Assembly: GCA_017477205.1 (NCBI GenBank)
Contig: JAFUXE010000023.1
Span: forward strand, 28,833-92,832
Length of the DNA: 64,000 nucleotides
Direction of reading: 5' to 3'
Origin: Alloprevotella sp.
Lineage (GTDB): Bacteria > Bacteroidota > Bacteroidia > Bacteroidales > Bacteroidaceae
The notes beneath the pieces were generated by a model. The model was not told the DNA's origin. It ran no database searches and worked only from the letters and a program-made list of their open reading frames with translations. How positions within the stretch are numbered: position 1 is the first letter of the stretch; each line of letters opens with the position of its first letter. The position numbers were made by a program, and so were the translations under genes. Below are positions 1 to 64,000 of this stretch, in pieces.

Positions 1-291
1 ACCACGCCCGTCAGTATGAACTTCTGGGGCTTCACGCCCGACTACTTCGCCCACAGCCGCGAATACTTCAAGACCTTCCTCAGCGACCCGAAGAACCAGG
101 AGAACCTGAAGAGCGAGTTCTTCATCCCCCTCATGGTCGATACGCTCATCCGCCGCGGCGAGGCCACCTGCGAGGTGCTCGATACCACAAGCCGCTGGTT
201 CGGCGTCACCTATCCCGAGGACCGTCCCGAGGTGGTGGAGAAGTTTAAGAAGCTCCATGCCGACGGCATCTATCCTGACAAGATGTTCTGA
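1..291 (+). CDS. Sugar nucleotidyltransferase, C-terminal fragment
   Basis: The reading frame is open from base 1 and ends at TGA 289-291, so only the last 96 residues are present and the start lies before the window. The visible part contains NFWGFTPDYF and RRGEATCEVLDT. This resembles the C-terminal end of the roughly 300-residue Bacteroidales nucleotidyltransferases that attach a nucleotide to a sugar-1-phosphate, often encoded beside an aminoglycoside-phosphotransferase-like sugar kinase. Such a kinase is present in this window but far away, at 57.1-58.2 kb. The catalytic N-terminal part is not visible, so substrate and reaction are inferred from family resemblance only. The gene is GC-rich like the core genes of the window. 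Confidence 0.6.
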   Translation, partial: TTPVSMNFWGFTPDYFAHSREYFKTFLSDPKNQENLKSEFFIPLMVDTLIRRGEATCEVLDTTSRWFGVTYPEDRPEVVEKFKKLHADGIYPDKMF

Positions 292-349
292 CTCCCCGCA
301 TCTATATAGCAACGTGCAGAGGGACGCCGCATTCGCGCGTCCCTCTGTC

Positions 350-595
350 AATTTCCTAACCACGAAGGGACGCGAAGGAATCTGTCTTTTCACCACGAAA
401 CGCACGAAAAAAGACGCACGAAAGATTACATACCCGCAAAGCTTCGTGAAATTCGCGTAAGTTCGTGGTTCCTTTTCTCGCCGCAGGCGACTACTAATCT
501 TCTGTGCAAATCCGTACCAATCTTGTGCAATCTGTGGTTCCATAATCTTGTGAAATCCGTGGTTCCAAGAGCTGTGTCTGTAGTGCTTCCCTGCA
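350..595. repeat. Degenerate ACCACGAA and 48-base repeat remnants
   Basis: No gene is seen here. The stretch holds degraded copies of short repeats that recur in the window: ACCACGAAGGGACGCGAA near 359 and 394, and TGGTTCCATAATCTTGTGAAA near 535 with GAGCTGTGTCTGTAGTG near 569. The second type is the 48-base repeat that forms arrays at 35.1 and 40.7 kb. Relative to the minus-strand cassette at 1025-4582 it lies downstream, as in the 40.7 kb copy. Short ORFs here are repeat translations. Confidence 0.6.
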
Positions 596-630
596 CAAAA
601 AGGCAGCGCTGTCTCGCGACTGCGCTGCCT
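596..630 (-). terminator. Intrinsic terminator of the first secreted-protein cassette
   Basis: On the minus strand AGGCAGCGC and GCGCTGCCT form a nine-base-pair stem at 601-630, followed by TTTTT. It lies downstream of the small gene at 1025-1198 and the conserved element at 631-775. A closely similar terminator is found in the inverted cassette at 40659-40692. Confidence 0.75.
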
Positions 631-775
631 CACGTGTCTAACTAGATCATAAACCGGGCGGGGAACACACCTCACGGCGAATCCGCCGCCCGAAGTTGGT
701 TCTTCATAACCAAAAAAATCCAACTATTTATTTAAAACATTATACTGAATGTCGCTTCACAGCGAGAGGTTTTCT
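631..775 (-). ncRNA. Conserved structured 3' element, copy 1
   Basis: Read on the minus strand this segment starts at CCTCTCGCTGTGAAGCG and runs through TTGGTTATGAAGAACCAA, which is a hairpin, and GGGCGGCGGATTCGCCG with CCCCGCCCGG, another foldable block, into the terminator. Nearly the same sequence follows the paralogous cassette at 40515-40657. Such nucleotide conservation without an open frame suggests a functional RNA or a recombination segment: a 3' UTR, a 3'-derived small RNA or a recombination tract. No separate promoter is obvious. The ncRNA label is inference. Confidence 0.45.
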
Positions 776-827
776 GTTATTGCATGTTTCGGAAGCTAAC
801 GGCGCCTTGAAGAGGCAGCCAGCTTCC

Positions 828-1015
828 AGCCCAGGGCATCGCCCTGGGTGATATGAGAAGCCATGTCCGCGCCCTGTAAGGGCAAAAGCATCTGGGCAAG
901 AGCTGTCATATCTTTTGTGTCGGTAAGGCTTCTGCCCTTTCAGGGCGCCGTTTGACGGCTACCTTAGACCCAGGGCGATGCCCTGGGCTAAAGGCGTTTT
1001 GCCCCTTCAGGGCGT
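828..1015. repeat. REPIN-like palindrome module 1
   Basis: Palindromes follow in quasi-symmetric order: CCCAGGGCATCGCCCTGGG (830-848), GCCCTGTAAGGGC (871-883), GCCCTTTCAGGGC (934-946), CCCAGGGCGATGCCCTGGG (969-987) and GCCCCTTCAGGGC (1001-1013). A related module lies at 56.3-56.5 kb. This organisation resembles REP/REPIN elements, which are moved by RAYT transposases; no such transposase is visible in the window. The module sits between the small gene and the conserved 3' element, a position empty in the paralogous cassette, so it may have inserted there. Confidence 0.7.
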
Positions 1016-1024
1016 TAGCATTCC

Positions 1025-1198
1025 TTACTTCATGTCTTCCCAGAGGCCACCGCCTACGCCGCGGCTCTGGCGGGTGTCAAACGCATCAGCATTTGTTCGA
1101 CCAGTTTTGTTAATGTCAACATTGGGAGATTGTGCCAACATCTGCTGAACGTTCAATGCCACTACTTCTGTGGCTGGAACAAAATATATCTTTTTCAT
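1025..1198 (-). CDS. Small peptide ending in GGGLWEDMK, downstream of large secreted protein
   Basis: A 57-residue frame starts MKKIYFVPATEVVALNVQQM, continues LAQSPNVDINKTGRTN and ends RGVGGGLWEDMK, stop TAA at 1025-1027. It follows the large secreted-protein gene by about 70 bases on the same strand. The inverted paralogous cassette encodes a 66-residue relative (40312-40512) with the same MKKxY..P start, glycine-rich end and GLWEDMK terminus. Two independent copies with conserved ends make it a convincing gene despite its size. It resembles a broad group of short Bacteroidales hypothetical proteins starting MKKxYxxP. A LAQS stretch near residue 21 could be a processing site. Function unknown; a secreted or modified peptide is only a guess. 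Confidence 0.7.
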   Translation of the reverse strand: MKKIYFVPATEVVALNVQQMLAQSPNVDINKTGRTNADAFDTRQSRGVGGGLWEDMK

Positions 1199-1215
1199 AA
1201 TTGTTTAATGATTCT

Positions 1216-1268
1216 TTTAATTGTCCCCCAAGCCTCCCCGGAGGGGGAAGGTTGGAGGGGACTGTTGT
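1216..1268. repeat. Short C/G palindromic repeat between the two cassette genes
   Basis: The gap holds CCTCCCCGGAGGGGG, a self-complementary block flanked by CCCCAAG and GGTTGGAGGGG. Related CCCTCCCAGCC and GGGAGGG palindromes occur at 48940-48960 and 56950-57080. It may form a hairpin between the two genes of the cassette. Confidence 0.5.
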
Positions 1269-1270
1269 TT

Positions 1271-4200
1271 TTATTTTACCAATACTTTTTTACCGTTGAT
1301 GATGTTTACGCCCTTCTGCGGCTGGCTGATGCGCTGGCCTGCGAGGTTGAAGATGGCGCCGAACTCTTCTGCGCTCACGTTCTGCGTCTCCGTTATACCT
1401 GTTGTCGGGTCAACAAACACGAAGGTGAAGGCGCGGGTTGCGTCACTTCCTGCGTCATCGATGACGCTTGCAGGGATATATGCCTTGTTCGCCTTGAACG
1501 TACCAGCGTTATTGTGCATAAAGGTGTTGCCTGCAAGGCCATAAATCGCGTCTGTATCGAAGTACGTGGGTGCAAGTGTGCCGACCAGTTTGTTTCCGGA
1601 CAATGTGGTTTCACTGTTTGCGGAGTTTATTGTAACCGTAGAGTTTGCTTTACCCTTCAACAGTACGCCTGTGCCGCCTTTGACAGCACTTGTAATCTGC
1701 TCAAATGTGATAACCTCACCTTCAATGCTGGTTATCTGCCAAGCACTGAAGTCTGCCGTTTCGTAATCAGAAAAATCCAGAGGCCCCTCGGAACAGAACG
1801 TTGCATAGCCAGAGGCATTGAGGGTTACATCCTCTGTTCGTGCATCAGCGAAGTGAAGAACAATCTTTGTGAATTGTGTGTTATTGCCATTTGTCACTTT
1901 GAGAGTATAAATGTTCCCTGGAGCCTGATAATCGGAGGCTATTATATAACTATTTGTTCCCGTTGCGCCAGTAGTTCCAGTGCTTACTGGAACATCTCCC
2001 ACGAATATATTTTGAGTTACTTTTCCAGAAGCCCCATCTCGTCCAGTGATATCAATTTGTGTTAAGAACTTTTCAAAAGCCTGAAATGTAAAGGTTGCGT
2101 CTTTCTTACCTAAAATTAGAGAGGTCTCCTCATTATAAACCCCGAACTTATACCCGTCACCAGACGTTCCACCTTCGAGTGTAATGGAATATGTCCCATT
2201 GCTATAAGTTTTTTTGGATTTTTCATAATCTGTAGGTAAATTCCATACCGTATTGTCCGTGAAATCCAACGTAGCGGTTGAAGTCGTAGTGCCTTTTTGT
2301 ACAGTTGTCTTGCCTTCAGGCGCACTAACCGTAACAGTTACTTCCTTATCTTCGCCTGCGGTATAGAGGTTGGCAGCATCAGCAGGAGCAGAGATTGTTA
2401 TGGTTGCAGTTCCTACAGCCACAGGAGTGATATAGCCATTGGCGTTGACTGTGACAACATCCGTATTGCTGCTTTCGTATGCTAAAGATCCAGCATATCC
2501 GGTTGACGTGCTGGCTTCTATGGCTGTCGCGGAAGCACCATAAGCTATATTGACATCGCCAGCCGTAATCACAACAGGTGCAGTAACGCTAATGTTGCGC
2601 TCAGCGGTAACAGCACGATAGTTTGTTGCGTCGCTGGGGGTAACAGTATATGTAATCTTTGCAGTACCACGTCCAGTGGTCGTGTATGCGCCTGTTGCGG
2701 CATTCGTGATTTCAATCACGCTTGCATCAGATGAAGTCCATGACTTTGTGCATTCTGCGGCATCGGTAGATGAGCCAGAGAATGTGCCCGTGGCACCCTT
2801 GGCCAACGTACCGGGATCTGTGATGGAAACGTCTGTCGCGATGGGGTCCTTCAGAGCCGTAAGAGTAAGCTTTGTTAGTTTTGGCGTTCCACTATTCTGT
2901 TGGAGTGTTATCTGACAGGGGAATGACGTTGGCACAATAGCCTGATTTGTCGTGGCTGGTATGGCATTGGTGGAAGTTCCATCTGCGTATGTAATCTTGT
3001 ATGTTAAACCATTTGTAAAAGTGGGCGTAATCGATAATGCCTTAGAGCCGTTCTGAATCCATTGGGTTGTCATGACACCACCAGAATTCTGGAACTGAAT
3101 TCCACTGTTCTTCATAATCCATGCGCCTGTAACATTTAGCGTCTTGGTTCCATCTGAATTAGATATTGTTCCTTTTCGAGCAACACCATTATTATAGCCA
3201 GTAACTTCATCCTCAAACTCTATCTTTGTCGCATCAAATTCGATATCGCTGCCATTAATATCAAAGACTGTTTCCTTAGTATAAGTTACGGAGGCAACAG
3301 GGCTTACGAGACCATCTGCATCAATAGCAATAGCCTTTACAGTTTTGGTCTCAGATACTTCTATTGCCGACGTATATTTGGAAGAAGTCTTTGTAGGCGT
3401 TGTACCATCAAGGGTATAGAAAATATCTGCTCCGTCAATCGCTGGAATCGAGATGCTCTTAGTTGTAAAGAAAGCAGAGGCTGTTGGTAGCGTCGGTGCG
3501 GCATATTTATATTCCACACTTACAGGGAATGTCGCTGTAACGGGTTTATATGTGGCCGCATCTGTTGGAGTCGCCGTTATAGAGACGTTCACGTTGCCAG
3601 AGCTCAAACCTTCAAACATTTCATCAGCCAATTCCAAATAAGCATCTTCTCCGCTACCCAAAGACCATGTTTTGCTGGAAACAGCCTCAGTATAACTTTC
3701 CGTCAAAGTGAACTCTCCCGTTTGTCCAACGTAAACGGTTGTAGGACTGATAGCCGTGATAGAACCAATCTCTGTGCGGTTGTCGGTACAAATGGCTGTG
3801 AATTTCTTCGTCACCTCTTCATAGTTTGTTGCATCTGCGGCAGCGGGTGTTGCTGTGATTGTAAACTCTTGCGAGCCAGCGGCTGTGGCGCAAAGATATC
3901 CATCTTTGTAGTAAATATCTCCAGATGTTGGCGTAACTGAGAATGATACATCTCCTGTGGCTCCAGTTGCCTTGGTGAAGTAATCGGAAGGATCAAACTC
4001 TACCCCATCATTAAATGGGATAGACACATCACTTATGTTAGAGAATGTTCCAATGGGTGATTTAGTGACAATGGGAGTATAGGTAAACTCAACCTTAATG
4101 GATTTAAGACGAATAACCCTGCCTGCAGTAGCAACCTCAATCGCTAAATCATGCGAAAATAATGCTGTCGCATTGGCTTGTGTAACTGTATATATCGTAT

Positions 4201-4582
4201 TTACATATGTACTGCTTGAGGGTAAAGTTCCGCTTTGAGCGGCTGTGACTTGGGTAGAACAGGCTGCAGATGTATAAACACTAAATTTGGTCGATGTGGG
4301 GTTCGTCCCAGATCCATATGTGGCAACATTTAATGTTATCTTAACGTCTCCTGTAATTGTTTTTCCTGTAAAAATGCCCGAGATAGCCGCAACACATGCT
4401 TTGTTGCTACTGGATTTATAATAGTCCGACTCGGTACTAAAATTGGTTCTTGACCATGTGTCTTGCCCAAAAGAATAGGTTTGCGAGAAGTTTTCTCCCC
4501 ACGCACTCATGCTTAGGGTACACAACAAGGCTACGAGCATACATGATCGTAGTCTCAAAGAATTAAGTAATTGTTTGTACAT
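1271..4582 (-). CDS. Large secreted multidomain Ig-like surface protein (copy 1)
   Basis: 1103 residues. A signal peptide begins MYKQLLNSLRLR and ends near SAWG, about residue 29. Then come a beta-sandwich region (about 30-170), Ig-like stretches, a chitobiase C-terminal-like repeat around FYTLDGTTPTKTSSKYTS, several Big_2-like repeats such as ITISAPADAANLYTAGEDK, and a second beta-sandwich. The C-terminal tail reads FNLAGQRISQPQKGVNIING, the type used for surface export and anchoring in Prevotella-like bacteria. Adhesion or glycan binding at the cell surface is inferred; no catalytic motif is seen. The first 28 codons are almost identical in DNA to those of the gene at 36077-40297, while the rest has diverged. 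Base composition is more AT-rich than neighbours. A short peptide gene follows; a long structured leader precedes it. Confidence 0.75.
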   Translation of the reverse strand: MYKQLLNSLRLRSCMLVALLCTLSMSAWGENFSQTYSFGQDTWSRTNFSTESDYYKSSSNKACVAAISGIFTGKTITGDVKITLNVATYGSGTNPTSTKFSVYTSAACSTQVTAAQSGTLPSSSTYVNTIYTVTQANATALFSHDLAIEVATAGRVIRLKSIKVEFTYTPIVTKSPIGTFSNISDVSIPFNDGVEFDPSDYFTKATGATGDVSFSVTPTSGDIYYKDGYLCATAAGSQEFTITATPAAADATNYEEVTKKFTAICTDNRTEIGSITAISPTTVYVGQTGEFTLTESYTEAVSSKTWSLGSGEDAYLELADEMFEGLSSGNVNVSITATPTDAATYKPVTATFPVSVEYKYAAPTLPTASAFFTTKSISIPAIDGADIFYTLDGTTPTKTSSKYTSAIEVSETKTVKAIAIDADGLVSPVASVTYTKETVFDINGSDIEFDATKIEFEDEVTGYNNGVARKGTISNSDGTKTLNVTGAWIMKNSGIQFQNSGGVMTTQWIQNGSKALSITPTFTNGLTYKITYADGTSTNAIPATTNQAIVPTSFPCQITLQQNSGTPKLTKLTLTALKDPIATDVSITDPGTLAKGATGTFSGSSTDAAECTKSWTSSDASVIEITNAATGAYTTTGRGTAKITYTVTPSDATNYRAVTAERNISVTAPVVITAGDVNIAYGASATAIEASTSTGYAGSLAYESSNTDVVTVNANGYITPVAVGTATITISAPADAANLYTAGEDKEVTVTVSAPEGKTTVQKGTTTSTATLDFTDNTVWNLPTDYEKSKKTYSNGTYSITLEGGTSGDGYKFGVYNEETSLILGKKDATFTFQAFEKFLTQIDITGRDGASGKVTQNIFVGDVPVSTGTTGATGTNSYIIASDYQAPGNIYTLKVTNGNNTQFTKIVLHFADARTEDVTLNASGYATFCSEGPLDFSDYETADFSAWQITSIEGEVITFEQITSAVKGGTGVLLKGKANSTVTINSANSETTLSGNKLVGTLAPTYFDTDAIYGLAGNTFMHNNAGTFKANKAYIPASVIDDAGSDATRAFTFVFVDPTTGITETQNVSAEEFGAIFNLAGQRISQPQKGVNIINGKKVLVK

Positions 4583-4669
4583 AATGTTTTGAAGTTATTG
4601 GTTTGAATTTTGGTCTATGAAAAAGAGACGAGGCTATGTATTGTCACAGCAGAGAGTGGAGAGTGAGGG

Positions 4670-4702
4670 ACGGCATCCAGGAGGCACCTCCGGGATGCCG
4701 TC
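4670..4702 (-). promoter_or_regulatory. Near-perfect hairpin in the leader of copy 1
   Basis: GACGGCATCC and GGATGCCGTC pair over ten bases, continue past one mismatch into GGAGG/CCTCC and close on a two-base loop. It lies about 90 bases before the start of the secreted-protein gene, inside its probable leader. No U tract follows on the minus strand, so it is not a simple terminator. It may affect translation or stability, or be a small palindromic repeat. Confidence 0.5.
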
Positions 4703-4838
4703 GGGGAATACCATGTGCCAGTACTGCGACTTCAGCAAAGCCACGGTGGTATTCAGAGATGCTATTTCAGTAGCGAGATCCATATCCTCTTGCGCGCGTG
4801 TGTATATATAATAATGTGTATGGGGCATACACACAAAG

Positions 4839-4996
4839 GAAGCGTGGTACGATAGCCACTCTTCTAACGGAGGTCGTGAGATTACCTTAGCATGCAGATG
4901 TGGATACAGTCCACGCTTACGCGCGAACCATTACACCTTCCTTGCATGCTACTGAAATTTCTCACGTTTCCGTTAGCAAGTAAAGCATAACGCTTC
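4839..4996 (-). ncRNA. Rod-like structured RNA, 6S-like architecture, candidate
   Basis: Paired blocks are visible in order: GAAGCGT 4839-4845 with ACGCTTC 4990-4996; CTAACGGA 4864-4871 with TCCGTTAG 4969-4976; CGTGAGA 4875-4881 with TCTCACG 4960-4966; AGCATGCA 4889-4896 with TGCATGCT 4943-4950; and an apical GTGGA/TCCAC hairpin. Unpaired stretches of 18 and 13 bases form a large central bubble, as in 6S RNA. A good promoter at 5040-5070 would start a minus-strand transcript near 5033. It could be a 6S-type RNA or the long 5' leader of the gene at 1271-4582. No clear U-tract terminator separates them. The pairing is seen; the identity is inferred. Confidence 0.5.
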
Positions 4997-5039
4997 TTTG
5001 TTGATATGTCCGAAAAGCTCACGGGGAGCCTTTCGTGGG

Positions 5040-5070
5040 CAAAAGTACAACAAAAACTCTATACGCCAAA
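5040..5070 (-). promoter_or_regulatory. Bacteroidetes-type promoter for the structured RNA
   Basis: On the minus strand TTTG (5067-5070) is followed after exactly 19 bases by TACTTTTG (5040-5047), an excellent match to the TTTG-N19-TAnnTTTG consensus. Transcription should begin near 5033, reading leftward through the rod-like RNA toward the secreted-protein gene. Confidence 0.75.
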
Positions 5071-5162
5071 CGGCGGGGAGGATATTTCTTGGAAACTTCC
5101 GGAATGCTCCCGTCCCCCCGCCGGATTTGGAAAGTAGAGATACCTAAATGTGCTGGATAAAG

Positions 5163-5675
5163 CTATATAGTAGAGCTTCCTAAAGGCGCGAGCTCAATGA
5201 CTTCGAGGTCGCGGAAGTTGCGCCCATCGACGGTGAAGCGGATGAGGGTGCGGACGTGCTGGCAGCCGTAGAGTCCTGCGGCACCGGGGTTGATGTGGAG
5301 GAGGCGGAGGCGCTCGTCGTACATGACCTTCAGGATGTGGGAGTGGCCGCAGACGAAGAGGTCGGGGGGATTCATGCGGAGGCGCAGGGCGACGCTGCGG
5401 TCGTAGCGGCCGGGATAGCCCCCGATGTGCTTCAGCAGGACGTCGGCATCCTCGCAGCGGAAGCGGAGCAGTTCGGGGAAGAGGCGGCGCAGGTCCGCGC
5501 CGTCGATGTTTCCGTGGACGGCACGGAACACCTTCCCGAGCCCCTGGAAACGCTCGGCCACCTCCAGGGAGCCGATGTCCCCGGCATGCCATATCTCGTC
5601 CACCTCGGAGAAGTAGGTGGCAAAGCGGTCGTCCCAATGGGCATGGGTGTCGCTGATGATGCCGACGCGTGTCAT
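5163..5675 (-). CDS. Metallophosphoesterase, YfcE/MJ0936 family
   Basis: 170 residues starting MTRVGIISDTHAHWD. The calcineurin-like metal-binding motifs are present in order: GIISDTHAH near 4-12, WHAGDIGS near 32-39, AVHGNID near 52-58, and CGHSHI near 107 followed by HINPGA. These bind two metal ions in small phosphodiesterases acting on phosphodiester or nucleotide substrates. Length is normal for the YfcE-like family. The start chosen overlaps the stop of the upstream kinase-like gene by four bases (ATGA), indicating translational coupling; a longer in-frame extension upstream overlaps that gene and was rejected. Cytoplasmic. Natural substrate unknown. Confidence 0.85.
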   Translation of the reverse strand: MTRVGIISDTHAHWDDRFATYFSEVDEIWHAGDIGSLEVAERFQGLGKVFRAVHGNIDGADLRRLFPELLRFRCEDADVLLKHIGGYPGRYDRSVALRLRMNPPDLFVCGHSHILKVMYDERLRLLHINPGAAGLYGCQHVRTLIRFTVDGRNFRDLEVIELAPLGSSTI

Positions 5676-6289
5676 AGGGCCTTGGCGATGATGTCCACGG
5701 CACCGTCCAGGCCGGTGCGCGTGACGTTGATGCAAAGGTCGTAGCTGGCGGCGGCTCCCCAGACCTTGTTGCTGTAGAAGTTGTAGAATGCGGCACGCTT
5801 GGCATCCACGCGCTCCATCATGCGGCGGGCTTCTTCCGGTGTGCTGCACGGGGCGGGCTCCCCTTGGCTGCCAGCCAGAAGATTGCTGACCCTCTCCTCT
5901 TCGTCGGCACAGATGAAGACGGTGAGGAGGCGCGGGTGTTCGCGCAGGATGTAGTCGGCAGCGCGGCCTATGAAGATGCAGTCCTCGCGTCCGGCTGCGG
6001 CGCGGATGGCGTCGGCTTGGAGCTCGAAGATGCGGAGGTCGCGGCTGTCGTGCGTGTAGAGGCCGTTCATGCCCACGAAGCTGCCCATCGAGCGCACGGC
6101 GGTGCTGAAGAAGCCGCGACGCTCGTCGCTGCGTTCAAAGACCTCGCGGCTCATGCCGCTCTCGCGGGCGGCGAGGTCAAGAACCTCGCGGTCGTAGTAG
6201 GTGGCGCCGAGGCTCCGGGCGAGGCGCTGACCCACGGCGCGGCCGCCGCTGGCCAGCTGACGGCCGATGCAGATGCTGAAGGGAGGCAT
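5672..6289 (-). CDS. Cytidylate kinase-like family protein
   Basis: 205 residues. The N-terminus FSICIGRQLASGGRAVGQRLA carries a glycine-rich nucleotide-binding loop, but GRQLASGGRAVG is not a classical GxxGxGK P-loop. Later features are YYDREVLDLAARESG, IFIGRAADYIL and RVDAKRAAFYNFYSNKVWG, which match the cytidylate-kinase-like family often found in Bacteroidetes and clostridia. Members are thought to phosphorylate nucleotides or related molecules; the real substrate is not established. It is last but one in a minus-strand series after the MATE exporter and a secreted protein, and is translationally coupled to the phosphoesterase. True CMP kinase (cmk) is longer and differs in its motifs. 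Confidence 0.8.
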   Translation of the reverse strand: MPPFSICIGRQLASGGRAVGQRLARSLGATYYDREVLDLAARESGMSREVFERSDERRGFFSTAVRSMGSFVGMNGLYTHDSRDLRIFELQADAIRAAAGREDCIFIGRAADYILREHPRLLTVFICADEEERVSNLLAGSQGEPAPCSTPEEARRMMERVDAKRAAFYNFYSNKVWGAAASYDLCINVTRTGLDGAVDIIAKAL

Positions 6290-6318
6290 GGGGTAAATGA
6301 GAAATTAGAGATTGGAGA

Positions 6319-7305
6319 TTATTGCCGGGTGCGTTCGAGGATGGCGTCGAGGCTTTCGGGCAGGGCCTTGGCGAAGGCGTCGCCGGGCGTGCCCTTTTCA
6401 ACGTAGAGGGTGCCGATGCCCGCATAGGAGGAGGCGGAGAAGAAGGGCTTCTCGTCGCCGTTCAGGTAAAGGGCCAGGGCATCCGTCGTGCCGCCTGTGG
6501 GCATGGGCTTGTTCTCGGGATCTCCGAGGCTGACGACCTGTGCGGCCAGGGCCTGCTTCATCTCATTGAAGCGCTCCTGCGTGAAGGGCCAGGACTGGTG
6601 GAGGAGCGGCTCGCCGTAGCTGGTCACGTCGATGGAGATGCTGTCCTTGCAGGCGCGGATGGTATAGCTGCGGTGGTATTCCGGCGGCAGGGAGGCGTCC
6701 GTGAAGCTATACACGGCGAGCGTCGTGGCTTCCCACTGGCTCTTGCCGACGAGGAGGCGCGCCTTCGGGCGCTGCTGCTCCTCCCTCTCCCGCATTTCCT
6801 TCTGCTTCTGCTGCCTGAATTCCTGCACGATGAGCTCTATGGGCATCAGCTCGCTAAAGGCGGATGCGGGGTCGCCCTCGATGGTCATCGTGCCCACGCC
6901 GCCCGTGAGGTAGGTGTGGTAGAAGGGATCCTCCTTGCCGTCGGCGAAGCAGGAAAGGCGCTCGAAGTCGCCGCCCGTGGGCATGATGCCCACCTTGCTT
7001 TCAGGTATGGAGCCCAGCTTTTGCGCTTCCAGCTGTGCCTTCAGCTGCGCGAACATTTCCGGCGAGGAGTCGCCGGTGACGCTTCCGGCATATTGGCGTC
7101 CGAGATAGACATGCAGGGAGATGCTGTCCTTGTCGGCCGTGACGGTGAAGGCTTCCTTGTAGGGGTCGAGGACGGAGCCGTTTTCGCGGGAATAGACGAT
7201 GCGCGTCGTCTTCTTCCATTGTTTCTTGGAAATAGTCTTCTGTGCGCAGGCGGGTGCGACGGTGAGCAGCAGGGCTGCGCTGAGTGCGAGGAAATGGACT
7301 TTCAT
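6319..7305 (-). CDS. Secreted protein with two tandem copies of an unknown domain
   Basis: 328 residues with a signal peptide, MKVHFLALSAALLLTVAPAC, cleaved after about residue 21 (ACA-Q). The mature part contains the same domain twice, about residues 25-165 and 188-325. Both copies share a KxQWxxTT start, KDSIS, MPTGG and a GxGTLxxEGxPxxAF block, and are joined by a charged linker rich in Q, K, E and R. No catalytic or lipid-attachment motif is seen, so it is predicted to be periplasmic or secreted. Neighbours are a cytidylate-kinase-like gene and a MATE exporter on the same strand with short gaps. I do not recognise the family. Confidence 0.75.
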   Translation of the reverse strand: MKVHFLALSAALLLTVAPACAQKTISKKQWKKTTRIVYSRENGSVLDPYKEAFTVTADKDSISLHVYLGRQYAGSVTGDSSPEMFAQLKAQLEAQKLGSIPESKVGIMPTGGDFERLSCFADGKEDPFYHTYLTGGVGTMTIEGDPASAFSELMPIELIVQEFRQQKQKEMREREEQQRPKARLLVGKSQWEATTLAVYSFTDASLPPEYHRSYTIRACKDSISIDVTSYGEPLLHQSWPFTQERFNEMKQALAAQVVSLGDPENKPMPTGGTTDALALYLNGDEKPFFSASSYAGIGTLYVEKGTPGDAFAKALPESLDAILERTRQ

Positions 7306-7329
7306 GTTGGGGAAAAGTGGTTTTGATGG

Positions 7330-8730
7330 TTATTGTTTAACGGTTAATGTAGCCTTGAATTTCCTCACCTGTCGTGTCAGCATGACGGCGGCCACGAGGA
7401 AGGCGACGGCGTCCGAGATGGGCAGGGAGAACCATACGCCGTCCACGGGGTTGGGGAACAGCCGCGGCAGCACCAGCAGCAGGGGCAGGAGGAAGAGCAG
7501 CTGCCGCGAGAGGGAGAGGAAGATGCTCTTGCCGGCATAGCCGATGCTCTGGAAGAAGGCGGTGGAGATGATCTGTATGCCCACGAGGGGGAACGTGGAA
7601 ATGTTGATGCGCAGGCCGCGGGCGGCTTCGGCAATGAGTTCGGGGGAGTCCTTGGCAAACACCGTGACGAGGGGTGTGGCGAAGACGATGCATACGGCCC
7701 AGCCCACGGTGGTGAAGACGGTGGCGAAGACGAGAGCTTTCTTCAGCACCTCGATGAGGCGGTCGTACTTCTGTGCGCCGTAGTTGTAGCCCGCGATGGG
7801 CTGCATGCCCTGGTTCAGGCCTATGACGGCCATGACGACGAAGAGGATGAGGCGGTTCTGGATGCCGTAGGCGCCTACGGCCACGTCGCCGCCGATGGCG
7901 GTCTGGCTGCCGTAGAGCGTGAGCGAGCGCGTGATGACGATGGCCACGAGGCAGGCGCAGAGGTTGATGAGGAACTGCGGCAGGCCGATGCTCACGGAGC
8001 CCTTGACGATGCGCCAGCGCACGTGGGGCTTGCCGCGCCGCAGGTGGACGATGTTGCTCTTGTCCGAGAAGAGGTAGAGCTGCCAGCATATCATGAGCAG
8101 CTGCGAGGTCACCGTGGCCAGCGCCGCGCCGCGAATGCCCCAGTGGAACACGAAGATGAAAAGCGGCGCCAGCAGGCAGTTGCAAAGCACGCTGCCGAAG
8201 GTGGCGTACATGGCCATCTTCGGGCGGTTCGTGGCGCGTAGCAGGCCGTTGAGGCCGAAGTAAAGGTGCGTGAAGATGTTGGCCAGCAGGATGACGGTCA
8301 TGAAGTCGTGCGCGGGGCCTATCGTCACGTCGCTGGCGCCGAAGAAGCGCAGCACGGGGTCGAGGAACGCCAGCAGCAGGGCGCCCAGCGCGGCACCCAT
8401 CACAACGTTCATCACGAGCACGTTGTCCAGGATGTCCTGCGCCTCGGCATAGTCCTTCTGCCCCAGGCGCACGCTCATCAGCGTGCTGCCGCCCACGCCC
8501 ACCATGGCGCCGAAGGCCGCCGTCAGCGACATGACGGGATTGCACAGCGCAAGGCCCATGATGGCCTCCGGGCCTACGCCCTGCCCCACGAACACGCCGT
8601 CGATGATGTTATAGACCGACGATGCTGCCATCGCCACGATGGCGGGGAAGGCATATTGCAGCAGCAGGCGTCCTACCGGCTTTTCTCCCAGCGCATTATA
8701 CTGCGCTTTGCTCTTGTCTTCAGTGGTCAA
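7330..8730 (-). CDS. MATE family multidrug/Na+ antiporter
   Basis: 466 residues, strongly hydrophobic, with about twelve membrane segments in two related halves. The N-terminal half carries the family pattern PAIVAMAASSVYNIIDGVFV and GPEAIMGLALCNPV; the second half has NQGMQPIAGYNYGA. These are characteristic of DinF/MepA-type MATE exporters, which expel cationic drugs or metabolites in exchange for Na+ or H+. Length is normal. It is first in a minus-strand series with a secreted protein, a cytidylate-kinase-like protein and a phosphoesterase. The upstream region carries a 23-base-period palindromic array and the divergent rplU promoter. Substrate unknown. Confidence 0.9.
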   Translation of the reverse strand: MTTEDKSKAQYNALGEKPVGRLLLQYAFPAIVAMAASSVYNIIDGVFVGQGVGPEAIMGLALCNPVMSLTAAFGAMVGVGGSTLMSVRLGQKDYAEAQDILDNVLVMNVVMGAALGALLLAFLDPVLRFFGASDVTIGPAHDFMTVILLANIFTHLYFGLNGLLRATNRPKMAMYATFGSVLCNCLLAPLFIFVFHWGIRGAALATVTSQLLMICWQLYLFSDKSNIVHLRRGKPHVRWRIVKGSVSIGLPQFLINLCACLVAIVITRSLTLYGSQTAIGGDVAVGAYGIQNRLILFVVMAVIGLNQGMQPIAGYNYGAQKYDRLIEVLKKALVFATVFTTVGWAVCIVFATPLVTVFAKDSPELIAEAARGLRINISTFPLVGIQIISTAFFQSIGYAGKSIFLSLSRQLLFLLPLLLVLPRLFPNPVDGVWFSLPISDAVAFLVAAVMLTRQVRKFKATLTVKQ

Positions 8731-8908
8731 AATCTCTTCTCTTTTAACTTGGTCAACTCCTGTTGTGTCCGGATGCGGTTGCGAAGATACGGAAAACTCC
8801 TGACACCACCAAGCCGCATGTCCCCAAGTCCTTTGCCTTGAAAATGCAGGTGTTTCTGTTCTTGCCTGTTACAGAGGTGTTTACGTGATATGCGACAACC
8901 TCTTTTTG

Positions 8909-9039
8909 AGGTGTGCGCACACCTTGCTCTGAGGTAAGCGCAAAGCTCATGTTGAGGTAAGCGCAAAGCTTGAGTCAAGGTAAGCGCAAAGCTTGAGTCA
9001 AGGTAAGCGCACACCTCGGAAGGAGGTAAGCGCACACCT
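8909..9039. repeat. Array of 16-base palindromic units, exact 23-base period (array 1)
   Basis: Six units start at 8909, 8932, 8955, 8978, 9001 and 9024, each 16 bases, separated by 7-base spacers. The first, AGGTGTGCGCACACCT, is a perfect palindrome. The others combine half-sites AGGTGTGC, AGGTAAGC and AGCTTTGC around GCGC. A further degenerate unit may precede 8909. The array lies between the divergent MATE and rplU genes. A sister array is at 62105-62212. No cas genes are present and the repeats are too short for CRISPR. Possible roles are a protein-binding array or a mobile mini-repeat. Short ORFs over it are translations of the repeat. Confidence 0.9.
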
Positions 9040-9100
9040 TTTTGGGGGCTCTGCGGAAAGGCCGGAAAAAGGCAAAAAGACAAAAAATCAGGGGAAAAGC

Positions 9101-9131
9101 TTTGCCGTATCGGCGACTTGCACTAAATTTG
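9101..9131 (+). promoter_or_regulatory. rplU-rpmA promoter
   Basis: TTTG at 9101-9104, a 19-base spacer and TAAATTTG at 9124-9131 fit the Bacteroidetes housekeeping promoter exactly. Transcription should start near 9138, giving a leader of about 83 bases before rplU. Confidence 0.8.
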
Positions 9132-9137
9132 CGCCCG

Positions 9138-9220
9138 CTTAGAGTCCGACGGGGCTCGGTCAAGTGGCCTGCGAGGCAGGTCCGCCTCCCGGAAAAATCC
9201 GTTTAAAACATCAATTAAAA
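9138..9220 (+). promoter_or_regulatory. rplU leader, possible autoregulatory RNA
   Basis: The leader is GC-rich in its first half, with CCTGCGAGGCAGG and GTCCGCCTCCCGG able to pair in alternative ways, then becomes A/T-rich before the start codon. Ribosomal-protein leaders are often feedback targets, but no known leader motif was recognised. A tRNA was considered and rejected: no cloverleaf can be drawn. Confidence 0.3.
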
Positions 9221-9538
9221 ATGTACGCAATCGTAGAGATTAACGGTCAGCAGTTCAAGGCCGAAGCAGGCAAGCGCCTCTTCGTGAACCATCTGCAGAA
9301 GGCAGAGGAAGGCCAGACTGTTGAATTTGAGAAAGTGTTGTTGGTTGACAACGACGGCACAGTAACCATCGGTGCTCCCACCGTGGACGGCGCAAAGGTA
9401 GTTTGCGAGGTAGTGAAAGAACTCGTAAAGGGTGACAAGGTCCTCGTGTTCCACAAGAAGCGCCGCAAGGGTTACCGCAAGCTGAACGGTTATCGCCACC
9501 AGTACACTCAGCTGGAAATCAAACAAGTCGTTGCTTAA
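9221..9538 (+). CDS. rplU: 50S ribosomal protein L21
   Basis: 105 residues, start [20 protein letters not shown], with the family blocks [26 protein letters not shown] and the basic [20 protein letters not shown] (about 78-97). The chosen start is at the conserved MYAIVE sequence; a longer frame from 9164 covers the untranslated leader and was rejected. L21 binds 23S rRNA in the large subunit. rpmA follows after 28 bases in the usual rplU-rpmA operon. A strong promoter lies at 9101-9131. Confidence 0.97.
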
Positions 9539-9566
9539 CATTCAAACTTTAAAAACGTATTAGATT

Positions 9567-9830
9567 ATGGCACACAAGAAAGGTGTAGGTAGTTCTAAGA
9601 ACGGCCGCGAATCGGCTTCGCAGAGACTGGGTGTTAAGATTTGGGGTGGTCAGGTTTGCACCGCCGGCAACATCATCGTTCGCCAGCGCGGAACGCAGCA
9701 CTATCCCGGTAAGAACGTAGGTATGGGTAAGGACCACACGCTCTTCGCCCTCACCGACGGTATCGTAAACTTCAAGCGCGGCAGCCGCGACCGCAGCGTC
9801 GTTTCCGTGCTTCCCCAGGCTGAGGCGTAA
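9567..9830 (+). CDS. rpmA: 50S ribosomal protein L27
   Basis: 87 residues, [20 protein letters not shown], with [21 protein letters not shown] and [14 protein letters not shown]. This is the normal length and full conservation of L27, whose N-terminus reaches the peptidyl-transferase centre. No N-terminal extension of the Firmicutes processed type is present. Co-transcribed with rplU; a hairpin followed by a T-rich tract lies 36 bases after the stop. Confidence 0.97.
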
Positions 9831-9865
9831 CACGCTGTCTCAAGGACAGAGCAACCAAGGTAGAG

Positions 9866-9910
9866 GAGAGAATTTGCTTCCGTAAGGATGCAGGTTCTCT
9901 CTTTCTTTTC
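9866..9910 (+). terminator. Terminator of rplU-rpmA
   Basis: GAGAGAA (9866-9872) pairs with TTCTCTC (9895-9901), enlarged by TTGC/GCAG pairing toward the loop, followed by TTTCTTTTC. It separates the ribosomal operon from the merR-radA unit. Confidence 0.65.
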
Positions 9911-9950
9911 TACCGAGCCGGCTTGCTTCCCGGCATTATTGAAAGAAATT

Positions 9951-9982
9951 TTTGCTTCTGTTCTCGGTTTGCATTATCTTTG
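9951..9982 (+). promoter_or_regulatory. Promoter of the merR-type gene and radA
   Basis: TTTG (9951-9954), 20 bases, TATCTTTG (9975-9982) match the Bacteroidetes promoter. The start codon follows 28 bases after the -7 box. Confidence 0.75.
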
Positions 9983-10010
9983 CTCCCACAAACACAATCA
10001 TTTTTCCTTC

Positions 10011-10358
10011 ATGGCACTGAACTTAAACAAAGACCTGAAGCGCTTCTTCTCCATCGCCGAGGTGGCGGAGATGTTCGGCATCAACGCCACGACGCTACGC
10101 TTCTGGGAAAAGCAGTTTCCGCAAATCACGCCGAAGAAGTCCGGGCGCAACGTGCGCCAATATACCAAGGACGACATTGAACGCGTGCGCGTAGTCCACA
10201 ACCTTGTCAAGGTGCGTGGCATGAAGCTCGACGCTGCCGCCGCCCTCATCCGCCGCAACAAGGATGGCGTGGAAAAGACAACGGACATCCTTGAGAACCT
10301 GCGCGAGATTCGCGCCGAGCTCATGGGCATCAAGCACAGCCTCGCAGGGCTGGAATAA
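10011..10358 (+). CDS. MerR-type helix-turn-helix regulator
   Basis: 115 residues. FFSIAEVAEMFGINATTLRFWEKQFPQI is a MerR-type winged-helix DNA-binding domain (about 12-40), followed by the wing KKSGRNVRQYTKDDIERVRV, a helix-rich linker, and a C-terminal coiled segment ILENLREIRAELMGIKHSLA. No cysteine or ligand-binding domain is present, as in the small MerR-like regulators common in Bacteroidetes. The start MALNLNKDLKRF follows the promoter; an in-frame extension from 9888 was rejected because it contains the promoter. radA begins nine bases after the stop, so the two are probably co-transcribed. Target genes unknown. Confidence 0.88.
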   Translation: MALNLNKDLKRFFSIAEVAEMFGINATTLRFWEKQFPQITPKKSGRNVRQYTKDDIERVRVVHNLVKVRGMKLDAAAALIRRNKDGVEKTTDILENLREIRAELMGIKHSLAGLE

Positions 10359-10367
10359 AAGGAACGC

Positions 10368-11762
10368 ATGGCCAAGCAAAAGACCGTCTATGTCTGCTCC
10401 GAATGCGGACAAGAGGCCCAGAAGTGGGTAGGGCGCTGTCCCTCCTGCGGCGCGTGGAACACGATGAAGGAGTTCAAGGTGGGCTCTGCCGGGGGGCAGG
10501 CCTTCGGCCGCAATGCGGAGACGCCCCGCCGCACGGACGCCAGGGGCGCCGTCCTTCTGCGCGACGTTTCCACCGAGGCCCTTCCGCGCATCGACATGTT
10601 TGACGCCGAGTTCAACCGCGTCCTTGGCGGCGGTCTCGTGCCGGGAAGCCTCGTGCTCCTTGGCGGCGAACCCGGTATCGGCAAGTCCACGCTGCTGCTC
10701 CAGACCATGCTGAAGCTCAGTCGCCGCATCCTCTACGTCAGCGGTGAGGAAAGCGAGCAGCAGATAAAGCTGCGGGCAGACAGGCTGTCCTCCTCTTCCG
10801 GAGACGGCGAAGCGGGAGGCGGAAACCTTCTGCTCCTCTGCTCCACCTCCCTGGAACAGATTTTTGAGGAAGTGGATAAAGTGCAGCCCGAGCTTCTCGT
10901 CGTGGATTCCATCCAGACGCTCAGCACGGAGAGCGTGGAGTCCTCTGCCGGCAGCGTCACGCAGGTTCGTGAATGTGCCGCCGCCCTGCTGAAATATGCC
11001 AAGGAAAGCGGTACGCCCGTCGTCCTCGTGGGACACATCACGAAGGACGGCACCATTGCCGGCCCGAAAGTCCTGGAACACATCGTCGATACCGTGCTCC
11101 AGTTCGAGGGCGACCGACACTACCTCTACCGCATCCTCCGCAGCCAGAAGAACCGTTTCGGTTCCACCGCCGAGCTGGGCATCTACGAGATGCGTTCCGA
11201 AGGCTTGCGCCCGGTGGACAATCCCTCTGAACTCCTCCTCACGCAGGGCAACGAAGACCTCAGTGGCGTGGCCATCTGTGCCGCCATCGAGGGTGTGCGT
11301 CCCCTGCTCATCGAAGTGCAGGCCCTCGTCTCCTCCGCAGCCTATGGCACGCCGCAGCGTTCCGCCACGGGCTTTGACCTGCGGCGCATGAACATGCTCC
11401 TGGCCGTGCTGGAGAAGCGCGTCGGCTTCAAGATAGGGGCGAAGGACGTGTTTCTCAACATCGCGGGAGGCCTTCGCGTCACGGACACCGCCATTGACCT
11501 TGGCGTCATTGCCGCCGTCCTCTCCAGCAATGTCGATACCCCCATCGAACGCACCGCTGCGATGGCGGGCGAGGTGGGACTCAGCGGCGAGATACGCCCT
11601 GTCACGCGCATACAGCAGCGCATCAGCGAGGCCGAGAAACTGGGTTTTCAGCGCTTCCTCCTGCCCGAAGCCAACATGAAGGGCATCAATCCTCACAGCG
11701 CACACATGGAACTGGTTCCCGTGCGCACCGTCACGGAAGCCCTCCGCGCACTGTTCGGGTAA
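10368..11762 (+). CDS. radA: DNA repair protein RadA
   Basis: 464 residues with the complete RadA layout: zinc finger CSECGQEAQKWVGRCPSCG (about 10-28), Walker A GGEPGIGKSTLLLQ (about 100-113), Walker B LLVVDSIQ, the RadA-specific KNRFG motif (about 262) and a Lon-like C-terminal domain ending LVPVRTVTEALRALFG. RadA is a RecA-related helicase that promotes branch migration in recombinational repair. It lies directly behind the merR-type gene, sharing its promoter. A strong bidirectional terminator follows. Confidence 0.96.
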   Translation: MAKQKTVYVCSECGQEAQKWVGRCPSCGAWNTMKEFKVGSAGGQAFGRNAETPRRTDARGAVLLRDVSTEALPRIDMFDAEFNRVLGGGLVPGSLVLLGGEPGIGKSTLLLQTMLKLSRRILYVSGEESEQQIKLRADRLSSSSGDGEAGGGNLLLLCSTSLEQIFEEVDKVQPELLVVDSIQTLSTESVESSAGSVTQVRECAAALLKYAKESGTPVVLVGHITKDGTIAGPKVLEHIVDTVLQFEGDRHYLYRILRSQKNRFGSTAELGIYEMRSEGLRPVDNPSELLLTQGNEDLSGVAICAAIEGVRPLLIEVQALVSSAAYGTPQRSATGFDLRRMNMLLAVLEKRVGFKIGAKDVFLNIAGGLRVTDTAIDLGVIAAVLSSNVDTPIERTAAMAGEVGLSGEIRPVTRIQQRISEAEKLGFQRFLLPEANMKGINPHSAHMELVPVRTVTEALRALFG

Positions 11763-11784
11763 CCGTTCCCGACGGTTCAGGCTA

Positions 11785-11828
11785 AAAAAGAAACCGCTTG
11801 TGCGACGATTCGCACAAGCGGTTTCTTT
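11785..11828. terminator. Bidirectional terminator between radA and the Omp28-like gene
   Basis: GAAACCGCTTGTGCG (11790-11804) pairs perfectly with CGCACAAGCGGTTTC (11811-11825). AAAAAA precedes it and TTT follows, so it can terminate radA on the plus strand and the convergent secreted-protein gene on the minus strand. Confidence 0.85.
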
Positions 11829-11864
11829 GGATATCAACAGGCTTTATAAGCCAAGGGCTTAGCT

Positions 11865-14855
11865 TTATCGCAGTACCTTGCGGCCGTTGACAATGGAGAC
11901 GCCGCGCGGGATGCGCTGGAGGCGGCGTCCCTGGAGGTCGTAGATAGTTGACGAGTGAGGAGTGACGAGCGGGGAGCTGATGCCGACGATGTCCTTGACG
12001 TGGGCTTCCTCACAGTTGATAACCTCGCCCGTCTCCGTGTTGAAGAGGAGCACGACGACGCTGAGCTGGTCCCAGTCCTGCACGAGGGTGTTGTCCGAAA
12101 GGTCGAAGATGTGAACGTACTCCTGCGGCTGGTCGTAGCGGATGGGCGCCGTGATGCTCTGGCTGAGGCCACGCTCGACGCCTGCTCCCGCAATGGGTAC
12201 GTGGTTGAAGGAATCGCGGAGGTATTCACCCTGCTGGATGATGGTCTGCAGGTCGGCATCGTTCTGGTAGGCGGTGGTGCCCTGGTAGCCGGCGTAGTAG
12301 TTGTGCTGGAACCAGTCGCTGGAGGTGCCTTTCAGTCCGTCGGCACGGAGCAGGAAGCCGAGGGCGTAGGGAGCCTCGTCGGCGTTGAAGCAGAAGTCGG
12401 CGTAAGCGGTAACGGCTACGGAGAGGCTGCTCTTGTCGTAGGTGGGCACCTCAAGGCGCACGCGGGCTTCCGTGAGCTTGGCGTGTTCTTCCTCAATGAC
12501 CTCGCCGAGGCCGAAGCCGCTGGAGCGGTTACCCATGTAGGGGTCTATCATGAAGGAGCGGTTGATGGTGCTGCTGGGATAGCCGGAGACGTTGGCGGAG
12601 AGATAGGGCGAGAACGCCTGTATCTCCATGGGGTCGTTGCGGTGGACGGCGGCGCAGACGAACTTGCCGGGATGGCGTTCCTCGGCGAGGCGCAGGCCGA
12701 GCGTGCCGCGCGGGCAGAAACCGCACCACGTGCCGGTGTATTCCTCGACATACACTTTGTGGAAGGGAGCCTCGGAGAGCGTGCGCAGGGAGCCGCTGGC
12801 TGTGTTGTGGGCAAGAACCTCGTTGTCCGAACCGTTCACCTGCGTAAGGGTGAGCGCGGCGGCGAAGTCGTTCACGACGGAGGGCAGCTGTATGGGGATG
12901 TTGAACGTGCGCTTGCTGCCGAAGGGCAGTGCGGGCGACACGCTGATGGCGGGAGTGGCATAGTCGGCGCCGTCAAGCTGGAGGCGGAAGCTGAGGCTCG
13001 TGATGTCCTGCTTTCCGTAGTTCTCGACAACGACGGGAATTTCCGCCTGCTGCCCGGCTACACCGAGGACTTTCCCGAAGTCCGCAACGGTGGCGGAGGT
13101 GCCGACGAACTCGTCGGAGACGTTGACGGGGCGGCGTGCGGCGTTGACAATCTCACCCGTCTCCGTGTTGAAGAGCAGGGCTACTACGCTGAGCTGGTAG
13201 AGATTCTGCGCCAGCGTGTTGAAGCCGAGTTCCATATCGTAGGGGTGGTTCTGGGCTTCACCCATGCGGATGGGAGCCGTGATGCTCCCGGCGATACCCT
13301 TGTCCACGCCTACGGCGGCGACGGCCACGTTGTCATAGACCATGTCCGTGATGGAGGCAGGCTGCGTAGTCCAGTAGAGGAGGTTCTGGTCGTTCTGGTC
13401 AAAGAATGTGGTGCCTTTCCAGGAGGGGTAGGAGTTGGCCTGATACCACTCCGACGTGCTGCCCTTCAGACCGTCGCAGAGCAGGACGTAGCCGAGGGCG
13501 TAAGGGGCGTCGTCGCGGTCGTAGTTGAACTTCACCTCCGTGGCGAAGCGGATGTGTCCGCTCTTGTCCATCTGGGGTTCGGAGAGTTCTACGGAGGCTT
13601 CGGCGACGGCCTTCTGGTCGGCGGCGATGTCCTTGTCGAGGGCAAAGCCGTTGCGCGGCATCTGCGAGCCGTAGTAGGGGTCGGCACGCAGCGAGCGGTT
13701 CACGAGGCCGGAGGGCGTGAGGCCGATGCGGTTGAACACTTTCTGGTATTCCTGGATAGCCATGACTTCCGTGCCGCTGTGGACGGAAATCCAGATGGCG
13801 TCGTCGGGGTGATGCTCCTGAAGGAGCTTGCGCCCTGTGATGCCGCGCGGGCAACCGCCGCTCCACGTGGCGGTGAACTCCTCATAGACGGTGCGGTGGG
13901 GTGCGGAGGACTCCAGCGTGATGAGCGTGCCATTGGCAACGGCAGCACTGCCGCCAATGGCGTTGGGCTGGCCGTTAACCTTCGTGACGGTGATGGTCTT
14001 GGGTTGGCGGCCATAGTTCGGGTCGGCAATGAGCTGCACGGGTGTCACCGTGCTGCAACCGTAGCCCATGAAGGGTTCGGAGAGCGTTACGTGGCGCGTG
14101 AATTCAATGGCGCCGTCAGTGGAGATGGTGTATTCGAAGTCGCGAATACCGTGTGTGCCGTAGTTCGTGAGCGTGAAGGGCACGCTCACGGAGTCGTTGG
14201 CCAGCGTGATGGCGTCGCCGAAGTTGACGGCGGAGACGGCATCAGTCTGGAAGTCACCGTCGATGAGCACCTGTATGGCCATGCGGCCGTAGCCGAGGCC
14301 CTGGAAACTCGTCCAGTTGGGGAAGTTGCGCGACGACTTCATATAAATGGCGCCTTCGAGGTCGTCCTCGTGCGTGGTGGTGAGCACGGGAAAGGCTTGC
14401 GGCGTCGTACCGATGTAGGTCTGCGTCATGCTGTAGCCGACATAGACGCCCGTGGTGCCCACCGTGAAAGGCTCGGGAAGGAGAATCTCCGTAGGCGTGG
14501 CCTCTTTCAAGGCTTCCTTCGGCACGTCAACGACGATGTCAGCCTCGTCCGTGTTGTCGGGAAGTCCCAGGCTGAGCCATACCTTGACGTCCTGTAGGGA
14601 GCTGACGCCCTGTACGGTGAAGCGCACGGCGCGAATCCTGTGGCCGGAGAGCAGGGCATTGCTGCGTCCCGTGTGGATGGCGCAGTCGTAGCGCTCTACC
14701 TCGCCGGAGCCGAGGCCCAGCAGTTCGTCTGTGTCAAGATAGTGTCCCCACCAGATTTCGTTGTCGGCGGGCGTCACTTGTGCGAACATGTCTCCCGGCA
14801 CCAGCCACGTGGCGCACAGCAGGGAGGCGGCAAAGAATAGTTTTTTCAGTGTCAT
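11865..14855 (-). CDS. Secreted Omp28-like protein with two thioredoxin-like modules
   Basis: 996 residues with a signal peptide (MTLKKLFFAASLLCATWLVP, cleaved near MFAQ). Two related modules each contain an Omp28/thioredoxin-like segment: EEFTATWSGGCPRGITG (about 325-341) and EEYTGTWCGFCPRGTLG (about 710-726), each followed by xxxVHxxxxMxIQxY and a loop with NRS. The second has an intact CxxC redox pair; in the first, the leading Cys is Ser/Gly and only one Cys remains. Ig-like strands link the modules. The tail [18 protein letters not shown] suggests type IX-like surface export. A surface or extracellular thiol-redox or adhesive function is inferred. Transcribed divergently from the CotH gene at 14993. 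Confidence 0.8.
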   Translation of the reverse strand: MTLKKLFFAASLLCATWLVPGDMFAQVTPADNEIWWGHYLDTDELLGLGSGEVERYDCAIHTGRSNALLSGHRIRAVRFTVQGVSSLQDVKVWLSLGLPDNTDEADIVVDVPKEALKEATPTEILLPEPFTVGTTGVYVGYSMTQTYIGTTPQAFPVLTTTHEDDLEGAIYMKSSRNFPNWTSFQGLGYGRMAIQVLIDGDFQTDAVSAVNFGDAITLANDSVSVPFTLTNYGTHGIRDFEYTISTDGAIEFTRHVTLSEPFMGYGCSTVTPVQLIADPNYGRQPKTITVTKVNGQPNAIGGSAAVANGTLITLESSAPHRTVYEEFTATWSGGCPRGITGRKLLQEHHPDDAIWISVHSGTEVMAIQEYQKVFNRIGLTPSGLVNRSLRADPYYGSQMPRNGFALDKDIAADQKAVAEASVELSEPQMDKSGHIRFATEVKFNYDRDDAPYALGYVLLCDGLKGSTSEWYQANSYPSWKGTTFFDQNDQNLLYWTTQPASITDMVYDNVAVAAVGVDKGIAGSITAPIRMGEAQNHPYDMELGFNTLAQNLYQLSVVALLFNTETGEIVNAARRPVNVSDEFVGTSATVADFGKVLGVAGQQAEIPVVVENYGKQDITSLSFRLQLDGADYATPAISVSPALPFGSKRTFNIPIQLPSVVNDFAAALTLTQVNGSDNEVLAHNTASGSLRTLSEAPFHKVYVEEYTGTWCGFCPRGTLGLRLAEERHPGKFVCAAVHRNDPMEIQAFSPYLSANVSGYPSSTINRSFMIDPYMGNRSSGFGLGEVIEEEHAKLTEARVRLEVPTYDKSSLSVAVTAYADFCFNADEAPYALGFLLRADGLKGTSSDWFQHNYYAGYQGTTAYQNDADLQTIIQQGEYLRDSFNHVPIAGAGVERGLSQSITAPIRYDQPQEYVHIFDLSDNTLVQDWDQLSVVVLLFNTETGEVINCEEAHVKDIVGISSPLVTPHSSTIYDLQGRRLQRIPRGVSIVNGRKVLR

Positions 14856-14960
14856 AATACTTGATGTTTAATGCGGCAAAAATAATGCAAAAGAGCGGAA
14901 AGTGAATCAACTTGCTGAAATAAATATAGAATAATGTGTCATTTTTTGCTTCTGAAAGCT

Positions 14961-14968
14961 TATTTTTG
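14961..14968 (+). promoter_or_regulatory. -7 box of the CotH-type gene
   Basis: TATTTTTG at 14961-14968 matches the TAnnTTTG -7 consensus, 25 bases before the start codon. No good TTTG box was found at the expected distance upstream, so the promoter may depend on an activator or be weak. Confidence 0.45.
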
Positions 14969-14992
14969 CCGCGAAATACATCATTATTCTCC

Positions 14993-17900
14993 ATGAAAAA
15001 GACATTACTTGCCCTCCTTGCAGGGTTCATTTCCGTAACAGGTGCATATTCACAGCAGTGGATAGACGTGACCGGCACCTACCTGACCAACCCCGACTTC
15101 AATGCCGGCAATTGGAACGGTTGGACAATAGACCACTATACCACCCTCTCCGGTCAGGGCGGCCCGCGCTGCGACCATGGCGCAATAGAGCTCTGGTACT
15201 GCTCGTTCCGCATGAGCCAGACGCTCTCCGTTCCCAATGGCCGCTACCGCCTCAGCGTGAACGGTTTCTACCGTACGCAGGAACTGGAGGACGCCTACAG
15301 CAGCTACGAGGCAGACATGGAGACGATTCCCGCCATGCTGTTTGCCAATAGCCAGCAGACGACCCTGAAGAGCATCTTCAGCGAAAGCCGCTCTGACCAG
15401 AACGGCGAAGGCTCGTGGTCCGCAGCCGACCCCTGGGGCGGCTGGGGCGGCGGCTGGGGCGGCTGGGGTGGTGGAAACACCGACACCCAGTACTATCCCG
15501 CCAGCATGGAAGCTGCCGAATATGCATTCAATCAGGGCATGTACACGAACAATGTGGTTGAAGTGCAGGTGACGAACGGCCAGTTGGAAATCGGCGTGGT
15601 GAACGAAACGTTTGTTGCCAACAACTGGTGCATGCTGGACAACTTCAAACTGGAGTACTACGGCACGCCTGTCGCCGTGACTTCCGTTGACGTAAGCCCT
15701 AAGGAAATGGAAATCGCTACGGGGGAACTGCGCCAGCTTACGGCCACGGTTCTTCCGGAGAACGCCACGGACAAAAGCCTTAAGTGGGAGTCCAGTGCAC
15801 CGACGATTGCTTCCGTGGACCAGCAGGGTAATGTGCGCGGCATACGCCAGGGTGACGCTGTCATCACGGCCACGTCCGCAAGCCAGCCCGGCCTGAGTGC
15901 GTCGGTGAAGGTGAGCGTCATCAGAAATGATGCCGTCGAGGGGTCGCTCATCATCAATGAAATCATGGCCGCCAACGTGGACGTGTTCTTGGACCCGTCC
16001 TTCAACTACGGCGGATGGATAGAACTCTACAACCCGACGGACCGCAGCGTGAGCCTGACGGACTGCTGGATTACGAACGACCCTGCCGACATGCAGCAGC
16101 ACCCCTTGGACTGGGCCGTACAGAGCGTGCCCGCGAAGGGCTTTGCCACCGTATGGTTTGACCACTACAGCAAGTATTGTACGACGCAGATAGACGACGA
16201 CCTTGACGCCAAGGGCGGCTTCATCTGCATCACCGACGGCTACAACATACTGTGCAGCGAGGAATATCCCGAGGCCACGGCTCGCACCTCTTGGGCGCGG
16301 ACGACGGACGGCGGTGATACGTGGGGCATCTCCACAACGCCCACGCCCGGCGCATCCAACGCGGGATGCACCTTTGCTACGCAGCGCCTGCCGGAGCCTA
16401 AGCCGAACATTGACGGACAGATTTTCACGGGACAGCTCATATTTGACATTGAGATACCCAGCGGCGCCACGCTGCGCTATACGACGGACGGCAGCGCGCC
16501 CACACTGAAGAACGGTGTGGAATCACGCACGGGACACTTCACCGTCACGCGCACCTCGGTCTATCGCTTCGGGTTCTTCCAGGACGGAAAGATTCCCAGC
16601 AAAATCGCGACGCGAAGCTTCATCTACCGGGACAAGGAGTATCCGCTCCCCGTCCTCTCCGTTGTCAGTGCGCCGGACAACTTCTACTCCGACGAATACG
16701 GCGTCATGGTGAAGGGCGTGAACGGCAAGAACGGCTACGGCTCAAGCGAAAAGCGCAACTGGAACATGGACTGGGACCGTCCCGTCAACTTCGAGCTCAT
16801 CATGCCCGGGGACGGCCTGTCCGTATTCAACCAGGAGTCCAACCTCTCCATCTGCGGAGGATGGAGCCGTGAGAACTCTCCCCACTCCTTCAAGCTGAAG
16901 GGCAACAAGAAGTACGAAGGCGAGTCCACGCTGGACTATCCCTTCTTTGCACACACCAAGCCGTTTATCAAGAACAAGACGCTGCAAATGCGTACGGGCG
17001 GCAACGATAACCGTGCCCGCCTGAAGGATCCTGCGTTGCAGACCATCATACAGAGTTCCGGCCTCTACGTGGACGGACAGTCGTACATCCCCGTGATGTC
17101 CTTCCTGAACGGTACCTACAACGGCATCATGAACATGCGCGAGCCCAACAACAAGCACTACGCATACGCCAACTATGGTATCGACACCGACGAGATGGAC
17201 CAGTTCGAGATAAGTCCCGACTCGCAGTACGTGCAGATGGTGGGAACCGTGGATAGCTTCAACGAGTGGCGCCGCCTCTCCGAACGTGCCTCCGAACCCG
17301 AAGTGTACGAAGAGATTTGCCGCATGGTGGACATTGACGAATATGCCAACTTCTGGGCATGCTGCCTTTACCTTGCTCCCAGCGACTGGGGCCGCAACAA
17401 CATCAAAGGCTTCCGCTACAGCGGCGAAGGCGGAAAGTGGCACCACGTCATGTTCGACATGGACAGCTCCTTCGGCAACAGCTTCAGCGGAAACCTCGAC
17501 CGCACGACGGACGGCGGTGACTACATCTATGAGACGAACAGCAGGCTTGGCGGAGAACTGCCTCCGACCATCGTGTTCCGCAACATGCTCCAGAACGCCA
17601 CGTTCCGCAAGCACTTCATCGATGCCTACTGCCTCGTGACGGGCAGCGTCTTCGAGCCTATACGGTGCCAGCAGATTGTGGACTCCCTCGTGAGCAACAT
17701 CATTGATGTGGCTGCGTATGAGAATAATGAGAACTACGTCAACAGCACGGCAAGTTCCCTCATAAGCAACCTCTCGTCGAGCCGTCAGAGCACGATGATC
17801 AGTCAGATGAAGAGCCACTCCCTCATGGGCCTCTCTTCCACAAACGGCATCACGGCAAAGCTTGCCTCCGACCTCTCCACAGCCCGCCTGCTCGTGAACG

Positions 17901-19399
17901 GCCAGCCCGTACCCACGGGCAAGTTCTCCGGCACCCTCTTCCCGCCCATCACGGTGAAGGCAGAGGCTCCCGCCGGCTATAAGTTCACGGGATGGCGCTC
18001 CGCATATACCACCAACACGCAGACGCTCTTCAACATGGGTTCCAAGTGGAGCTACTACGACCAGGGCTCCCTTGACGACGAGGAGTGGAATACGCCCGAC
18101 TACAAGGACCTGAACTGGCAGGATGGCGAAACGCCTATGGGCTTTGCCAACAAGGATCTGGGCTTCAAGACGAATTTCGATTCCAACGACAAGAAGGTAA
18201 CCTATTACTTCCGCAAGAAGTTCAACCTCTCCAAGAAGCCTGCATCGACGGACGAATTCACTCTGGACTGCCGCGTGGACGACGGTGCCATTGTATATGT
18301 GAACGGAACGGAAGTGGGTCGCTACCGCATGCCCAGCGGCGACGTCAGCTATGAGACGCTGGCTTCCAGCTACGCCGGCGACTACGACAACACGAGCTTC
18401 CCAATCAGCCCCAGCCTTCTCCAGGAAGGACAAAACACCCTCGCCGTGGAAGTCCACAACGTGGGCACGTATTCCTCCGACATCTACTGGGACGCCTCCC
18501 TTACGACTACGATGGCCGAGGGTGGAACCAACATCGTGTCGCCCGATGCCGAATACGAGCTTCCGAGCTATGGCTCTGCCGACCTTACCGCCACGTTTGA
18601 GCCCCTTGACGCTGAGGAGAAGACCGTCAACCAGTGCCACCCCATAAAGATAAATGAGGTGAGTGCTTCCAACAGCGTATTCGTGAATGAACTGGCCAAG
18701 AAGGACGACTGGATAGAACTCTACAACACGACCGACCAGCCCTACGACGTGAAGGGCATGTATCTCTCCGACAACATGAAGACGCCGCTGAAGTACCAGA
18801 TAGAGGGCAGCGAGGATATCAACACTGTGATACCGCCGTATGGTCACCTCATCATCTGGGCCTCTAAGCGCAACCAGCAGTCGCAACTGCATGCAAACTT
18901 CAAGCTGGCTGCTGCGGACAGCGCATACGTCATCCTGACGAGTGCCGACGAGACGTGGAGCGACACCCTCGTCTATTGCCTGCATAACGGCGACGAAAGC
19001 GTGGGACTCTATCCCGACGGCAGCAACAACCTCTACGTATTCAACAAGCCTACGCCCGGCAAGACGAACCTGATGACGTCGCAGACGCTGGCATACGAAG
19101 AGCCTGTTATCGAGAATCCCTTTACGGGTGTCCGCGAACAGTTCGTAAGCCGTTCCGGCGGCATGAGCATCGGCTACTACCGCACCTTCCTGCGCGTGAA
19201 GAGCGAGTACTCGGCTTCGGCTGTGCTGTTCATCTATGCGGCTGACGGTCGCCTTGTGCGCCGCCTCAGCCTTGACACCTCGGCAGGGTATGCCGACGTG
19301 CCGACCACAGACCTCCCCGTCGGCCACTATGTAGCAAAGGCTCAGGACGAAGAGGGCGAAGTCTGCGCCGTCAAGTTTGTCAGAAACCAGTTTGAATAG
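14993..19399 (+). CDS. Secreted CotH-kinase family protein with lamin-tail domains
   Basis: 1468 residues. Signal peptide MKKTLLALLAGFISVTGAYS; the start at 14993 was chosen because it begins this peptide. Order: an N-terminal jelly-roll (about 20-220) interrupted by a Gly/Trp stretch WGGWGGGWGGWGGG; a Big_2 repeat; a lamin-tail domain beginning LIINEIMAANVDVFLDP; a chitobiase C-terminal-like repeat (LRYTTDGSAPT); a CotH kinase-like domain with FELIMPGDG, NDNRARLKDPALQ, YNGIMNMREP and HVMFDMDSSFGNS; an inserted beta-sandwich; a second lamin-tail domain (IKINEVSASNSVFV); and a C-terminal DLPVGHYVAKAQDEEGEV tail of type IX sorting type. CotH relatives phosphorylate proteins in spore coats; here activity and targets are unknown. 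Cell-surface location inferred. Confidence 0.85.
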   Translation: MKKTLLALLAGFISVTGAYSQQWIDVTGTYLTNPDFNAGNWNGWTIDHYTTLSGQGGPRCDHGAIELWYCSFRMSQTLSVPNGRYRLSVNGFYRTQELEDAYSSYEADMETIPAMLFANSQQTTLKSIFSESRSDQNGEGSWSAADPWGGWGGGWGGWGGGNTDTQYYPASMEAAEYAFNQGMYTNNVVEVQVTNGQLEIGVVNETFVANNWCMLDNFKLEYYGTPVAVTSVDVSPKEMEIATGELRQLTATVLPENATDKSLKWESSAPTIASVDQQGNVRGIRQGDAVITATSASQPGLSASVKVSVIRNDAVEGSLIINEIMAANVDVFLDPSFNYGGWIELYNPTDRSVSLTDCWITNDPADMQQHPLDWAVQSVPAKGFATVWFDHYSKYCTTQIDDDLDAKGGFICITDGYNILCSEEYPEATARTSWARTTDGGDTWGISTTPTPGASNAGCTFATQRLPEPKPNIDGQIFTGQLIFDIEIPSGATLRYTTDGSAPTLKNGVESRTGHFTVTRTSVYRFGFFQDGKIPSKIATRSFIYRDKEYPLPVLSVVSAPDNFYSDEYGVMVKGVNGKNGYGSSEKRNWNMDWDRPVNFELIMPGDGLSVFNQESNLSICGGWSRENSPHSFKLKGNKKYEGESTLDYPFFAHTKPFIKNKTLQMRTGGNDNRARLKDPALQTIIQSSGLYVDGQSYIPVMSFLNGTYNGIMNMREPNNKHYAYANYGIDTDEMDQFEISPDSQYVQMVGTVDSFNEWRRLSERASEPEVYEEICRMVDIDEYANFWACCLYLAPSDWGRNNIKGFRYSGEGGKWHHVMFDMDSSFGNSFSGNLDRTTDGGDYIYETNSRLGGELPPTIVFRNMLQNATFRKHFIDAYCLVTGSVFEPIRCQQIVDSLVSNIIDVAAYENNENYVNSTASSLISNLSSSRQSTMISQMKSHSLMGLSSTNGITAKLASDLSTARLLVNGQPVPTGKFSGTLFPPITVKAEAPAGYKFTGWRSAYTTNTQTLFNMGSKWSYYDQGSLDDEEWNTPDYKDLNWQDGETPMGFANKDLGFKTNFDSNDKKVTYYFRKKFNLSKKPASTDEFTLDCRVDDGAIVYVNGTEVGRYRMPSGDVSYETLASSYAGDYDNTSFPISPSLLQEGQNTLAVEVHNVGTYSSDIYWDASLTTTMAEGGTNIVSPDAEYELPSYGSADLTATFEPLDAEEKTVNQCHPIKINEVSASNSVFVNELAKKDDWIELYNTTDQPYDVKGMYLSDNMKTPLKYQIEGSEDINTVIPPYGHLIIWASKRNQQSQLHANFKLAAADSAYVILTSADETWSDTLVYCLHNGDESVGLYPDGSNNLYVFNKPTPGKTNLMTSQTLAYEEPVIENPFTGVREQFVSRSGGMSIGYYRTFLRVKSEYSASAVLFIYAADGRLVRRLSLDTSAGYADVPTTDLPVGHYVAKAQDEEGEVCAVKFVRNQFE

Positions 19400-19441
19400 A
19401 CCATTCGACAAGTAACACAGGAAAACCAAAGAAGCAGAAAA

Positions 19442-20527
19442 GTGTTTGAACGCGTCCTCGGACAGGAACAGATAAAGCAGCAACTCCGCCAGCAGATAGC
19501 GGCAGGGCGTCTTCCCCACGCCCTGCTTTTCTGTGGCACGCCCGGAAGCGGGCAGTTCCCGATGGCACTTGCCGTTGCCAGTGCCCTGCTTGGCGGCGGC
19601 GTGATGGTGGAACGCTTTGTCCATCCGGACCTTCATTTCGTGTTTCCCGTTGTCAGGCAGAAGTCGCAGAGCGGAGAGCCCTCCAGCGACCAGTACATAC
19701 AGCCGTGGCGCGAGATGTTGTCAGAGGACATTTACTTCGACCTTCCCGAATGGCTTGAACGCATGGGCGTGGAGAACCAGCAAGCCATCATCGGTGTGGG
19801 AGAAAGCGCGCAGATACTGCGAAAGCTCTCCCTGCGCTCCAGCCAGGGCGGCTACAAGGTGATGATTATTTGGCTGCCGGAGCTGATGAACCAGGAAGCT
19901 GCGAACAAACTCCTCAAGATACTTGAGGAACCGCCGCAGCAGACGGTATTCATCCTCGTCAGCGAACGTCCCGAGCGATTGCTTTCCACGATACTCAGCC
20001 GCACGCAGCAGGTGGAGTTCCCGCCCCTGCCGGAAAGTGTGATGGCGGAGGCGCTACAGCGTGAGCGCGGCGTGGGCGAGGAGGACGCCCGCCGCATTGC
20101 ACGCCTCAGCGAGGGCAGCTATGTGCGTGCACTCCGCACCTTGCAGGCCGACGCACAGTCCTCGCTCTACTTCGATATGTTCGTGAGCCTCATGCGGCTC
20201 ACCTACCAGCGGAAGGTGCGCGAACTCGGCGCGTGGGCAGAGCAACTGGCGGGCTGGGGACGAGAACGGCAGAAGAACTTCCTGGCCTATAGTCAGCACC
20301 TCGTCAGGGAAAACTTCATCTATAATTTCCGCCAACAGAAGCTCAGCTATGAGACGCAGGAAGAGGCACAGTTCTCGCAGAACTTCGCACGCTTCATCAA
20401 CGAGCGCAATGTCTATGGCATTATGGGGCAGTTCTCCGATGCCGAGCGCGACATTGAAGGAAATGTGAACGCCCGCATGGTGTTTTTTGACCTTGCGCTT
20501 CAGATGGCGGTACTCATCCGACAATAG
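19442..20527 (+). CDS. holB: DNA polymerase III delta' subunit, zinc module missing
   Basis: 361 residues from a GTG start. The AAA+ clamp-loader fold is seen from VLGQEQIKQQLRQQI and LPHALLFCGTPGSGQF, through VHPDLHFVFPVVR, VMIIWLPELMNQEAANKLLKILEEPP and ERLLSTILSRTQQ, which match Bacteroidetes delta' proteins. Delta' helps load the sliding clamp. Two departures are visible: the P-loop Lys is replaced by Gln (GTPGSGQF), and the four-Cys zinc module normally before VHPD is absent and replaced by a short ALLGGGVMVERF stretch. Delta' does not hydrolyse ATP itself, so loss of the Lys is tolerable. The gene lies 52 bases before the ricT-like gene. Confidence 0.88.
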   Translation: MFERVLGQEQIKQQLRQQIAAGRLPHALLFCGTPGSGQFPMALAVASALLGGGVMVERFVHPDLHFVFPVVRQKSQSGEPSSDQYIQPWREMLSEDIYFDLPEWLERMGVENQQAIIGVGESAQILRKLSLRSSQGGYKVMIIWLPELMNQEAANKLLKILEEPPQQTVFILVSERPERLLSTILSRTQQVEFPPLPESVMAEALQRERGVGEEDARRIARLSEGSYVRALRTLQADAQSSLYFDMFVSLMRLTYQRKVRELGAWAEQLAGWGRERQKNFLAYSQHLVRENFIYNFRQQKLSYETQEEAQFSQNFARFINERNVYGIMGQFSDAERDIEGNVNARMVFFDLALQMAVLIRQ

Positions 20528-20578
20528 TATATATATAATAATGTGTCATCCCGGCACAACATAAGTGAACGAAAAGAA

Positions 20579-21697
20579 ATGTCTGAGATAAAATATAAGA
20601 CCACTGATGCCCTGCGCGGACTTTGCGCACAGGGATGCGGAAGACAGGACAAACAACTGAACACCTACGACTACCTGGCCGACCTCGAGGGAGACAGCCG
20701 TCTGGGTGACCTCGTGGAAGTGCAGTTCAAGAATACACGCAAGGGCTATTATCGCAACGACAACCACCTGGAGCTTCACAAGGGCGACATCGTGGCTGTT
20801 GAGGCCAGCCCGGGACACGATATCGGCGTCGTCACGCTGACGGGACGCCTCGTCCCCTTCCAGATGAAGAAGGCCAACCTGAAACCCAACACGGAGATAC
20901 GGCGCGTTTATCGCCGTGCACGCCCCGTGGATATTGAGAAATGGGAGGAAGCCAAGGCGCGCGAACATGCCACCATGATACGCTCCCGACAGATAGCAAA
21001 GGAGCTGGGTCTGGAAATGAAAATCGGCGACGTGGAGTATCAGGGTGATGGCGGCAAGGCCATTTTCTACTATATCGCCGACGGCCGCGTGGACTTCCGC
21101 CAGCTCATCAAGGTGCTTGCTGAGGCATTCCGCGTACGAATAGAGATGCGGCAGATTGGCGCGCGTCAGGAAGCCGGGCGCATTGGTGGCATCGGCCCCT
21201 GCGGGCGGGAACTTTGCTGCGCCACGTGGATGAAGAACTTCTCCAGTGTGAGCACTGCCGCCGTGCGTTTTCAGGACATATCCCCCAACCCGCAGAAGCT
21301 TGCCGGGCAGTGTGCCAAGCTGAAGTGCTGCCTCAACTACGAGGTGGATGTGTACATGGAAGCCTACCGCGAGTTTCCCGACCGCAACATCCCGCTCGAA
21401 ACGGCTGACGGCACATACTATTTCTTTAAGGCCGACCTTCTTTCGCGGCAAGCCACGTACAGCACGGATCGCCGCATGGCCGCCAACCTCACCACCATCT
21501 CTGCCCAGCGTGCGAGGGACATCATTCAAATGAACCGGAATGGCGAGAAGCCCCTCCGCCTGGACGAATCGGACAAGGGAGGACCCACCCGTCCTGTTGA
21601 CCTGGTGGAACAGGAAAGCCTGACGCGCTTTGACAAGAACCGCCGTCGCAACAAAGGCCGTGGCGGACGCCGCAATACGCAGCCCTCCGCGAACTGA
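20579..21697 (+). CDS. PSP1/RicT-family protein
   Basis: 372 residues from MSEIKYKTTDALRGLCAQGC; a start 36 bases earlier is possible, but AAAAGAAATG favours 20579. The PSP1 domain contains the conserved Cys groups: CAQGCGR near the start, GPCGRELCCATWMKNF (about 206-221) and KLKCCLNYE (about 248). In Bacillus this family (RicT/YaaT) forms an iron-sulphur protein complex controlling RNA maturation by RNase Y. In Bacteroidetes the gene typically lies beside holB, as here. The C-terminus is a basic, disordered RRNKGRGGRRN tail that could bind RNA. Confidence 0.88.
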   Translation: MSEIKYKTTDALRGLCAQGCGRQDKQLNTYDYLADLEGDSRLGDLVEVQFKNTRKGYYRNDNHLELHKGDIVAVEASPGHDIGVVTLTGRLVPFQMKKANLKPNTEIRRVYRRARPVDIEKWEEAKAREHATMIRSRQIAKELGLEMKIGDVEYQGDGGKAIFYYIADGRVDFRQLIKVLAEAFRVRIEMRQIGARQEAGRIGGIGPCGRELCCATWMKNFSSVSTAAVRFQDISPNPQKLAGQCAKLKCCLNYEVDVYMEAYREFPDRNIPLETADGTYYFFKADLLSRQATYSTDRRMAANLTTISAQRARDIIQMNRNGEKPLRLDESDKGGPTRPVDLVEQESLTRFDKNRRRNKGRGGRRNTQPSAN

Positions 21698-21806
21698 AAT
21701 TCCCTCCCGTTGTAGGTAACGTGCAAATAATGTAGGTAAGAATGGCTTTTGTCATATTTATTTCTTACTTTCGCAGCCGAATTAACAAACTTTAAATATA
21801 TAAACT

Positions 21807-23990
21807 ATGCAAATTCATCCCCTATTCTGGCTTGTGCCCGTGGCATCTGTTGTTGCCTTGAGCATGGCCTGGGTGTTCTTCAAGAGCATGATGAAAGCTG
21901 ACGAGGGAACGCCCCGAATGAAAGAAATTGCCGAGTACGTCCGCAAGGGCGCAATGGCTTACCTGAAGCAGCAGTACAAGGTGGTACTCATCGTCTTCAT
22001 TGTTCTGGCTGCTCTCTTTGCGTTTATGGCTTACGGCCTTGGCGTACAGAATCCCTGGGTTCCGTTTGCCTTCCTGACGGGTGGTTTCTTCTCCGGTCTG
22101 GCAGGCTTCTTCGGCATGAAGACAGCCACTTATGCCAGCGCACGTACCGCCAATGCTGCCCGTAAGAGCCTTGACGGTGGTCTGAAGATAGCCTTCCGCT
22201 CGGGTGCCGTGATGGGCCTGACGGTAGTAGGCCTCGGTCTGCTCGACATCGCCATTTGGTTCCTCATCCTGAGCCAGCTCACCGGCAACAACCTCATCGC
22301 CATTACAACGACGATGCTGACCTTCGGCATGGGTGCTTCGACGCAGGCCCTGTTTGCCCGCGTGGGCGGCGGTATCTACACGAAGGCTGCTGACGTGGGT
22401 GCCGACATCGTGGGTAAGGTGGAAGCCGACATCCCCGAGGACGACCCCCGCAACCCCGCAACTATCGCAGATAATGTTGGCGACAACGTAGGCGACGTGG
22501 CCGGTATGGGTGCTGACCTCTACGAGAGCTATTGCGGCTCCATCCTCTCCACGGCAGCTCTCGGCGCTGTGGCATTTGCCGCTACGGACTTGCAGATGAA
22601 CGCTGTCATCGCCCCGATGGCCATTGCCGCCGTGGGCATATTCCTGAGCCTCATCGGCATCTTCCTCGTCCGCACGAAGGAAGGCGCCACGATGAAGGAC
22701 CTGCTGGGCAGCCTCTCGCTCGGCACGAACGTGAGCGCCGTGCTCATCGCCGTGGCCACCTTCGGCATTCTCTACGCCCTTGGCCTCGAGAACTGGCTCG
22801 GCCTCTCCTTCAGCGTCATTAGCGGCCTTGCCGCCGGCGTCATCATCGGACAGGCTACCGAGTACTACACATCCCATAGTTATAAGCCGACGCAGGCCAT
22901 CTCCGCCGCAGGCCAGACGGGCTCCGCAACGGTCATCATCAAGGGTATCGGCACGGGAATGATTTCCACGTGCATCCCCGTGCTGACTATCGGTGTGGCT
23001 ATCATGCTCTCCTACCTTTGCGCCAATGGTTTCCAGGTGGATATGAATCCTGAAAGCATCCAGCACGGCCTCTACGGTATCGGTATCGCTGCCGTCGGTA
23101 TGCTCTCCACGCTGGGTATCACGCTGGCTACGGACGCTTACGGCCCCATTGCCGACAATGCCGGTGGTAATGCCGAAATGTCGGAACTTGGCGAAGAAGT
23201 GCGCCACCGCACCGACGCCCTCGACGCCCTCGGCAATACGACCGCTGCCACGGGTAAGGGCTTCGCTATTGGCTCCGCCGCTCTTACGGCTCTCGCCCTG
23301 CTGGCTTCCTATATTGAGGAAATCAAGGAAGCCGTTGCCCGCATGGCAGACGCAGGCGATGTGGCTATGCAGGAGATGCTCACGAAGATTCAGGACATCC
23401 CCGCCTTCATGGACTACTTCCAGGTGAACCTGATGAATCCCCGCGTGCTTGTCGGTGCTTTCATCGGTGCTATGGCCGCCTTCCTGTTCTGCGGTCTCAC
23501 GATGGAGGCTGTGGGACGCGCCGCCCAGAAGATGGTTGTTGAGGTGCGCCGCCAGTTCAAGGAGATTGCCGGCATCCTCGAAGGTACGGGCACGCCCGAC
23601 TATGGCCGTTGCGTGGAAATCTCCACGCGTGCCGCCCAGCACGAGATGATTGTGCCCTCCGTCCTCGCCATCATTATCCCCATCGCCGTAGGTCTGCTGC
23701 TCGGCGTGGCCGGTGTGCTCGGCCTCCTCGTCGGCGGTCTCTGCGCAGGCTTCACGCTTGCCGTCTTTATGGCAAATGCAGGTGGTGCTTGGGATAACGC
23801 CAAGAAGAACGTTGAGGAAGGCAACTTCGGCGGCAAGGGCTCCTTTGCCCACAAGGCCACTATCGTGGGTGACACCGTCGGCGACCCCTTCAAGGACACC
23901 AGCGGTCCCTCGCTGAACCTCCTCATCAAGCTCATGTCTATGGTCAGCATCGTGATGGCCGGCCTCACCGTAGCTTGGAGCATTTTCTAA
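21807..23990 (+). CDS. hppA: Membrane-bound, K+-dependent ion-pumping pyrophosphatase
   Basis: 727 residues with about sixteen membrane segments. Pyrophosphate-binding loops are intact: [39 protein letters not shown] (about 225-243), and [18 protein letters not shown] near the end. [16 protein letters not shown] has Ala where K+-independent enzymes have Lys, so potassium dependence is predicted; relatives in Bacteroides pump Na+, sometimes with H+. It couples pyrophosphate hydrolysis to ion export across the inner membrane, saving energy under anaerobic growth. A TACTTTCG -7-like box is at 21766-21773 and a strong terminator follows. Confidence 0.96.
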
Positions 23991-24004
23991 ACGCATACAT
24001 TCTG

Positions 24005-24053
24005 AACTGCGGGATGCGTCCCAAATCAAAAGGGAGCGCATCCCGCAGTTTTT
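24005..24053 (+). terminator. Terminator of hppA
   Basis: AACTGCGGGATGCG pairs with CGCATCCCGCAGTT, with TCCC/GGGA continuing the stem, followed by TTTTTAT. It lies only 8 bases before the next plus-strand gene, so the M64 gene probably has its own start signal or relies on readthrough. Confidence 0.85.
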
Positions 24054-24060
24054 ATAGCAC

Positions 24061-25380
24061 ATGGATTCAATGAAAAAGCACCTCTTCGTCCTCTTTGTTT
24101 TAATATGTGTATATGTCGCGCCACTGCTGGCACAACCGGGAGGCGAAGGGGCTGCGCCACCGCAGTTCATGCCTCCTACTTACATCCAGAAACCCGTATG
24201 GATGCAGTATGAGGAGGCTGCCAATGAACCGCTGGAAGCCGTGCGTGAGCGTCTGGCCCGCAGTGGGAAGCAGACGTTCGCCGTTGACACGCTGCTCTTC
24301 AGCGGCGAGGGTGCGATAGGCCTTGTCGTGATGGGCGACGGCTATACGGCTGCGGAGCAAGAGAAATTTGTGAAAGATGCTTCCGCTTGCATAGACTATC
24401 TTTTCAATACCGTCCCGTTCGACTGCTACAGAAGCTTTTTCAACGTCTTTGCCCTTCATGTTGAATCTCAGGAATCGGGCATTTCCCATCCTGGCCAGTG
24501 GCGACAGGATGGAGATACGGGGCGCATGGCGTGTCCTGAAAACAAGCCCCTTCCGCTGGTGACGAAGCAGACGTTTTTCAGCACTCATCTGGACGGTTGG
24601 GGTATGCACCGCCTCATCGGTGCGTGGAACGAGCAGGCGGCAAAGGACTTGGCACGCCTCTTCTTCCCTCAGTGCAAGCTGATTTGCATCCTTTGCAATA
24701 CCGACGAATATGGTGGCGCGGGCGGCACGGTGCTCATCGCCACGTGCAATGCCTCTTCACGTGAGATTTTCGTGCATGAGCTGTCCCATGTCTTTGGCGA
24801 CTTGGCCGACGAATACTTTAGTGGGGATATCTATATGCAGGAAAAGCCCAATCTCTCTGCTACGAAGGACAGTGCCCGGGTGCGCTGGGCGCGCTGGATA
24901 GGCGAACCCGAGGTCGGCGTGTTCCCTCATAGCGGCGGACGCATGGGAAAATACTTTGTGAAGCCCGTGCAGGCCTCCGACAGTTCCCGCTACTGCAAGA
25001 TGGAGCGTTTGGGCAAGGACTTTTGCCCCGTGTGCCGCGAGCGTCTTGTGGAAGCCATCCACGAACAGGCGCAGCTCATCGTGGACGTAACGCCTGCGGA
25101 CAGCGTGCTTGCCCCGCTTTCCCGCCGCGAGCAGCTGACGTTCAGCCTGCTGCGTTCGCGTGCGGGCGAGGGGAACACCCTTGAGGTGCGCTGGCTTTTG
25201 GATGGGCGCGTCGTGGCTGAAAATGTCGCCACGCTGACTCTTTCCGCTCGCGAACTTCCCCCGACCAGTCCCCACGCCGTGCGCCTCGAAGTCTATGAGG
25301 AAAGTCCTTATGTGCGCAATCCCGCCTGCCGCCGCTTCCATACGCAATCGCGCAGCTGGTTCGTGGCAGCAAAAAGGTAG
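24061..25380 (+). CDS. Secreted M64-family zinc peptidase
   Basis: 439 residues (or 436 from the second Met at 24070, which directly begins the signal peptide MKKHLFVLFVLICVYVAPLL). The zinc motif HELSHVFGDLADEYF, with His239 and His243 and DEY beyond, is diagnostic of peptidase family M64, first described as an IgA-cleaving peptidase in gut clostridia. VMGDGYTAAEQEKFVKDA is the family's second signature. The C-terminal 110 residues form an Ig-like beta-domain. Predicted extracellular or periplasmic; substrate unknown and IgA cleavage must not be assumed. The hydrolase fusion gene follows after 18 bases and may be co-transcribed. Confidence 0.88.
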   Translation: MDSMKKHLFVLFVLICVYVAPLLAQPGGEGAAPPQFMPPTYIQKPVWMQYEEAANEPLEAVRERLARSGKQTFAVDTLLFSGEGAIGLVVMGDGYTAAEQEKFVKDASACIDYLFNTVPFDCYRSFFNVFALHVESQESGISHPGQWRQDGDTGRMACPENKPLPLVTKQTFFSTHLDGWGMHRLIGAWNEQAAKDLARLFFPQCKLICILCNTDEYGGAGGTVLIATCNASSREIFVHELSHVFGDLADEYFSGDIYMQEKPNLSATKDSARVRWARWIGEPEVGVFPHSGGRMGKYFVKPVQASDSSRYCKMERLGKDFCPVCRERLVEAIHEQAQLIVDVTPADSVLAPLSRREQLTFSLLRSRAGEGNTLEVRWLLDGRVVAENVATLTLSARELPPTSPHAVRLEVYEESPYVRNPACRRFHTQSRSWFVAAKR

Positions 25381-25398
25381 CTTAACTTATCGTATCCA

Positions 25399-26349
25399 AT
25401 GGATTTCCTCAAACAGTTTCCCTATTTCAAAGGAAAGACGGTGCTTTACGTACACGGCTTCGGCAGCAGCGGACAGAGCAACACGCCGCGCCTGCTCGGG
25501 CAGATGATGCCCGAGGCTCAGGTTGTCGCCCCCGACCTCCCCGTGCACCCGGCGGAAGCCCTCGCGATGCTGAGGGACTGCTGCCGCGAGGTGCAGCCCG
25601 CCGTCATCGTGGGCACGTCGATGGGCGGCATGTATGCCGAGATGCTTTACGGCTACGACCGCGTCCTCGTGAACCCCGCCTTCAACCTCCACGAAACCTT
25701 GCGCACCAACGTGGGACTCGGCAAGGTGACTTTCTTCAATCCCCGTCGCGACGGCGTGCAGGAGTTCATGCTCACGAAGAGCCTCTTGGAGGAGTACAGG
25801 ACCGTCACGCAGCAGAATTTTTCCGGTGCAGAGTTGGAGGAGGAGCAGCGTCACGTATTCGGAATGTTCGGTACGCGCGACGAACTTGTCCATACGCTCC
25901 CTCTCTTCCGTCAGCACTACCGCCAGGCCTTATCTTTCGAGGGCGAACACCGCCTGAACGACAGCGTTCTGCTCCACAGCCTCATGCCCCTCCTCGGACG
26001 TATCGACCAACGACAAACGGGACGCGAACGCCCCGTTCTGTTCATTCATGAGTCTGCCTTGCGTCCGGCCCACGAAGCCCTGCATGCCGCTGAGCTTCTG
26101 GCGCAACGCTATGATGTATTCCTCGTCACGGCTCCGCAGGCACCTTCTCCCACGGCGGCCGTTCCCTTTTGGCGGCGCGTCGTCGGTACGGACAACCTGC
26201 GCCTTCTTCTCGGCGACTACCTCGTGGCCGCTCCCTTCCCCGACAGCGATGCGGAGCAGTTCCTCGGCACCTTCCTCGAGCTTGGTGCGCCCGAGTTTCG
26301 CACGTGGGAGAACGTTCTCGAATACTTCGATCTTCTCGGCGGTCAGTAG
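25399..26349 (+). CDS. YqiA-like alpha/beta hydrolase fused to a degenerate HAD nucleotidase-like domain
   Basis: 316 residues. Residues 1-190 are a YqiA/YcfP-type alpha/beta hydrolase: VLYVHGFGSSGQS (oxyanion region), nucleophile elbow VGTSMGGMYAE with Ser, and a late EGEHRLND supplying His. Residues about 215-316 resemble the C-terminal half of 5'(3')-deoxyribonucleotidases: RYDVFLVTAP, LLLGDYLVAAPF and FRTWENVLEYFDLL. The DxDxT catalytic aspartates of HAD enzymes are absent (VLFIHESAL instead), so this domain cannot be a normal phosphatase; it could be regulatory or a remnant. Cytoplasmic. The hydrolase part is seen clearly; the HAD relation is inferred. Confidence 0.72.
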   Translation: MDFLKQFPYFKGKTVLYVHGFGSSGQSNTPRLLGQMMPEAQVVAPDLPVHPAEALAMLRDCCREVQPAVIVGTSMGGMYAEMLYGYDRVLVNPAFNLHETLRTNVGLGKVTFFNPRRDGVQEFMLTKSLLEEYRTVTQQNFSGAELEEEQRHVFGMFGTRDELVHTLPLFRQHYRQALSFEGEHRLNDSVLLHSLMPLLGRIDQRQTGRERPVLFIHESALRPAHEALHAAELLAQRYDVFLVTAPQAPSPTAAVPFWRRVVGTDNLRLLLGDYLVAAPFPDSDAEQFLGTFLELGAPEFRTWENVLEYFDLLGGQ

Positions 26350-26359
26350 TAGGGTAGGG

Positions 26360-29158
26360 CTACTTCACGATTTTTTTGTTCCCGACAATATAAACGCCCT
26401 TGACCTGTCTGGAGTTCCGGAAACGCCGTCCTTGCAGGTCGAAGGACAACGAAGAGTTCGCCGCAGCCAGTGACGAGGTATTCCCGTATTGGCTTATGCC
26501 TTCCGTCACGACCTCTTCGAAGCGCCACGCGGCACCCTGCGGGCGTGCGGGCTGGTCGGCACCGCTGATGGTGGTGCCGCTGCTGACGATGCCGGGAAGC
26601 ACCGTGCCGTCCTGCATGACAGGATAGAAGTTGCGGCTTGACAGGCTGAGGGCAAAGTCATTGGTGGCCTCGTTGTATGTCACCGTTATGGTGTTGCGCG
26701 TCTTCGCCATGCGTACGGGCCAACCAATCTGCCCGCTTCCCTTTGTGCCGTTGCTGTAGATGAAGCGCTCCGACTTCACGTTTTGCAGACGCACGACCTG
26801 CGTGCCGTCGTTCTTGAGCTCCGTCGTGACAACCTTCCACAGTGCCAGTTCGCTGTCCTCGTCGTACGTCCAGCGCAGGTAAGTGTCCTCCTGGGTGTCG
26901 GCCAGGAAGAGGTTTTCGTAGCCCGCAACGCTGTTGCGGATGCGATAGGTCTTTCCTTCCTCAAGGATGAGCGAGGGCTTCACGACTACAGGCTCCGTGG
27001 TTCCTGCTGCTACCGTGCCCACAAAGGTCCACAGGCCGCCGTTTCCGGAGAGCGGTTCCGTCCAGAGGTTTGCGGCAAGCCCCTGTCCGGGCATGGAGGC
27101 GTTGACGTACCATCCGCTGAGCTTGTCGCTGCGCAGCGTGTAGTAATAGTAGTCGCCGTCCTGTCCGTAGCCGGCTTCGCCCAGCAGGAAGTTGTAGTTT
27201 TTCTTCGCGGCGTCATACTTCCAGCGTCCCGTGTTGCTCTGCGCCGTCGGCGTGGGGTTCAGCGAGCCCTCGGGCGCGGCTTTGCAGACCAGGGCGTAGT
27301 GGCCCGGTGCAGTGGGACTCTCCTCGAAAGTCCAGAACTGATAGTCGTAGTTGGAGTCGCCCTCCTGCGCCTGCGTGTTTGTCCAGATGACGTTCGCCGC
27401 AGCGCCTTTTCCGGAGTACGTGCTGACGAGGGGCGAGGATGCTGTGAGCAGTTCGATGCAGCGCCCCTGTCGGTCGGCGTCCGTGGCACGCGTCACGATG
27501 CGGTAGTACTCGCCGGCCTTCGGCATGACTTTCGGCGTTTCCGGCTCCGTGACGTTCAGGTCGTGGCGGCAATAGTTGAAGCCCAGGCGGTCCAGCAGGA
27601 GCGTGTCCGCCGTCACGCGGTTCACGAAGTCGTCGTAGTTCTTCGCGCTCTGCTGTGACCATCCGGCCTCGGCAATGGCGAAGAGGCGCGGCAGGGCGAG
27701 GTATTCCAGGTATGCCGTGTCCGCCACGTGTTCGCACCAGAAGGTGCCCTGCACGCCCGTGTAGTATTTCGTCAGCGACGTGTTTATGTCCGTCGGCACA
27801 GGCACGGTGTTGTAGGTCTTGCGCAGGTTGTCCGTACCGTCGCCCGCCGCGCTCGGCTCTCCCGGCAGCGTGCTCTGCTTGCGGTTGATGTAGTACGGTC
27901 CCCAGGGCGTATATATATTATTGAGTCCCAGCTGCGCAGCCTTCTTCGCGGCTGCGTCGGGTCCCGTCCAGCAATATACCGTCACGCCGCACTCCTTCAT
28001 GATGTCCGTGTCGGCGCCGCTGGCCGTGATGGCCTCGTTCCATACGCTCGTCTTCTTGCCCTTTGTCTTCAGGAAGTCGGACATCTCCTGGATGAAGTGG
28101 CTCTGCAGCTGGCGGTAGCTTGTCAGGCCCAGCGCCTTGTAGCTTGCCTGGCACTGGGCGTTGCTTTCCCACGCGCTCGTGGGGCATTCGTCGCCGCCGA
28201 TGTGTATCTGCTCATAGGGGAAGAGGTCGGAAAGTTCGTCCAGCACGTCCTTGCAGAACTGCACGGCCTGCGGGTTGCCCACGTTGAGCACGTCCGAGCT
28301 GATGCCGCCGCTGGTCCACACGCTGCGCGAGGCGTTCGGCGTGCAGCTGTACTCAGGGTACGCGCACAGCGCCGCAACGAAGTGCCCCGGCATGTCTATC
28401 TCCGGAATTATCTCCACGTGGCGTTCCTTCGCGTAAGCCACCACGTCGCGTATCTCGTCCTGCGTGTAGAAGTAGGGGCCGTACTGGCGGTTTGTCCAGT
28501 AGGGGCCGTACTTCATGTCCGTCACGTAGCAGTTGGGAGCTGTAGCGCCGATGGTCGTCAGCTTGGGGTATTTCTTTATCTCCACGCGCCATCCCTGGTC
28601 GTCCGTGAGGTGCCAGTGGAAGCGGTTGAGCTTGTAGCGCGCCATGAGGTCGATGAACTTCTTCACCTCCGTGGTGGAGAAGAAGTGGCGCGACACGTCG
28701 AGCATGAAGCCGCGATAGGTGAAGCGCGGCAGGTCGCGCAGCGTCACGTAGGGCAGTGTACCGTCGGGATTCAGTATCTTGCAGATGGTTTGGAATCCAT
28801 AGAAGAAGCCTGTCGCTGTGGAGGCTTTCAGGACGATGCCGTCAGCTTTCACTTCGAGGCGGTATTCCTCAGCACCGCATTCTGCCATGGGTTCCACCTT
28901 CAGCAAGGCGTCCTCGGCATCCGGGGTGACGGAGATGTTGCACGCAGCTTCTTCGCCGAAGTGCTGTGCGAAGCGTTCGGCTTCCACGCGGATGCTGTCC
29001 ACCATGCCGCCCAGTGAGATGCTGAAGCTTGCGGGAAGTGTCAGCGTACCCTTTGTCGGGCGCGTCATGGAATAGGGTTTCGGGGTGAGGTTCACAACGT
29101 CCTGTGCCGTCAGGAACAGCGGCAGCAGAGCGAGCAGGAGGAGACAGGTTTTCTTCAT
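26360..29158 (-). CDS. Secreted beta-N-acetylhexosaminidase, GH20
   Basis: 932 residues. Signal peptide MKKTCLLLLALLPLFLTAQ; GH20b domain about 20-145; catalytic barrel about 148-490 with FHWHLTDDQGW, IPEIDMPGH and HIGGDECPTSAW, in which Asp323 and Glu324 are the catalytic pair. It should release terminal GlcNAc or GalNAc from glycans by substrate-assisted catalysis. The later region holds beta-rich domains around 550-900, possibly carbohydrate binding. The tail FDLQGRRFRNSRQVKGVYIV suggests type IX-like export. It fits the NahK-like kinase and GH2 enzymes of the window in amino-sugar and galactoside use. Convergent with the hydrolase gene upstream. Confidence 0.93.
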   Translation of the reverse strand: MKKTCLLLLALLPLFLTAQDVVNLTPKPYSMTRPTKGTLTLPASFSISLGGMVDSIRVEAERFAQHFGEEAACNISVTPDAEDALLKVEPMAECGAEEYRLEVKADGIVLKASTATGFFYGFQTICKILNPDGTLPYVTLRDLPRFTYRGFMLDVSRHFFSTTEVKKFIDLMARYKLNRFHWHLTDDQGWRVEIKKYPKLTTIGATAPNCYVTDMKYGPYWTNRQYGPYFYTQDEIRDVVAYAKERHVEIIPEIDMPGHFVAALCAYPEYSCTPNASRSVWTSGGISSDVLNVGNPQAVQFCKDVLDELSDLFPYEQIHIGGDECPTSAWESNAQCQASYKALGLTSYRQLQSHFIQEMSDFLKTKGKKTSVWNEAITASGADTDIMKECGVTVYCWTGPDAAAKKAAQLGLNNIYTPWGPYYINRKQSTLPGEPSAAGDGTDNLRKTYNTVPVPTDINTSLTKYYTGVQGTFWCEHVADTAYLEYLALPRLFAIAEAGWSQQSAKNYDDFVNRVTADTLLLDRLGFNYCRHDLNVTEPETPKVMPKAGEYYRIVTRATDADRQGRCIELLTASSPLVSTYSGKGAAANVIWTNTQAQEGDSNYDYQFWTFEESPTAPGHYALVCKAAPEGSLNPTPTAQSNTGRWKYDAAKKNYNFLLGEAGYGQDGDYYYYTLRSDKLSGWYVNASMPGQGLAANLWTEPLSGNGGLWTFVGTVAAGTTEPVVVKPSLILEEGKTYRIRNSVAGYENLFLADTQEDTYLRWTYDEDSELALWKVVTTELKNDGTQVVRLQNVKSERFIYSNGTKGSGQIGWPVRMAKTRNTITVTYNEATNDFALSLSSRNFYPVMQDGTVLPGIVSSGTTISGADQPARPQGAAWRFEEVVTEGISQYGNTSSLAAANSSLSFDLQGRRFRNSRQVKGVYIVGNKKIVK

Positions 29159-29203
29159 GATGTTGAGTCGTTAGAAGGGATTTGTTTGTTTGTAATCGTG
29201 GAG

Positions 29204-29211
29204 CAAAGATA
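29204..29211 (-). promoter_or_regulatory. -7 box of the GH20 gene
   Basis: On the minus strand TATCTTTG (29204-29211) fits TAnnTTTG, 45 bases before the GH20 start. No strong TTTG partner is evident at 19-20 bases. The divergent gene at 29283 has only a weaker TATCTTCG-like box. Confidence 0.5.
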
Positions 29212-29282
29212 GGATTTATTTTCCCAATGTTGGCATTTTTTTTCAATTATACTATCTTCGCGGCCTAAAAACATAGATTCAG

Positions 29283-30416
29283 ATGTCTATCGAAATCAAG
29301 AAAGTGACGACGAAGCGCGAGTTGAAAACCTTCATCCGCTTCAACTATGAGTTTTACAAGGACAACCCTTACAGCGTCCCCGACCTTTATGAGGATATGC
29401 TCGGCACCTTCTCGCAGGAGAAGAATCCGGCGTTCGAGTTTTGCGAGGCAGACTACTTCCTGGCCTACAAGGAAGGCCGCCTTGTGGGGCGCGTGGCTGC
29501 CATCATCAACCGTCGTGCAAACGAGACGTGGGACAAGCATGCGGTGCGCTTTGGCTGGATAGACTTCGAGGACGACCTTGAAATCTCCCGTGCACTCATT
29601 GACACCGTGAAGGCTTGGGGAAAGGAGCGCGGCATGACGCAGCTGGAAGGGCCGCTGGGCTTCACGGACATGGATGCCGAGGGAATGCTCATCGAGGGCT
29701 TCGAGGAACTTTCCACGATGGCCACCATCTACAACCACCCCTACTATCCCCGCCACATGGAGCAGCTGGGGCTGGAGAAAGCCGCCGACTGGGTGGAGCG
29801 CAAGATATACATCCCGGAGGAGATTCCCGAGAAGCACCAGCGCATCTCCCGCATCGTGGCAGAGAAGTACGGTTTGCACGTACGCAAGCTCCGCTCGCGC
29901 AAGGAGGCGTTCCAGAACAATACCGCCCACCGCATCTTTGAACTCATCAACGAGGCTTACGCGCCGCTCTTCGGCTATTCCCGCATGACGGAGCACCAGA
30001 TTGACGACTACGTGAAGCAGTACATCCCCATCCTTGACCTCCGCATGGTGACGCTCGTGGAGGATGCCGAGGACAATATCGTGGCTGTCGGCATCTCCAT
30101 GCCCTCCATGAGCCGCGCCCTCCAGAAGGCACACGGGCGGATATTTCCCTTCGGGTGGTGGCACCTGCTGAAAGCCCTGAAGTGGAAGCGCGACGAGATG
30201 CTCGACCTCCTGCTCATCGGCGTACACCCCGACTATCAGAGCAAAGGCGTCAATGCCCTCATCTTTGCCGACCTCATTCCCGTCTATAACCAGATGGGCT
30301 TCAAGTATGCCGAATCGAATCCCGAACTTGAAATCAACGAGAATGTGCAAAAGCAGTGGCAGTATTTCGAGGTAAAGCAGCACAAGCGCCGCCGTTGCTT
30401 CAAGGCTGACATCTGA
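29283..30416 (+). CDS. GNAT-fold N-acyltransferase-like protein
   Basis: 377 residues, no signal peptide or membrane segment. The start region MSIEIKKVTTKRELKTFIRF, YFLAYKEGRLVGRVAAIIN and the C-terminal LLLIGVHPDYQSKGVNALIF (acyl-CoA-binding loop) indicate the GNAT superfamily. FGWIDFEDDLEISRALID and GPLGFTDMDAEGMLIEGFEE belong to a large Bacteroidetes-conserved subgroup of about 375 residues. The acceptor substrate is not known; lipid or sphingolipid acylation has been considered for relatives but cannot be shown here. Monocistronic, with a bidirectional terminator behind it. Confidence 0.8.
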   Translation: MSIEIKKVTTKRELKTFIRFNYEFYKDNPYSVPDLYEDMLGTFSQEKNPAFEFCEADYFLAYKEGRLVGRVAAIINRRANETWDKHAVRFGWIDFEDDLEISRALIDTVKAWGKERGMTQLEGPLGFTDMDAEGMLIEGFEELSTMATIYNHPYYPRHMEQLGLEKAADWVERKIYIPEEIPEKHQRISRIVAEKYGLHVRKLRSRKEAFQNNTAHRIFELINEAYAPLFGYSRMTEHQIDDYVKQYIPILDLRMVTLVEDAEDNIVAVGISMPSMSRALQKAHGRIFPFGWWHLLKALKWKRDEMLDLLLIGVHPDYQSKGVNALIFADLIPVYNQMGFKYAESNPELEINENVQKQWQYFEVKQHKRRRCFKADI

Positions 30417-30430
30417 GATAAATAATAAAT

Positions 30431-30470
30431 AAAGGCCCGATACTCGCAGTTCAGAGTATCGGGCCTTTAC
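30431..30470. terminator. Bidirectional terminator between the GNAT and BACON genes
   Basis: AAAGGCCCGATACTC and GAGTATCGGGCCTTT form a perfect 15-base-pair stem around an 8-base loop. A-rich sequence precedes and T-rich follows, serving the convergent genes. Confidence 0.85.
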
Positions 30471-30507
30471 GTTTTCTAGGAGGGGAACCCTCGCCTTTGA
30501 AAGGAGC

Positions 30508-31194
30508 TTAGTTCTCGGTCCTTCCCTCCTGCGTGATGAGAATCTGGTTGGAGAAGCCTCCGCTGGTGAGCGTCAGCGTAGCCTTGCGCGGCTGCGTGGA
30601 GGCATTTTCCTTTATAGCGGGCTTGTAGGTGTGGGCTCCGGGCGCAAAGAGCGTGTCGGGAATCGTGATCCAGTCGGCATCGGACGTCAGCGTGGCTCCC
30701 GGCTCGTAGGTGACGAAGTTGAGGGGAACGCCCGTAGAGGTGGCAAGCAGAGTCAGGGAGAAGCGCACAGCCTCGGCATCGCTCATGCCCTCTGCGTCTT
30801 GTTTGCGTTCGGGCGCGGGGTACTGGATGTTGAGCCAGGGATACTGTGTCACCTTCATCGTGAGCGTGCTTTCGTAGGCACTCACCTCAATGACGCCTTG
30901 ACGGATGTTGCCCGTCGTGTTGGGCGTTGCCGTGACGACGATGGGTTTGCCGATTTGCAGGTAGCCGGAGGGAATCTCGAAGCTGGTGGGCGATACGGAG
31001 AACCAGTCGGCCGTGGAGCGTGCCGTCCAGGGGTCGGTGGAGACGAAGGTGATGGTGTCCGTTGCCTGGTCGGCAAAGAATGCCATGCCGCCCACCATCT
31101 GGGGGTAGAAGTACTGCTGGTGGAATTCGTCTTTGGATTCGTTGCAGGCCGTGAGCACCAGGGCCAGGGCCGCAAGGGGAAGAAACTTTTTCAT
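30508..31194 (-). CDS. Lipoprotein with BACON-like domains
   Basis: 228 residues. Lipoprotein signal MKKFLPLAALALVLTACNES with the lipobox LTAC at about residue 17, so it should be lipid-anchored, probably at the outer membrane. Two BACON-like Ig folds are indicated by WTARSTADWFSVSP and then SDADWITIPDTLFAPGAH, each followed by the typical end pattern TLTMKVTQ or SNQILITQEG. Such domains in Bacteroidetes are thought to bind carbohydrates or mucin, but often act as spacers. It lies 46 bases downstream of the LptD-like gene on the same strand, separated by an A/C-rich repeat leader. Confidence 0.78.
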   Translation of the reverse strand: MKKFLPLAALALVLTACNESKDEFHQQYFYPQMVGGMAFFADQATDTITFVSTDPWTARSTADWFSVSPTSFEIPSGYLQIGKPIVVTATPNTTGNIRQGVIEVSAYESTLTMKVTQYPWLNIQYPAPERKQDAEGMSDAEAVRFSLTLLATSTGVPLNFVTYEPGATLTSDADWITIPDTLFAPGAHTYKPAIKENASTQPRKATLTLTSGGFSNQILITQEGRTEN

Positions 31195-31198
31195 TATA

Positions 31199-31237
31199 TG
31201 GTTGTTTGGTTTTTAGGTTTTTAGGTTTTTAGGTTCT
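31199..31237. repeat. TTTTTAGG tandem repeat in the leader of the BACON gene
   Basis: Three to four copies of TTTTTAGG lie between two minus-strand genes, reading CCTAAAAACC in the mRNA sense just upstream of the lipoprotein start. The same repeat type lies in front of the lipoprotein gene at 56561-56914 and the SDR gene at 48986. Confidence 0.7.
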
Positions 31238-31240
31238 TCT

Positions 31241-34114
31241 TTAGTACCACTCTATGTTTGAGGAGTAGGAGCTGCGCTTGTCCCACTTGAGGGCATCCAT
31301 GAGCTCGTTCGCGCGGGCGCGGAAAGAGAAGTTGAAGGAGCTGTAGGGCTTCAGGACGACATTACACGACATTTCGAAGCAGTGCAGGTCGCGGGAGAGC
31401 GAGGCCGTCGTCATGGAAAGCTTGTGCATCTTGAAGTCGTAGCCCGTGTTGAAGGTGATGTTCCATCCTTCCGCGAGGCGTACGTATCCGTTGGCGTTCA
31501 GCGTCTGCGTGAAGCCGTAGGGGTAGCGCATGGACTTGACGTTAATGGGCTTCGAGCGGTCTTCAAACATCGTGATGCCATAGCTGACGGTCAGCGACCA
31601 GGGGATGGCGAAGCTGAGGTAGCCGTCGGCATCGGTCTTGGCCTTGATGGTCTTCGTGGCGCCGCGCTTTCGCGAAGCCCGCATGTCGGGGTCGATGTTG
31701 GCGTCCTCCACGTCGGTATCGTCGTCCTCCTCGTCCGTCTCGGTGTCCGCCTTGCTGCGTCCGCTGAATTTCTCGCGCAGCTTGTTGAGCGTGTTGTTGT
31801 CGAAGGTGTAGGAGATGTTGTGGCTCATGCCGTTGAAGCGTCCGAAGCGTCCGTAGCTCCATTCCGTGCGGTCGCCCACAACGACGTTGCCGCGCTGGTC
31901 GAACATGTAGGCATACGTAGCGAACACCGCCGCCAGCGAGAACGTGTAGCTTTTGGAGAGCTTCAGGCGCAGGCGTGTGGAGAGGTCGCTCCAGGGTCGC
32001 GTCTTTGCGGCGAGGTTGTAGGACAGCGAACCTGAGAGCTCGTCGATGAGGCTTATCTTCTTTTCGCCGGTGGAGTCCGCGTCGCTCTTCACCTTCATCT
32101 CCACGTTGTTGGAGAGGCTCATGGTCAGCAGTCCCTGCTTCGTCCCCGACGGGAAGCCGTAGAGGGCTCCCTGATAGGGGGAGTAGCGCACCTGTTCCAC
32201 GTTGCCGTAGGCGTCGGTCTTGTCGTAGGTGCGGTAGTAGCCGTAGAAGCTGGTCGTGAAGTCCGGGGCGTAGCTGAGGCTGACGTTGGGCTTCATGACA
32301 TGGCGCACGGCGATAATCTTGTCGCCGAAGACTTTCTTCCAGGGCTTGTAGAAGCCGTAGAGGGTCGTGTTTGCGGAAACGCCCATGCTCCAGTCGTAGA
32401 GGTTGTAGAAGCCGTAGGTCGTGTCCGCCACCTCGTGTTGCTCGCGCTCGTCCCAGCTGCGCATGATGCGATTGGTGTACATCATGTCGCGCAGCGAGAA
32501 GTTGGGCGATATGTTGATGTACTTGAAGAGCTGGAACGTGGCGTCGATGGGGATGCGGTGCTGTATGCCGTTGCGCCAGTCGCGGATGAGGCTCGAGTGG
32601 AGCAGCTGGTCCTCCTTCGTCGTGATGCTGTTCGACATGGAGCCCGTGTAGGACATGGAAATCTTCTCGTACCAGCGTTCCTTGCCCACCTGGCGCTTGC
32701 GGCGGAAGGGGTAGAAGCGGTTCAGGGACCACGTCATGTCCGGCAGGGTCATCGCGATGGTGGAGTCGCGCATGTTCTGCGTCAGGTTGACGCTGGCGCT
32801 GAGGTTCAGGCCGATGCCGGGGAAGGTGTGGGAGTAGGATACGGAGCTGGCGCGCGTGCTCTGCGTGTAGGAGAGCGGGTTGTACATGGACGTGAGGTTC
32901 TTGCGCTCGTAGTTCTCGGAGGCGAAGTTCACGCGTGCCGAGAACGTCGTGTTGCCGCCTGCGGAGGCGTCCTTCGTGTGCGTCCACTGCACCTTCAGGC
33001 TCTTCGTCACCATGTAGTCCGGCATGTTCTTTTCCCCCTCCACGGTGTTCAGGTAGCTGACGAAGAAGTTGCCCGTGTATTTGTAGCGTCGCTTGTAGTT
33101 CGTTTCCGCGCTGACGCCCCAGGAGCCTTTCGTGTAGAGCTCGCCCAGCACCTTGAGGTCCATCCTGTCGTTCATGGCGAAGTAGTAGCCGCCGTTGCGC
33201 AGGTAGAAGCCGCGCGCCGTCTCGTCGCCGTAGGTGGGCATGATGAATCCGCTGGAGTATTTCTTGTTGAAGGGGAAGAAGCCGTAGGGGATGGCCAGCG
33301 GCAGGGGCACGTCGAGCACGTAGAGCTGTGCGGGGCCGAAGACGGTCTCCTTTCCCGGGTTCACCTTGGCCCGCGAGAGCTTCAGGTAGAAGTGCGGATG
33401 CTCCGCGTCGCAGGTCGTGTAGGTGGAGGTGCCCAGGTAGAGCGTGCCGTCGTCCGTGCGCTTCGCGCGCTGGCTTTGGATGAAGCCGTTGCCCTGCGTC
33501 GTGGAGACGTTGGAGATGAAGCCCTTCTTCGTCTTGAAGTTGAAGCTGATTTCCTCGCTGGTGTATTCGTCGCTGCCCTGCTTGAACAGGGGCACGTTCT
33601 CGGATGCCGCAGCGGTGGAGTCCGCCGCCAGGCTGTCCGCCGTCAGCGTGTCTATGGGCATGGCCGGCCGGGCGTGGACGATGCTTGAGTCGAGGTTCAT
33701 CGTGATGTACCCCGCGTCCAGCGTCATGTTCTGGTACTTCACGCCCGCCTTGCCGTAGAGGTATGCCCGCTTGTTCTCCGCGTCATAGACCATGGAGTCC
33801 GTCGCCGTGTAGGTCACGGGGTCCTCCAGGCCGTCGCGCTTCTTGCGCAGCGTGTCCTCGTGCAGGGCTATCGTGTCCGGCACGATGGGCGTCACGTCGC
33901 TCATGAAGAGGCTGTCCATCATGGCGCGCTGCGCGGAGTCCAGCGCCGCCGTCGGCAGGCTGTCCGTTCCCGTGCTGTCCGTCGGCAGCGTGTCCGCACT
34001 CGCCGCCCGCCCCCTTTCCCGCGGGGAAGGCACGCGGGCATCGTAGGCAGACAGCAGCGTCTGCACCACCAGGCCCAGGGTAAGTATGACGAACAGAGTT
34101 TTACGCATACGCAT
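31241..34114 (-). CDS. LptD-like outer-membrane LPS assembly protein
   Basis: 957 residues from MRMRKTLFVILTLGLVVQTL; an in-frame ATG at 34132 would add six residues. The N-terminal signal is followed by a disordered Asp/Ser-rich stretch and an OstA-like region, VTYTATDSMVYDAENKRAYLYGKAGVKYQNMTLDAGYITMN split over two strands. The C-terminal two-thirds is a beta-barrel with alternating aromatic strands, ending FRARANELMDALKWDKRSSY and a terminal aromatic residue. This is the usual Bacteroidetes LptD-like protein, which inserts lipopolysaccharide into the outer leaflet. A PSPRERGRAA insertion near residue 32 appears to derive from a palindromic repeat. Acidic DETDEEDDD stretch near 795-810. 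Confidence 0.85.
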   Translation of the reverse strand: MRMRKTLFVILTLGLVVQTLLSAYDARVPSPRERGRAASADTLPTDSTGTDSLPTAALDSAQRAMMDSLFMSDVTPIVPDTIALHEDTLRKKRDGLEDPVTYTATDSMVYDAENKRAYLYGKAGVKYQNMTLDAGYITMNLDSSIVHARPAMPIDTLTADSLAADSTAAASENVPLFKQGSDEYTSEEISFNFKTKKGFISNVSTTQGNGFIQSQRAKRTDDGTLYLGTSTYTTCDAEHPHFYLKLSRAKVNPGKETVFGPAQLYVLDVPLPLAIPYGFFPFNKKYSSGFIMPTYGDETARGFYLRNGGYYFAMNDRMDLKVLGELYTKGSWGVSAETNYKRRYKYTGNFFVSYLNTVEGEKNMPDYMVTKSLKVQWTHTKDASAGGNTTFSARVNFASENYERKNLTSMYNPLSYTQSTRASSVSYSHTFPGIGLNLSASVNLTQNMRDSTIAMTLPDMTWSLNRFYPFRRKRQVGKERWYEKISMSYTGSMSNSITTKEDQLLHSSLIRDWRNGIQHRIPIDATFQLFKYINISPNFSLRDMMYTNRIMRSWDEREQHEVADTTYGFYNLYDWSMGVSANTTLYGFYKPWKKVFGDKIIAVRHVMKPNVSLSYAPDFTTSFYGYYRTYDKTDAYGNVEQVRYSPYQGALYGFPSGTKQGLLTMSLSNNVEMKVKSDADSTGEKKISLIDELSGSLSYNLAAKTRPWSDLSTRLRLKLSKSYTFSLAAVFATYAYMFDQRGNVVVGDRTEWSYGRFGRFNGMSHNISYTFDNNTLNKLREKFSGRSKADTETDEEDDDTDVEDANIDPDMRASRKRGATKTIKAKTDADGYLSFAIPWSLTVSYGITMFEDRSKPINVKSMRYPYGFTQTLNANGYVRLAEGWNITFNTGYDFKMHKLSMTTASLSRDLHCFEMSCNVVLKPYSSFNFSFRARANELMDALKWDKRSSYSSNIEWY

Positions 34115-34211
34115 ACGCGCACAGTAAGGCATCTATACTATGCGGCGCGCAAAAATACAATCTTTTCCGGGAAATAGCCAAGTCCCCGCTACGCTTTAAG
34201 CATTTATAACG

Positions 34212-34787
34212 TTACTCATACCGTTCCGCCCATTCGAGGAACAGCCTCACCCCCTCCATGCCGAAGCCCTCCAGGCTGCGGGCCGTCTGCTCCACCGTGC
34301 GCGTGCGTTCGGGATGGCTCTTGGAGAAGAATTTGTCTGCGTAGCACACCACGCGCTCCTCCTCCGTTTCCGGGCAGAGCGCGCGCGGGTCGCCCTCCAG
34401 CAGGGCCGGTGCCGGTATGCCGCGCAGGCGGAAGTTCTCCGCCACGAGGCCCGTTCCCGTGTGGCGCTCGCAGAAGCGCGCCAGCACCTCCGGCGCAAAC
34501 GCCTCCTGCCAGTCGCCCCGTGCCGCCGCCTCGCGCACCATCTCGCCGCCCGCAATGCCGTGCAGCAGGTAGGGCAATGTCCCCTCGCAGCCGATGCCCG
34601 GCGCGTGGCAGCGCACGATGCCGATGTCGTGTACCATAGCCCCCGCCCGCACAAGGTCCTCGTCGAGGGCGAGTTCCGGGTGGCGGCGGCACACGTCAAG
34701 TGCCTTCTCGCACACCTGCCCGCTGTGTAGCAGCAGCAGGCGGCGCAGCGGCGTATCCGCAGGGTAGTATGTATCAATCAGTCTCAC
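34212..34787 (-). CDS. HD-domain (HDIG-type) hydrolase-like protein
   Basis: 191 residues. The HD signature runs HSGQVCEKALDVCRRHPEL and AGAMVHDIGIVRCH (about 48-61), followed by HGIAGGEMVREAA, FCERHTGTG and CYADKFFSKSH, giving the usual metal-binding His and Asp residues. Family members hydrolyse phosphate bonds in nucleotides or other small molecules. Length matches an uncharacterised Bacteroidetes HD group. Cytoplasmic, no signal peptide. Neighbours give no functional hint; the LptD-like gene follows on the same strand after about 97 bases. Divergent region upstream carries a 22-base repeat array. Confidence 0.8.
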   Translation of the reverse strand: MRLIDTYYPADTPLRRLLLLHSGQVCEKALDVCRRHPELALDEDLVRAGAMVHDIGIVRCHAPGIGCEGTLPYLLHGIAGGEMVREAAARGDWQEAFAPEVLARFCERHTGTGLVAENFRLRGIPAPALLEGDPRALCPETEEERVVCYADKFFSKSHPERTRTVEQTARSLEGFGMEGVRLFLEWAERYE

Positions 34788-34910
34788 GGTGCTAAATGTT
34801 GTTGCCGGCCGCTTCCACGTTGCGAGGTCTTGCCGGTTGCGGATGCAAAGTTGCGAATATATTTTGAATCAACGGTTCAGGAAGCCGCATTATTTCCCGC
34901 AGTCCCCCGT

Positions 34911-35063
34911 ATCTCGCGAAAATCTTCTGCGCATCTCGCGAAAATCTTCTGCGCATCTCGCAAGATTCTTCTGCGCATCTCGCAAGATTCTTCTGCGCAT
35001 CTCGCCAAAACGAAAAGGCATCTTGTCGGAAGATAAAGGCACTTCGCCGAATCCTTAAGGCAT
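34911..35063. repeat. Tandem 22-base repeat array with imperfect dyads
   Basis: Four full 22-base units begin at 34911, 34933, 34955 and 34977, each of the form ATCTCGCGAAAATCTTCTGC or ATCTCGCAAGATTCTTCTGC plus GC. Decayed 21-base units continue to about 35063. The units contain imperfect dyads, TTCTGCG...CGCAAGA. The array lies between divergent genes, like the 23-base arrays elsewhere. No ORF is believed here. Confidence 0.8.
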
Positions 35064-35095
35064 CTCGTTTCCCTCATCGCAGCAGCGGTTATTGC

Positions 35096-35375
35096 TTCGT
35101 GAAATTCGTGACGTTCGTGGTTCAACAAATAGGAATCCATGAAATCTGTGGTTCCAAATGTAGTGTATGTAGTGGTTCCATAATCCATGAAATCTGTGGT
35201 TCCCAAATGTAGTGTCTGTAGTGGTTCCAAAATTCATGAAATCTGTGGTTCTCAAAGCTGTGTCTGTAGTGGTTCCATAATCTTGTGAAATCTGTGGTTC
35301 TCAAAGCTGTGTCTGTAGTGGTTCCATAATCCCTGAAATCTGTGGTTCCAAGAGCTGTGTCTGTAGTGGATCCTT
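35096..35375. repeat. 48-base direct repeats, left flank of cassette 2
   Basis: About five copies of a 48-base unit containing TGGTTCCATAATCCATGAAA, ATCTG and GCTGTGTCTGTAGTGG. Copies differ at a few positions. The same unit in opposite orientation lies at 40697-40830, so cassette 2 is bracketed by inverted arrays. Related fragments lie at 520-590. ORFs here are repeat translations. Confidence 0.85.
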
Positions 35376-35449
35376 TGCCACCACGGGTTTCCGTTTTCGC
35401 CCTTTCCGTGCCCGGCACAACCAAGGACGAAGAAAATCCGCGCACAACG

Positions 35450-35481
35450 TTTGCGCGTATTATTATAATATTGTACTTTTG
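35450..35481 (+). promoter_or_regulatory. Promoter of the second rod-like RNA
   Basis: TTTG (35450-35453), 20 bases, TACTTTTG (35474-35481). The -7 box is identical to that of the first rod RNA at 5040-5047. Expected transcription start near 35488. Confidence 0.75.
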
Positions 35482-35487
35482 CCCCCG

Positions 35488-35727
35488 ATGCTGAGGTCGA
35501 GGGCCCGTCCCGAGGCCAAGGCTCCGCTACCCAAAGCGAGGGTAGTGACGACATAGAAGAGAAGTGTTTACTTCTTACGCGCAATCTTGAAAATCGCCAA
35601 AATTCCAAGCCAGCGCAGTAAGCGAGTGAATACTTGCACGTATGGTGTAAGTACTTTCCTTGTTGCTGGCTGGGTGTTTGGCGATACCTCAAGATTAACG
35701 TAGGATTCGGCTTGCACCTTTTTTTTG
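35488..35727 (+). ncRNA. Long rod-like structured RNA upstream of cassette 2
   Basis: From the predicted start the sequence contains a small hairpin (CTACCC...GGGTAG near 35527-35543) and then a long rod at 35583-35696: AATCTTGA/TCAAGATT, ATCGCCAAA/TTTGGCGAT, AGCCAGC/GCTGGCT and TACTTGCAC/GTGTAAGTA, with internal bulges and a five-base loop. TTTTTTTT at 35719-35726 could end transcription, although the hairpin before it is weak. Candidates are 6S RNA, another small RNA, or a structured leader of the following gene. No reverse transcriptase lies nearby, so a retron is unlikely. The pairing is seen; identity is inferred. Confidence 0.5.
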
Positions 35728-35760
35728 TGTCCCAACGCCAAACATTCCAAACCGCTAACA

Positions 35761-36044
35761 TGAAACTGACAGAAGAACAGAAGCTTGCCGTCGAGGGCGA
35801 AATCCGTACCGCCCTTGACGCTTTGCCCTACCCGCTGGCGTACACGCTCACCAGCTACTACAAAGCAGTAGATTTCGAGGGCAAGGAGGTCAACACCATT
35901 TTCGACGTCGCGTTCGACATCGCACGTCTCGACGCCGCTCCCGACAACTGGACTGCCGACGTCGAAGATGTGATTGCCCCCATCGCCCTCAACTATGGCG
36001 GGCAGTACTTCTGGGAGGACGACACCCTCACCCTTTCCATCTGA
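35761..36044 (+). CDS. Small acidic protein of unknown function
   Basis: 94 residues starting MKLTEEQKLAVEGEIRTALD and ending YFWEDDTLTLSI. The in-frame extension upstream to 35634 overlaps the structured RNA and U tract and was rejected. The composition is acidic, with one predicted helix at the N-terminus and strands later; no signal peptide, membrane segment or catalytic motif. It lies 32 bases before the large secreted-protein gene, and may be co-transcribed with it. The first cassette has no equivalent gene. I do not recognise the family. Confidence 0.65.
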
Positions 36045-36076
36045 AAATAACTACAAACCAATAAATTCAAAACTTT

Positions 36077-39000
36077 ATGTACAAACAATTACTTAATTCT
36101 TTGCGGCTGCGACTATGTATGCTCGTAGCCTTGTTGTGTACCCTAAGCGTGAGTGCGTGGGGAAGGGATGTGACAATTGAAATAGGCACAAATCCTTCGA
36201 ATGCCAGTGGAACTTCTTATCTCACTAGTGTGCAGGAATTCACATTAGGAGGAGTCACGTTCAAAATGTGTAACTACAATCCATCATCAGGACAAATTAG
36301 AGGAAACCAAAGTACCTCCTCTTCAAACTTTTATCTATATAATACTACAGCTTTACCAGGGGCATTAAAAACCGTGGCTATAACTATCTCTACTGCGAAT
36401 AATACATTTGTGAACAGTAATACATATATCAATACGGACGGTAGCAGTATATCCACTCACTCCACTTCTGGAACAAATCCAACGGGAAGTGGTGAAACCC
36501 GTACATGGTCAAATCTTTCTGGGACTTTTTTTGAAATAAGCTTGGCTAGTGGCGGTACATCTGGTACTTGTAAAATATCAAAAATTGAAATAACCTATAC
36601 TATACCTGATTCAAATGCGTCTGAACCAAGTTTTACTCCAGAAGCTGGCCGTTACTTCACACCTCAAAGCGTAAGTCTTTCCTCTGAGGGAGCAAGACAT
36701 ATCTACTACACAAAGGACGGAACAACCCCGACGAGCAGTTCTTCGGAGTACACAGAAGCCATTTCAATTACCTCAACTACCACGATAAAGGCTATTGCGT
36801 ATGATAGTAGCAACAATGCAACAAGTGTTTCAGAGGCTAAGTACGAAATCGTTCCTACTATCACGTCCTATCCTTATTCCGAGACCTTTAATGGCGGAAT
36901 GGGGGATTTTTATACGGAAGGCACGTTGTGGACATATGAATCTAGTTATGGACCTATTGCTCGTGGTCAAGAGGATACAGGAGAGGTACTAATCTCACCC
37001 ATTTTCGTCCTTCCCAATAATGATGTAAGTGTCGCGTTCCATCATGCTGGAACAAGTATATCATCAACAGACAGCAAGCCAACGGTAAAGCTGTTGATTA
37101 AGGAATTTGGGGAAAGCAATTGGATGGAAATACCTATAAACACCTACGCCAACTCCGGCTTATCAAATACATTACTGAATATCACAGATATTTCAGAATA
37201 TAAAGGTAAAAAAGTTCAAATTGGCTTTGATTATATTAATACAAGGACATCTGGTACTCGGGCTTGGTATATTGGCGATTTCCAGATTGTCGAACTTGAA
37301 GACGCAGACCTTGCCTACTCCACATCAGAAGTTACAAAGACGTATGGTGATGCTTTATTCACGAATACCATCACAAATCCGAACAATCTTTCTGTTACGT
37401 ACAGCTCTAGCAATACGGACGTAGCTACCGTGAACGCTTCAACAGGAGCGGTGACGCTGAAGAAATCTGGAGAGACAACGATTACCGCAACCTATGATGG
37501 CAGTACACTTGGCTACAAGGCGGGCTCCGCTTCCTACACCCTCATCGTAAACAAGGGTACAGCAGGAATTGCATACGGAACAGCAACTTACAATATCCAA
37601 TGCGGCGACGCATTCTCAGCACAAACGCTGACGAATCCGAATAGCGTAACTGTTACCTACAGTTCATCCAACGAGGACGAGAATTTCATTTACCTTGACG
37701 AAAGTACGGGCGAAGTGCTTCTCGGCGATGTGGTCGGCACAACAACCATCACGGCTACCTTTGCAGGCAACGACCAATACAACCCCGCAACAGCAAGCTA
37801 TACTATCAACGTGGCACAAGGGCCTGCTCGCCTATCTTATGCCACATCTTCTTATACGGTAAGATACGATGATAGGGCTTCCTTCACAGCCCAGACATTG
37901 ACTAATCCCAATAAACTTCCTGTTAACTATAGCTCATCAAATGATGATGAAGAGTTTATCCTCCTTGATGAAAACGACGGAAGTTTGGTGTTGGGAGACA
38001 AATTGGGTTCAACGACTATTACCGCATCTTTTGCTGGTAATGCAAACTTTGCAGCAGGTAACGCATCTTATACCATTGAGGTCGTAAAATCTGAAGCTGG
38101 GTTGGCTTACGCAACGAACAGTCTTGCAGGCGATGCTCTTGAAACCATTGACGGGTTGACTTTGACTAATCCCAATAGTTTGTCCATTACATATAGTTCA
38201 AGTGACACGGATGTGGCAGAAGTAGATGAAACAGGACTGCTGACTCTCAAGAAAGGCGGTACAACAACCATTACGGCTTCTACCGCAGGAGATGATTTCC
38301 ATAATGCTGGAACGGCTTCGTACACTCTCACCGTAAATCGTTTAGATGCAAACCTTGCATTTGATGCAACTGAATTTGAAACAGACGTCAACGCGGCCTT
38401 TACCGCTCCGACTCTCACAAAGCCGGAAGGCCTGGCTGTTGAATACGCATCTTCCAACAGCAGCGTGGCATCAGTAAACGCAGAAACAGGTGCCGTGACG
38501 ATTGGCTCTGTAGCGGGAACAGCAACGATTACGGTTTCCTCTGCCCAGACAGACGTTTATAATGCCGATGAAGCTTCATATACAGTCTCTGTTTACGACC
38601 CCAACGTAAAGGGAACGAAGCGCTATCCGTTCACGGTGGCTGAGGCATTGGCTTTTATTGATGGATTGCCTGATGCTGGCAGTGATATTGTAACTACAGC
38701 GTCTACAAGTGATGATTATGTTACCCAAAAAGAGTATTACACAAGAGGCTTTGTTTCGCAAGTTGGTGATATAAGTAGTGGTTCAACATTATATGATGGC
38801 TCCTTATATTATTATATTTCCGATGACGGCACAGCATCAAATCATTTTGAGGTATGGGAAGGAAAATTCTTGAATAGTGCTGACTTTACAAATAGTAATA
38901 TTCTTAAAGAAGGCGATGAAGTAATAGTTTGCGGTAAACTGGAGAAATATGGTTCAACACCATATTATTATGACAATAGTTATCTCACCTATTTCAAGCG

Positions 39001-40297
39001 TAGATTGGCTGCCGACCTTGCTTTTGGCGGTGAAGCGAACAAGAGCGTAACCTTGACAAAGGATGACAAACTGACGGGTGTTGACTTTACAAAGGCTGAA
39101 GGCATAGACCTTGCTGACATCACGTTCACGGCTTCATACAGCGACGTTGCTTCTGTTTCCGGCACAGGCGTTATCACATTGGGCGGCAGCACTGGCACAT
39201 CTGTCATCACGGCTACGTTTGAGAAGAATGACGACTACAATGCCGGTAAAGCTGTTTGTACGATTACCGTTAATCCTGCTGGCGGCGTTGTTGTAGAGCC
39301 GAGCGTGGGTGGATACTATGAGAAGGTGACATCTACAAGTAACTTAGTTGACGGTGCTAAATATTTGATTGTGAATAAAACTGCCTCTAAGGCTCTTGGG
39401 GGACAAAGTGGTTCATACAGAGAATCTGTTTCTGTAAGTATTTTATCAAATACTATTTCTGATAAAGGTGATGCAACAATCATAACATTAGTGCAATCTG
39501 GAGATAATTGGAAATTGAAGTTTGATAATGGAAAATTCTATACAACTTCTGCATATAAATCTATGTCTGAAGGTGAGACAGGTACAGATGTTTCCATATC
39601 TTTCAACAATGATAATGTAAGAATTGTCTGTGGTTCCTACGGATATCTATGTTACAATAGTTCAGCTCCGCGTTTCTTAAATTATGAGAAAATACAAAGT
39701 GAAGTTCAGCTCTACAAATTTGTTCCAGCGGAATCTCCTGAGAACATAACCATTCAGGTTAGCGAGGCAGGTCTTGCTACGTACGCCAGCAACTTTGACT
39801 TGGATTATTCCGATGTTGAAGGGCTGGAGGCATACAAGGCTTCTGTCACGGATGATGCTATTTCCTTCACAAAGGTTAGCCAGGTTCCTGCTGGTGCTGG
39901 CGTGTTGCTCCGCTCCACCAACAACGGCACAAGTTTCAGCGTACCTGTGGCAACGGGCGATGTTGCCGCTTTGGAGAATAACGCCTTTATTCGCGGAACA
40001 GGTGCTGCGGTTGCTTCTGAAGATAACGGTCAGTATAACTACATCCTGAATATCGTTAACAACAAACTCGGTTTCTATGCCGCAAACGGACAGACTGTTG
40101 CCACGAATCGCGCTTACCTGCAAACAACAACACAGTCTGTTCGTGGTTTCTCCATCTTCTTTGACGAGAACACGGGCATAGCAGCACTCGAAGATAATAA
40201 GCTTAACGATAATGCTTACGACCTGCAAGGCCGCCGCGTTAGCGAGCCGAAGCACGGTCTCTACATCATCAACGGCAAAAAAACATACATTAAATAA
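36077..40297 (+). CDS. Large secreted multidomain Ig-like surface protein (copy 2)
   Basis: 1406 residues. The signal peptide MYKQLLNSLRLR...SAWG is nearly identical, also in DNA, to that of the protein at 1271-4582. Then: beta-sandwich (about 30-175), a chitobiase C-terminal-like repeat (IYYTKDGTTPTSSSSEYT), a MAM/choice-of-anchor-like domain (about 255-410), at least five Ig-like Big repeats (each ending SYTL or SYTI), an OB-fold-like stretch around YTRGFVSQVGDISS, another beta-sandwich, and the tail AYDLQGRRVSEPKHGLYIIN. Adhesion or matrix function at the cell surface is inferred; no enzyme motif. It is more AT-rich than the core genes and is followed after 14 bases by the small peptide gene. 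Confidence 0.78.
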   Translation: MYKQLLNSLRLRLCMLVALLCTLSVSAWGRDVTIEIGTNPSNASGTSYLTSVQEFTLGGVTFKMCNYNPSSGQIRGNQSTSSSNFYLYNTTALPGALKTVAITISTANNTFVNSNTYINTDGSSISTHSTSGTNPTGSGETRTWSNLSGTFFEISLASGGTSGTCKISKIEITYTIPDSNASEPSFTPEAGRYFTPQSVSLSSEGARHIYYTKDGTTPTSSSSEYTEAISITSTTTIKAIAYDSSNNATSVSEAKYEIVPTITSYPYSETFNGGMGDFYTEGTLWTYESSYGPIARGQEDTGEVLISPIFVLPNNDVSVAFHHAGTSISSTDSKPTVKLLIKEFGESNWMEIPINTYANSGLSNTLLNITDISEYKGKKVQIGFDYINTRTSGTRAWYIGDFQIVELEDADLAYSTSEVTKTYGDALFTNTITNPNNLSVTYSSSNTDVATVNASTGAVTLKKSGETTITATYDGSTLGYKAGSASYTLIVNKGTAGIAYGTATYNIQCGDAFSAQTLTNPNSVTVTYSSSNEDENFIYLDESTGEVLLGDVVGTTTITATFAGNDQYNPATASYTINVAQGPARLSYATSSYTVRYDDRASFTAQTLTNPNKLPVNYSSSNDDEEFILLDENDGSLVLGDKLGSTTITASFAGNANFAAGNASYTIEVVKSEAGLAYATNSLAGDALETIDGLTLTNPNSLSITYSSSDTDVAEVDETGLLTLKKGGTTTITASTAGDDFHNAGTASYTLTVNRLDANLAFDATEFETDVNAAFTAPTLTKPEGLAVEYASSNSSVASVNAETGAVTIGSVAGTATITVSSAQTDVYNADEASYTVSVYDPNVKGTKRYPFTVAEALAFIDGLPDAGSDIVTTASTSDDYVTQKEYYTRGFVSQVGDISSGSTLYDGSLYYYISDDGTASNHFEVWEGKFLNSADFTNSNILKEGDEVIVCGKLEKYGSTPYYYDNSYLTYFKRRLAADLAFGGEANKSVTLTKDDKLTGVDFTKAEGIDLADITFTASYSDVASVSGTGVITLGGSTGTSVITATFEKNDDYNAGKAVCTITVNPAGGVVVEPSVGGYYEKVTSTSNLVDGAKYLIVNKTASKALGGQSGSYRESVSVSILSNTISDKGDATIITLVQSGDNWKLKFDNGKFYTTSAYKSMSEGETGTDVSISFNNDNVRIVCGSYGYLCYNSSAPRFLNYEKIQSEVQLYKFVPAESPENITIQVSEAGLATYASNFDLDYSDVEGLEAYKASVTDDAISFTKVSQVPAGAGVLLRSTNNGTSFSVPVATGDVAALENNAFIRGTGAAVASEDNGQYNYILNIVNNKLGFYAANGQTVATNRAYLQTTTQSVRGFSIFFDENTGIAALEDNKLNDNAYDLQGRRVSEPKHGLYIINGKKTYIK

Positions 40298-40311
40298 AAA
40301 AGAATAGAACA

Positions 40312-40512
40312 ATGAAAAAGACATATTCATTTCCTCAGACAGATATCGTAAACATCGCGACTCAGGGCATCCTTGCACTTTCCAAAGATCTTAACTTTAA
40401 AAACGATGGAACAGGAACAGGAAGCACAAGTAACACGGGAGCCGTATCTGCGGGTATGACCCGCGGCCAGAACGGCGGCTTCGGCAGTGGCCTCTGGGAA
40501 GACATGAAATAA
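40312..40512 (+). CDS. Small peptide ending in GLWEDMK (copy 2)
   Basis: 66 residues starting MKKTYSFPQTDIVNIATQGI, with a Gly/Thr/Ser-rich middle and a GGFGSGLWEDMK end. It begins 14 bases after the large secreted-protein gene, as its 57-residue paralog does in the inverted cassette. Shared features are MKKxY..P at the start and GxGLWEDMK at the end; the middle is not conserved. No transmembrane segment is evident. A cofactor, chaperone-like partner or processed peptide of the large protein are possibilities, all untested. Confidence 0.72.
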   Translation: MKKTYSFPQTDIVNIATQGILALSKDLNFKNDGTGTGSTSNTGAVSAGMTRGQNGGFGSGLWEDMK

Positions 40513-40514
40513 CA

Positions 40515-40657
40515 GAAAACCTCTCGCTGTGAAGCGATATGATACATAATGTTTTAAAGAAATAGTTGGATTTTTTTGGTTATGAAGAACCAACTTCGGG
40601 CGGCGGATTCGCCGTGAGGTGTGCTCCCCGCCCGGTTTATGAAAAAGTTAGACACGA
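40515..40657 (+). ncRNA. Conserved structured 3' element, copy 2
   Basis: Starts at GAAAACCTCTCGCTGTGAAG, continues through TTGGTTATGAAGAACCAA and GGGCGGCGGATTCGCCG to CCCCGCCCGG. It is the near-identical counterpart of 631-775 on the other strand. Two hairpins are evident. Probably the 3' UTR or a 3'-derived RNA of the cassette. The short ORF starting at 40566 only translates this element and the following repeats. Confidence 0.45.
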
Positions 40658-40658
40658 G

Positions 40659-40692
40659 GGTGGCGCAGCCGTGAGGCAGCGCCGCCTTTTTT
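40659..40692 (+). terminator. Intrinsic terminator of cassette 2
   Basis: GGTGGCGC (40659-40666) pairs with GCGCCGCC (40679-40686), followed by TTTTTT. Equivalent to the terminator at 596-630 of cassette 1. Confidence 0.75.
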
Positions 40693-40696
40693 ATGC

Positions 40697-40830
40697 AGGG
40701 AACCACAGATTTCATGGATTATGGAACCACTACAGACACAGCTCTTGGAACCACAGATTTCATGGATTATGGAACCACTACAGACACAGCTCTTGGGAAC
40801 CACAGATTTCATGGATTCCTATTTGTTGAA
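40697..40830. repeat. 48-base repeats, right flank of cassette 2, inverted
   Basis: Two full units and a partial one, containing GGAACCACAGATTTCATGG and ACTACAGACACAGCTCTT, are the reverse complement of the array at 35096-35375. An ACCACGAAGGACGCAAAAG motif follows at about 40836 and recurs near 41716. Confidence 0.85.
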
Positions 40831-40901
40831 CCACGAAGGACGCAAAAGTGCACGAAGGAATAAATCGTCCATAAAATAGGGAAAGATTCGATATAAATCT
40901 C

Positions 40902-40909
40902 TACCTTTG
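40902..40909 (+). promoter_or_regulatory. -7 box of the kinase-like gene
   Basis: TACCTTTG fits the TAnnTTTG consensus; the start codon follows 24 bases later. A clear TTTG partner is missing. Confidence 0.5.
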
Positions 40910-40933
40910 CGGCGAAATATAATCAGACAGGGA

Positions 40934-41704
40934 ATGGACGAACTGAAAGAAATCTTCAAGGCGATACAGGCAGAGGGCTTCAGTGAGTCAACACTTTTGC
41001 TGATAGAAGAACTGGAAAACGATATACAGAATGGGACAAGAGACTTTCATCGCTACAATTCTCCAGAGCATGCAGGACTCTGCACGGCAGGTAAGGTCCT
41101 CATTGGGGCGGCCATCGTCGCATGCTACGCGACGGCAAGCCTTGCAGCAAGTCCAGATGCTACAGGCAGCCAAGGAGGCCCAGCAAATTGGCAAATAGAC
41201 GAACGGCAGGAGCAGCTTATTGAACAATGGGCGAAGGCTGCCGGCCTATGGGTTGAGAACTCGGAAGAGATATTGAACGCCACATTTGGCCCCATGATAG
41301 CTCAGGGAGCTGAGGCAAAAGTCTATTACCGGGAAGGCGACACGTCCGTTGTCAAAGAACGCACCTCCATTTACTCTACCACACAAAAGGCTCTCGACGC
41401 CATCGTTCTGCACAATTATCTCTTTCCAGAGACGGCAATGCATGTAATAGGATTCACGCGCGATGCAGACAACCTGATGCGCATCATCCTTACTCAACCG
41501 TACGTCCGTTGTCTGCGATTAGCCACAAAAGAAGAGATTGACGGGCTTGCTGCCTCAAAGGGATTTCGTGACAATTGGTCGGGGCAGGGAGTGAACTATA
41601 TCTCAGAGCGTATCGCCTTAGAAGACATGCATCCAGCCAATGTCTTTATTGATGAGACAAGTGCGATGCCTATATGTATAGATTGTATCGTTAAGTTTAT
41701 ATAG
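40934..41704 (+). CDS. Kinase-fold protein resembling polyvalent-protein kinases
   Basis: 256 residues from MDELKEIFKAIQAEGFSES, chosen because a -7 box lies just upstream. A hydrophobic stretch GKVLIGAAIVACYATASLAA (about 52-71) may be a membrane segment. The C-terminal half shows protein-kinase-like landmarks: GAEAKVYYREGDTSVVKE (glycine loop and Lys), LEDMHPANVFID (catalytic-loop-like HxxN) and ICIDCIVKF (metal-binding Asp). This pattern is known from kinase-like domains in polyvalent proteins of phages and mobile elements. Activity and target are unknown. It lies in the AT-richer accessory segment beside repeat debris and an AAA ATPase, suggesting horizontal acquisition. Confidence 0.6.
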   Translation: MDELKEIFKAIQAEGFSESTLLLIEELENDIQNGTRDFHRYNSPEHAGLCTAGKVLIGAAIVACYATASLAASPDATGSQGGPANWQIDERQEQLIEQWAKAAGLWVENSEEILNATFGPMIAQGAEAKVYYREGDTSVVKERTSIYSTTQKALDAIVLHNYLFPETAMHVIGFTRDADNLMRIILTQPYVRCLRLATKEEIDGLAASKGFRDNWSGQGVNYISERIALEDMHPANVFIDETSAMPICIDCIVKFI

Positions 41705-41816
41705 CAACTTTTGAACCACGAAGGACGCAAAAGTGAACCGTTTGTTGACCACGGATTGCATGAATTTGCTGGTAAGAAGGCAAATTTTAGCGGGAGAGGG
41801 TGAAGGCAAGAACTTG

Positions 41817-43028
41817 TCAATAGAGGAAGCCTAACATCCAGAGAGGCAGTTTGGCTCCGTCGGGCATATCCAAATCGTCGGCAAATATGTAGGAGTTTTC
41901 AATGCCGGCAATCTGAGAAAAGTTCTTACTGCGACCTCCTATTTCAAAAGTGTATTTCGAGTCCACCACGAAATCGCCTTGAGCCTTTCCGTATTCTACG
42001 CTATGTGATTCAGACAAACAACAGATGGCGAAAGTTTCGCGCAAAGTACCAACTTCCACTTCATCAGGAGTCAAGGCATATAGGATATTAGGGTTTTCCA
42101 AATACACCTTGTCGGGCTTGCTGAGCTTGCCTATTTTCTTCTTGTCAGAATAGAGTAGGTTCAGCACTTTTGCATTGCCTAAGAACTTAAGATATTCTAC
42201 CACAGTATCACGTCCAAGTTCAAGAGCGGCAGCTACTTTGTTGGCATTCAACTCGAAGGGTACTTCGCGACATATCAGGGCAATGAGCGCTTGTAGTTTC
42301 CTGACATTGGAAACATCTACCTTGCAAATCCGAGGCAATTCGGTCTCGACGATATAGTTCACAACCTGCTCTATTTTCGTGTAGTACTCGCCTTCGCCTT
42401 CCAGCAGGAAAGGATAGTATCCCTTCTCCAGATATTCATGGAACAGGGCAACAGGCTTACATTTCGAGGAAACAACCTGCCACAGGTCGTAGGGATGAGC
42501 CAACATGTCCTCCAACGACCATCGGGGGAAGGTGAGTCCATGATAGAAGCGCAGAGCTTCACGGAAGGAAAGGCCAGGCATCGTGTATTTGATGGCACGG
42601 CGGGATAAATCGGCATCTCCTTCTCTTAGGCGAAGCAACGACGACCCACTCACAATCATCTTCAAATGAGGGAACAATTCATAGATTTCCTTAATTTCAC
42701 GACTCCAATCCGAACTCCCTGACTTGTATTTGTGAATCTCGTCAATCGCCAGCAGCTCGCCTCCGCGAATCACAAATTCTTCTGCCAATCCAACCAGCGT
42801 GCGCATGGAAAAGTCCACCGTATCAGCCGAGCAATACAAAACACGACGATCCCCTAAGCGGTAGCTCTGTTTCAAGTGCTGCTTGATGAGAGTGGATTTG
42901 CCTACGCCCTTTGCCCCCATGATGCTGACGAGCTGAGCATTCCAGTGAATTTCGTTCATCTTGTCACGGATAATCTCCGTAGAAGTATTGGCCAATAGCC
43001 TGTCACTTTTTCTGAATAAAGCGTCCAT
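41817..43028 (-). CDS. AAA-family ATPase with DUF4143-like C-terminus
   Basis: 403 residues. Walker A GAKGVGKSTLIKQH (about 38-51), Walker B ELLAIDEIHKY, a sensor-like MIVSGSSLLRLREGDADLSRR, and a C-terminal winged-helix/nuclease-like segment with EIGGRSKNFSQI. This matches the AAA_14/DUF4143 ATPases that are abundant in Bacteroidetes, often in variable regions. Their function is unclear; some resemble toxin-antitoxin or defence proteins. It faces the kinase-like gene and has its own promoter at 43069-43076 overlapped by an inverted repeat. AT-richer than core genes. Confidence 0.85.
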   Translation of the reverse strand: MDALFRKSDRLLANTSTEIIRDKMNEIHWNAQLVSIMGAKGVGKSTLIKQHLKQSYRLGDRRVLYCSADTVDFSMRTLVGLAEEFVIRGGELLAIDEIHKYKSGSSDWSREIKEIYELFPHLKMIVSGSSLLRLREGDADLSRRAIKYTMPGLSFREALRFYHGLTFPRWSLEDMLAHPYDLWQVVSSKCKPVALFHEYLEKGYYPFLLEGEGEYYTKIEQVVNYIVETELPRICKVDVSNVRKLQALIALICREVPFELNANKVAAALELGRDTVVEYLKFLGNAKVLNLLYSDKKKIGKLSKPDKVYLENPNILYALTPDEVEVGTLRETFAICCLSESHSVEYGKAQGDFVVDSKYTFEIGGRSKNFSQIAGIENSYIFADDLDMPDGAKLPLWMLGFLY

Positions 43029-43068
43029 GTGAAGTTGTTAAAGCATTCCTAATGTTGTGTTTGATGGT

Positions 43069-43150
43069 GCAAAGATAGAAAAAGTGTTGCGCGCAAGCAA
43101 CACTTTTGCGGGAATTTTGTTGTTTGTGCGCAACACTTTCCGTGTTGCAT
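43069..43150 (-). promoter_or_regulatory. Promoter and GTGTTGC operator cluster of the ATPase gene
   Basis: On the minus strand TATCTTTG (43069-43076) is the -7 box. Directly upstream AGTGTTGC, GCGCAA and GCAACACT form an inverted repeat, and two more copies lie at about 43128-43137 (GCGCAACACT) and 43142-43148 (GTGTTGC). Four copies of one motif around the -33 position suggest an operator, perhaps for self-regulation. Confidence 0.55.
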
Positions 43151-43246
43151 CCCTTCGGCACAAGGGGAGGAGAGCGCGAAAGTTGGGGGAACATGAGGCG
43201 TTAGTGTTTACTTTTTATTACCTTCGCCGCGAAAAATTTGCGCGAC

Positions 43247-44284
43247 ATGAACAAAGCCGGGATGATTCCCACCGTCAGATACCGCCTGCCCGGACATACG
43301 CACTACGTCCATATCGAGGGACGGCTTTGCCCGTTGGCAGGATTTCACGAACTTGCGGGCCGCGAGGGCTTCGTCATGGCTCCCTTCGCGGGAGCTCCGC
43401 TGCTGTTGCTGCCGGACGATGTGCGCGAAGTACCCCTGCCGGACGCCTGCCCCGCGGGGCAGGACGTCTGTCGCACGCCACGCAGCGAGGACCGCGCGGC
43501 CTATTCGCGGGAGTTCCGCATCTTGCAGGAAGCCCTGCAGAGCGGGCGGCTGGAGAAGGTGGTGCTGTCGCGACGGGCAAGGATGGCGACGGGCGATGCC
43601 GATGCGGAAACGCTTTTTCTTCGCGCCTGCCACGTATATCCTGACTGCTACGTCTGCCTTTTCGACACGCCGCAAACGGGCTGTTGGCTCACGGCATCGC
43701 CGGAGCTGCTCCTGGCAGGCCGGGGTGCAGAATGGGAGACGATGGCCCTGGCGGGAACGCTGCCCGTGCGGGGCGGGGACATGCCGAGGGCGGAGGACTT
43801 CGGGGCGAAGAACCTGCGCGAGCAGGCTCTCGTCACGCGCCACATCCTGCGCGCCGTGCGTCCCTTTGCCCGGGAGCTGACGGAAGGTGCCCGCGAGGTG
43901 CGCCGCATGGGTGGCATCGCCCACCTGTCAACCCCCGTGCGCTTCCGCACGGAAGCCCCCTTCACGGAGGTGGGACTCCTGTTGCAGCAACTCCATCCCA
44001 CGCCCGCCGTATGCGGCGAGCCGCAGGCGGAAGCCCTGGAGGCTCTGCTGCGCCTCCCCTCGGGACGCGAACGCGGCTTCTATGCCGGCTTCACGGGCTG
44101 CATATCCCCAGAAAGCGCCTCGCTCTACGTCACGCTGCGCGCCATGCAGCTGCGGGACGGCTATGCCTACCTCTATGCGGGCGGCGGACTGCTGCCGGAG
44201 AGCGACGAGGAGGCAGAGTGGGAAGAGACGTGCCGAAAAATGGATACAATACAATTCTTATGTACTCCGACCATAAAAGCGTGA
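43247..44284 (+). CDS. menF: Isochorismate synthase MenF
   Basis: 345 residues from MNKAGMIPTVRYRLPGHTHY; a TTG nine bases earlier is possible but less likely. Chorismate-binding motifs are present: KVVLSRRAR, CWLTASPELLLAG, ALAGTLPVRGG, HLSTPVRF, HPTPAVCGEP and FYAGFTGCI. The enzyme converts chorismate to isochorismate, the first step of menaquinone synthesis. menD overlaps its end by 25 bases, showing translational coupling. First gene of the men operon; a TACCTTCG-like -7 box lies just upstream near 43219. Confidence 0.93.
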   Translation: MNKAGMIPTVRYRLPGHTHYVHIEGRLCPLAGFHELAGREGFVMAPFAGAPLLLLPDDVREVPLPDACPAGQDVCRTPRSEDRAAYSREFRILQEALQSGRLEKVVLSRRARMATGDADAETLFLRACHVYPDCYVCLFDTPQTGCWLTASPELLLAGRGAEWETMALAGTLPVRGGDMPRAEDFGAKNLREQALVTRHILRAVRPFARELTEGAREVRRMGGIAHLSTPVRFRTEAPFTEVGLLLQQLHPTPAVCGEPQAEALEALLRLPSGRERGFYAGFTGCISPESASLYVTLRAMQLRDGYAYLYAGGGLLPESDEEAEWEETCRKMDTIQFLCTPTIKA

Positions 44285-45897
44285 ACCTGTTGACGGCCAT
44301 GCTCCTTGCCTACGGCGTGGAGGATGCCGTCGTGTGCCCGGGTGCACGCAATGCCCCCATATCCCATAACCTCCACGCGCTGGGTGCGCGCCTTCGCCTG
44401 CACCCCGTCACGGACGAGCGCAGTGCGGCCTTCGTGGCACTGGGCATAGCGTTGCGTACGGGACGGCCGACGGCGCTGTGCGTCACGTCGGGAAGTGCGC
44501 TGCTCGGCACGTTGCCGGCGGTGGCGGAGGCCCGCATGCGCCATATCCCCTTGCTCGTCATCTCTGCCGACCGCCCCGCACGCCTCGTGGGGCAGCTGGA
44601 GGGACAGACCCTGCCACAGGTGGGGGCGCTGCAACCCTACGCGCAGACGTTCCAGCTGCCGGAGCGGGCCGAGGAGGAAGAGGACACATGGCATTTGCAG
44701 CACCTCCTCCACCGGGCTTTCCGCGAACTGCTGCGCCCGGGCGGCGGTCCCTGCCACGTGAACGTGCCTATCCCCGAACCGCTCTTTGGCTTTTCGCAAA
44801 CGGAACTGCCGGCGGTGGCGGCGATGCACTTTGCCCACAAGCGGGCGGAGCGTCCCCTTACGGAGGACGTCATGAAACTCATCGCGGGAGCGGAAACGCC
44901 CATCCTGCTGATGGGACAGCGCGACGCCATCCCCACCGATGCCGTGCGTGACATAGAGGCACGCGGGCAGATGCTCGTGCTGCCGGAGGTGATTGCCGGT
45001 GCCGCAGGGTCGTGGCGCACGCTGCTGCTGGAGGAAGCGCCGCTGCCCGCAGGTGACTACGTCGTTGTACACGTGGGTGGCAACCTCGTGGGCAAGAAGC
45101 TGAAGCAGAACCTGCAAGGACGGGACGACGTGCGCGTGGTGCGCATAGAGGAGGGCGACGACATGCCCGACACCTTCCGCCACCTGCACGCCGTCGTACA
45201 TGGTGACGCCGATGCCGCCCTGCGCCAGTTGGCGGAGACCCTGCCCGAAAATGCCCGCGTGCGCAGCTTGCAGCATACCCTTGCCGAGCAATGGCGCGAG
45301 AGCCGGGAGCTGGAGGCGGGGCTCTCCCTGCGGGAAAAGGCCTTCGCCCTGCTTGCACAAACCATCAGCGAGACGCACGGCGTCGCCGCACTCCACCTGG
45401 CCAACAGCACGCCCGTACGCCTGGCGCGCCGCTATTTCGACGGCGGCGGGGAACTGCGCATCCTGTGCAACCGGGGTACAAACGGCATCGAAGGCTCCGC
45501 CTCCACGGCTGTGGGCTACACCATTGCCGACGCCGCGCTGTGCCGCGCACGTGAAGAAAAGCCTAAGGTGACGCTCCTCGTCACGGGTGACCTGAGCTTC
45601 TTCTACGACGTGAACGCCTTGTGGAACACGCAGCTGGGCGGAAACATCCGCATCCTCCTGCTCAACGACGGCGGCGGCAGCATCTTCCGCACCCTGCCGG
45701 GACTGGGCGAAAGCTCCGCATGCCGGCAGGTGGTGGCAGCCGCACACAACGCCACGGCGGAAGGCGTATGCCGAAGCTTCGGCGCAGCATATCTCCGCGC
45801 AGAAACGGAAGCAGAGCTCGCCGCCCACATCACCACCCTGCTCACGGCAGAGTGCGGGCAGCCGATGGTGGTGGACGCCGTCCTTCAAGACCAATGA
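44260..45897 (+). CDS. menD: SEPHCHC synthase MenD
   Basis: 545 residues from MYSDHKSVNLLTAMLLAYGV. The thiamine-diphosphate enzyme fold is shown by VVCPGARNAPI, VTDERSAAFVALG (catalytic Glu), LCVTSGSALLG, the central domain, and VTGDLSFFYDVNALW with LLNDGGGSIFRTLPG. MenD joins isochorismate and 2-oxoglutarate. The start lies inside menF; the longer open frame upstream from 43684 is out of frame with menF and was rejected. Length normal for the family. menB follows after 39 bases. Confidence 0.94.
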   Translation: MYSDHKSVNLLTAMLLAYGVEDAVVCPGARNAPISHNLHALGARLRLHPVTDERSAAFVALGIALRTGRPTALCVTSGSALLGTLPAVAEARMRHIPLLVISADRPARLVGQLEGQTLPQVGALQPYAQTFQLPERAEEEEDTWHLQHLLHRAFRELLRPGGGPCHVNVPIPEPLFGFSQTELPAVAAMHFAHKRAERPLTEDVMKLIAGAETPILLMGQRDAIPTDAVRDIEARGQMLVLPEVIAGAAGSWRTLLLEEAPLPAGDYVVVHVGGNLVGKKLKQNLQGRDDVRVVRIEEGDDMPDTFRHLHAVVHGDADAALRQLAETLPENARVRSLQHTLAEQWRESRELEAGLSLREKAFALLAQTISETHGVAALHLANSTPVRLARRYFDGGGELRILCNRGTNGIEGSASTAVGYTIADAALCRAREEKPKVTLLVTGDLSFFYDVNALWNTQLGGNIRILLLNDGGGSIFRTLPGLGESSACRQVVAAAHNATAEGVCRSFGAAYLRAETEAELAAHITTLLTAECGQPMVVDAVLQDQ

Positions 45898-45936
45898 CCT
45901 TACAACACATACAGCCGCACTGAAAGACTCCTATCT

Positions 45937-46755
45937 ATGAGAACCTGGACAACTATCAAGCAGTACGAAGAAATACTCTTCGACATCTACAACGGCATTG
46001 CCCGCATCACCATCAACCGCCCGCAGGTGCGCAATGCCTTCACGCCGCTTACCGTGGCGGAAATTGACGATGCGCTCAGCCTGTGCCGCGAGCGAAGCGA
46101 CATCCGCGTCGTCGTGCTGACCGGCGCGGGCGACAAAGCCTTCTGCTCGGGCGGCGACATGCACGTGAAGGGCCGCGGCGGCTACGTGGGCGGCGACGGC
46201 GTGCCCCGCCTGAACGTCCTCGACGTGCAAAAGCACATCCGCAGCCTGCCGAAGCCCGTCATCGCCATGGTGAACGGCTATGCCATCGGCGGCGGCCACG
46301 TCCTGCACCTCGTGTGCGACCTCACCATTGCCAGCCGCACGGCGCGCTTCGGGCAGACGGGGCCGCGCGTGGGCAGTTTCGACGCAGGCTTCGGAGCCTC
46401 CTACCTGGCACGCATCGTGGGGCAGAAGAAGGCGCGCGAGATATGGTTCCTTTGTCGGCAGTATTCGGCAGAAGAGGCTGAGAGGATGGGCATGGTGAAC
46501 AAAGTGGTGGAGCCCGAGGCGCTGGAGGACGAAGTCGTGGCGTGGGCGGAGGAGATGATGAAGCTCTCGCCGCTGGCACTCCGCATGATAAAGGCCGGGC
46601 TGAACGCCGAACTGGACGGCCAGGCAGGCATACAGGAACTCGCGGGCGATGCCACCATGCTTTATTATATGCTCGACGAAGCCCAGGAGGGCGGCCGCGC
46701 CTTTCTGGAAAAGCGTGCTCCGGACTTCAGCCACTTTGAGGGGCTGAACCCATGA
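45937..46755 (+). CDS. menB: 1,4-dihydroxy-2-naphthoyl-CoA synthase MenB
   Basis: 272 residues of the crotonase family. Typical MenB blocks are [52 protein letters not shown] and [16 protein letters not shown], ending with SHFEGLNP, the conserved MenB C-terminus. It closes the second ring of menaquinone from o-succinylbenzoyl-CoA. Its gene precedes the fused menC/E gene whose products act just before it. Normal length. Confidence 0.95.
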
Positions 46756-46780
46756 CGGTAACCGTTGAACAATAAACGTT

Positions 46781-48856
46781 ATGCACTTGTTCCAAACCCG
46801 CATAATTCCCCGAACGCTGCGTTTCCTCCAACCCGCAGGAACGTCGCGCGGAGTCTATCGTGAGCGCAGGGTGTGGTATGTTGCCGTGCGCTATGAGGAA
46901 GGAGGGCGTGCCGCTTTTGGGGTAGGGGAGTGTGCCCCGTTGCACGACCTCAGTGCGGACTACGTGTCCGATGCCGACTACGCAAATCTTCTAAGAAGCG
47001 CTTGTGTCCAGTTGGAACAGAACGAAGGACGCCTTGACACGGAAGCCCTGCGTCCCTATCCCTCCATCCTCTTCGGTCTTGAGACGGCGCTGCTCTCCGC
47101 CCGCGCCAGCCTTGAGGGCGACATGTTTCGCCTCTACGACACTCCCTTCATGCGCAGCGAGGAGGGCATACGCATCAACGGCCTTGTGTGGATGGGGACG
47201 CAGCAGGAGATGCTGGCGCGCATGGAGGAGAAGCTCGCGTCGGGCTTCACGTGCGTGAAACTGAAAATAGGCGCGATAGACTTCGAGGCGGAGATGGAGC
47301 TTATCCGCATGCTGCGGAAACGCTTTTCCCCGGAGTACGTGGAGCTCCGCGTGGATGCCAACGGTGCCTTCCGCCCCGACGAGGCTCTGCCGAAGCTGGA
47401 ACGCCTTGCCCGCTATGGCATCCACAGCATCGAGCAGCCCATACGCCAAGGGCAATGGGCGGACATGCGTCGCATCTGCGAACAGTCGCCGCTTCCCGTC
47501 GCCCTTGACGAAGAGCTCATCGGGCTCCACACCCTGGAGCAGAAGCGCGAAATGCTCCGCGAGGTGAAGCCTGCCTACGTCGTCCTCAAGCCCTCCCTGC
47601 ATGGCGGCTTGGCGGGCTGCGGGGAATGGGTACGCGAGGCGCGCGCGCGCGATATAGATTATTGGGTGACCAGCGCGCTGGAGAGCAACGTCGGCCTCAA
47701 CGCCATTGCCGCGTGGACTTCCACGCTGCCGGAGGCGCATCGCCGCGCACAGGGCCTGGGTACGGGTATGCTGTTCGAGCGCAACGTGGAGGCTGCGGGC
47801 CTGCGCATCGAGGGCGAATGCCTGTGGCGCGGGACGGCGGAAGATGCCTCCTTCCGCGAGGAGGCGCGGCGCTTCCGGGAAGCCTGGAGCGACGAAACGC
47901 CGACGTGGAGCCTGCAAACATCCGGCAGCACGGGACGCCCGAAGCGCATCGTGGTGGAGAAAGCACGCATGCGGCTCAGCGCGGAAACGACATGCCGCAC
48001 GCTGGGGCTGCGCAAGGGGGAGGACACGGCCCTGCTATGCCTTCCCCTGGCATACGTGGCGGGACAGATGCAGTGTGTGCGCGCCATGCTGTGGGACATG
48101 AGGCTTGTTGCGGTGAAACCCTCGTCGCATCCCCTGCGGGACCTGCGGCGTGCCCCCGACTTTGCCGCCATGACGCCGATGCAGGTATATGAGACCCTGC
48201 ACGGCACACGTCGCGAACGCCGCCTGCTGCGGGGCATCCGCGAGCTCATCATCGGCGGCGGAGCCATCTCCCCGGAACTGGAGAAGGAACTGCGCAACCT
48301 GCCCGGCAGGGTGTGGAGCACCTACGGCATGACGGAGACGCTCTCCCACGTCGCCCTGCGCCGCCTGAACGGCGACGGGGCTTCCGCATACTACACGCCG
48401 CTGGAGGGAGTGGAGGTGGCACTCACGGAAGACGGTTGCCTGAAGCTGCGGGCGGCAGTGGCAGGCGAAGGGTGGCTGCGGACGAACGACTTGGCAGAGT
48501 TCCGCGAGGACGGACGCTTCCGCATCCTTGGCCGCCGCGACAACACGGTGGTGTCGGGAGGCGTGAAACTGCAGATAGAGAGCCTGGAGGAACGCCTCAG
48601 CGACTTCCCCCTTCCCTTTGCGCTCACGTCGGCTCCCGACGAACGGTTGGGCGAAATGCTCGTGATGGTATATGCCGGGGGACAAGGCGCGGGAGGCGAG
48701 ACCCGGGCGATGACTGCCGGGCAGGCGGAGGCTTTCTGCCGCCAGAGGCTTTCGCGGTTTGAGGTGCCGCGACGCTTTGTGTGCGTCGGCACACTGCCCA
48801 TGACGGAAACAGGGAAAACAGACCGTGCAGAAATACGTCGCCTCGTTAGACAATAA
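46781..48856 (+). CDS. Fused MenC-MenE: o-succinylbenzoate synthase and CoA ligase
   Basis: 691 residues combining two enzymes. Residues 1-345 are an enolase-superfamily o-succinylbenzoate synthase: FGVGECAPL, VKLKIGAIDFEAE (catalytic Lys), LRVDANGAFRPDEAL, SIEQPIRQG and LDEELIG with VLKPSLHGG. Residues 370-691 are an acyl-adenylate ligase: LQTSGSTGRPKRIVVE (P-loop), LPLAYVAGQMQ, STYGMTETLSH, GWLRTNDLAEF and PMTETGKTDR with the catalytic Lys. These catalyse consecutive steps, dehydration to o-succinylbenzoate and its CoA activation. In most Bacteroidetes menC and menE are separate genes. No stop or frameshift is visible at the junction. The ligase half is about 320 residues, the short Bacteroidetes type. 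Confidence 0.92.
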   Translation: MHLFQTRIIPRTLRFLQPAGTSRGVYRERRVWYVAVRYEEGGRAAFGVGECAPLHDLSADYVSDADYANLLRSACVQLEQNEGRLDTEALRPYPSILFGLETALLSARASLEGDMFRLYDTPFMRSEEGIRINGLVWMGTQQEMLARMEEKLASGFTCVKLKIGAIDFEAEMELIRMLRKRFSPEYVELRVDANGAFRPDEALPKLERLARYGIHSIEQPIRQGQWADMRRICEQSPLPVALDEELIGLHTLEQKREMLREVKPAYVVLKPSLHGGLAGCGEWVREARARDIDYWVTSALESNVGLNAIAAWTSTLPEAHRRAQGLGTGMLFERNVEAAGLRIEGECLWRGTAEDASFREEARRFREAWSDETPTWSLQTSGSTGRPKRIVVEKARMRLSAETTCRTLGLRKGEDTALLCLPLAYVAGQMQCVRAMLWDMRLVAVKPSSHPLRDLRRAPDFAAMTPMQVYETLHGTRRERRLLRGIRELIIGGGAISPELEKELRNLPGRVWSTYGMTETLSHVALRRLNGDGASAYYTPLEGVEVALTEDGCLKLRAAVAGEGWLRTNDLAEFREDGRFRILGRRDNTVVSGGVKLQIESLEERLSDFPLPFALTSAPDERLGEMLVMVYAGGQGAGGETRAMTAGQAEAFCRQRLSRFEVPRRFVCVGTLPMTETGKTDRAEIRRLVRQ

Positions 48857-48985
48857 ACAATAGCCCATAGCCGTTAACTAATAAACGTTATACGTTAAAC
48901 AATAACCTAAAAACCAACCAACCTAAAAACCAAATCACCGCTCCCAGAAGGCTGGGAGGGTGTTTATAAGCAAAAAAAAGAAAAC
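48857..48985. repeat. CCTAAAAACC repeats and short palindrome before the SDR gene
   Basis: The gap holds ACGTTATACGTTAAACAATAA, two CCTAAAAACC copies and CTCCCAGAAGGCTGGGAG, a palindrome of the type found at 57.0 kb. It forms an A/C-rich leader before the SDR start. No promoter was recognised; the gene could be a distal part of the men operon. Confidence 0.6.
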
Positions 48986-49762
48986 ATGGCAAAGAACTAT
49001 TTTGACTTGAAAGGCCAGGTGGCCATCGTGACAGGTTGCTCCGGTGGCCTTGGCGTACAGATGGCCCGTGCACTGGCAAACCAGGGCTGCAACATCGTCC
49101 CCATTGCCCGCCGCATGGAGAAACTGGAAGAGGTGGCCGAGGAGCTGCGCCGCGACTTTGGCGTGGAGGTGCTCCCCATCCGCTGCGACATCACGAAGAC
49201 GGAGATGGTGGAAGAAGTCGTCCGCACTACGATGGAGCGCTTCGGCCGCATCGACATCCTCATCAACAATGCCGGCACGGGTGCCGTGGCTCCCGCCGAG
49301 GACATCACGGACGAGCAGTTCGACAACGAAATGCAGATAGACCTTTTCGGCACGTTCAAGATGGCGCGTGCCGTGGCCAAGCACGCCATGATTCCCGCCG
49401 GCTACGGGCGCATCATCAACATCGCCTCCATGTACGGCCTCGTAGGCAACAAGATTGCCCCCTGCTCGCCCTACCACGCAGCGAAGGGCGGCGTCGTGAA
49501 CCTTTCCCGCGGCCTCGCTGCCGAGTGGGGTAAGTACGGCATCACGGTGAACACCATCTGCCCGGGCTATTTCTGGACACCGCTGACGAAAGCCACGCTG
49601 GAGACGGACTGGTTCTCCGAGTATGCCAAGGGAGCCATCCCGCAGGAGCGCTATGGCAAGGAAGGCGAACTGGACTCCGCCACGATTTTCCTCGCCTCTC
49701 CCGCCTCCAGCTACGTCACGGGCGTTGCACTTCCCGTGGATGGCGGTTACACCTGCGTATAA
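48986..49762 (+). CDS. SDR-family oxidoreductase, gluconate 5-dehydrogenase-like
   Basis: 258 residues with the classical short-chain dehydrogenase motifs: TGCSGGLG for NAD(P) binding (about 17-24), NNAGTG, the catalytic Ser in NIASMYG, and YHAAK (Tyr and Lys, about 155-159), followed by PGYFWTPLTK. It most resembles gluconate/2-deoxy-gluconate 5-dehydrogenases, acting on sugar acids, but substrate is uncertain. Cytoplasmic. It follows the men genes on the same strand but is probably functionally separate. Convergent with the P-type ATPase gene, with only 15 bases between the stops. Confidence 0.85.
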   Translation: MAKNYFDLKGQVAIVTGCSGGLGVQMARALANQGCNIVPIARRMEKLEEVAEELRRDFGVEVLPIRCDITKTEMVEEVVRTTMERFGRIDILINNAGTGAVAPAEDITDEQFDNEMQIDLFGTFKMARAVAKHAMIPAGYGRIINIASMYGLVGNKIAPCSPYHAAKGGVVNLSRGLAAEWGKYGITVNTICPGYFWTPLTKATLETDWFSEYAKGAIPQERYGKEGELDSATIFLASPASSYVTGVALPVDGGYTCV

Positions 49763-49777
49763 AGCGGTGTGAACGTT

Positions 49778-51757
49778 TCAGTCTTCATGCTTTAAAAAAC
49801 GAATGCCCTGCAAACGCAGGGCATTTATGATACAGAGGAGCATCACTCCGACGTCGGCGAACACGGCCATCCACATGGCGGCAACGCCGAAGGCGGCAAG
49901 CAGGAGTACGGCGAGCTTCACACCGATGGCCAGGACGATGTTCTGCCGCGCTATGCGCAGCGTGCGGCGGCTGATGCTGACGGCGGCGGGGAGCTTCATG
50001 GGGTTGTCGTCCATGAGGACAACGTCGGCGGCCTCGATGGCGGCATCGCTGCCCAGTCCTCCCATGGCGATGCCCACGTCGGCACGGGCCAGTACGGGAG
50101 CATCGTTGATGCCGTCGCCGACGAAGGCCAGGTGCCCGGCCTCGCCGTCCCGCATGAGCTGCTCCACGTGCTGCACCTTGTCGGCGGGCAGCAGTTGGGA
50201 GAAGTATTCCGTGATGCCGAGGCGCCCGGCCACCTCATCGGCCACTTCGCGGCGGTCGCCCGTGAGCATGACGATGCGGCGGATGCCCTCGGCGCGGAGT
50301 GCTGCCACGGCTCCCTCGCTGCCCTCGCGCGGCGTGTCGCCGCAGACGATGTGCCCGGCGTAGGTGCCGTCGATGGCTACGTGGACGATGGTGCCGACGT
50401 GCGAGCAGTCGCGCCACTCGGCACCGATGGCCTCCATCATCTTGGCATTTCCCACGCACACCACTTTATCCCCCACACGCGCACGAACGCCCTGGCCCGC
50501 AATCTCCTCCACGTCGGTGATGCTGCAACCGTCGGTGGCCTCCTCGGGGAAGGCCTCGCGCAGGGCGGCACCGATGGGGTGCGTGGAGAAGTGCTCTACG
50601 TGGGCTGCCAGATGCAGCAGGCCTTCAGCGTCGATGTCCTTGGGATGTACCGCCGTCACGGAGAAGCGTCCGCGGGTGAGCGTGCCAGTCTTGTCAAAGA
50701 CGATGGTGTTGAGGCGTGCAAGCAGGTCGATATAGGCGGAGCCCTTTATGAGGATGCCGCGCCGCGAGGCTGCACCGATGCCGCCGAAGAACGTCAGGGG
50801 AACGCTGATGACGAGGGCGCAGGGGCAGGAGACGATGAGGAACATCAGGGCGCGGTATATCCACGTGGGCAGTGCCTCGGCATAGGAAGTAGCGAAGAAG
50901 GGCGACAGGAAGGCGAGCAGCAGGGCGGCGCCCACGACGATGGGCGTATAGATACGGGCAAAGCGCGTGATGAAGGCTTCGCTGCGCGACTTCCGCTCTG
51001 CGGCGTTCTCGACGAGTTCGATGATTTTCGTGGCCGTGCTCTCTCCGTACCCCTTCGTCGTGCGTATGCGCAGCACGCCGTTCAGGTTCACGCATCCCGA
51101 CGCCACGCTCTCGCCCTCCTCGACGTCGCGGGGCAGGCTTTCGCCCGTCAGGGCTACGGTGTCGAGCGAGGAACGTCCCTGGACGACGATGCCGTCAAGG
51201 GGAATGCGCTCCCCGGGGCGCACGACGACGATGCTGCCGACGGCCACCTCCGAAGGTGCGGCGTCGGTTTCCGTCCCTGAGCTCTCAACGTGCGCCACGT
51301 CGGGGCGTATCTCCATGAGGCAGGAGATGCTGCGGCGACTGCGTCCCTCGGCATAGCCCTCCAGCATCTCGCCCACCCGGAAGAAGAGCATGACGAAGAC
51401 GGCTTCGGGAAATTCCGTCTCGGCACCGGGCAGGAAGCCGATGGCGAGGGCTCCGACCGTGGCGACGGTCATGAGGAAATGCTCGTTGAAGACGTCGCCG
51501 TGAAGGATGCCCTCTGCGGCTTCGCGGAGGGTGCCGCCGCCGGCGATGAGGTAGGGGACGAGATATACGAGCAGCAGCTGCCACGTGGGCAGTTGCAGGG
51601 TGCGCTGGACGGCATAGGCGGCTGCCAGCAGCAGGGCGGCCGCGCAGACTTGCAGCAGCCCTCTGCGCAGGGAACCGTGTTCGTCGTGATGGTGTTCGTG
51701 ATGATGGCAGCTACAGCCGCAGGAGTTTCCGCAAGAACATGAATGATGATGTGACAT
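49778..51757 (-). CDS. Zinc/cadmium/lead-type P1B ATPase
   Basis: 659 residues from MSHHHSCSCGNSCGCSCHHH; the His/Cys-rich N-terminal tail can bind metal. Eight membrane segments carry the CPC motif (Cys311 and Cys313 in SCPCALVISVP). DKTGTLTRG gives the phosphorylated Asp355, and GDGINDAPVLARADVG the hinge. This is a P1B-2 type exporter of Zn2+, Cd2+ or Pb2+ from the cytoplasm. The earlier in-frame start overlaps the promoter and was rejected. TACTTTTG lies about 16 bases before the start with a dyad operator beyond. Its last codons contain a terminator-like hairpin. Confidence 0.92.
   Translation of the reverse strand: MSHHHSCSCGNSCGCSCHHHEHHHDEHGSLRRGLLQVCAAALLLAAAYAVQRTLQLPTWQLLLVYLVPYLIAGGGTLREAAEGILHGDVFNEHFLMTVATVGALAIGFLPGAETEFPEAVFVMLFFRVGEMLEGYAEGRSRRSISCLMEIRPDVAHVESSGTETDAAPSEVAVGSIVVVRPGERIPLDGIVVQGRSSLDTVALTGESLPRDVEEGESVASGCVNLNGVLRIRTTKGYGESTATKIIELVENAAERKSRSEAFITRFARIYTPIVVGAALLLAFLSPFFATSYAEALPTWIYRALMFLIVSCPCALVISVPLTFFGGIGAASRRGILIKGSAYIDLLARLNTIVFDKTGTLTRGRFSVTAVHPKDIDAEGLLHLAAHVEHFSTHPIGAALREAFPEEATDGCSITDVEEIAGQGVRARVGDKVVCVGNAKMMEAIGAEWRDCSHVGTIVHVAIDGTYAGHIVCGDTPREGSEGAVAALRAEGIRRIVMLTGDRREVADEVAGRLGITEYFSQLLPADKVQHVEQLMRDGEAGHLAFVGDGINDAPVLARADVGIAMGGLGSDAAIEAADVVLMDDNPMKLPAAVSISRRTLRIARQNIVLAIGVKLAVLLLAAFGVAAMWMAVFADVGVMLLCIINALRLQGIRFLKHED
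49794..49825 (-). terminator. Terminator-like hairpin inside the end of the P-ATPase gene
   Basis: On the minus strand AATGCCCTGC, TTTG and GCAGGGCATT form a hairpin (49802-49825), followed by CG and TTTTTT (49794-49799). It lies upstream of the ATPase stop codon at 49778-49780. On the plus strand it follows the SDR stop but has only a short T run. Confidence 0.6.
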
Positions 51758-51763
51758 GATGTG

Positions 51764-51812
51764 TGTGTTTATGTGCTGCAAAAGTACGGCGGGCGGGCTG
51801 CAACTCGGTTGC
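51764..51812 (-). promoter_or_regulatory. P-ATPase promoter with dyad operator
   Basis: On the minus strand a TACTTTTG -7 box lies just before the start codon. About 17 bases beyond it, TGCAACTCGGTTGCA (51798-51812) is a dyad with six-base perfect arms around three bases. It is a candidate operator for a metal-responsive repressor or activator; the regulator itself is not in the window. Confidence 0.5.
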
Positions 51813-51859
51813 AAAGATATTTTTTATCCTGAAAGGAGCTGCGGCTACGTATTTTTCCT

Positions 51860-51867
51860 TATTTTTG
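51860..51867 (+). promoter_or_regulatory. -7 box of the GH2 gene at 51887
   Basis: TATTTTTG matches TAnnTTTG, 20 bases before the start codon. No clear TTTG partner at the normal distance. Confidence 0.45.
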
Positions 51868-51886
51868 CAACGCAAAAGAATTCATC

Positions 51887-54800
51887 ATGAAAACGAAAAC
51901 CTTTCTTCTTATGTCAGGACTTCTGATGTCCGCAGTCATGAATGCGCAGCCGCTGGCCGGTTATTTCTATGGTAACGACGCCGCCCCGACGGGCTGGGAG
52001 TGGCAAAGCCCCGATTCCCTCGGCTACAACAAGCTGCAGCCCCACGCCTACTTCTTCAACTTTGCCGACGCAGAGACGGCGCAGCGCGTGCTGCCCGAGC
52101 ACTCCGCGTACGTAAAGAGCCTGACGGACAAGCGCTGGCGCTTCCACTGGGTGAAGCAGCCCTCGGAGCGCCCGCAGGACTTCTTCCGCACGGACTTCGA
52201 CGACTCCTCGTGGGCGGAGGAATGGCTCCCGATGTGCTGGAACACGGCCGGGCGCCAGAGCGACGGCACGTGGAAGTACGGCCGCCCCATCTACTCGAAC
52301 CAGCGCGTCATCTTCCAGCACACATGGCCAAGGAAGGACGACTGGCGCGGCGGTGTCATGCGCCCTGCTCCGAAGGACTGGCTCGTCAGCGAGTTTCCCA
52401 ACGAGGTGGGCTCCTACCGCCGCACGTTCAGCGTGCCCAAGGAATGGGATGGTCGCGAGGTGTACATCAACTTCGACGGCGTGGACAGCTTCTTCTACCT
52501 CTGGGTGAACGGCAAGTATGTAGGCTTCGCCAAGAACTCCCGCAACCTTGCCGAGTTCGACATCACGGCCTTCCTGAACAAGAAAGGTGACAACGTCGTG
52601 GCCGTGGAGGTATATCGCAACTCCGACGGCAGCTTCCTGGAGAGCCAGGACATGTTCCGCCTGCCGGGCATCTTCCGCCAGGTGTATCTCACGGCGAAGC
52701 CCAAGGTGCAGGTGAGCGACGTCGTGGCCATCCCCTCCTACGAGGACGAGGCTTGCACGCACGCCCTGCTGAACATCACGGCAACGGTGCAGAATCTCAC
52801 GAAGAAGACCGCCGCCGTCAGCGTGGATTACGCGCTCTACGAGGTGGCCCTCTACGGTGACAAGACCACGCCCACGGAGCTTGCCGTGAAAGGCAGCGAG
52901 GCACGTGTGGATGCCAGCGGTACGCTCGTCCTGAAAGCCGAGCTCCACGCGGGCGACGCCGTGAAGCCCTGGAGCGCCGAGCGTCCGCAGCGCTACGTCC
53001 TCGTGGGCCAGCTGAAGGACAAGAAGGGCAACGTCCTTGAAACCTTCTCCACTTATACCGGCTTCCGCCAGGCAGAGCTGCGCAACGTCGCCGCCAAGGA
53101 CGACGAGTTCGGCAAGGCCGGACGCTACTACCTCCTCAACGGCAAGCCCATCAAAATGAAGGGCGTCAACCGCCACGAGACGAACCGTAGCAAGGGACAC
53201 GCCATTGACCACTACCAGATGGAGCGCGAGGTGATGCTGATGAAGCGCGGAAACATCAACCACGTCCGCAACAGCCACTATCCCAACGACCCCTACTGGT
53301 ACTACCTCTGCGACAAGTACGGCATCATGCTGGAGGACGAAGCCAACATCGAGAGCCACGAGTACTACTACTGGGCCGAGAGCCTCAGCCACGTCAAGGA
53401 ATTCCGCAACATGCACGTTGCCCGCAACATGGAAATGGTACATGCCCACGTGAACCATCCCAGCATCCTCATCTGGAGCCTCGGCAACGAGGCCGGCCCG
53501 GGCAAGAACTTCCAGTATGCCTACGACGCCATCAAGGCTTTCGACACCTCCAGGCCCGTGCAGTACGAGCGCGACGAGACGACGGAAATCGTGGACTTCT
53601 ATTCAAACCAGTATCCCGCCGTTGACTGGGTGCGCCAGGCCTGCCAGGGGAACGTGAAAATAAAGTACCCCATGCACATCTCCGAGTACGCCCACTCCAT
53701 GGGCAACGCGCTGGGCAACCTTGTGGATTACTGGGATGCCATCGAAAGCTCCAACTACTGCATGGGCGGTGCCATCTGGGACTGGGTGGACCAGGCTATC
53801 CTCGCCTACGATCCCGCCACGAAAAAGGGCTACAATGGCTACGGCGGCGACTTCCGCGACAAGCCCAACGACGGCATGTTCTGCATGAACGGCATCATGC
53901 GCCCCGACCACTCCGCGAAGCCGCAGTACTACGAAGTGAAGAAGGTGTATCAGAACGTGGGCGTCACGATGGCCGACGCCGCCACGGCAACCATCGAGAT
54001 ATTCAACAAGAACTACTTCACCGACCTTTCCGCCTACGACATCTACTGGAACCTCTGGAAGAACGGCGAGGTCGTCAAGGGCGGCCGTGCCTGCATGGAC
54101 ATTGACGAAGACCTCGGCGGCTACACCCGGGGCAAGTTCTTCCGCCCCATGCTCGGCGTGTCCTCCGGCGGCCGCATGATGCTCATGCAGGAGCTGCTGC
54201 GCGTGGAAGGTGCCGAGAAGGTGGGTCCGCGTGAGCGCCGCCAGTTCCGCCTGGACATTGACCCCGCCAGCCTCGACCCCACGGCAGAATACTTCGTCGA
54301 AGTGCAGTTCTGCCAGAAGGACGCCACGGCGTGGGCCCCCGAGGGCTACGTGCAGATGGAGGAACAGCTCCTCCTGCAAGCTCCCAAGGCCCTGCCCGCC
54401 AAGGCCCCGGAGAAGGGCGAGCTCGCAAAACTCTCAACGGCCGACGGACAGCTCATCTTCACGGGCAAGGACTACGAGGTGGCCTTCGACCAGCAGACGG
54501 GCGAGCTCGTCAGCATGCAGCGCGGCGAGGAATTCTACGTTGCCGAGGACGGCGGCCTGCACCTCGATGCCTTCCGCGCCCCCACGGACAACGACAACTG
54601 GGCCTGCAACGCCTGGGTGCAGAACGGCCTGGACCGCCTGCAGCACCGGGTCACGGACTACGAGAGCACGGGCCTTGCCGACGGCCGCACCTTCGTGCGC
54701 TTCACCGTCAAGAGCCAGGCCGCGCACCCCGCACGCCTCGTCTATAGCAACCGCGACCGCAACCCCGGGGACGTCTATACCGTCGTCGAGGACAAGAACC

Positions 54801-56119
54801 ACGCGTGCGACTTCAAGTTCACCTCCCACCTCGTCTATACCATCTACCCCGACGGAGCCGTCGAACTGCAGTCCGCCATCACTTCCAACAATCCCTCCCT
54901 CGACCTGCCGCGCATCGGCTACTCCATGAAGATGCCCAAGGACTACAACCGTTACGTCTATTATGGTCGCGGTCCCGAAAACAACTACAACGACCGCCGC
55001 ACGGGGCAGTTCGTGGAGACCCACTACCGCCGCATCACGCAGGATCTCCCGCTTCCGAAGCCGCAGGCCATGGGCAATCGCGAGGAAGTGCGCTGGTGCC
55101 AGCTGACGGACATGCGCGGCAACGGCCTGCTCTTCCAGCCCACCGTGAACAGCGCCTCCGCTGCCGACGGCGTCACCGTCATGAGCAGCTCCGCGCTCCC
55201 CTATACGCAGCAGGAACTCATGGGCGCCGCCCACCCCTACCAGCTGCCTGCCAGCAGCGGCACCGTCCTGCACTTTGACGCCAAGGTGACGGGCCTCGGC
55301 GGCAACAGCTGCGGACAGGGAGGCCCCTTCCAGAAGGACCGCGTGAAGGCCGACGGCTACCTGCTCGGCATCCTCATCACGCCCGTCAAGGGTGCCGCCA
55401 CCGAGCGCGACTACGAGCGCGCCATGACGCCCGAGGGCGGACGCAGCCTTGCGCCGTCCCGTCAGGGTGCCGCCCACCCCATCCTCGCCACGCAGGACCG
55501 CATCGGCAACGTGACGCTGACGACCGCCGTGAAGGGAACCATCATGTACTCTGTCAACGACGGCACGCCGCAGGCCTACACGGCCCCCATACCCTTCCGC
55601 CAGGGCGGCACGCTGAAGACGTGGATACAGGCCGGGGAGGACGAATACCCCGCTGCCGACCAGCTCTTCGAGTTTACCTACGAATTTGAGAAGATTCTGA
55701 AGACCGTGCCCCTCGAAGTCATCTACACCAGCAGCTTCGAGCCCGGCGAGGGCGAGGGCAAGCACCTCGTGGACGGCAACCCGCGCACCATCTGGCACAC
55801 GCAGTACGGCGTGACGCTCGCCAAGTACCCCCACTGGGTGGACTTCGACGCCGCACAGCAGCAGCAGATAAAGGGCTTCATCTACACGCCGCGCACGGAC
55901 GGTTCCAACGGCTATGTGAAGGACTACGAGATATACGTCTCGCAGGACAACCGGGAGTGGACGAAGATACACAGCGGCACGTTCCAAAACGACGGACGTC
56001 CGCAGCGGGTACTCTTCTCAAAGCCCGTCAGCGCACGCTACATCCGCTTCTACGCCCTCAACGAACAGAGCGGAGCCGCCTATGCCAGCGGTGCCGAATT
56101 CGGGCTCATCGTGGAATAG
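51887..56119 (+). CDS. Secreted GH2 beta-galactosidase with C-terminal discoidin domain
   Basis: 1410 residues. Signal peptide MKTKTFLLMSGLLMSAVMNA. GH2 order: N-terminal sugar-binding fold (about 55-280), Ig-like linker, catalytic barrel with acid/base Glu535 in WSLGNEAGPG and nucleophile Glu600 in MHISEYAHSMGN, then a beta-galactosidase small-chain domain (about 860-1180). Added C-terminal parts are a chitobiase-type repeat (about 1205-1255) and an F5/8-type discoidin fold (about 1275-1410). It should hydrolyse beta-galactosides at the surface or in the periplasm; exact glycan unknown. Unlike several neighbours it lacks the YDLQGRR tail. Rather GC-rich. Confidence 0.93.
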   Translation: MKTKTFLLMSGLLMSAVMNAQPLAGYFYGNDAAPTGWEWQSPDSLGYNKLQPHAYFFNFADAETAQRVLPEHSAYVKSLTDKRWRFHWVKQPSERPQDFFRTDFDDSSWAEEWLPMCWNTAGRQSDGTWKYGRPIYSNQRVIFQHTWPRKDDWRGGVMRPAPKDWLVSEFPNEVGSYRRTFSVPKEWDGREVYINFDGVDSFFYLWVNGKYVGFAKNSRNLAEFDITAFLNKKGDNVVAVEVYRNSDGSFLESQDMFRLPGIFRQVYLTAKPKVQVSDVVAIPSYEDEACTHALLNITATVQNLTKKTAAVSVDYALYEVALYGDKTTPTELAVKGSEARVDASGTLVLKAELHAGDAVKPWSAERPQRYVLVGQLKDKKGNVLETFSTYTGFRQAELRNVAAKDDEFGKAGRYYLLNGKPIKMKGVNRHETNRSKGHAIDHYQMEREVMLMKRGNINHVRNSHYPNDPYWYYLCDKYGIMLEDEANIESHEYYYWAESLSHVKEFRNMHVARNMEMVHAHVNHPSILIWSLGNEAGPGKNFQYAYDAIKAFDTSRPVQYERDETTEIVDFYSNQYPAVDWVRQACQGNVKIKYPMHISEYAHSMGNALGNLVDYWDAIESSNYCMGGAIWDWVDQAILAYDPATKKGYNGYGGDFRDKPNDGMFCMNGIMRPDHSAKPQYYEVKKVYQNVGVTMADAATATIEIFNKNYFTDLSAYDIYWNLWKNGEVVKGGRACMDIDEDLGGYTRGKFFRPMLGVSSGGRMMLMQELLRVEGAEKVGPRERRQFRLDIDPASLDPTAEYFVEVQFCQKDATAWAPEGYVQMEEQLLLQAPKALPAKAPEKGELAKLSTADGQLIFTGKDYEVAFDQQTGELVSMQRGEEFYVAEDGGLHLDAFRAPTDNDNWACNAWVQNGLDRLQHRVTDYESTGLADGRTFVRFTVKSQAAHPARLVYSNRDRNPGDVYTVVEDKNHACDFKFTSHLVYTIYPDGAVELQSAITSNNPSLDLPRIGYSMKMPKDYNRYVYYGRGPENNYNDRRTGQFVETHYRRITQDLPLPKPQAMGNREEVRWCQLTDMRGNGLLFQPTVNSASAADGVTVMSSSALPYTQQELMGAAHPYQLPASSGTVLHFDAKVTGLGGNSCGQGGPFQKDRVKADGYLLGILITPVKGAATERDYERAMTPEGGRSLAPSRQGAAHPILATQDRIGNVTLTTAVKGTIMYSVNDGTPQAYTAPIPFRQGGTLKTWIQAGEDEYPAADQLFEFTYEFEKILKTVPLEVIYTSSFEPGEGEGKHLVDGNPRTIWHTQYGVTLAKYPHWVDFDAAQQQQIKGFIYTPRTDGSNGYVKDYEIYVSQDNREWTKIHSGTFQNDGRPQRVLFSKPVSARYIRFYALNEQSGAAYASGAEFGLIVE

Positions 56120-56148
56120 GCTGAAAAACAGCCCTAAAACGGCCGGCA

Positions 56149-56220
56149 ACCTTTTGCCTCGTAAAAGCATCAACCTTTTGCCTCGTAAAAGCTATCACCT
56201 TTTACCTCGTAAAAGCTTCA
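56149..56220. repeat. Three 24-base repeats, each a short palindrome
   Basis: Units start at 56149, 56173 and 56197. The core CTTTTACCTCGTAAAAG (third unit) pairs CTTTTAC with GTAAAAG around CTC; the first two have one base change. The array lies behind the GH2 gene and is framed by ACGGCCGG and GGCCGGTTTTTT, which may together serve as a terminator. Confidence 0.75.
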
Positions 56221-56250
56221 GGCCGGTTTTTTGGGGAACAACAAATACAG

Positions 56251-56286
56251 GTGTCCGCCAGAAGTTGTACAGCTTCTGGCGGACAC
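56251..56286. terminator. Perfect inverted repeat, terminator-like
   Basis: GTGTCCGCCAGAAG and CTTCTGGCGGACAC pair perfectly over 14 bases around an eight-base loop. No T run follows on either strand, so efficient intrinsic termination is doubtful. Confidence 0.5.
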
Positions 56287-56294
56287 TCCTAAAA

Positions 56295-56546
56295 ATTAAG
56301 GGACAGGCTATAGCGGCCTGAAAGGCCAGCGACCATCCAGCTCAGGGCAACGCCCTGGGGTATGTTGGGATGCCCGAATCAACGCCCTGAAAGGGCAAAA
56401 GCAACTTCACGCTATGGCTTTTGCCCTTTCAGGGCGAGTTCCTTGTTGCACATGTACCCAGGGCGTTGCCCTGGGTACATGTGCTTGTAGGCCTTTCAGG
56501 CCGTTTCTACGCAGGATTTTCGCAACTCCCGAAGATTAAGGGACAG
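56295..56546. repeat. REPIN-like palindrome module 2 between 12-base direct repeats
   Basis: CGCCCTGAAAGGGCAAAAGC (56383-56402) and its exact reverse complement (56417-56436) form a perfect 20-base inverted repeat. The palindrome ACATGTACCCAGGGC-GTT-GCCCTGGGTACATGT covers 56449-56481. ATTAAGGGACAG occurs at both ends (56295-56306 and 56535-56546). The parts match the module at 828-1015. No ORF is believed here. Confidence 0.8.
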
Positions 56547-56560
56547 ACTTCTGCGGACTA

Positions 56561-56914
56561 CTACAGCTCAATCACGGTGTACGTGACAGGCTTCTCAAGA
56601 CGGGTAGATAGAACGTCATTAACAGAGAACGACTCAGCGTTAAGAAATTTGTAGGGATAAGGATGAGAATTAAGGTTAAACGTTCCCTCCGTGGGATTGC
56701 TTGTGTTAGGGATGATGCTGTAAGCTCCGAACTTCCAAGCTATGACCTGTCCTCTATATGGAATCAAATCGCTGCTTGTCGCGTTAGACTTGACTTTGCC
56801 AAATTGGTACAAGTAGCCGTCGTCGTCGTCATCGTCGCCGCCGCAGGCGGTGAGGGTGAAGGCGCTTGCGGCCAGCATCAGTGCGTAGGCCGCGAAGGAA
56901 ATGAACTTTTTCAT
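56561..56914 (-). CDS. Small lipoprotein with Asp tract
   Basis: 117 residues. Signal MKKFISFAAYALMLAASAFT with lipobox LTAC, then GGDDDDDDGYLYQFG. The remaining 80 residues are probably one beta-rich domain; no known motif. The Asp tract is encoded by a simple GAC/GAT repeat and could vary in length by slippage. Probably outer-membrane or periplasmic. It lies downstream of the NahK-like gene on the same strand behind a repeat-rich leader and may be independently transcribed. Function unknown. Confidence 0.7.
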   Translation of the reverse strand: MKKFISFAAYALMLAASAFTLTACGGDDDDDDGYLYQFGKVKSNATSSDLIPYRGQVIAWKFGAYSIIPNTSNPTEGTFNLNSHPYPYKFLNAESFSVNDVLSTRLEKPVTYTVIEL

Positions 56915-57107
56915 TGGGTTGTTGGTTTTTAGGTTTGTTGGTTTTTAGGTTAAGAGCCCCCTCCCAGCCTCCCCCCTCCGAGGGAGGGGCTTGGGGTGGA
57001 GCTTTGGTTTTTAGGTTTTTTAGGTTTTTGGGTTTTTAGGTTTTTGGGTTAAGAGCTCCCTCCCAGCCTGGGCTGGGAGCGGAGCTTTGGTTTTTAGGTT
57101 TTTGGGT
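56915..57107. repeat. TTTTTAGG repeats and CCCTCCCAGCC palindromes
   Basis: Tandem TTTTTAGG/TTTTTGGG copies alternate with CCCCTCCCAGCC, CTCCGAGGGAGGGG and CAGCCTGGGCTGGG, repeat types seen also at 1216-1268, 31199-31237 and 48.9 kb. In the mRNA sense of the small lipoprotein gene the sequence is A/C-rich. No ORF or clear promoter is seen. Confidence 0.7.
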
Positions 57108-58190
57108 TTATCGGTTGCTGGCGATGAACTCCTTCATCTCCTGCTCATGGCGATCGGCCTCGCAGAAGAGCTTCCACTGGGCGCGGCTGCGCACGAGGTT
57201 GTGCTCGGGATACTGCGTCTTGTAGTAGAGGTCGCCGTCGATGTAGTCGGCCAGGAAGCGCACCGTCTGCATGTAGGGGAAGAGCTTGGCGGCGTAGGGG
57301 AGGTTCTCAATCTCCACGGGCGTGAGGAAGGAGGCGGCTCCCTTCAGGTAGCCCTTGGCGAAGCTCTTGAAGATTTCCATGTTGAAGGTGACGTTCTCCA
57401 GGTTGGGGTCGTCCTCCTTGCCCGTGTTGGCGGCGGAGCGGAGGTAGTCGCCGAAGTCGGAGAAGACGAAATTGGGCATCACGGTGTCGAGGTCGATGAC
57501 GCAGAGCACGTCGCCGTTCTTCTCGAAGAGGATGTTGTCAACCTTCGTGTCGCAGTGGCAGATGCGCTTGGGCAGCAGGCCCTCGCGATAGAGGCGCTCG
57601 CCCTTCGTCATCTCCTCGGCACGGGCCTCGATGGCGTCCACGAGGTCCTGCACTTCGCTGAGGCGGCCGCTCTTGTTGGCCTTCACGGCCTCGCGGAGCT
57701 GCCAGAGGCGGAACTCCATGTTGTGGAAGTCCTTGATGGTTTCGCCGAGCTCCACGGGGATGTCGGCCAGCCAGCTCTGGAACTGTCCGAACGTCTCGCC
57801 CACGATGTAGCTCGTCTCAGGCGTCACCTCCGTCATGGACATCGTGTCCGGGATGAACACCATCACGCGCCAGTATTTCTCGCCGTCGAAGTGGTAGTAC
57901 TTGCCGTCCTTGGCGGGGATGAAGCGCAGGCAGCGGCGCTCGATGTCCTTCTCGCCGGCGAGCTTCTTGCGGATGTGGTCCGTGACGGCCACGATGTTGC
58001 CCATGAGCATATCGACGTCGGGGAAGATGGCGTTGTTGATGTGCTGGAGGACGTAGTCCGGGGCGTCCTGCTCGGCGGTGGTTACCTTGTAGGTCGTGTT
58101 GATGAGGCCGTTTCCGAGCGGCTTCACTTCTTTGACAGTCCCTTGGATGTCAAACTGCGCAACGATTTGTTGCAGGTCTTTTTGTTCCAT
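57108..58190 (-). CDS. NahK-like sugar kinase, aminoglycoside phosphotransferase fold
   Basis: 360 residues. Kinase-like fold with NGLINTTYKV (nucleotide loop), ICHCDTKVDNILFEKNGD (catalytic loop, HxDxxxxN) and CVIDLDTVMPNFVFSDFGDY (metal-binding Asp). This arrangement matches N-acetylhexosamine 1-kinases such as NahK and related Bacteroidetes proteins, which phosphorylate the anomeric hydroxyl of GlcNAc, GalNAc or MurNAc. The partner nucleotidyltransferase is usually adjacent; the one in this window, truncated at base 1, is far away. Cytoplasmic. The upstream GH2 gene ends 12 bases away from its start, so co-transcription is likely and fits galactose or amino-sugar use. Confidence 0.82.
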   Translation of the reverse strand: MEQKDLQQIVAQFDIQGTVKEVKPLGNGLINTTYKVTTAEQDAPDYVLQHINNAIFPDVDMLMGNIVAVTDHIRKKLAGEKDIERRCLRFIPAKDGKYYHFDGEKYWRVMVFIPDTMSMTEVTPETSYIVGETFGQFQSWLADIPVELGETIKDFHNMEFRLWQLREAVKANKSGRLSEVQDLVDAIEARAEEMTKGERLYREGLLPKRICHCDTKVDNILFEKNGDVLCVIDLDTVMPNFVFSDFGDYLRSAANTGKEDDPNLENVTFNMEIFKSFAKGYLKGAASFLTPVEIENLPYAAKLFPYMQTVRFLADYIDGDLYYKTQYPEHNLVRSRAQWKLFCEADRHEQEMKEFIASNR

Positions 58191-58202
58191 GGTGATTATT
58201 GT

Positions 58203-62212
<4,010 letters not shown>

Positions 62213-62384
62213 CAAAAAGGGCTGTGCGGATACCCTGTTCCTGGCCGTATGCTCCGCCCCTCACGTGTGGTGCGAGACAAGAAACGGGCGTTTTTCTTTT
62301 TGTTATGGATTTGTTTTACTACTTTCGCCCGCAGTATAAACAAAAACAAGGTATTCACACAAAAACTTATTCACATCAAAACAA

Positions 62385-63770
62385 ATGGAACTCATGGGAA
62401 CTTATAAGAGATTGACCCTTGCCCTCGGGCTCGCGCTGGCGGCGGGAATGGCCGCAGCACAGCAGAGGGTGGTAGAAGTGACAACGCCCGGTTCGCTGCC
62501 GACACTGATAACGGAAAGCGAGAAGTACACCATCACCGACCTGAAGGTGACGGGCGAGATTAACGGTACGGACGTGACGCTGCTCCGCGATATGGGCGGC
62601 GCGAAGAACATCAACACGAAGACGGACGGCCAGCTGCAGCGGCTGGACCTCTCGGAAGCGCGCATCGTGGCCGGTGGCGACGCCTATTTCAACTGGGCGG
62701 GCATGGCCTTCCGCACGGCGGACGACGTGATGGGAAGCTACATGTTCCTCTATGCCTCGAAAATCAAGAGCCTGAAGCTGCCGCCTGCCATCACGGCCAT
62801 CGGCGACCAGGTATTCGGCTCGCTGGTAGATCTGGAGGAGATTGAGATTCCCGCAGGCGTGAAGTCCATCGGCGTGGGATGCTTCATCAACTGCAACACC
62901 ATCAAGAGCATCACGCTGCCCGACGCGGTGGAGACGCTGGGCACAGGCTGCTTCCAGCGCATGGAGTCCTTGCGGGAGGTATATTTCGGCGACGGACTTC
63001 GCGAGCTGGACAACTCCGTATTCCTGAATGACAATGCGCTGGAGAAGGTGCACCTGGGACGCAACTTGCAGACGTTCCATCCCGTCGTGTTCTACACGCT
63101 GCCCGCCTTCCACGACTTCAGCTGCTCGGAGGAGAGCCCGTACTACAAGGCCGTGGACGGTGTACTGATGAGCCGCGACGGCGGGACGCTCGTAAGCTAT
63201 CCCTGCGCCCGCGAAGAAACCACTTACGAAATACCGGCAGGCGTCCACGCGCTGGGCTCACATGCCTTCTGCAACGCCACGTCGCTGGAGCGCATGACGG
63301 TGCCTGCAGGCGTGGAGGCCGTGTCCGAGGCTTGCTTCGACGGCTGCCAGTCCCTGACGGAAGTGACGCTGGGGGACGGCGTGAAGACGATCTGCGAGGG
63401 CGCCTTCTCGGGGTGCATCGCCCTGGAACGCCTCTCGCTGCCCCGGACGGTGGAAACGGTGGAAGGCGGTGCCTTCCTGGAGTGCATCTCCCTGACGGAC
63501 ATCACGGTGGACGCTTCCTCCCAGAACCTGAAGGTGGAGGACGGCGCACTGCTGAGCCGCGACGGCGGACGGCTGATATGCCTGCCTGCGGGCCTGTCGG
63601 GCGCGGACTACGTGCTGCCCACGAGCGTGCACACCCTTGAGCCCTACAGTATGGCCACGCACTCCACGTTGCGGGAAGTCTATATCCCGGAACACGTGAC
63701 GACCATTGGGGAATATAACCAAGAAATCAAGGGTGAGACGAATGTGGAGATTATTCCCGTAAGTGCCTGA
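62385..63770 (+). CDS. Secreted BspA-like leucine-rich-repeat protein
   Basis: 461 residues from MELMGTYKRLTLALGLALAA (a start at the second Met is possible). After the signal peptide, repeats of about 23 residues of the LRR_5/BspA type run from about 110 to 450, for example LEEIEIPAGVKSIGVGCFIN, LREVYFGDGLRELDNSVF and LTEVTLGDGVKTICEGAFSG. Two non-repeat segments with SRDGG interrupt them. BspA-family proteins of oral Bacteroidetes bind host proteins; adhesion is inferred. No YDLQGRR tail is present. A TACTTTCG box lies at 62320-62327. Confidence 0.85.
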   Translation: MELMGTYKRLTLALGLALAAGMAAAQQRVVEVTTPGSLPTLITESEKYTITDLKVTGEINGTDVTLLRDMGGAKNINTKTDGQLQRLDLSEARIVAGGDAYFNWAGMAFRTADDVMGSYMFLYASKIKSLKLPPAITAIGDQVFGSLVDLEEIEIPAGVKSIGVGCFINCNTIKSITLPDAVETLGTGCFQRMESLREVYFGDGLRELDNSVFLNDNALEKVHLGRNLQTFHPVVFYTLPAFHDFSCSEESPYYKAVDGVLMSRDGGTLVSYPCAREETTYEIPAGVHALGSHAFCNATSLERMTVPAGVEAVSEACFDGCQSLTEVTLGDGVKTICEGAFSGCIALERLSLPRTVETVEGGAFLECISLTDITVDASSQNLKVEDGALLSRDGGRLICLPAGLSGADYVLPTSVHTLEPYSMATHSTLREVYIPEHVTTIGEYNQEIKGETNVEIIPVSA

Positions 63771-63841
63771 AAGACTGCTGATTTTATGTGTTCCATGTTT
63801 CGATGGGCAGGAATGCATATTGTGAAATATGACCATCGTTC

Positions 63842-63890
63842 CGTTACCAAATCGTTACCTGTCTCGTTACCGAAAATTGTATTGGTAACG
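63842..63890. promoter_or_regulatory. CGTTACC repeat cluster
   Basis: CGTTACC occurs at 63842-63848, 63853-63859 and 63865-63871 with 11-12-base spacing, and inverted as GGTAACG at 63884-63890. Helical phasing suggests binding of an oligomeric protein upstream of the next gene. Confidence 0.5.
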
Positions 63891-63975
63891 AAAGAGACCC
63901 CGAATTAGTCGGAGACTCGGAAAAACATACATATTCGGACACATTCTTCCATACGGAGGACGCTTGTAATTGAAG

Positions 63976-63983
63976 TAATTTTG
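63976..63983 (+). promoter_or_regulatory. -7 box of a gene beyond the window
   Basis: TAATTTTG fits TAnnTTTG; no coding start is visible before the window ends, so the gene begins after base 64000. Confidence 0.4.
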
Positions 63984-64000
63984 CGACCAAATTATAAGCG

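Follow-up and report, generated by a model that had tools for sequence, protein, structure and literature searches.

The pilE/pilS system of Neisseria gonorrhoeae has conserved ends and a variable middle, and works by gene conversion. We analysed a 64,000-nt stretch of Alloprevotella sp. DNA (the window) that carries two gene cassettes of similar shape, with conserved ends and variable middles. Unlike pilE/pilS, both window copies are full genes; the window shows no leaderless cassette, and the only one we saw (247 aa, L127:3919-4662) is in a sister species, G044.

Gene conversion between loci is described for the bab outer-membrane paralogs of Helicobacter pylori (excerpt of PMC4552749). As there, the window has near-identical ends and a different middle within one genome, and G044 provides a second case at the 3' end. 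The bab middle is conserved in each paralog, as the same excerpt of PMC4552749 describes it, whereas the middles of the window cassettes are mosaics whose modules also occur elsewhere. In a further difference from bab, a small gene travels with the middle in the window.

Bacteroides fragilis has an intergenic shufflon of ragA/susC homologues (excerpt of PMC5729914). Going by that excerpt, the window resembles it in belonging to the Bacteroidales and in having surface-protein start codons under inverted repeats (PMC5729914). The shufflon is described there as having a promoter that inverts, with the alternative gene pairs close by (PMC5729914); in contrast, 31 kb of other genes lie between the window cassettes, and a Pfam scan of 38 window ORFs gave no recombinase family. 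The encoded proteins are also similar to type A CTD substrates of the type IX secretion system (TIGR04183/PF18962) in being large, of exported type, and equipped with a C-terminal tail (excerpt of PMC10202324). They differ from these substrates in that none of 10 large proteins matched above the type A cut-off and a small gene, a probable partner, follows. In our searches of open-licence literature we recognised no paper on this gene pair or on such exchange in Prevotellaceae.

Layout of the two cassettes

The initial annotation described two paralogous units in opposite orientation about 31 kb apart, and our analysis confirmed both at those positions. Cassette 1 occupies 597-4610 on the minus strand and cassette 2 occupies 36049-40692 on the plus strand. 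Their parts are as follows.

4496..4610, minus strand: cassette 1 leader block (end of the 5' UTR and signal-peptide codons), 91% over 115 nt and 92.7% over 110 nt to cassette 2
1271..4582, minus strand: cassette 1 large gene, predicted to encode an exported surface protein of 1103 aa with Fn3_assoc, CHB_HEX_C_1 and weak Big matches
4076..4492, minus strand: cassette 1 N-module, residues 31-169; 56 of 119 relatives have this module but lack the cassette 1 middle
1271..1903, minus strand: cassette 1 C-terminal module and GQRI..KGVNIINGKKVLVK tail (alignment A3)
1025..1198, minus strand: cassette 1 small gene, 57 aa, E 6e-13 with a small-family model from which the window proteins were left out
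788..1024, minus strand: cassette 1 insert separating the small gene from the 3' element, 237 nt of repeat-like DNA with an imperfect 11-nt direct repeat at its borders
633..787, minus strand: cassette 1 3' element, 92% to 40502-40656, folding z -3.6
597..631, minus strand: cassette 1 terminator hairpin and T-run, with compensating changes relative to cassette 2
36049..36163, plus strand: cassette 2 leader block, 91% over 115 nt and 92.7% over 110 nt to cassette 1
36077..40297, plus strand: cassette 2 large gene, predicted to encode an exported surface protein of 1406 aa with CHB_HEX_C_1, Fn3_assoc and Big_2 matches
39665..40297, plus strand: cassette 2 C-terminal module and GRRV..HGLYIINGKKTYIK tail (alignment A3), predicted-structure mean pLDDT 82
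40312..40512, plus strand: cassette 2 small gene, 66 aa, E 2e-13 with the small-family model (window proteins left out)
40502..40656, plus strand: cassette 2 3' element, starting within the final small-gene codons, 92% to 633-787, folding z -3.0
40656..40692, plus strand: cassette 2 terminator hairpin and T-run, with compensating changes relative to cassette 1

The leader blocks form an inverted pair (4496-4610 and 36049-36163; 115 nt, 91%) spaced 31,438 nt apart, and so do the 3' elements (633-787 and 40502-40656; 155 nt, 92%). Such an arrangement raises the question of a switch, in which the two units would act as inverted repeats and the intervening 31 kb would flip. In its favor, the leader blocks lie in opposite orientation and span both start codons, and the B. 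fragilis switch is described as using inverted repeats over the start codons of outer-membrane genes (excerpt of PMC5729914). However, the repeats are only 91-93% alike, and housekeeping genes sit between the cassettes. The Pfam scan of 38 window ORFs gave no recombinase family, although one encoded outside the window may be at work. On the left side, the neighbours of cassette 1 (a nucleotidyltransferase and a metallophosphatase) are also close in the relative G058, with one gene between. We consider a 31-kb switch highly improbable.

Shared ends and diverged middles

The claim that near-identical ends surround different bodies held up: the leader is 92.7% identical over 110 nt (blastn E 6e-41), the 3' element 92% over 155 nt, and the terminator is common to both. 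Counted in 20-nt steps from -40, identity runs 8, 18, 20, 15, 20, 19, 10 and 1 out of 20, and DNA identity between the cassettes stops where the signal peptide does. The 87 nt of signal-peptide sequence differ at six positions (three synonymous codons and three changed codons). Outside the leader, the best 110-nt ungapped match of the two large genes is 66/110. Their bodies give no DNA alignment outside the tail, and the sole other gene-body match below E 1e-3, of 73 nt at 74%, is in the tail itself. Protein similarity of the bodies is weak and local, 43% over 69 aa in the Fn3_assoc/CHB_HEX_C region and 30% over the last 198 aa. The small proteins are 39-40% identical; since their genes have diverged except in the last ~12 codons, the conserved 3' block starts inside the small gene. 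The shared ends have sharp edges, one where the signal peptide ends and the other inside the small gene. In the terminator stems, the differences between the cassettes are paired and compensating. At gathering thresholds, an Rfam scan of the window gave no family. With 7-9% of positions different between the shared blocks, an assembly misjoin at the repeats is unlikely. Three contigs carry the cassette 2 small protein, and one carries the cassette 1 protein.

Could selection alone have produced this pattern? The whole cassette may have been duplicated, with the bodies diverging fast under selection while purifying selection for translation, export or RNA stability preserved the ends. The leader and terminator are functional parts, and stem pairing is kept by compensating changes, as this explanation would have it. 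However, identity falls from 19-20/20 to 1/20 within ~40 nt at the end of the signal peptide, and synonymous-codon differences are found at only 3 of 87 leader nucleotides. Relatives of the cassette 1 protein and cassettes of related genomes bear on the same question.

Modules and cassettes in relatives

Among 119 relatives of the cassette 1 protein, 56 have the N-module without the middle, 30 have the middle without the N-module, one has both, and 32 have neither. Unrelated N-modules are found in 68 of 200 pairs of proteins with similar leaders. The protein P0005 matches cassette 1 at 74% identity across residues 168-1103 but carries another leader and N-module. Since the body is kept here and the leader is not, the shared leader is not accounted for by constraint alone, which argues against duplication with constrained ends.

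The sister species G044 has two cassettes that share a 104-nt 3' block (97%) behind diverged small genes. The block begins at the D-M-K codons of the small gene; between the two large genes, the shared DNA amounts to just 73 nt at 81%. It has two matches in the G044 assembly and none in G001, G026 or G002. The 3' block is thus alike within each sister species and different between them, again contrary to duplication with constrained ends. G014 (five cassettes) and A. rava (three) hold cassette sets with a common C-terminal part and small gene and different N-terminal parts, in line with exchange. Being alike over long stretches, these sets also favor duplication. These could be duplications followed by divergence, and one G014 pair is alike along its whole length. 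In G059, the resemblance of a pair covers the body and small gene and breaks off at the stop codon; not every such pair, then, has a common 3' flank. Sharing of leader DNA alone is rare; besides the window pair, we found only 40 nt in G014 and 34 nt in G059. Body identity is also slightly higher within genomes (15/2000 shuffles). These last three points speak against exchange. Taken as the origin of the window pair, duplication with fast divergence seems unlikely to us.

The separate occurrence of modules in other proteins, the 68 leader-similar pairs and the G044 pair all favor the exchange of bodies that the initial annotation had proposed; for the inversion it also proposed, we found no support. 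The most likely explanation, which we regard as probable, is that homologous recombination between gene copies replaced the middles, while the ends were kept or re-copied. Recombination would proceed as gene conversion or as a double crossover within the shared ends; the unit replaced would be the body with most of the small gene, and the gain would be a changing surface. These are probably modular, type IX-like surface proteins with middles exchanged between shared ends. The window itself contains two cassettes only, and we observed no exchange event. More speculatively, Prevotellaceae may possess a cassette-exchange system in which the leader block and a genome-specific 3' block serve as homology arms, and the modular exported protein is swapped as one unit together with whatever part of the small partner protein is specific to it. 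If middles are exchanged, the surfaces of rumen and gut Prevotellaceae can vary by a route that is invisible to current annotation.

At 1e-15, the cassette 2 protein has matches in 27 of 58 genus genomes, mostly to its C-terminal part, and the cassette 1 body has a match in one of 58. Relatives of cassette 1 occur among metagenome proteins. A leader search of 5.8 billion proteins returned cassette 1 itself and nothing else; given this result and the single genome with a body match, donors within the genus were not found, which counts against exchange. P0010 was also searched against 301 genomes of the family and gave nothing at 1e-40; this search scored two candidates for each genome listed and had no positive control.

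The cassettes might instead have been acquired from other bacteria or moved in one piece, with the ends being part of the unit and different arrivals bringing different middles. Composition is in line with this, since the GC content of the cassette large genes is 0.45 and 0.44, versus 0.61-0.63 in three other window genes with the same kind of tail. The stretches seen of the two closest relatives also have no cassette next to LptD, and the cassette 1 relatives are in metagenome proteins rather than genus genomes. Against acquisition, the 38 scanned window ORFs include no transposase, integrase or relaxase family, we saw no terminal repeats on the shared blocks, and the inner edges fall within coding sequence. 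A single plasmid record matched cassette 2, and weakly. We view arrival as ready-made units as quite improbable. The folded 3' element had suggested an integron cassette; this idea was dropped because the 38 ORFs scanned gave no integrase family and the leader edge is inside a gene.

The initial annotation had also raised the matter of further copies of the ends. Exact pieces of the blocks had no match in the collections scanned, and the architecture proved common in relatives. Exact searches gave no further copy of a 27-nt core in genome_contigs and no copy of 26-nt and 40-nt pieces in viral_contigs. Scanning 58 genomes of the genus returned only short matches, to the leader in four and to the 3' block in three. 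Among these, a G001 cassette has a diverged 3' element behind it (72% over 86 nt), and contig C96 of the same genome carries a partial copy (77% over 81 nt). The shared blocks are usable as markers for exchange in long reads.

The C-terminal tail and the small gene

From the short tail of ~25 aa, we infer that the large proteins are exported via the type IX system. The lineage has a T9SS translocon, as SprA scored above cut-off in 12 of 13 relatives; it was not found in G001, a 1.6-Mb assembly. When 10 large proteins were tested with the type A CTD model TIGR04183, none passed the curated cut-off and none exceeded 23 bits; cassette 2 gave no match, and cassette 1 gave 11 bits, off the tail. 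The C-terminal module (210 aa) had no credible Pfam match among the 30 members scanned. Precomputed annotation puts PF26918 on many relatives, and may or may not refer to this module.

Neither of the two window small proteins has a Pfam/NCBIfam match above cut-off, and the 33 family members in alignment A2 gave no credible match, only weak ones for single members. The small gene belongs to a multi-copy family present in 50 of 58 genus genomes, and usually lies directly behind a secreted-type protein ending like GRRV..KGxYIxNGKKxxxK. Guessing from this gene order, we take the small protein as a probable partner of the large exported one; across the set of type IX-like exported proteins, the small gene is a candidate for such a partner.

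Shared ends and diverged middles of the two cassettes

Each of the two cassettes consists of a large gene, a small gene, a 3′ element, and a terminator.

597-4610, minus strand: cassette 1, large gene at 1271-4582 (1103 aa)
36049-40692, plus strand: cassette 2, large gene at 36077-40297 (1406 aa)
788-1024, 237 nt, in cassette 1: insert between small gene and 3′ element, with imperfect inverted ends

The cassettes are directed apart, their leaders facing across 31.4 kb and their 3′ ends outermost. The leader block, comprising 23-28 nt 5′ of the start codon and the signal peptide, is 92.7% identical over 110 nt, and no relationship extends into the DNA upstream of it. A 94-aa ORF ends with its stop codon about 5 nt ahead of the cassette 2 block. 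Across the leader edges, identity in 20-nt steps is 8, 18, 20, 15, 20, 19, 10, and 1 (of 20). Outside the leader, the best 110-nt ungapped match between the large genes is only 66. Identity resumes in the last two 20-nt steps of the small gene (16/20 and 19/20) and continues across the 155-nt element and the terminator. The initial annotation described inverted paralogous units sharing signal-peptide DNA, 3′ element, and terminator around diverged bodies, and these comparisons bear it out.

Both 3′ elements fold better than their shuffles (z of -3.0 and -3.6), and the differences between the terminator stems are paired changes that preserve the stem. A partial copy of the 3′ element is present in the goat reticulum genome G001 (C96:1049-1125, locus L082), with no recognised small gene upstream within the stretch covered. 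The insert lies between imperfect 11-nt direct repeats (ACATGAAGTAA / ACATGCAATAA) and resembles a small transposed repeat. Repeats of 48-49 nt (GGAACCACTACAGACACAG...) lie at 519-596, 35134-35373, and 40698-40817; there are five matches, within the window only adjoining the two cassettes, and those flanking cassette 2 are mutually inverted. A 16-mer from these repeats is absent from all 249 fetched loci.

Probable module exchange among relatives of the cassette 1 protein

A search at 1e-10 gave 143 relatives of the cassette 1 protein, and our module counts rest on the 119 listed (120 including itself). Among these, 56 have the N-module (residues 31-169) without the middle that follows it, 30 have the middle without the N-module, 1 has both (P0082), and 32 have neither; the search scored those candidates that had the most words in common with residues 1-500, a choice expected to enrich for proteins carrying both parts. 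In the same set, 44 alignments of at least 80 residues stop at 160-169. Relative P0005 is 74% identical across residues 168-1103 and unrelated before 168, while P0034, P0042, P0046, and P0047 are 60-67% identical over residues ~6-182 and different beyond.

Leaders were recognisable in 69 of 121 proteins. They are at least 60% identical in 200 protein pairs, 68 of which have no similarity in the following 140 residues; conversely, among 337 pairs with similar N-modules, 201 have leaders less than 40% identical. Many of these pairs stem from a single group of closely related proteins and do not count as independent. Window-like leaders (MKQKLLNSLRLR..) precede other N-modules in P0090, P0069, and P0029, and a direct leader search returned cassette 1 alone. 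Judged by these sequences, the modules are probably exchanged.

Homologous recombination between copies is the simplest account of shared ends with different middles. It would enter in the leader block and exit in the final small-gene codons or the 3′ element, and body, tail (the short C-terminal end), and most of the small gene would move together. Constraint alone does not account for the 93% DNA identity of the window leaders, since P0005 has a wholly different leader ahead of its similar body. Gene conversion restricted to the ends would leave the same pattern as swapped middles. Among the described systems compared, bab of Helicobacter pylori (PMC4552749) comes closest to the proposed cassette exchange.

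Cassette sets in other genomes

Genome G044 carries two cassettes about 3.2 kb apart, one of them leaderless (247 aa). The two differ in their small genes, and just 73 nt of their large genes align (81% identity), yet a 104-nt stretch that starts at the small-gene D-M-K codons and takes in stop codon and terminator has 97% identity. Within the G044 assembly this block has no match beyond these two, and it has none in G001, G026, or Alloprevotella rava (G002); its position is that of the window 3′ block, and its sequence is different. In G014, five cassettes resemble one another (71-82% DNA identity) over ~110-240 C-terminal codons and over all or most of the small gene; in four of them the similarity takes in 47-93 nt of 3′ flank as well, and two match along their entire length (77%). 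In three A. rava cassettes, similarity (77-84%) spans the C-terminal half and the small gene and reaches 32 nt or more into the 3′ flank. One G059 pair is 79% identical as far as the small-gene stop codon, where identity ends.

We compared 51 cassettes from 9 sources, using 2000 label shuffles. Mean identity within versus between genomes was 0.286/0.235 for leaders, 0.521/0.403 for tails, and 0.356/0.275 for small proteins, differences reached by 0 of 2000 shuffles, and 0.119/0.102 for the first 300 body residues (15 of 2000). Duplication would likewise raise identity within genomes, so it is the sharp edges that bear the exchange argument.

Small gene, tail, and surroundings

A model from 5 small proteins matched in 50 of 58 genus genomes (E 0.1), and one from 33 matched in all 10 Prevotellaceae genomes examined. 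When the window proteins, P0003, P0004, and L083 were left out, the family model still detected both window small genes (E 2e-13 and 6e-13). None of the 33 members has a credible match in Pfam or NCBIfam. The 33-protein model found 83 places, 70 of which were placed in gene context; at 49 of these, a same-strand ORF with the tail pattern ends at most 600 nt upstream. When the distance is cut to 130 nt and the tail pattern widened, 51 of 52 units have the tail; the 52 comprise 50 of the small-gene places and both window cassettes. Among 1010 ORFs in 80 background loci, which had been fetched for a different gene, 27 have the pattern, some by chance, and a small gene follows 2 of these 27 versus 1 of the 983 others. 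From these counts, most tail proteins have no small gene and most small genes examined lie behind a tail protein. Unpaired members occur, among others in H. oralis and in H. enoeca; in the latter genome, those at L226, L227, and L229 start MxxKQLExWAYxKP, without a tail-bearing gene upstream.

The tail pattern fits five window genes: the two cassette genes (GC 0.45 and 0.44) and 11865-14855, 26360-29158, and 58203-62093 (0.61-0.63). A small-family gene follows only the cassettes. Both cassette proteins start with a signal-like leader and carry Fn3_assoc/CHB_HEX_C domains, with Big_2 above cut-off in cassette 2 and below in cassette 1. Their tails score under the type A cut-off of the type IX secretion system (T9SS), but SprA is found in 12 of 13 relatives, and the two proteins may be exported by T9SS. 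A C-terminal module is common, at varying strength, to most of 51 large proteins compared, including both of these. 4kca_A is not among the matches listed in a fold search with the module model; the module profile matches the end of this solved arabinanase chain (residues 573-682, E 3e-10).

The window belongs to a metagenome contig. Its PSP1-domain protein is 88% identical to that of an Alloprevotella MAG of goat reticulum origin (L001, G001) and 74% to that of A. rava. LptD identity is 89% in G001, 81% in G044, 76% in G026, and 75% in A. rava. Over the 3.3 and 10 kb covered next to LptD and the adjacent HD-domain gene, the two closest relatives carry different genes instead of a cassette. 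A tail-bearing gene comes soon after the metallophosphatase in one of eight relatives (G026), with no recognised small gene there. In relative G058 the nucleotidyltransferase comes after the metallophosphatase with one gene between, and the left junction therefore requires no inversion; the suggested inversion of the intervening segment gains no support here. Two 23-nt repeat arrays (8874-9041 and 62093-62237), 53 kb apart, are inverted to each other.

3′ of cassette 2, at 40907-43028, a Kinase-PolyVal protein (PF18762) is followed by an AAA_14/DUF4143 ATPase, and GC is below most of the window. By eye, the AAA_14 gene (41817-43028) resembles an ATPase gene in L127:3717-6236 (G044:C86), where the leaderless remnant, a 247-aa C-terminal piece with its small gene, lies behind that ATPase gene.
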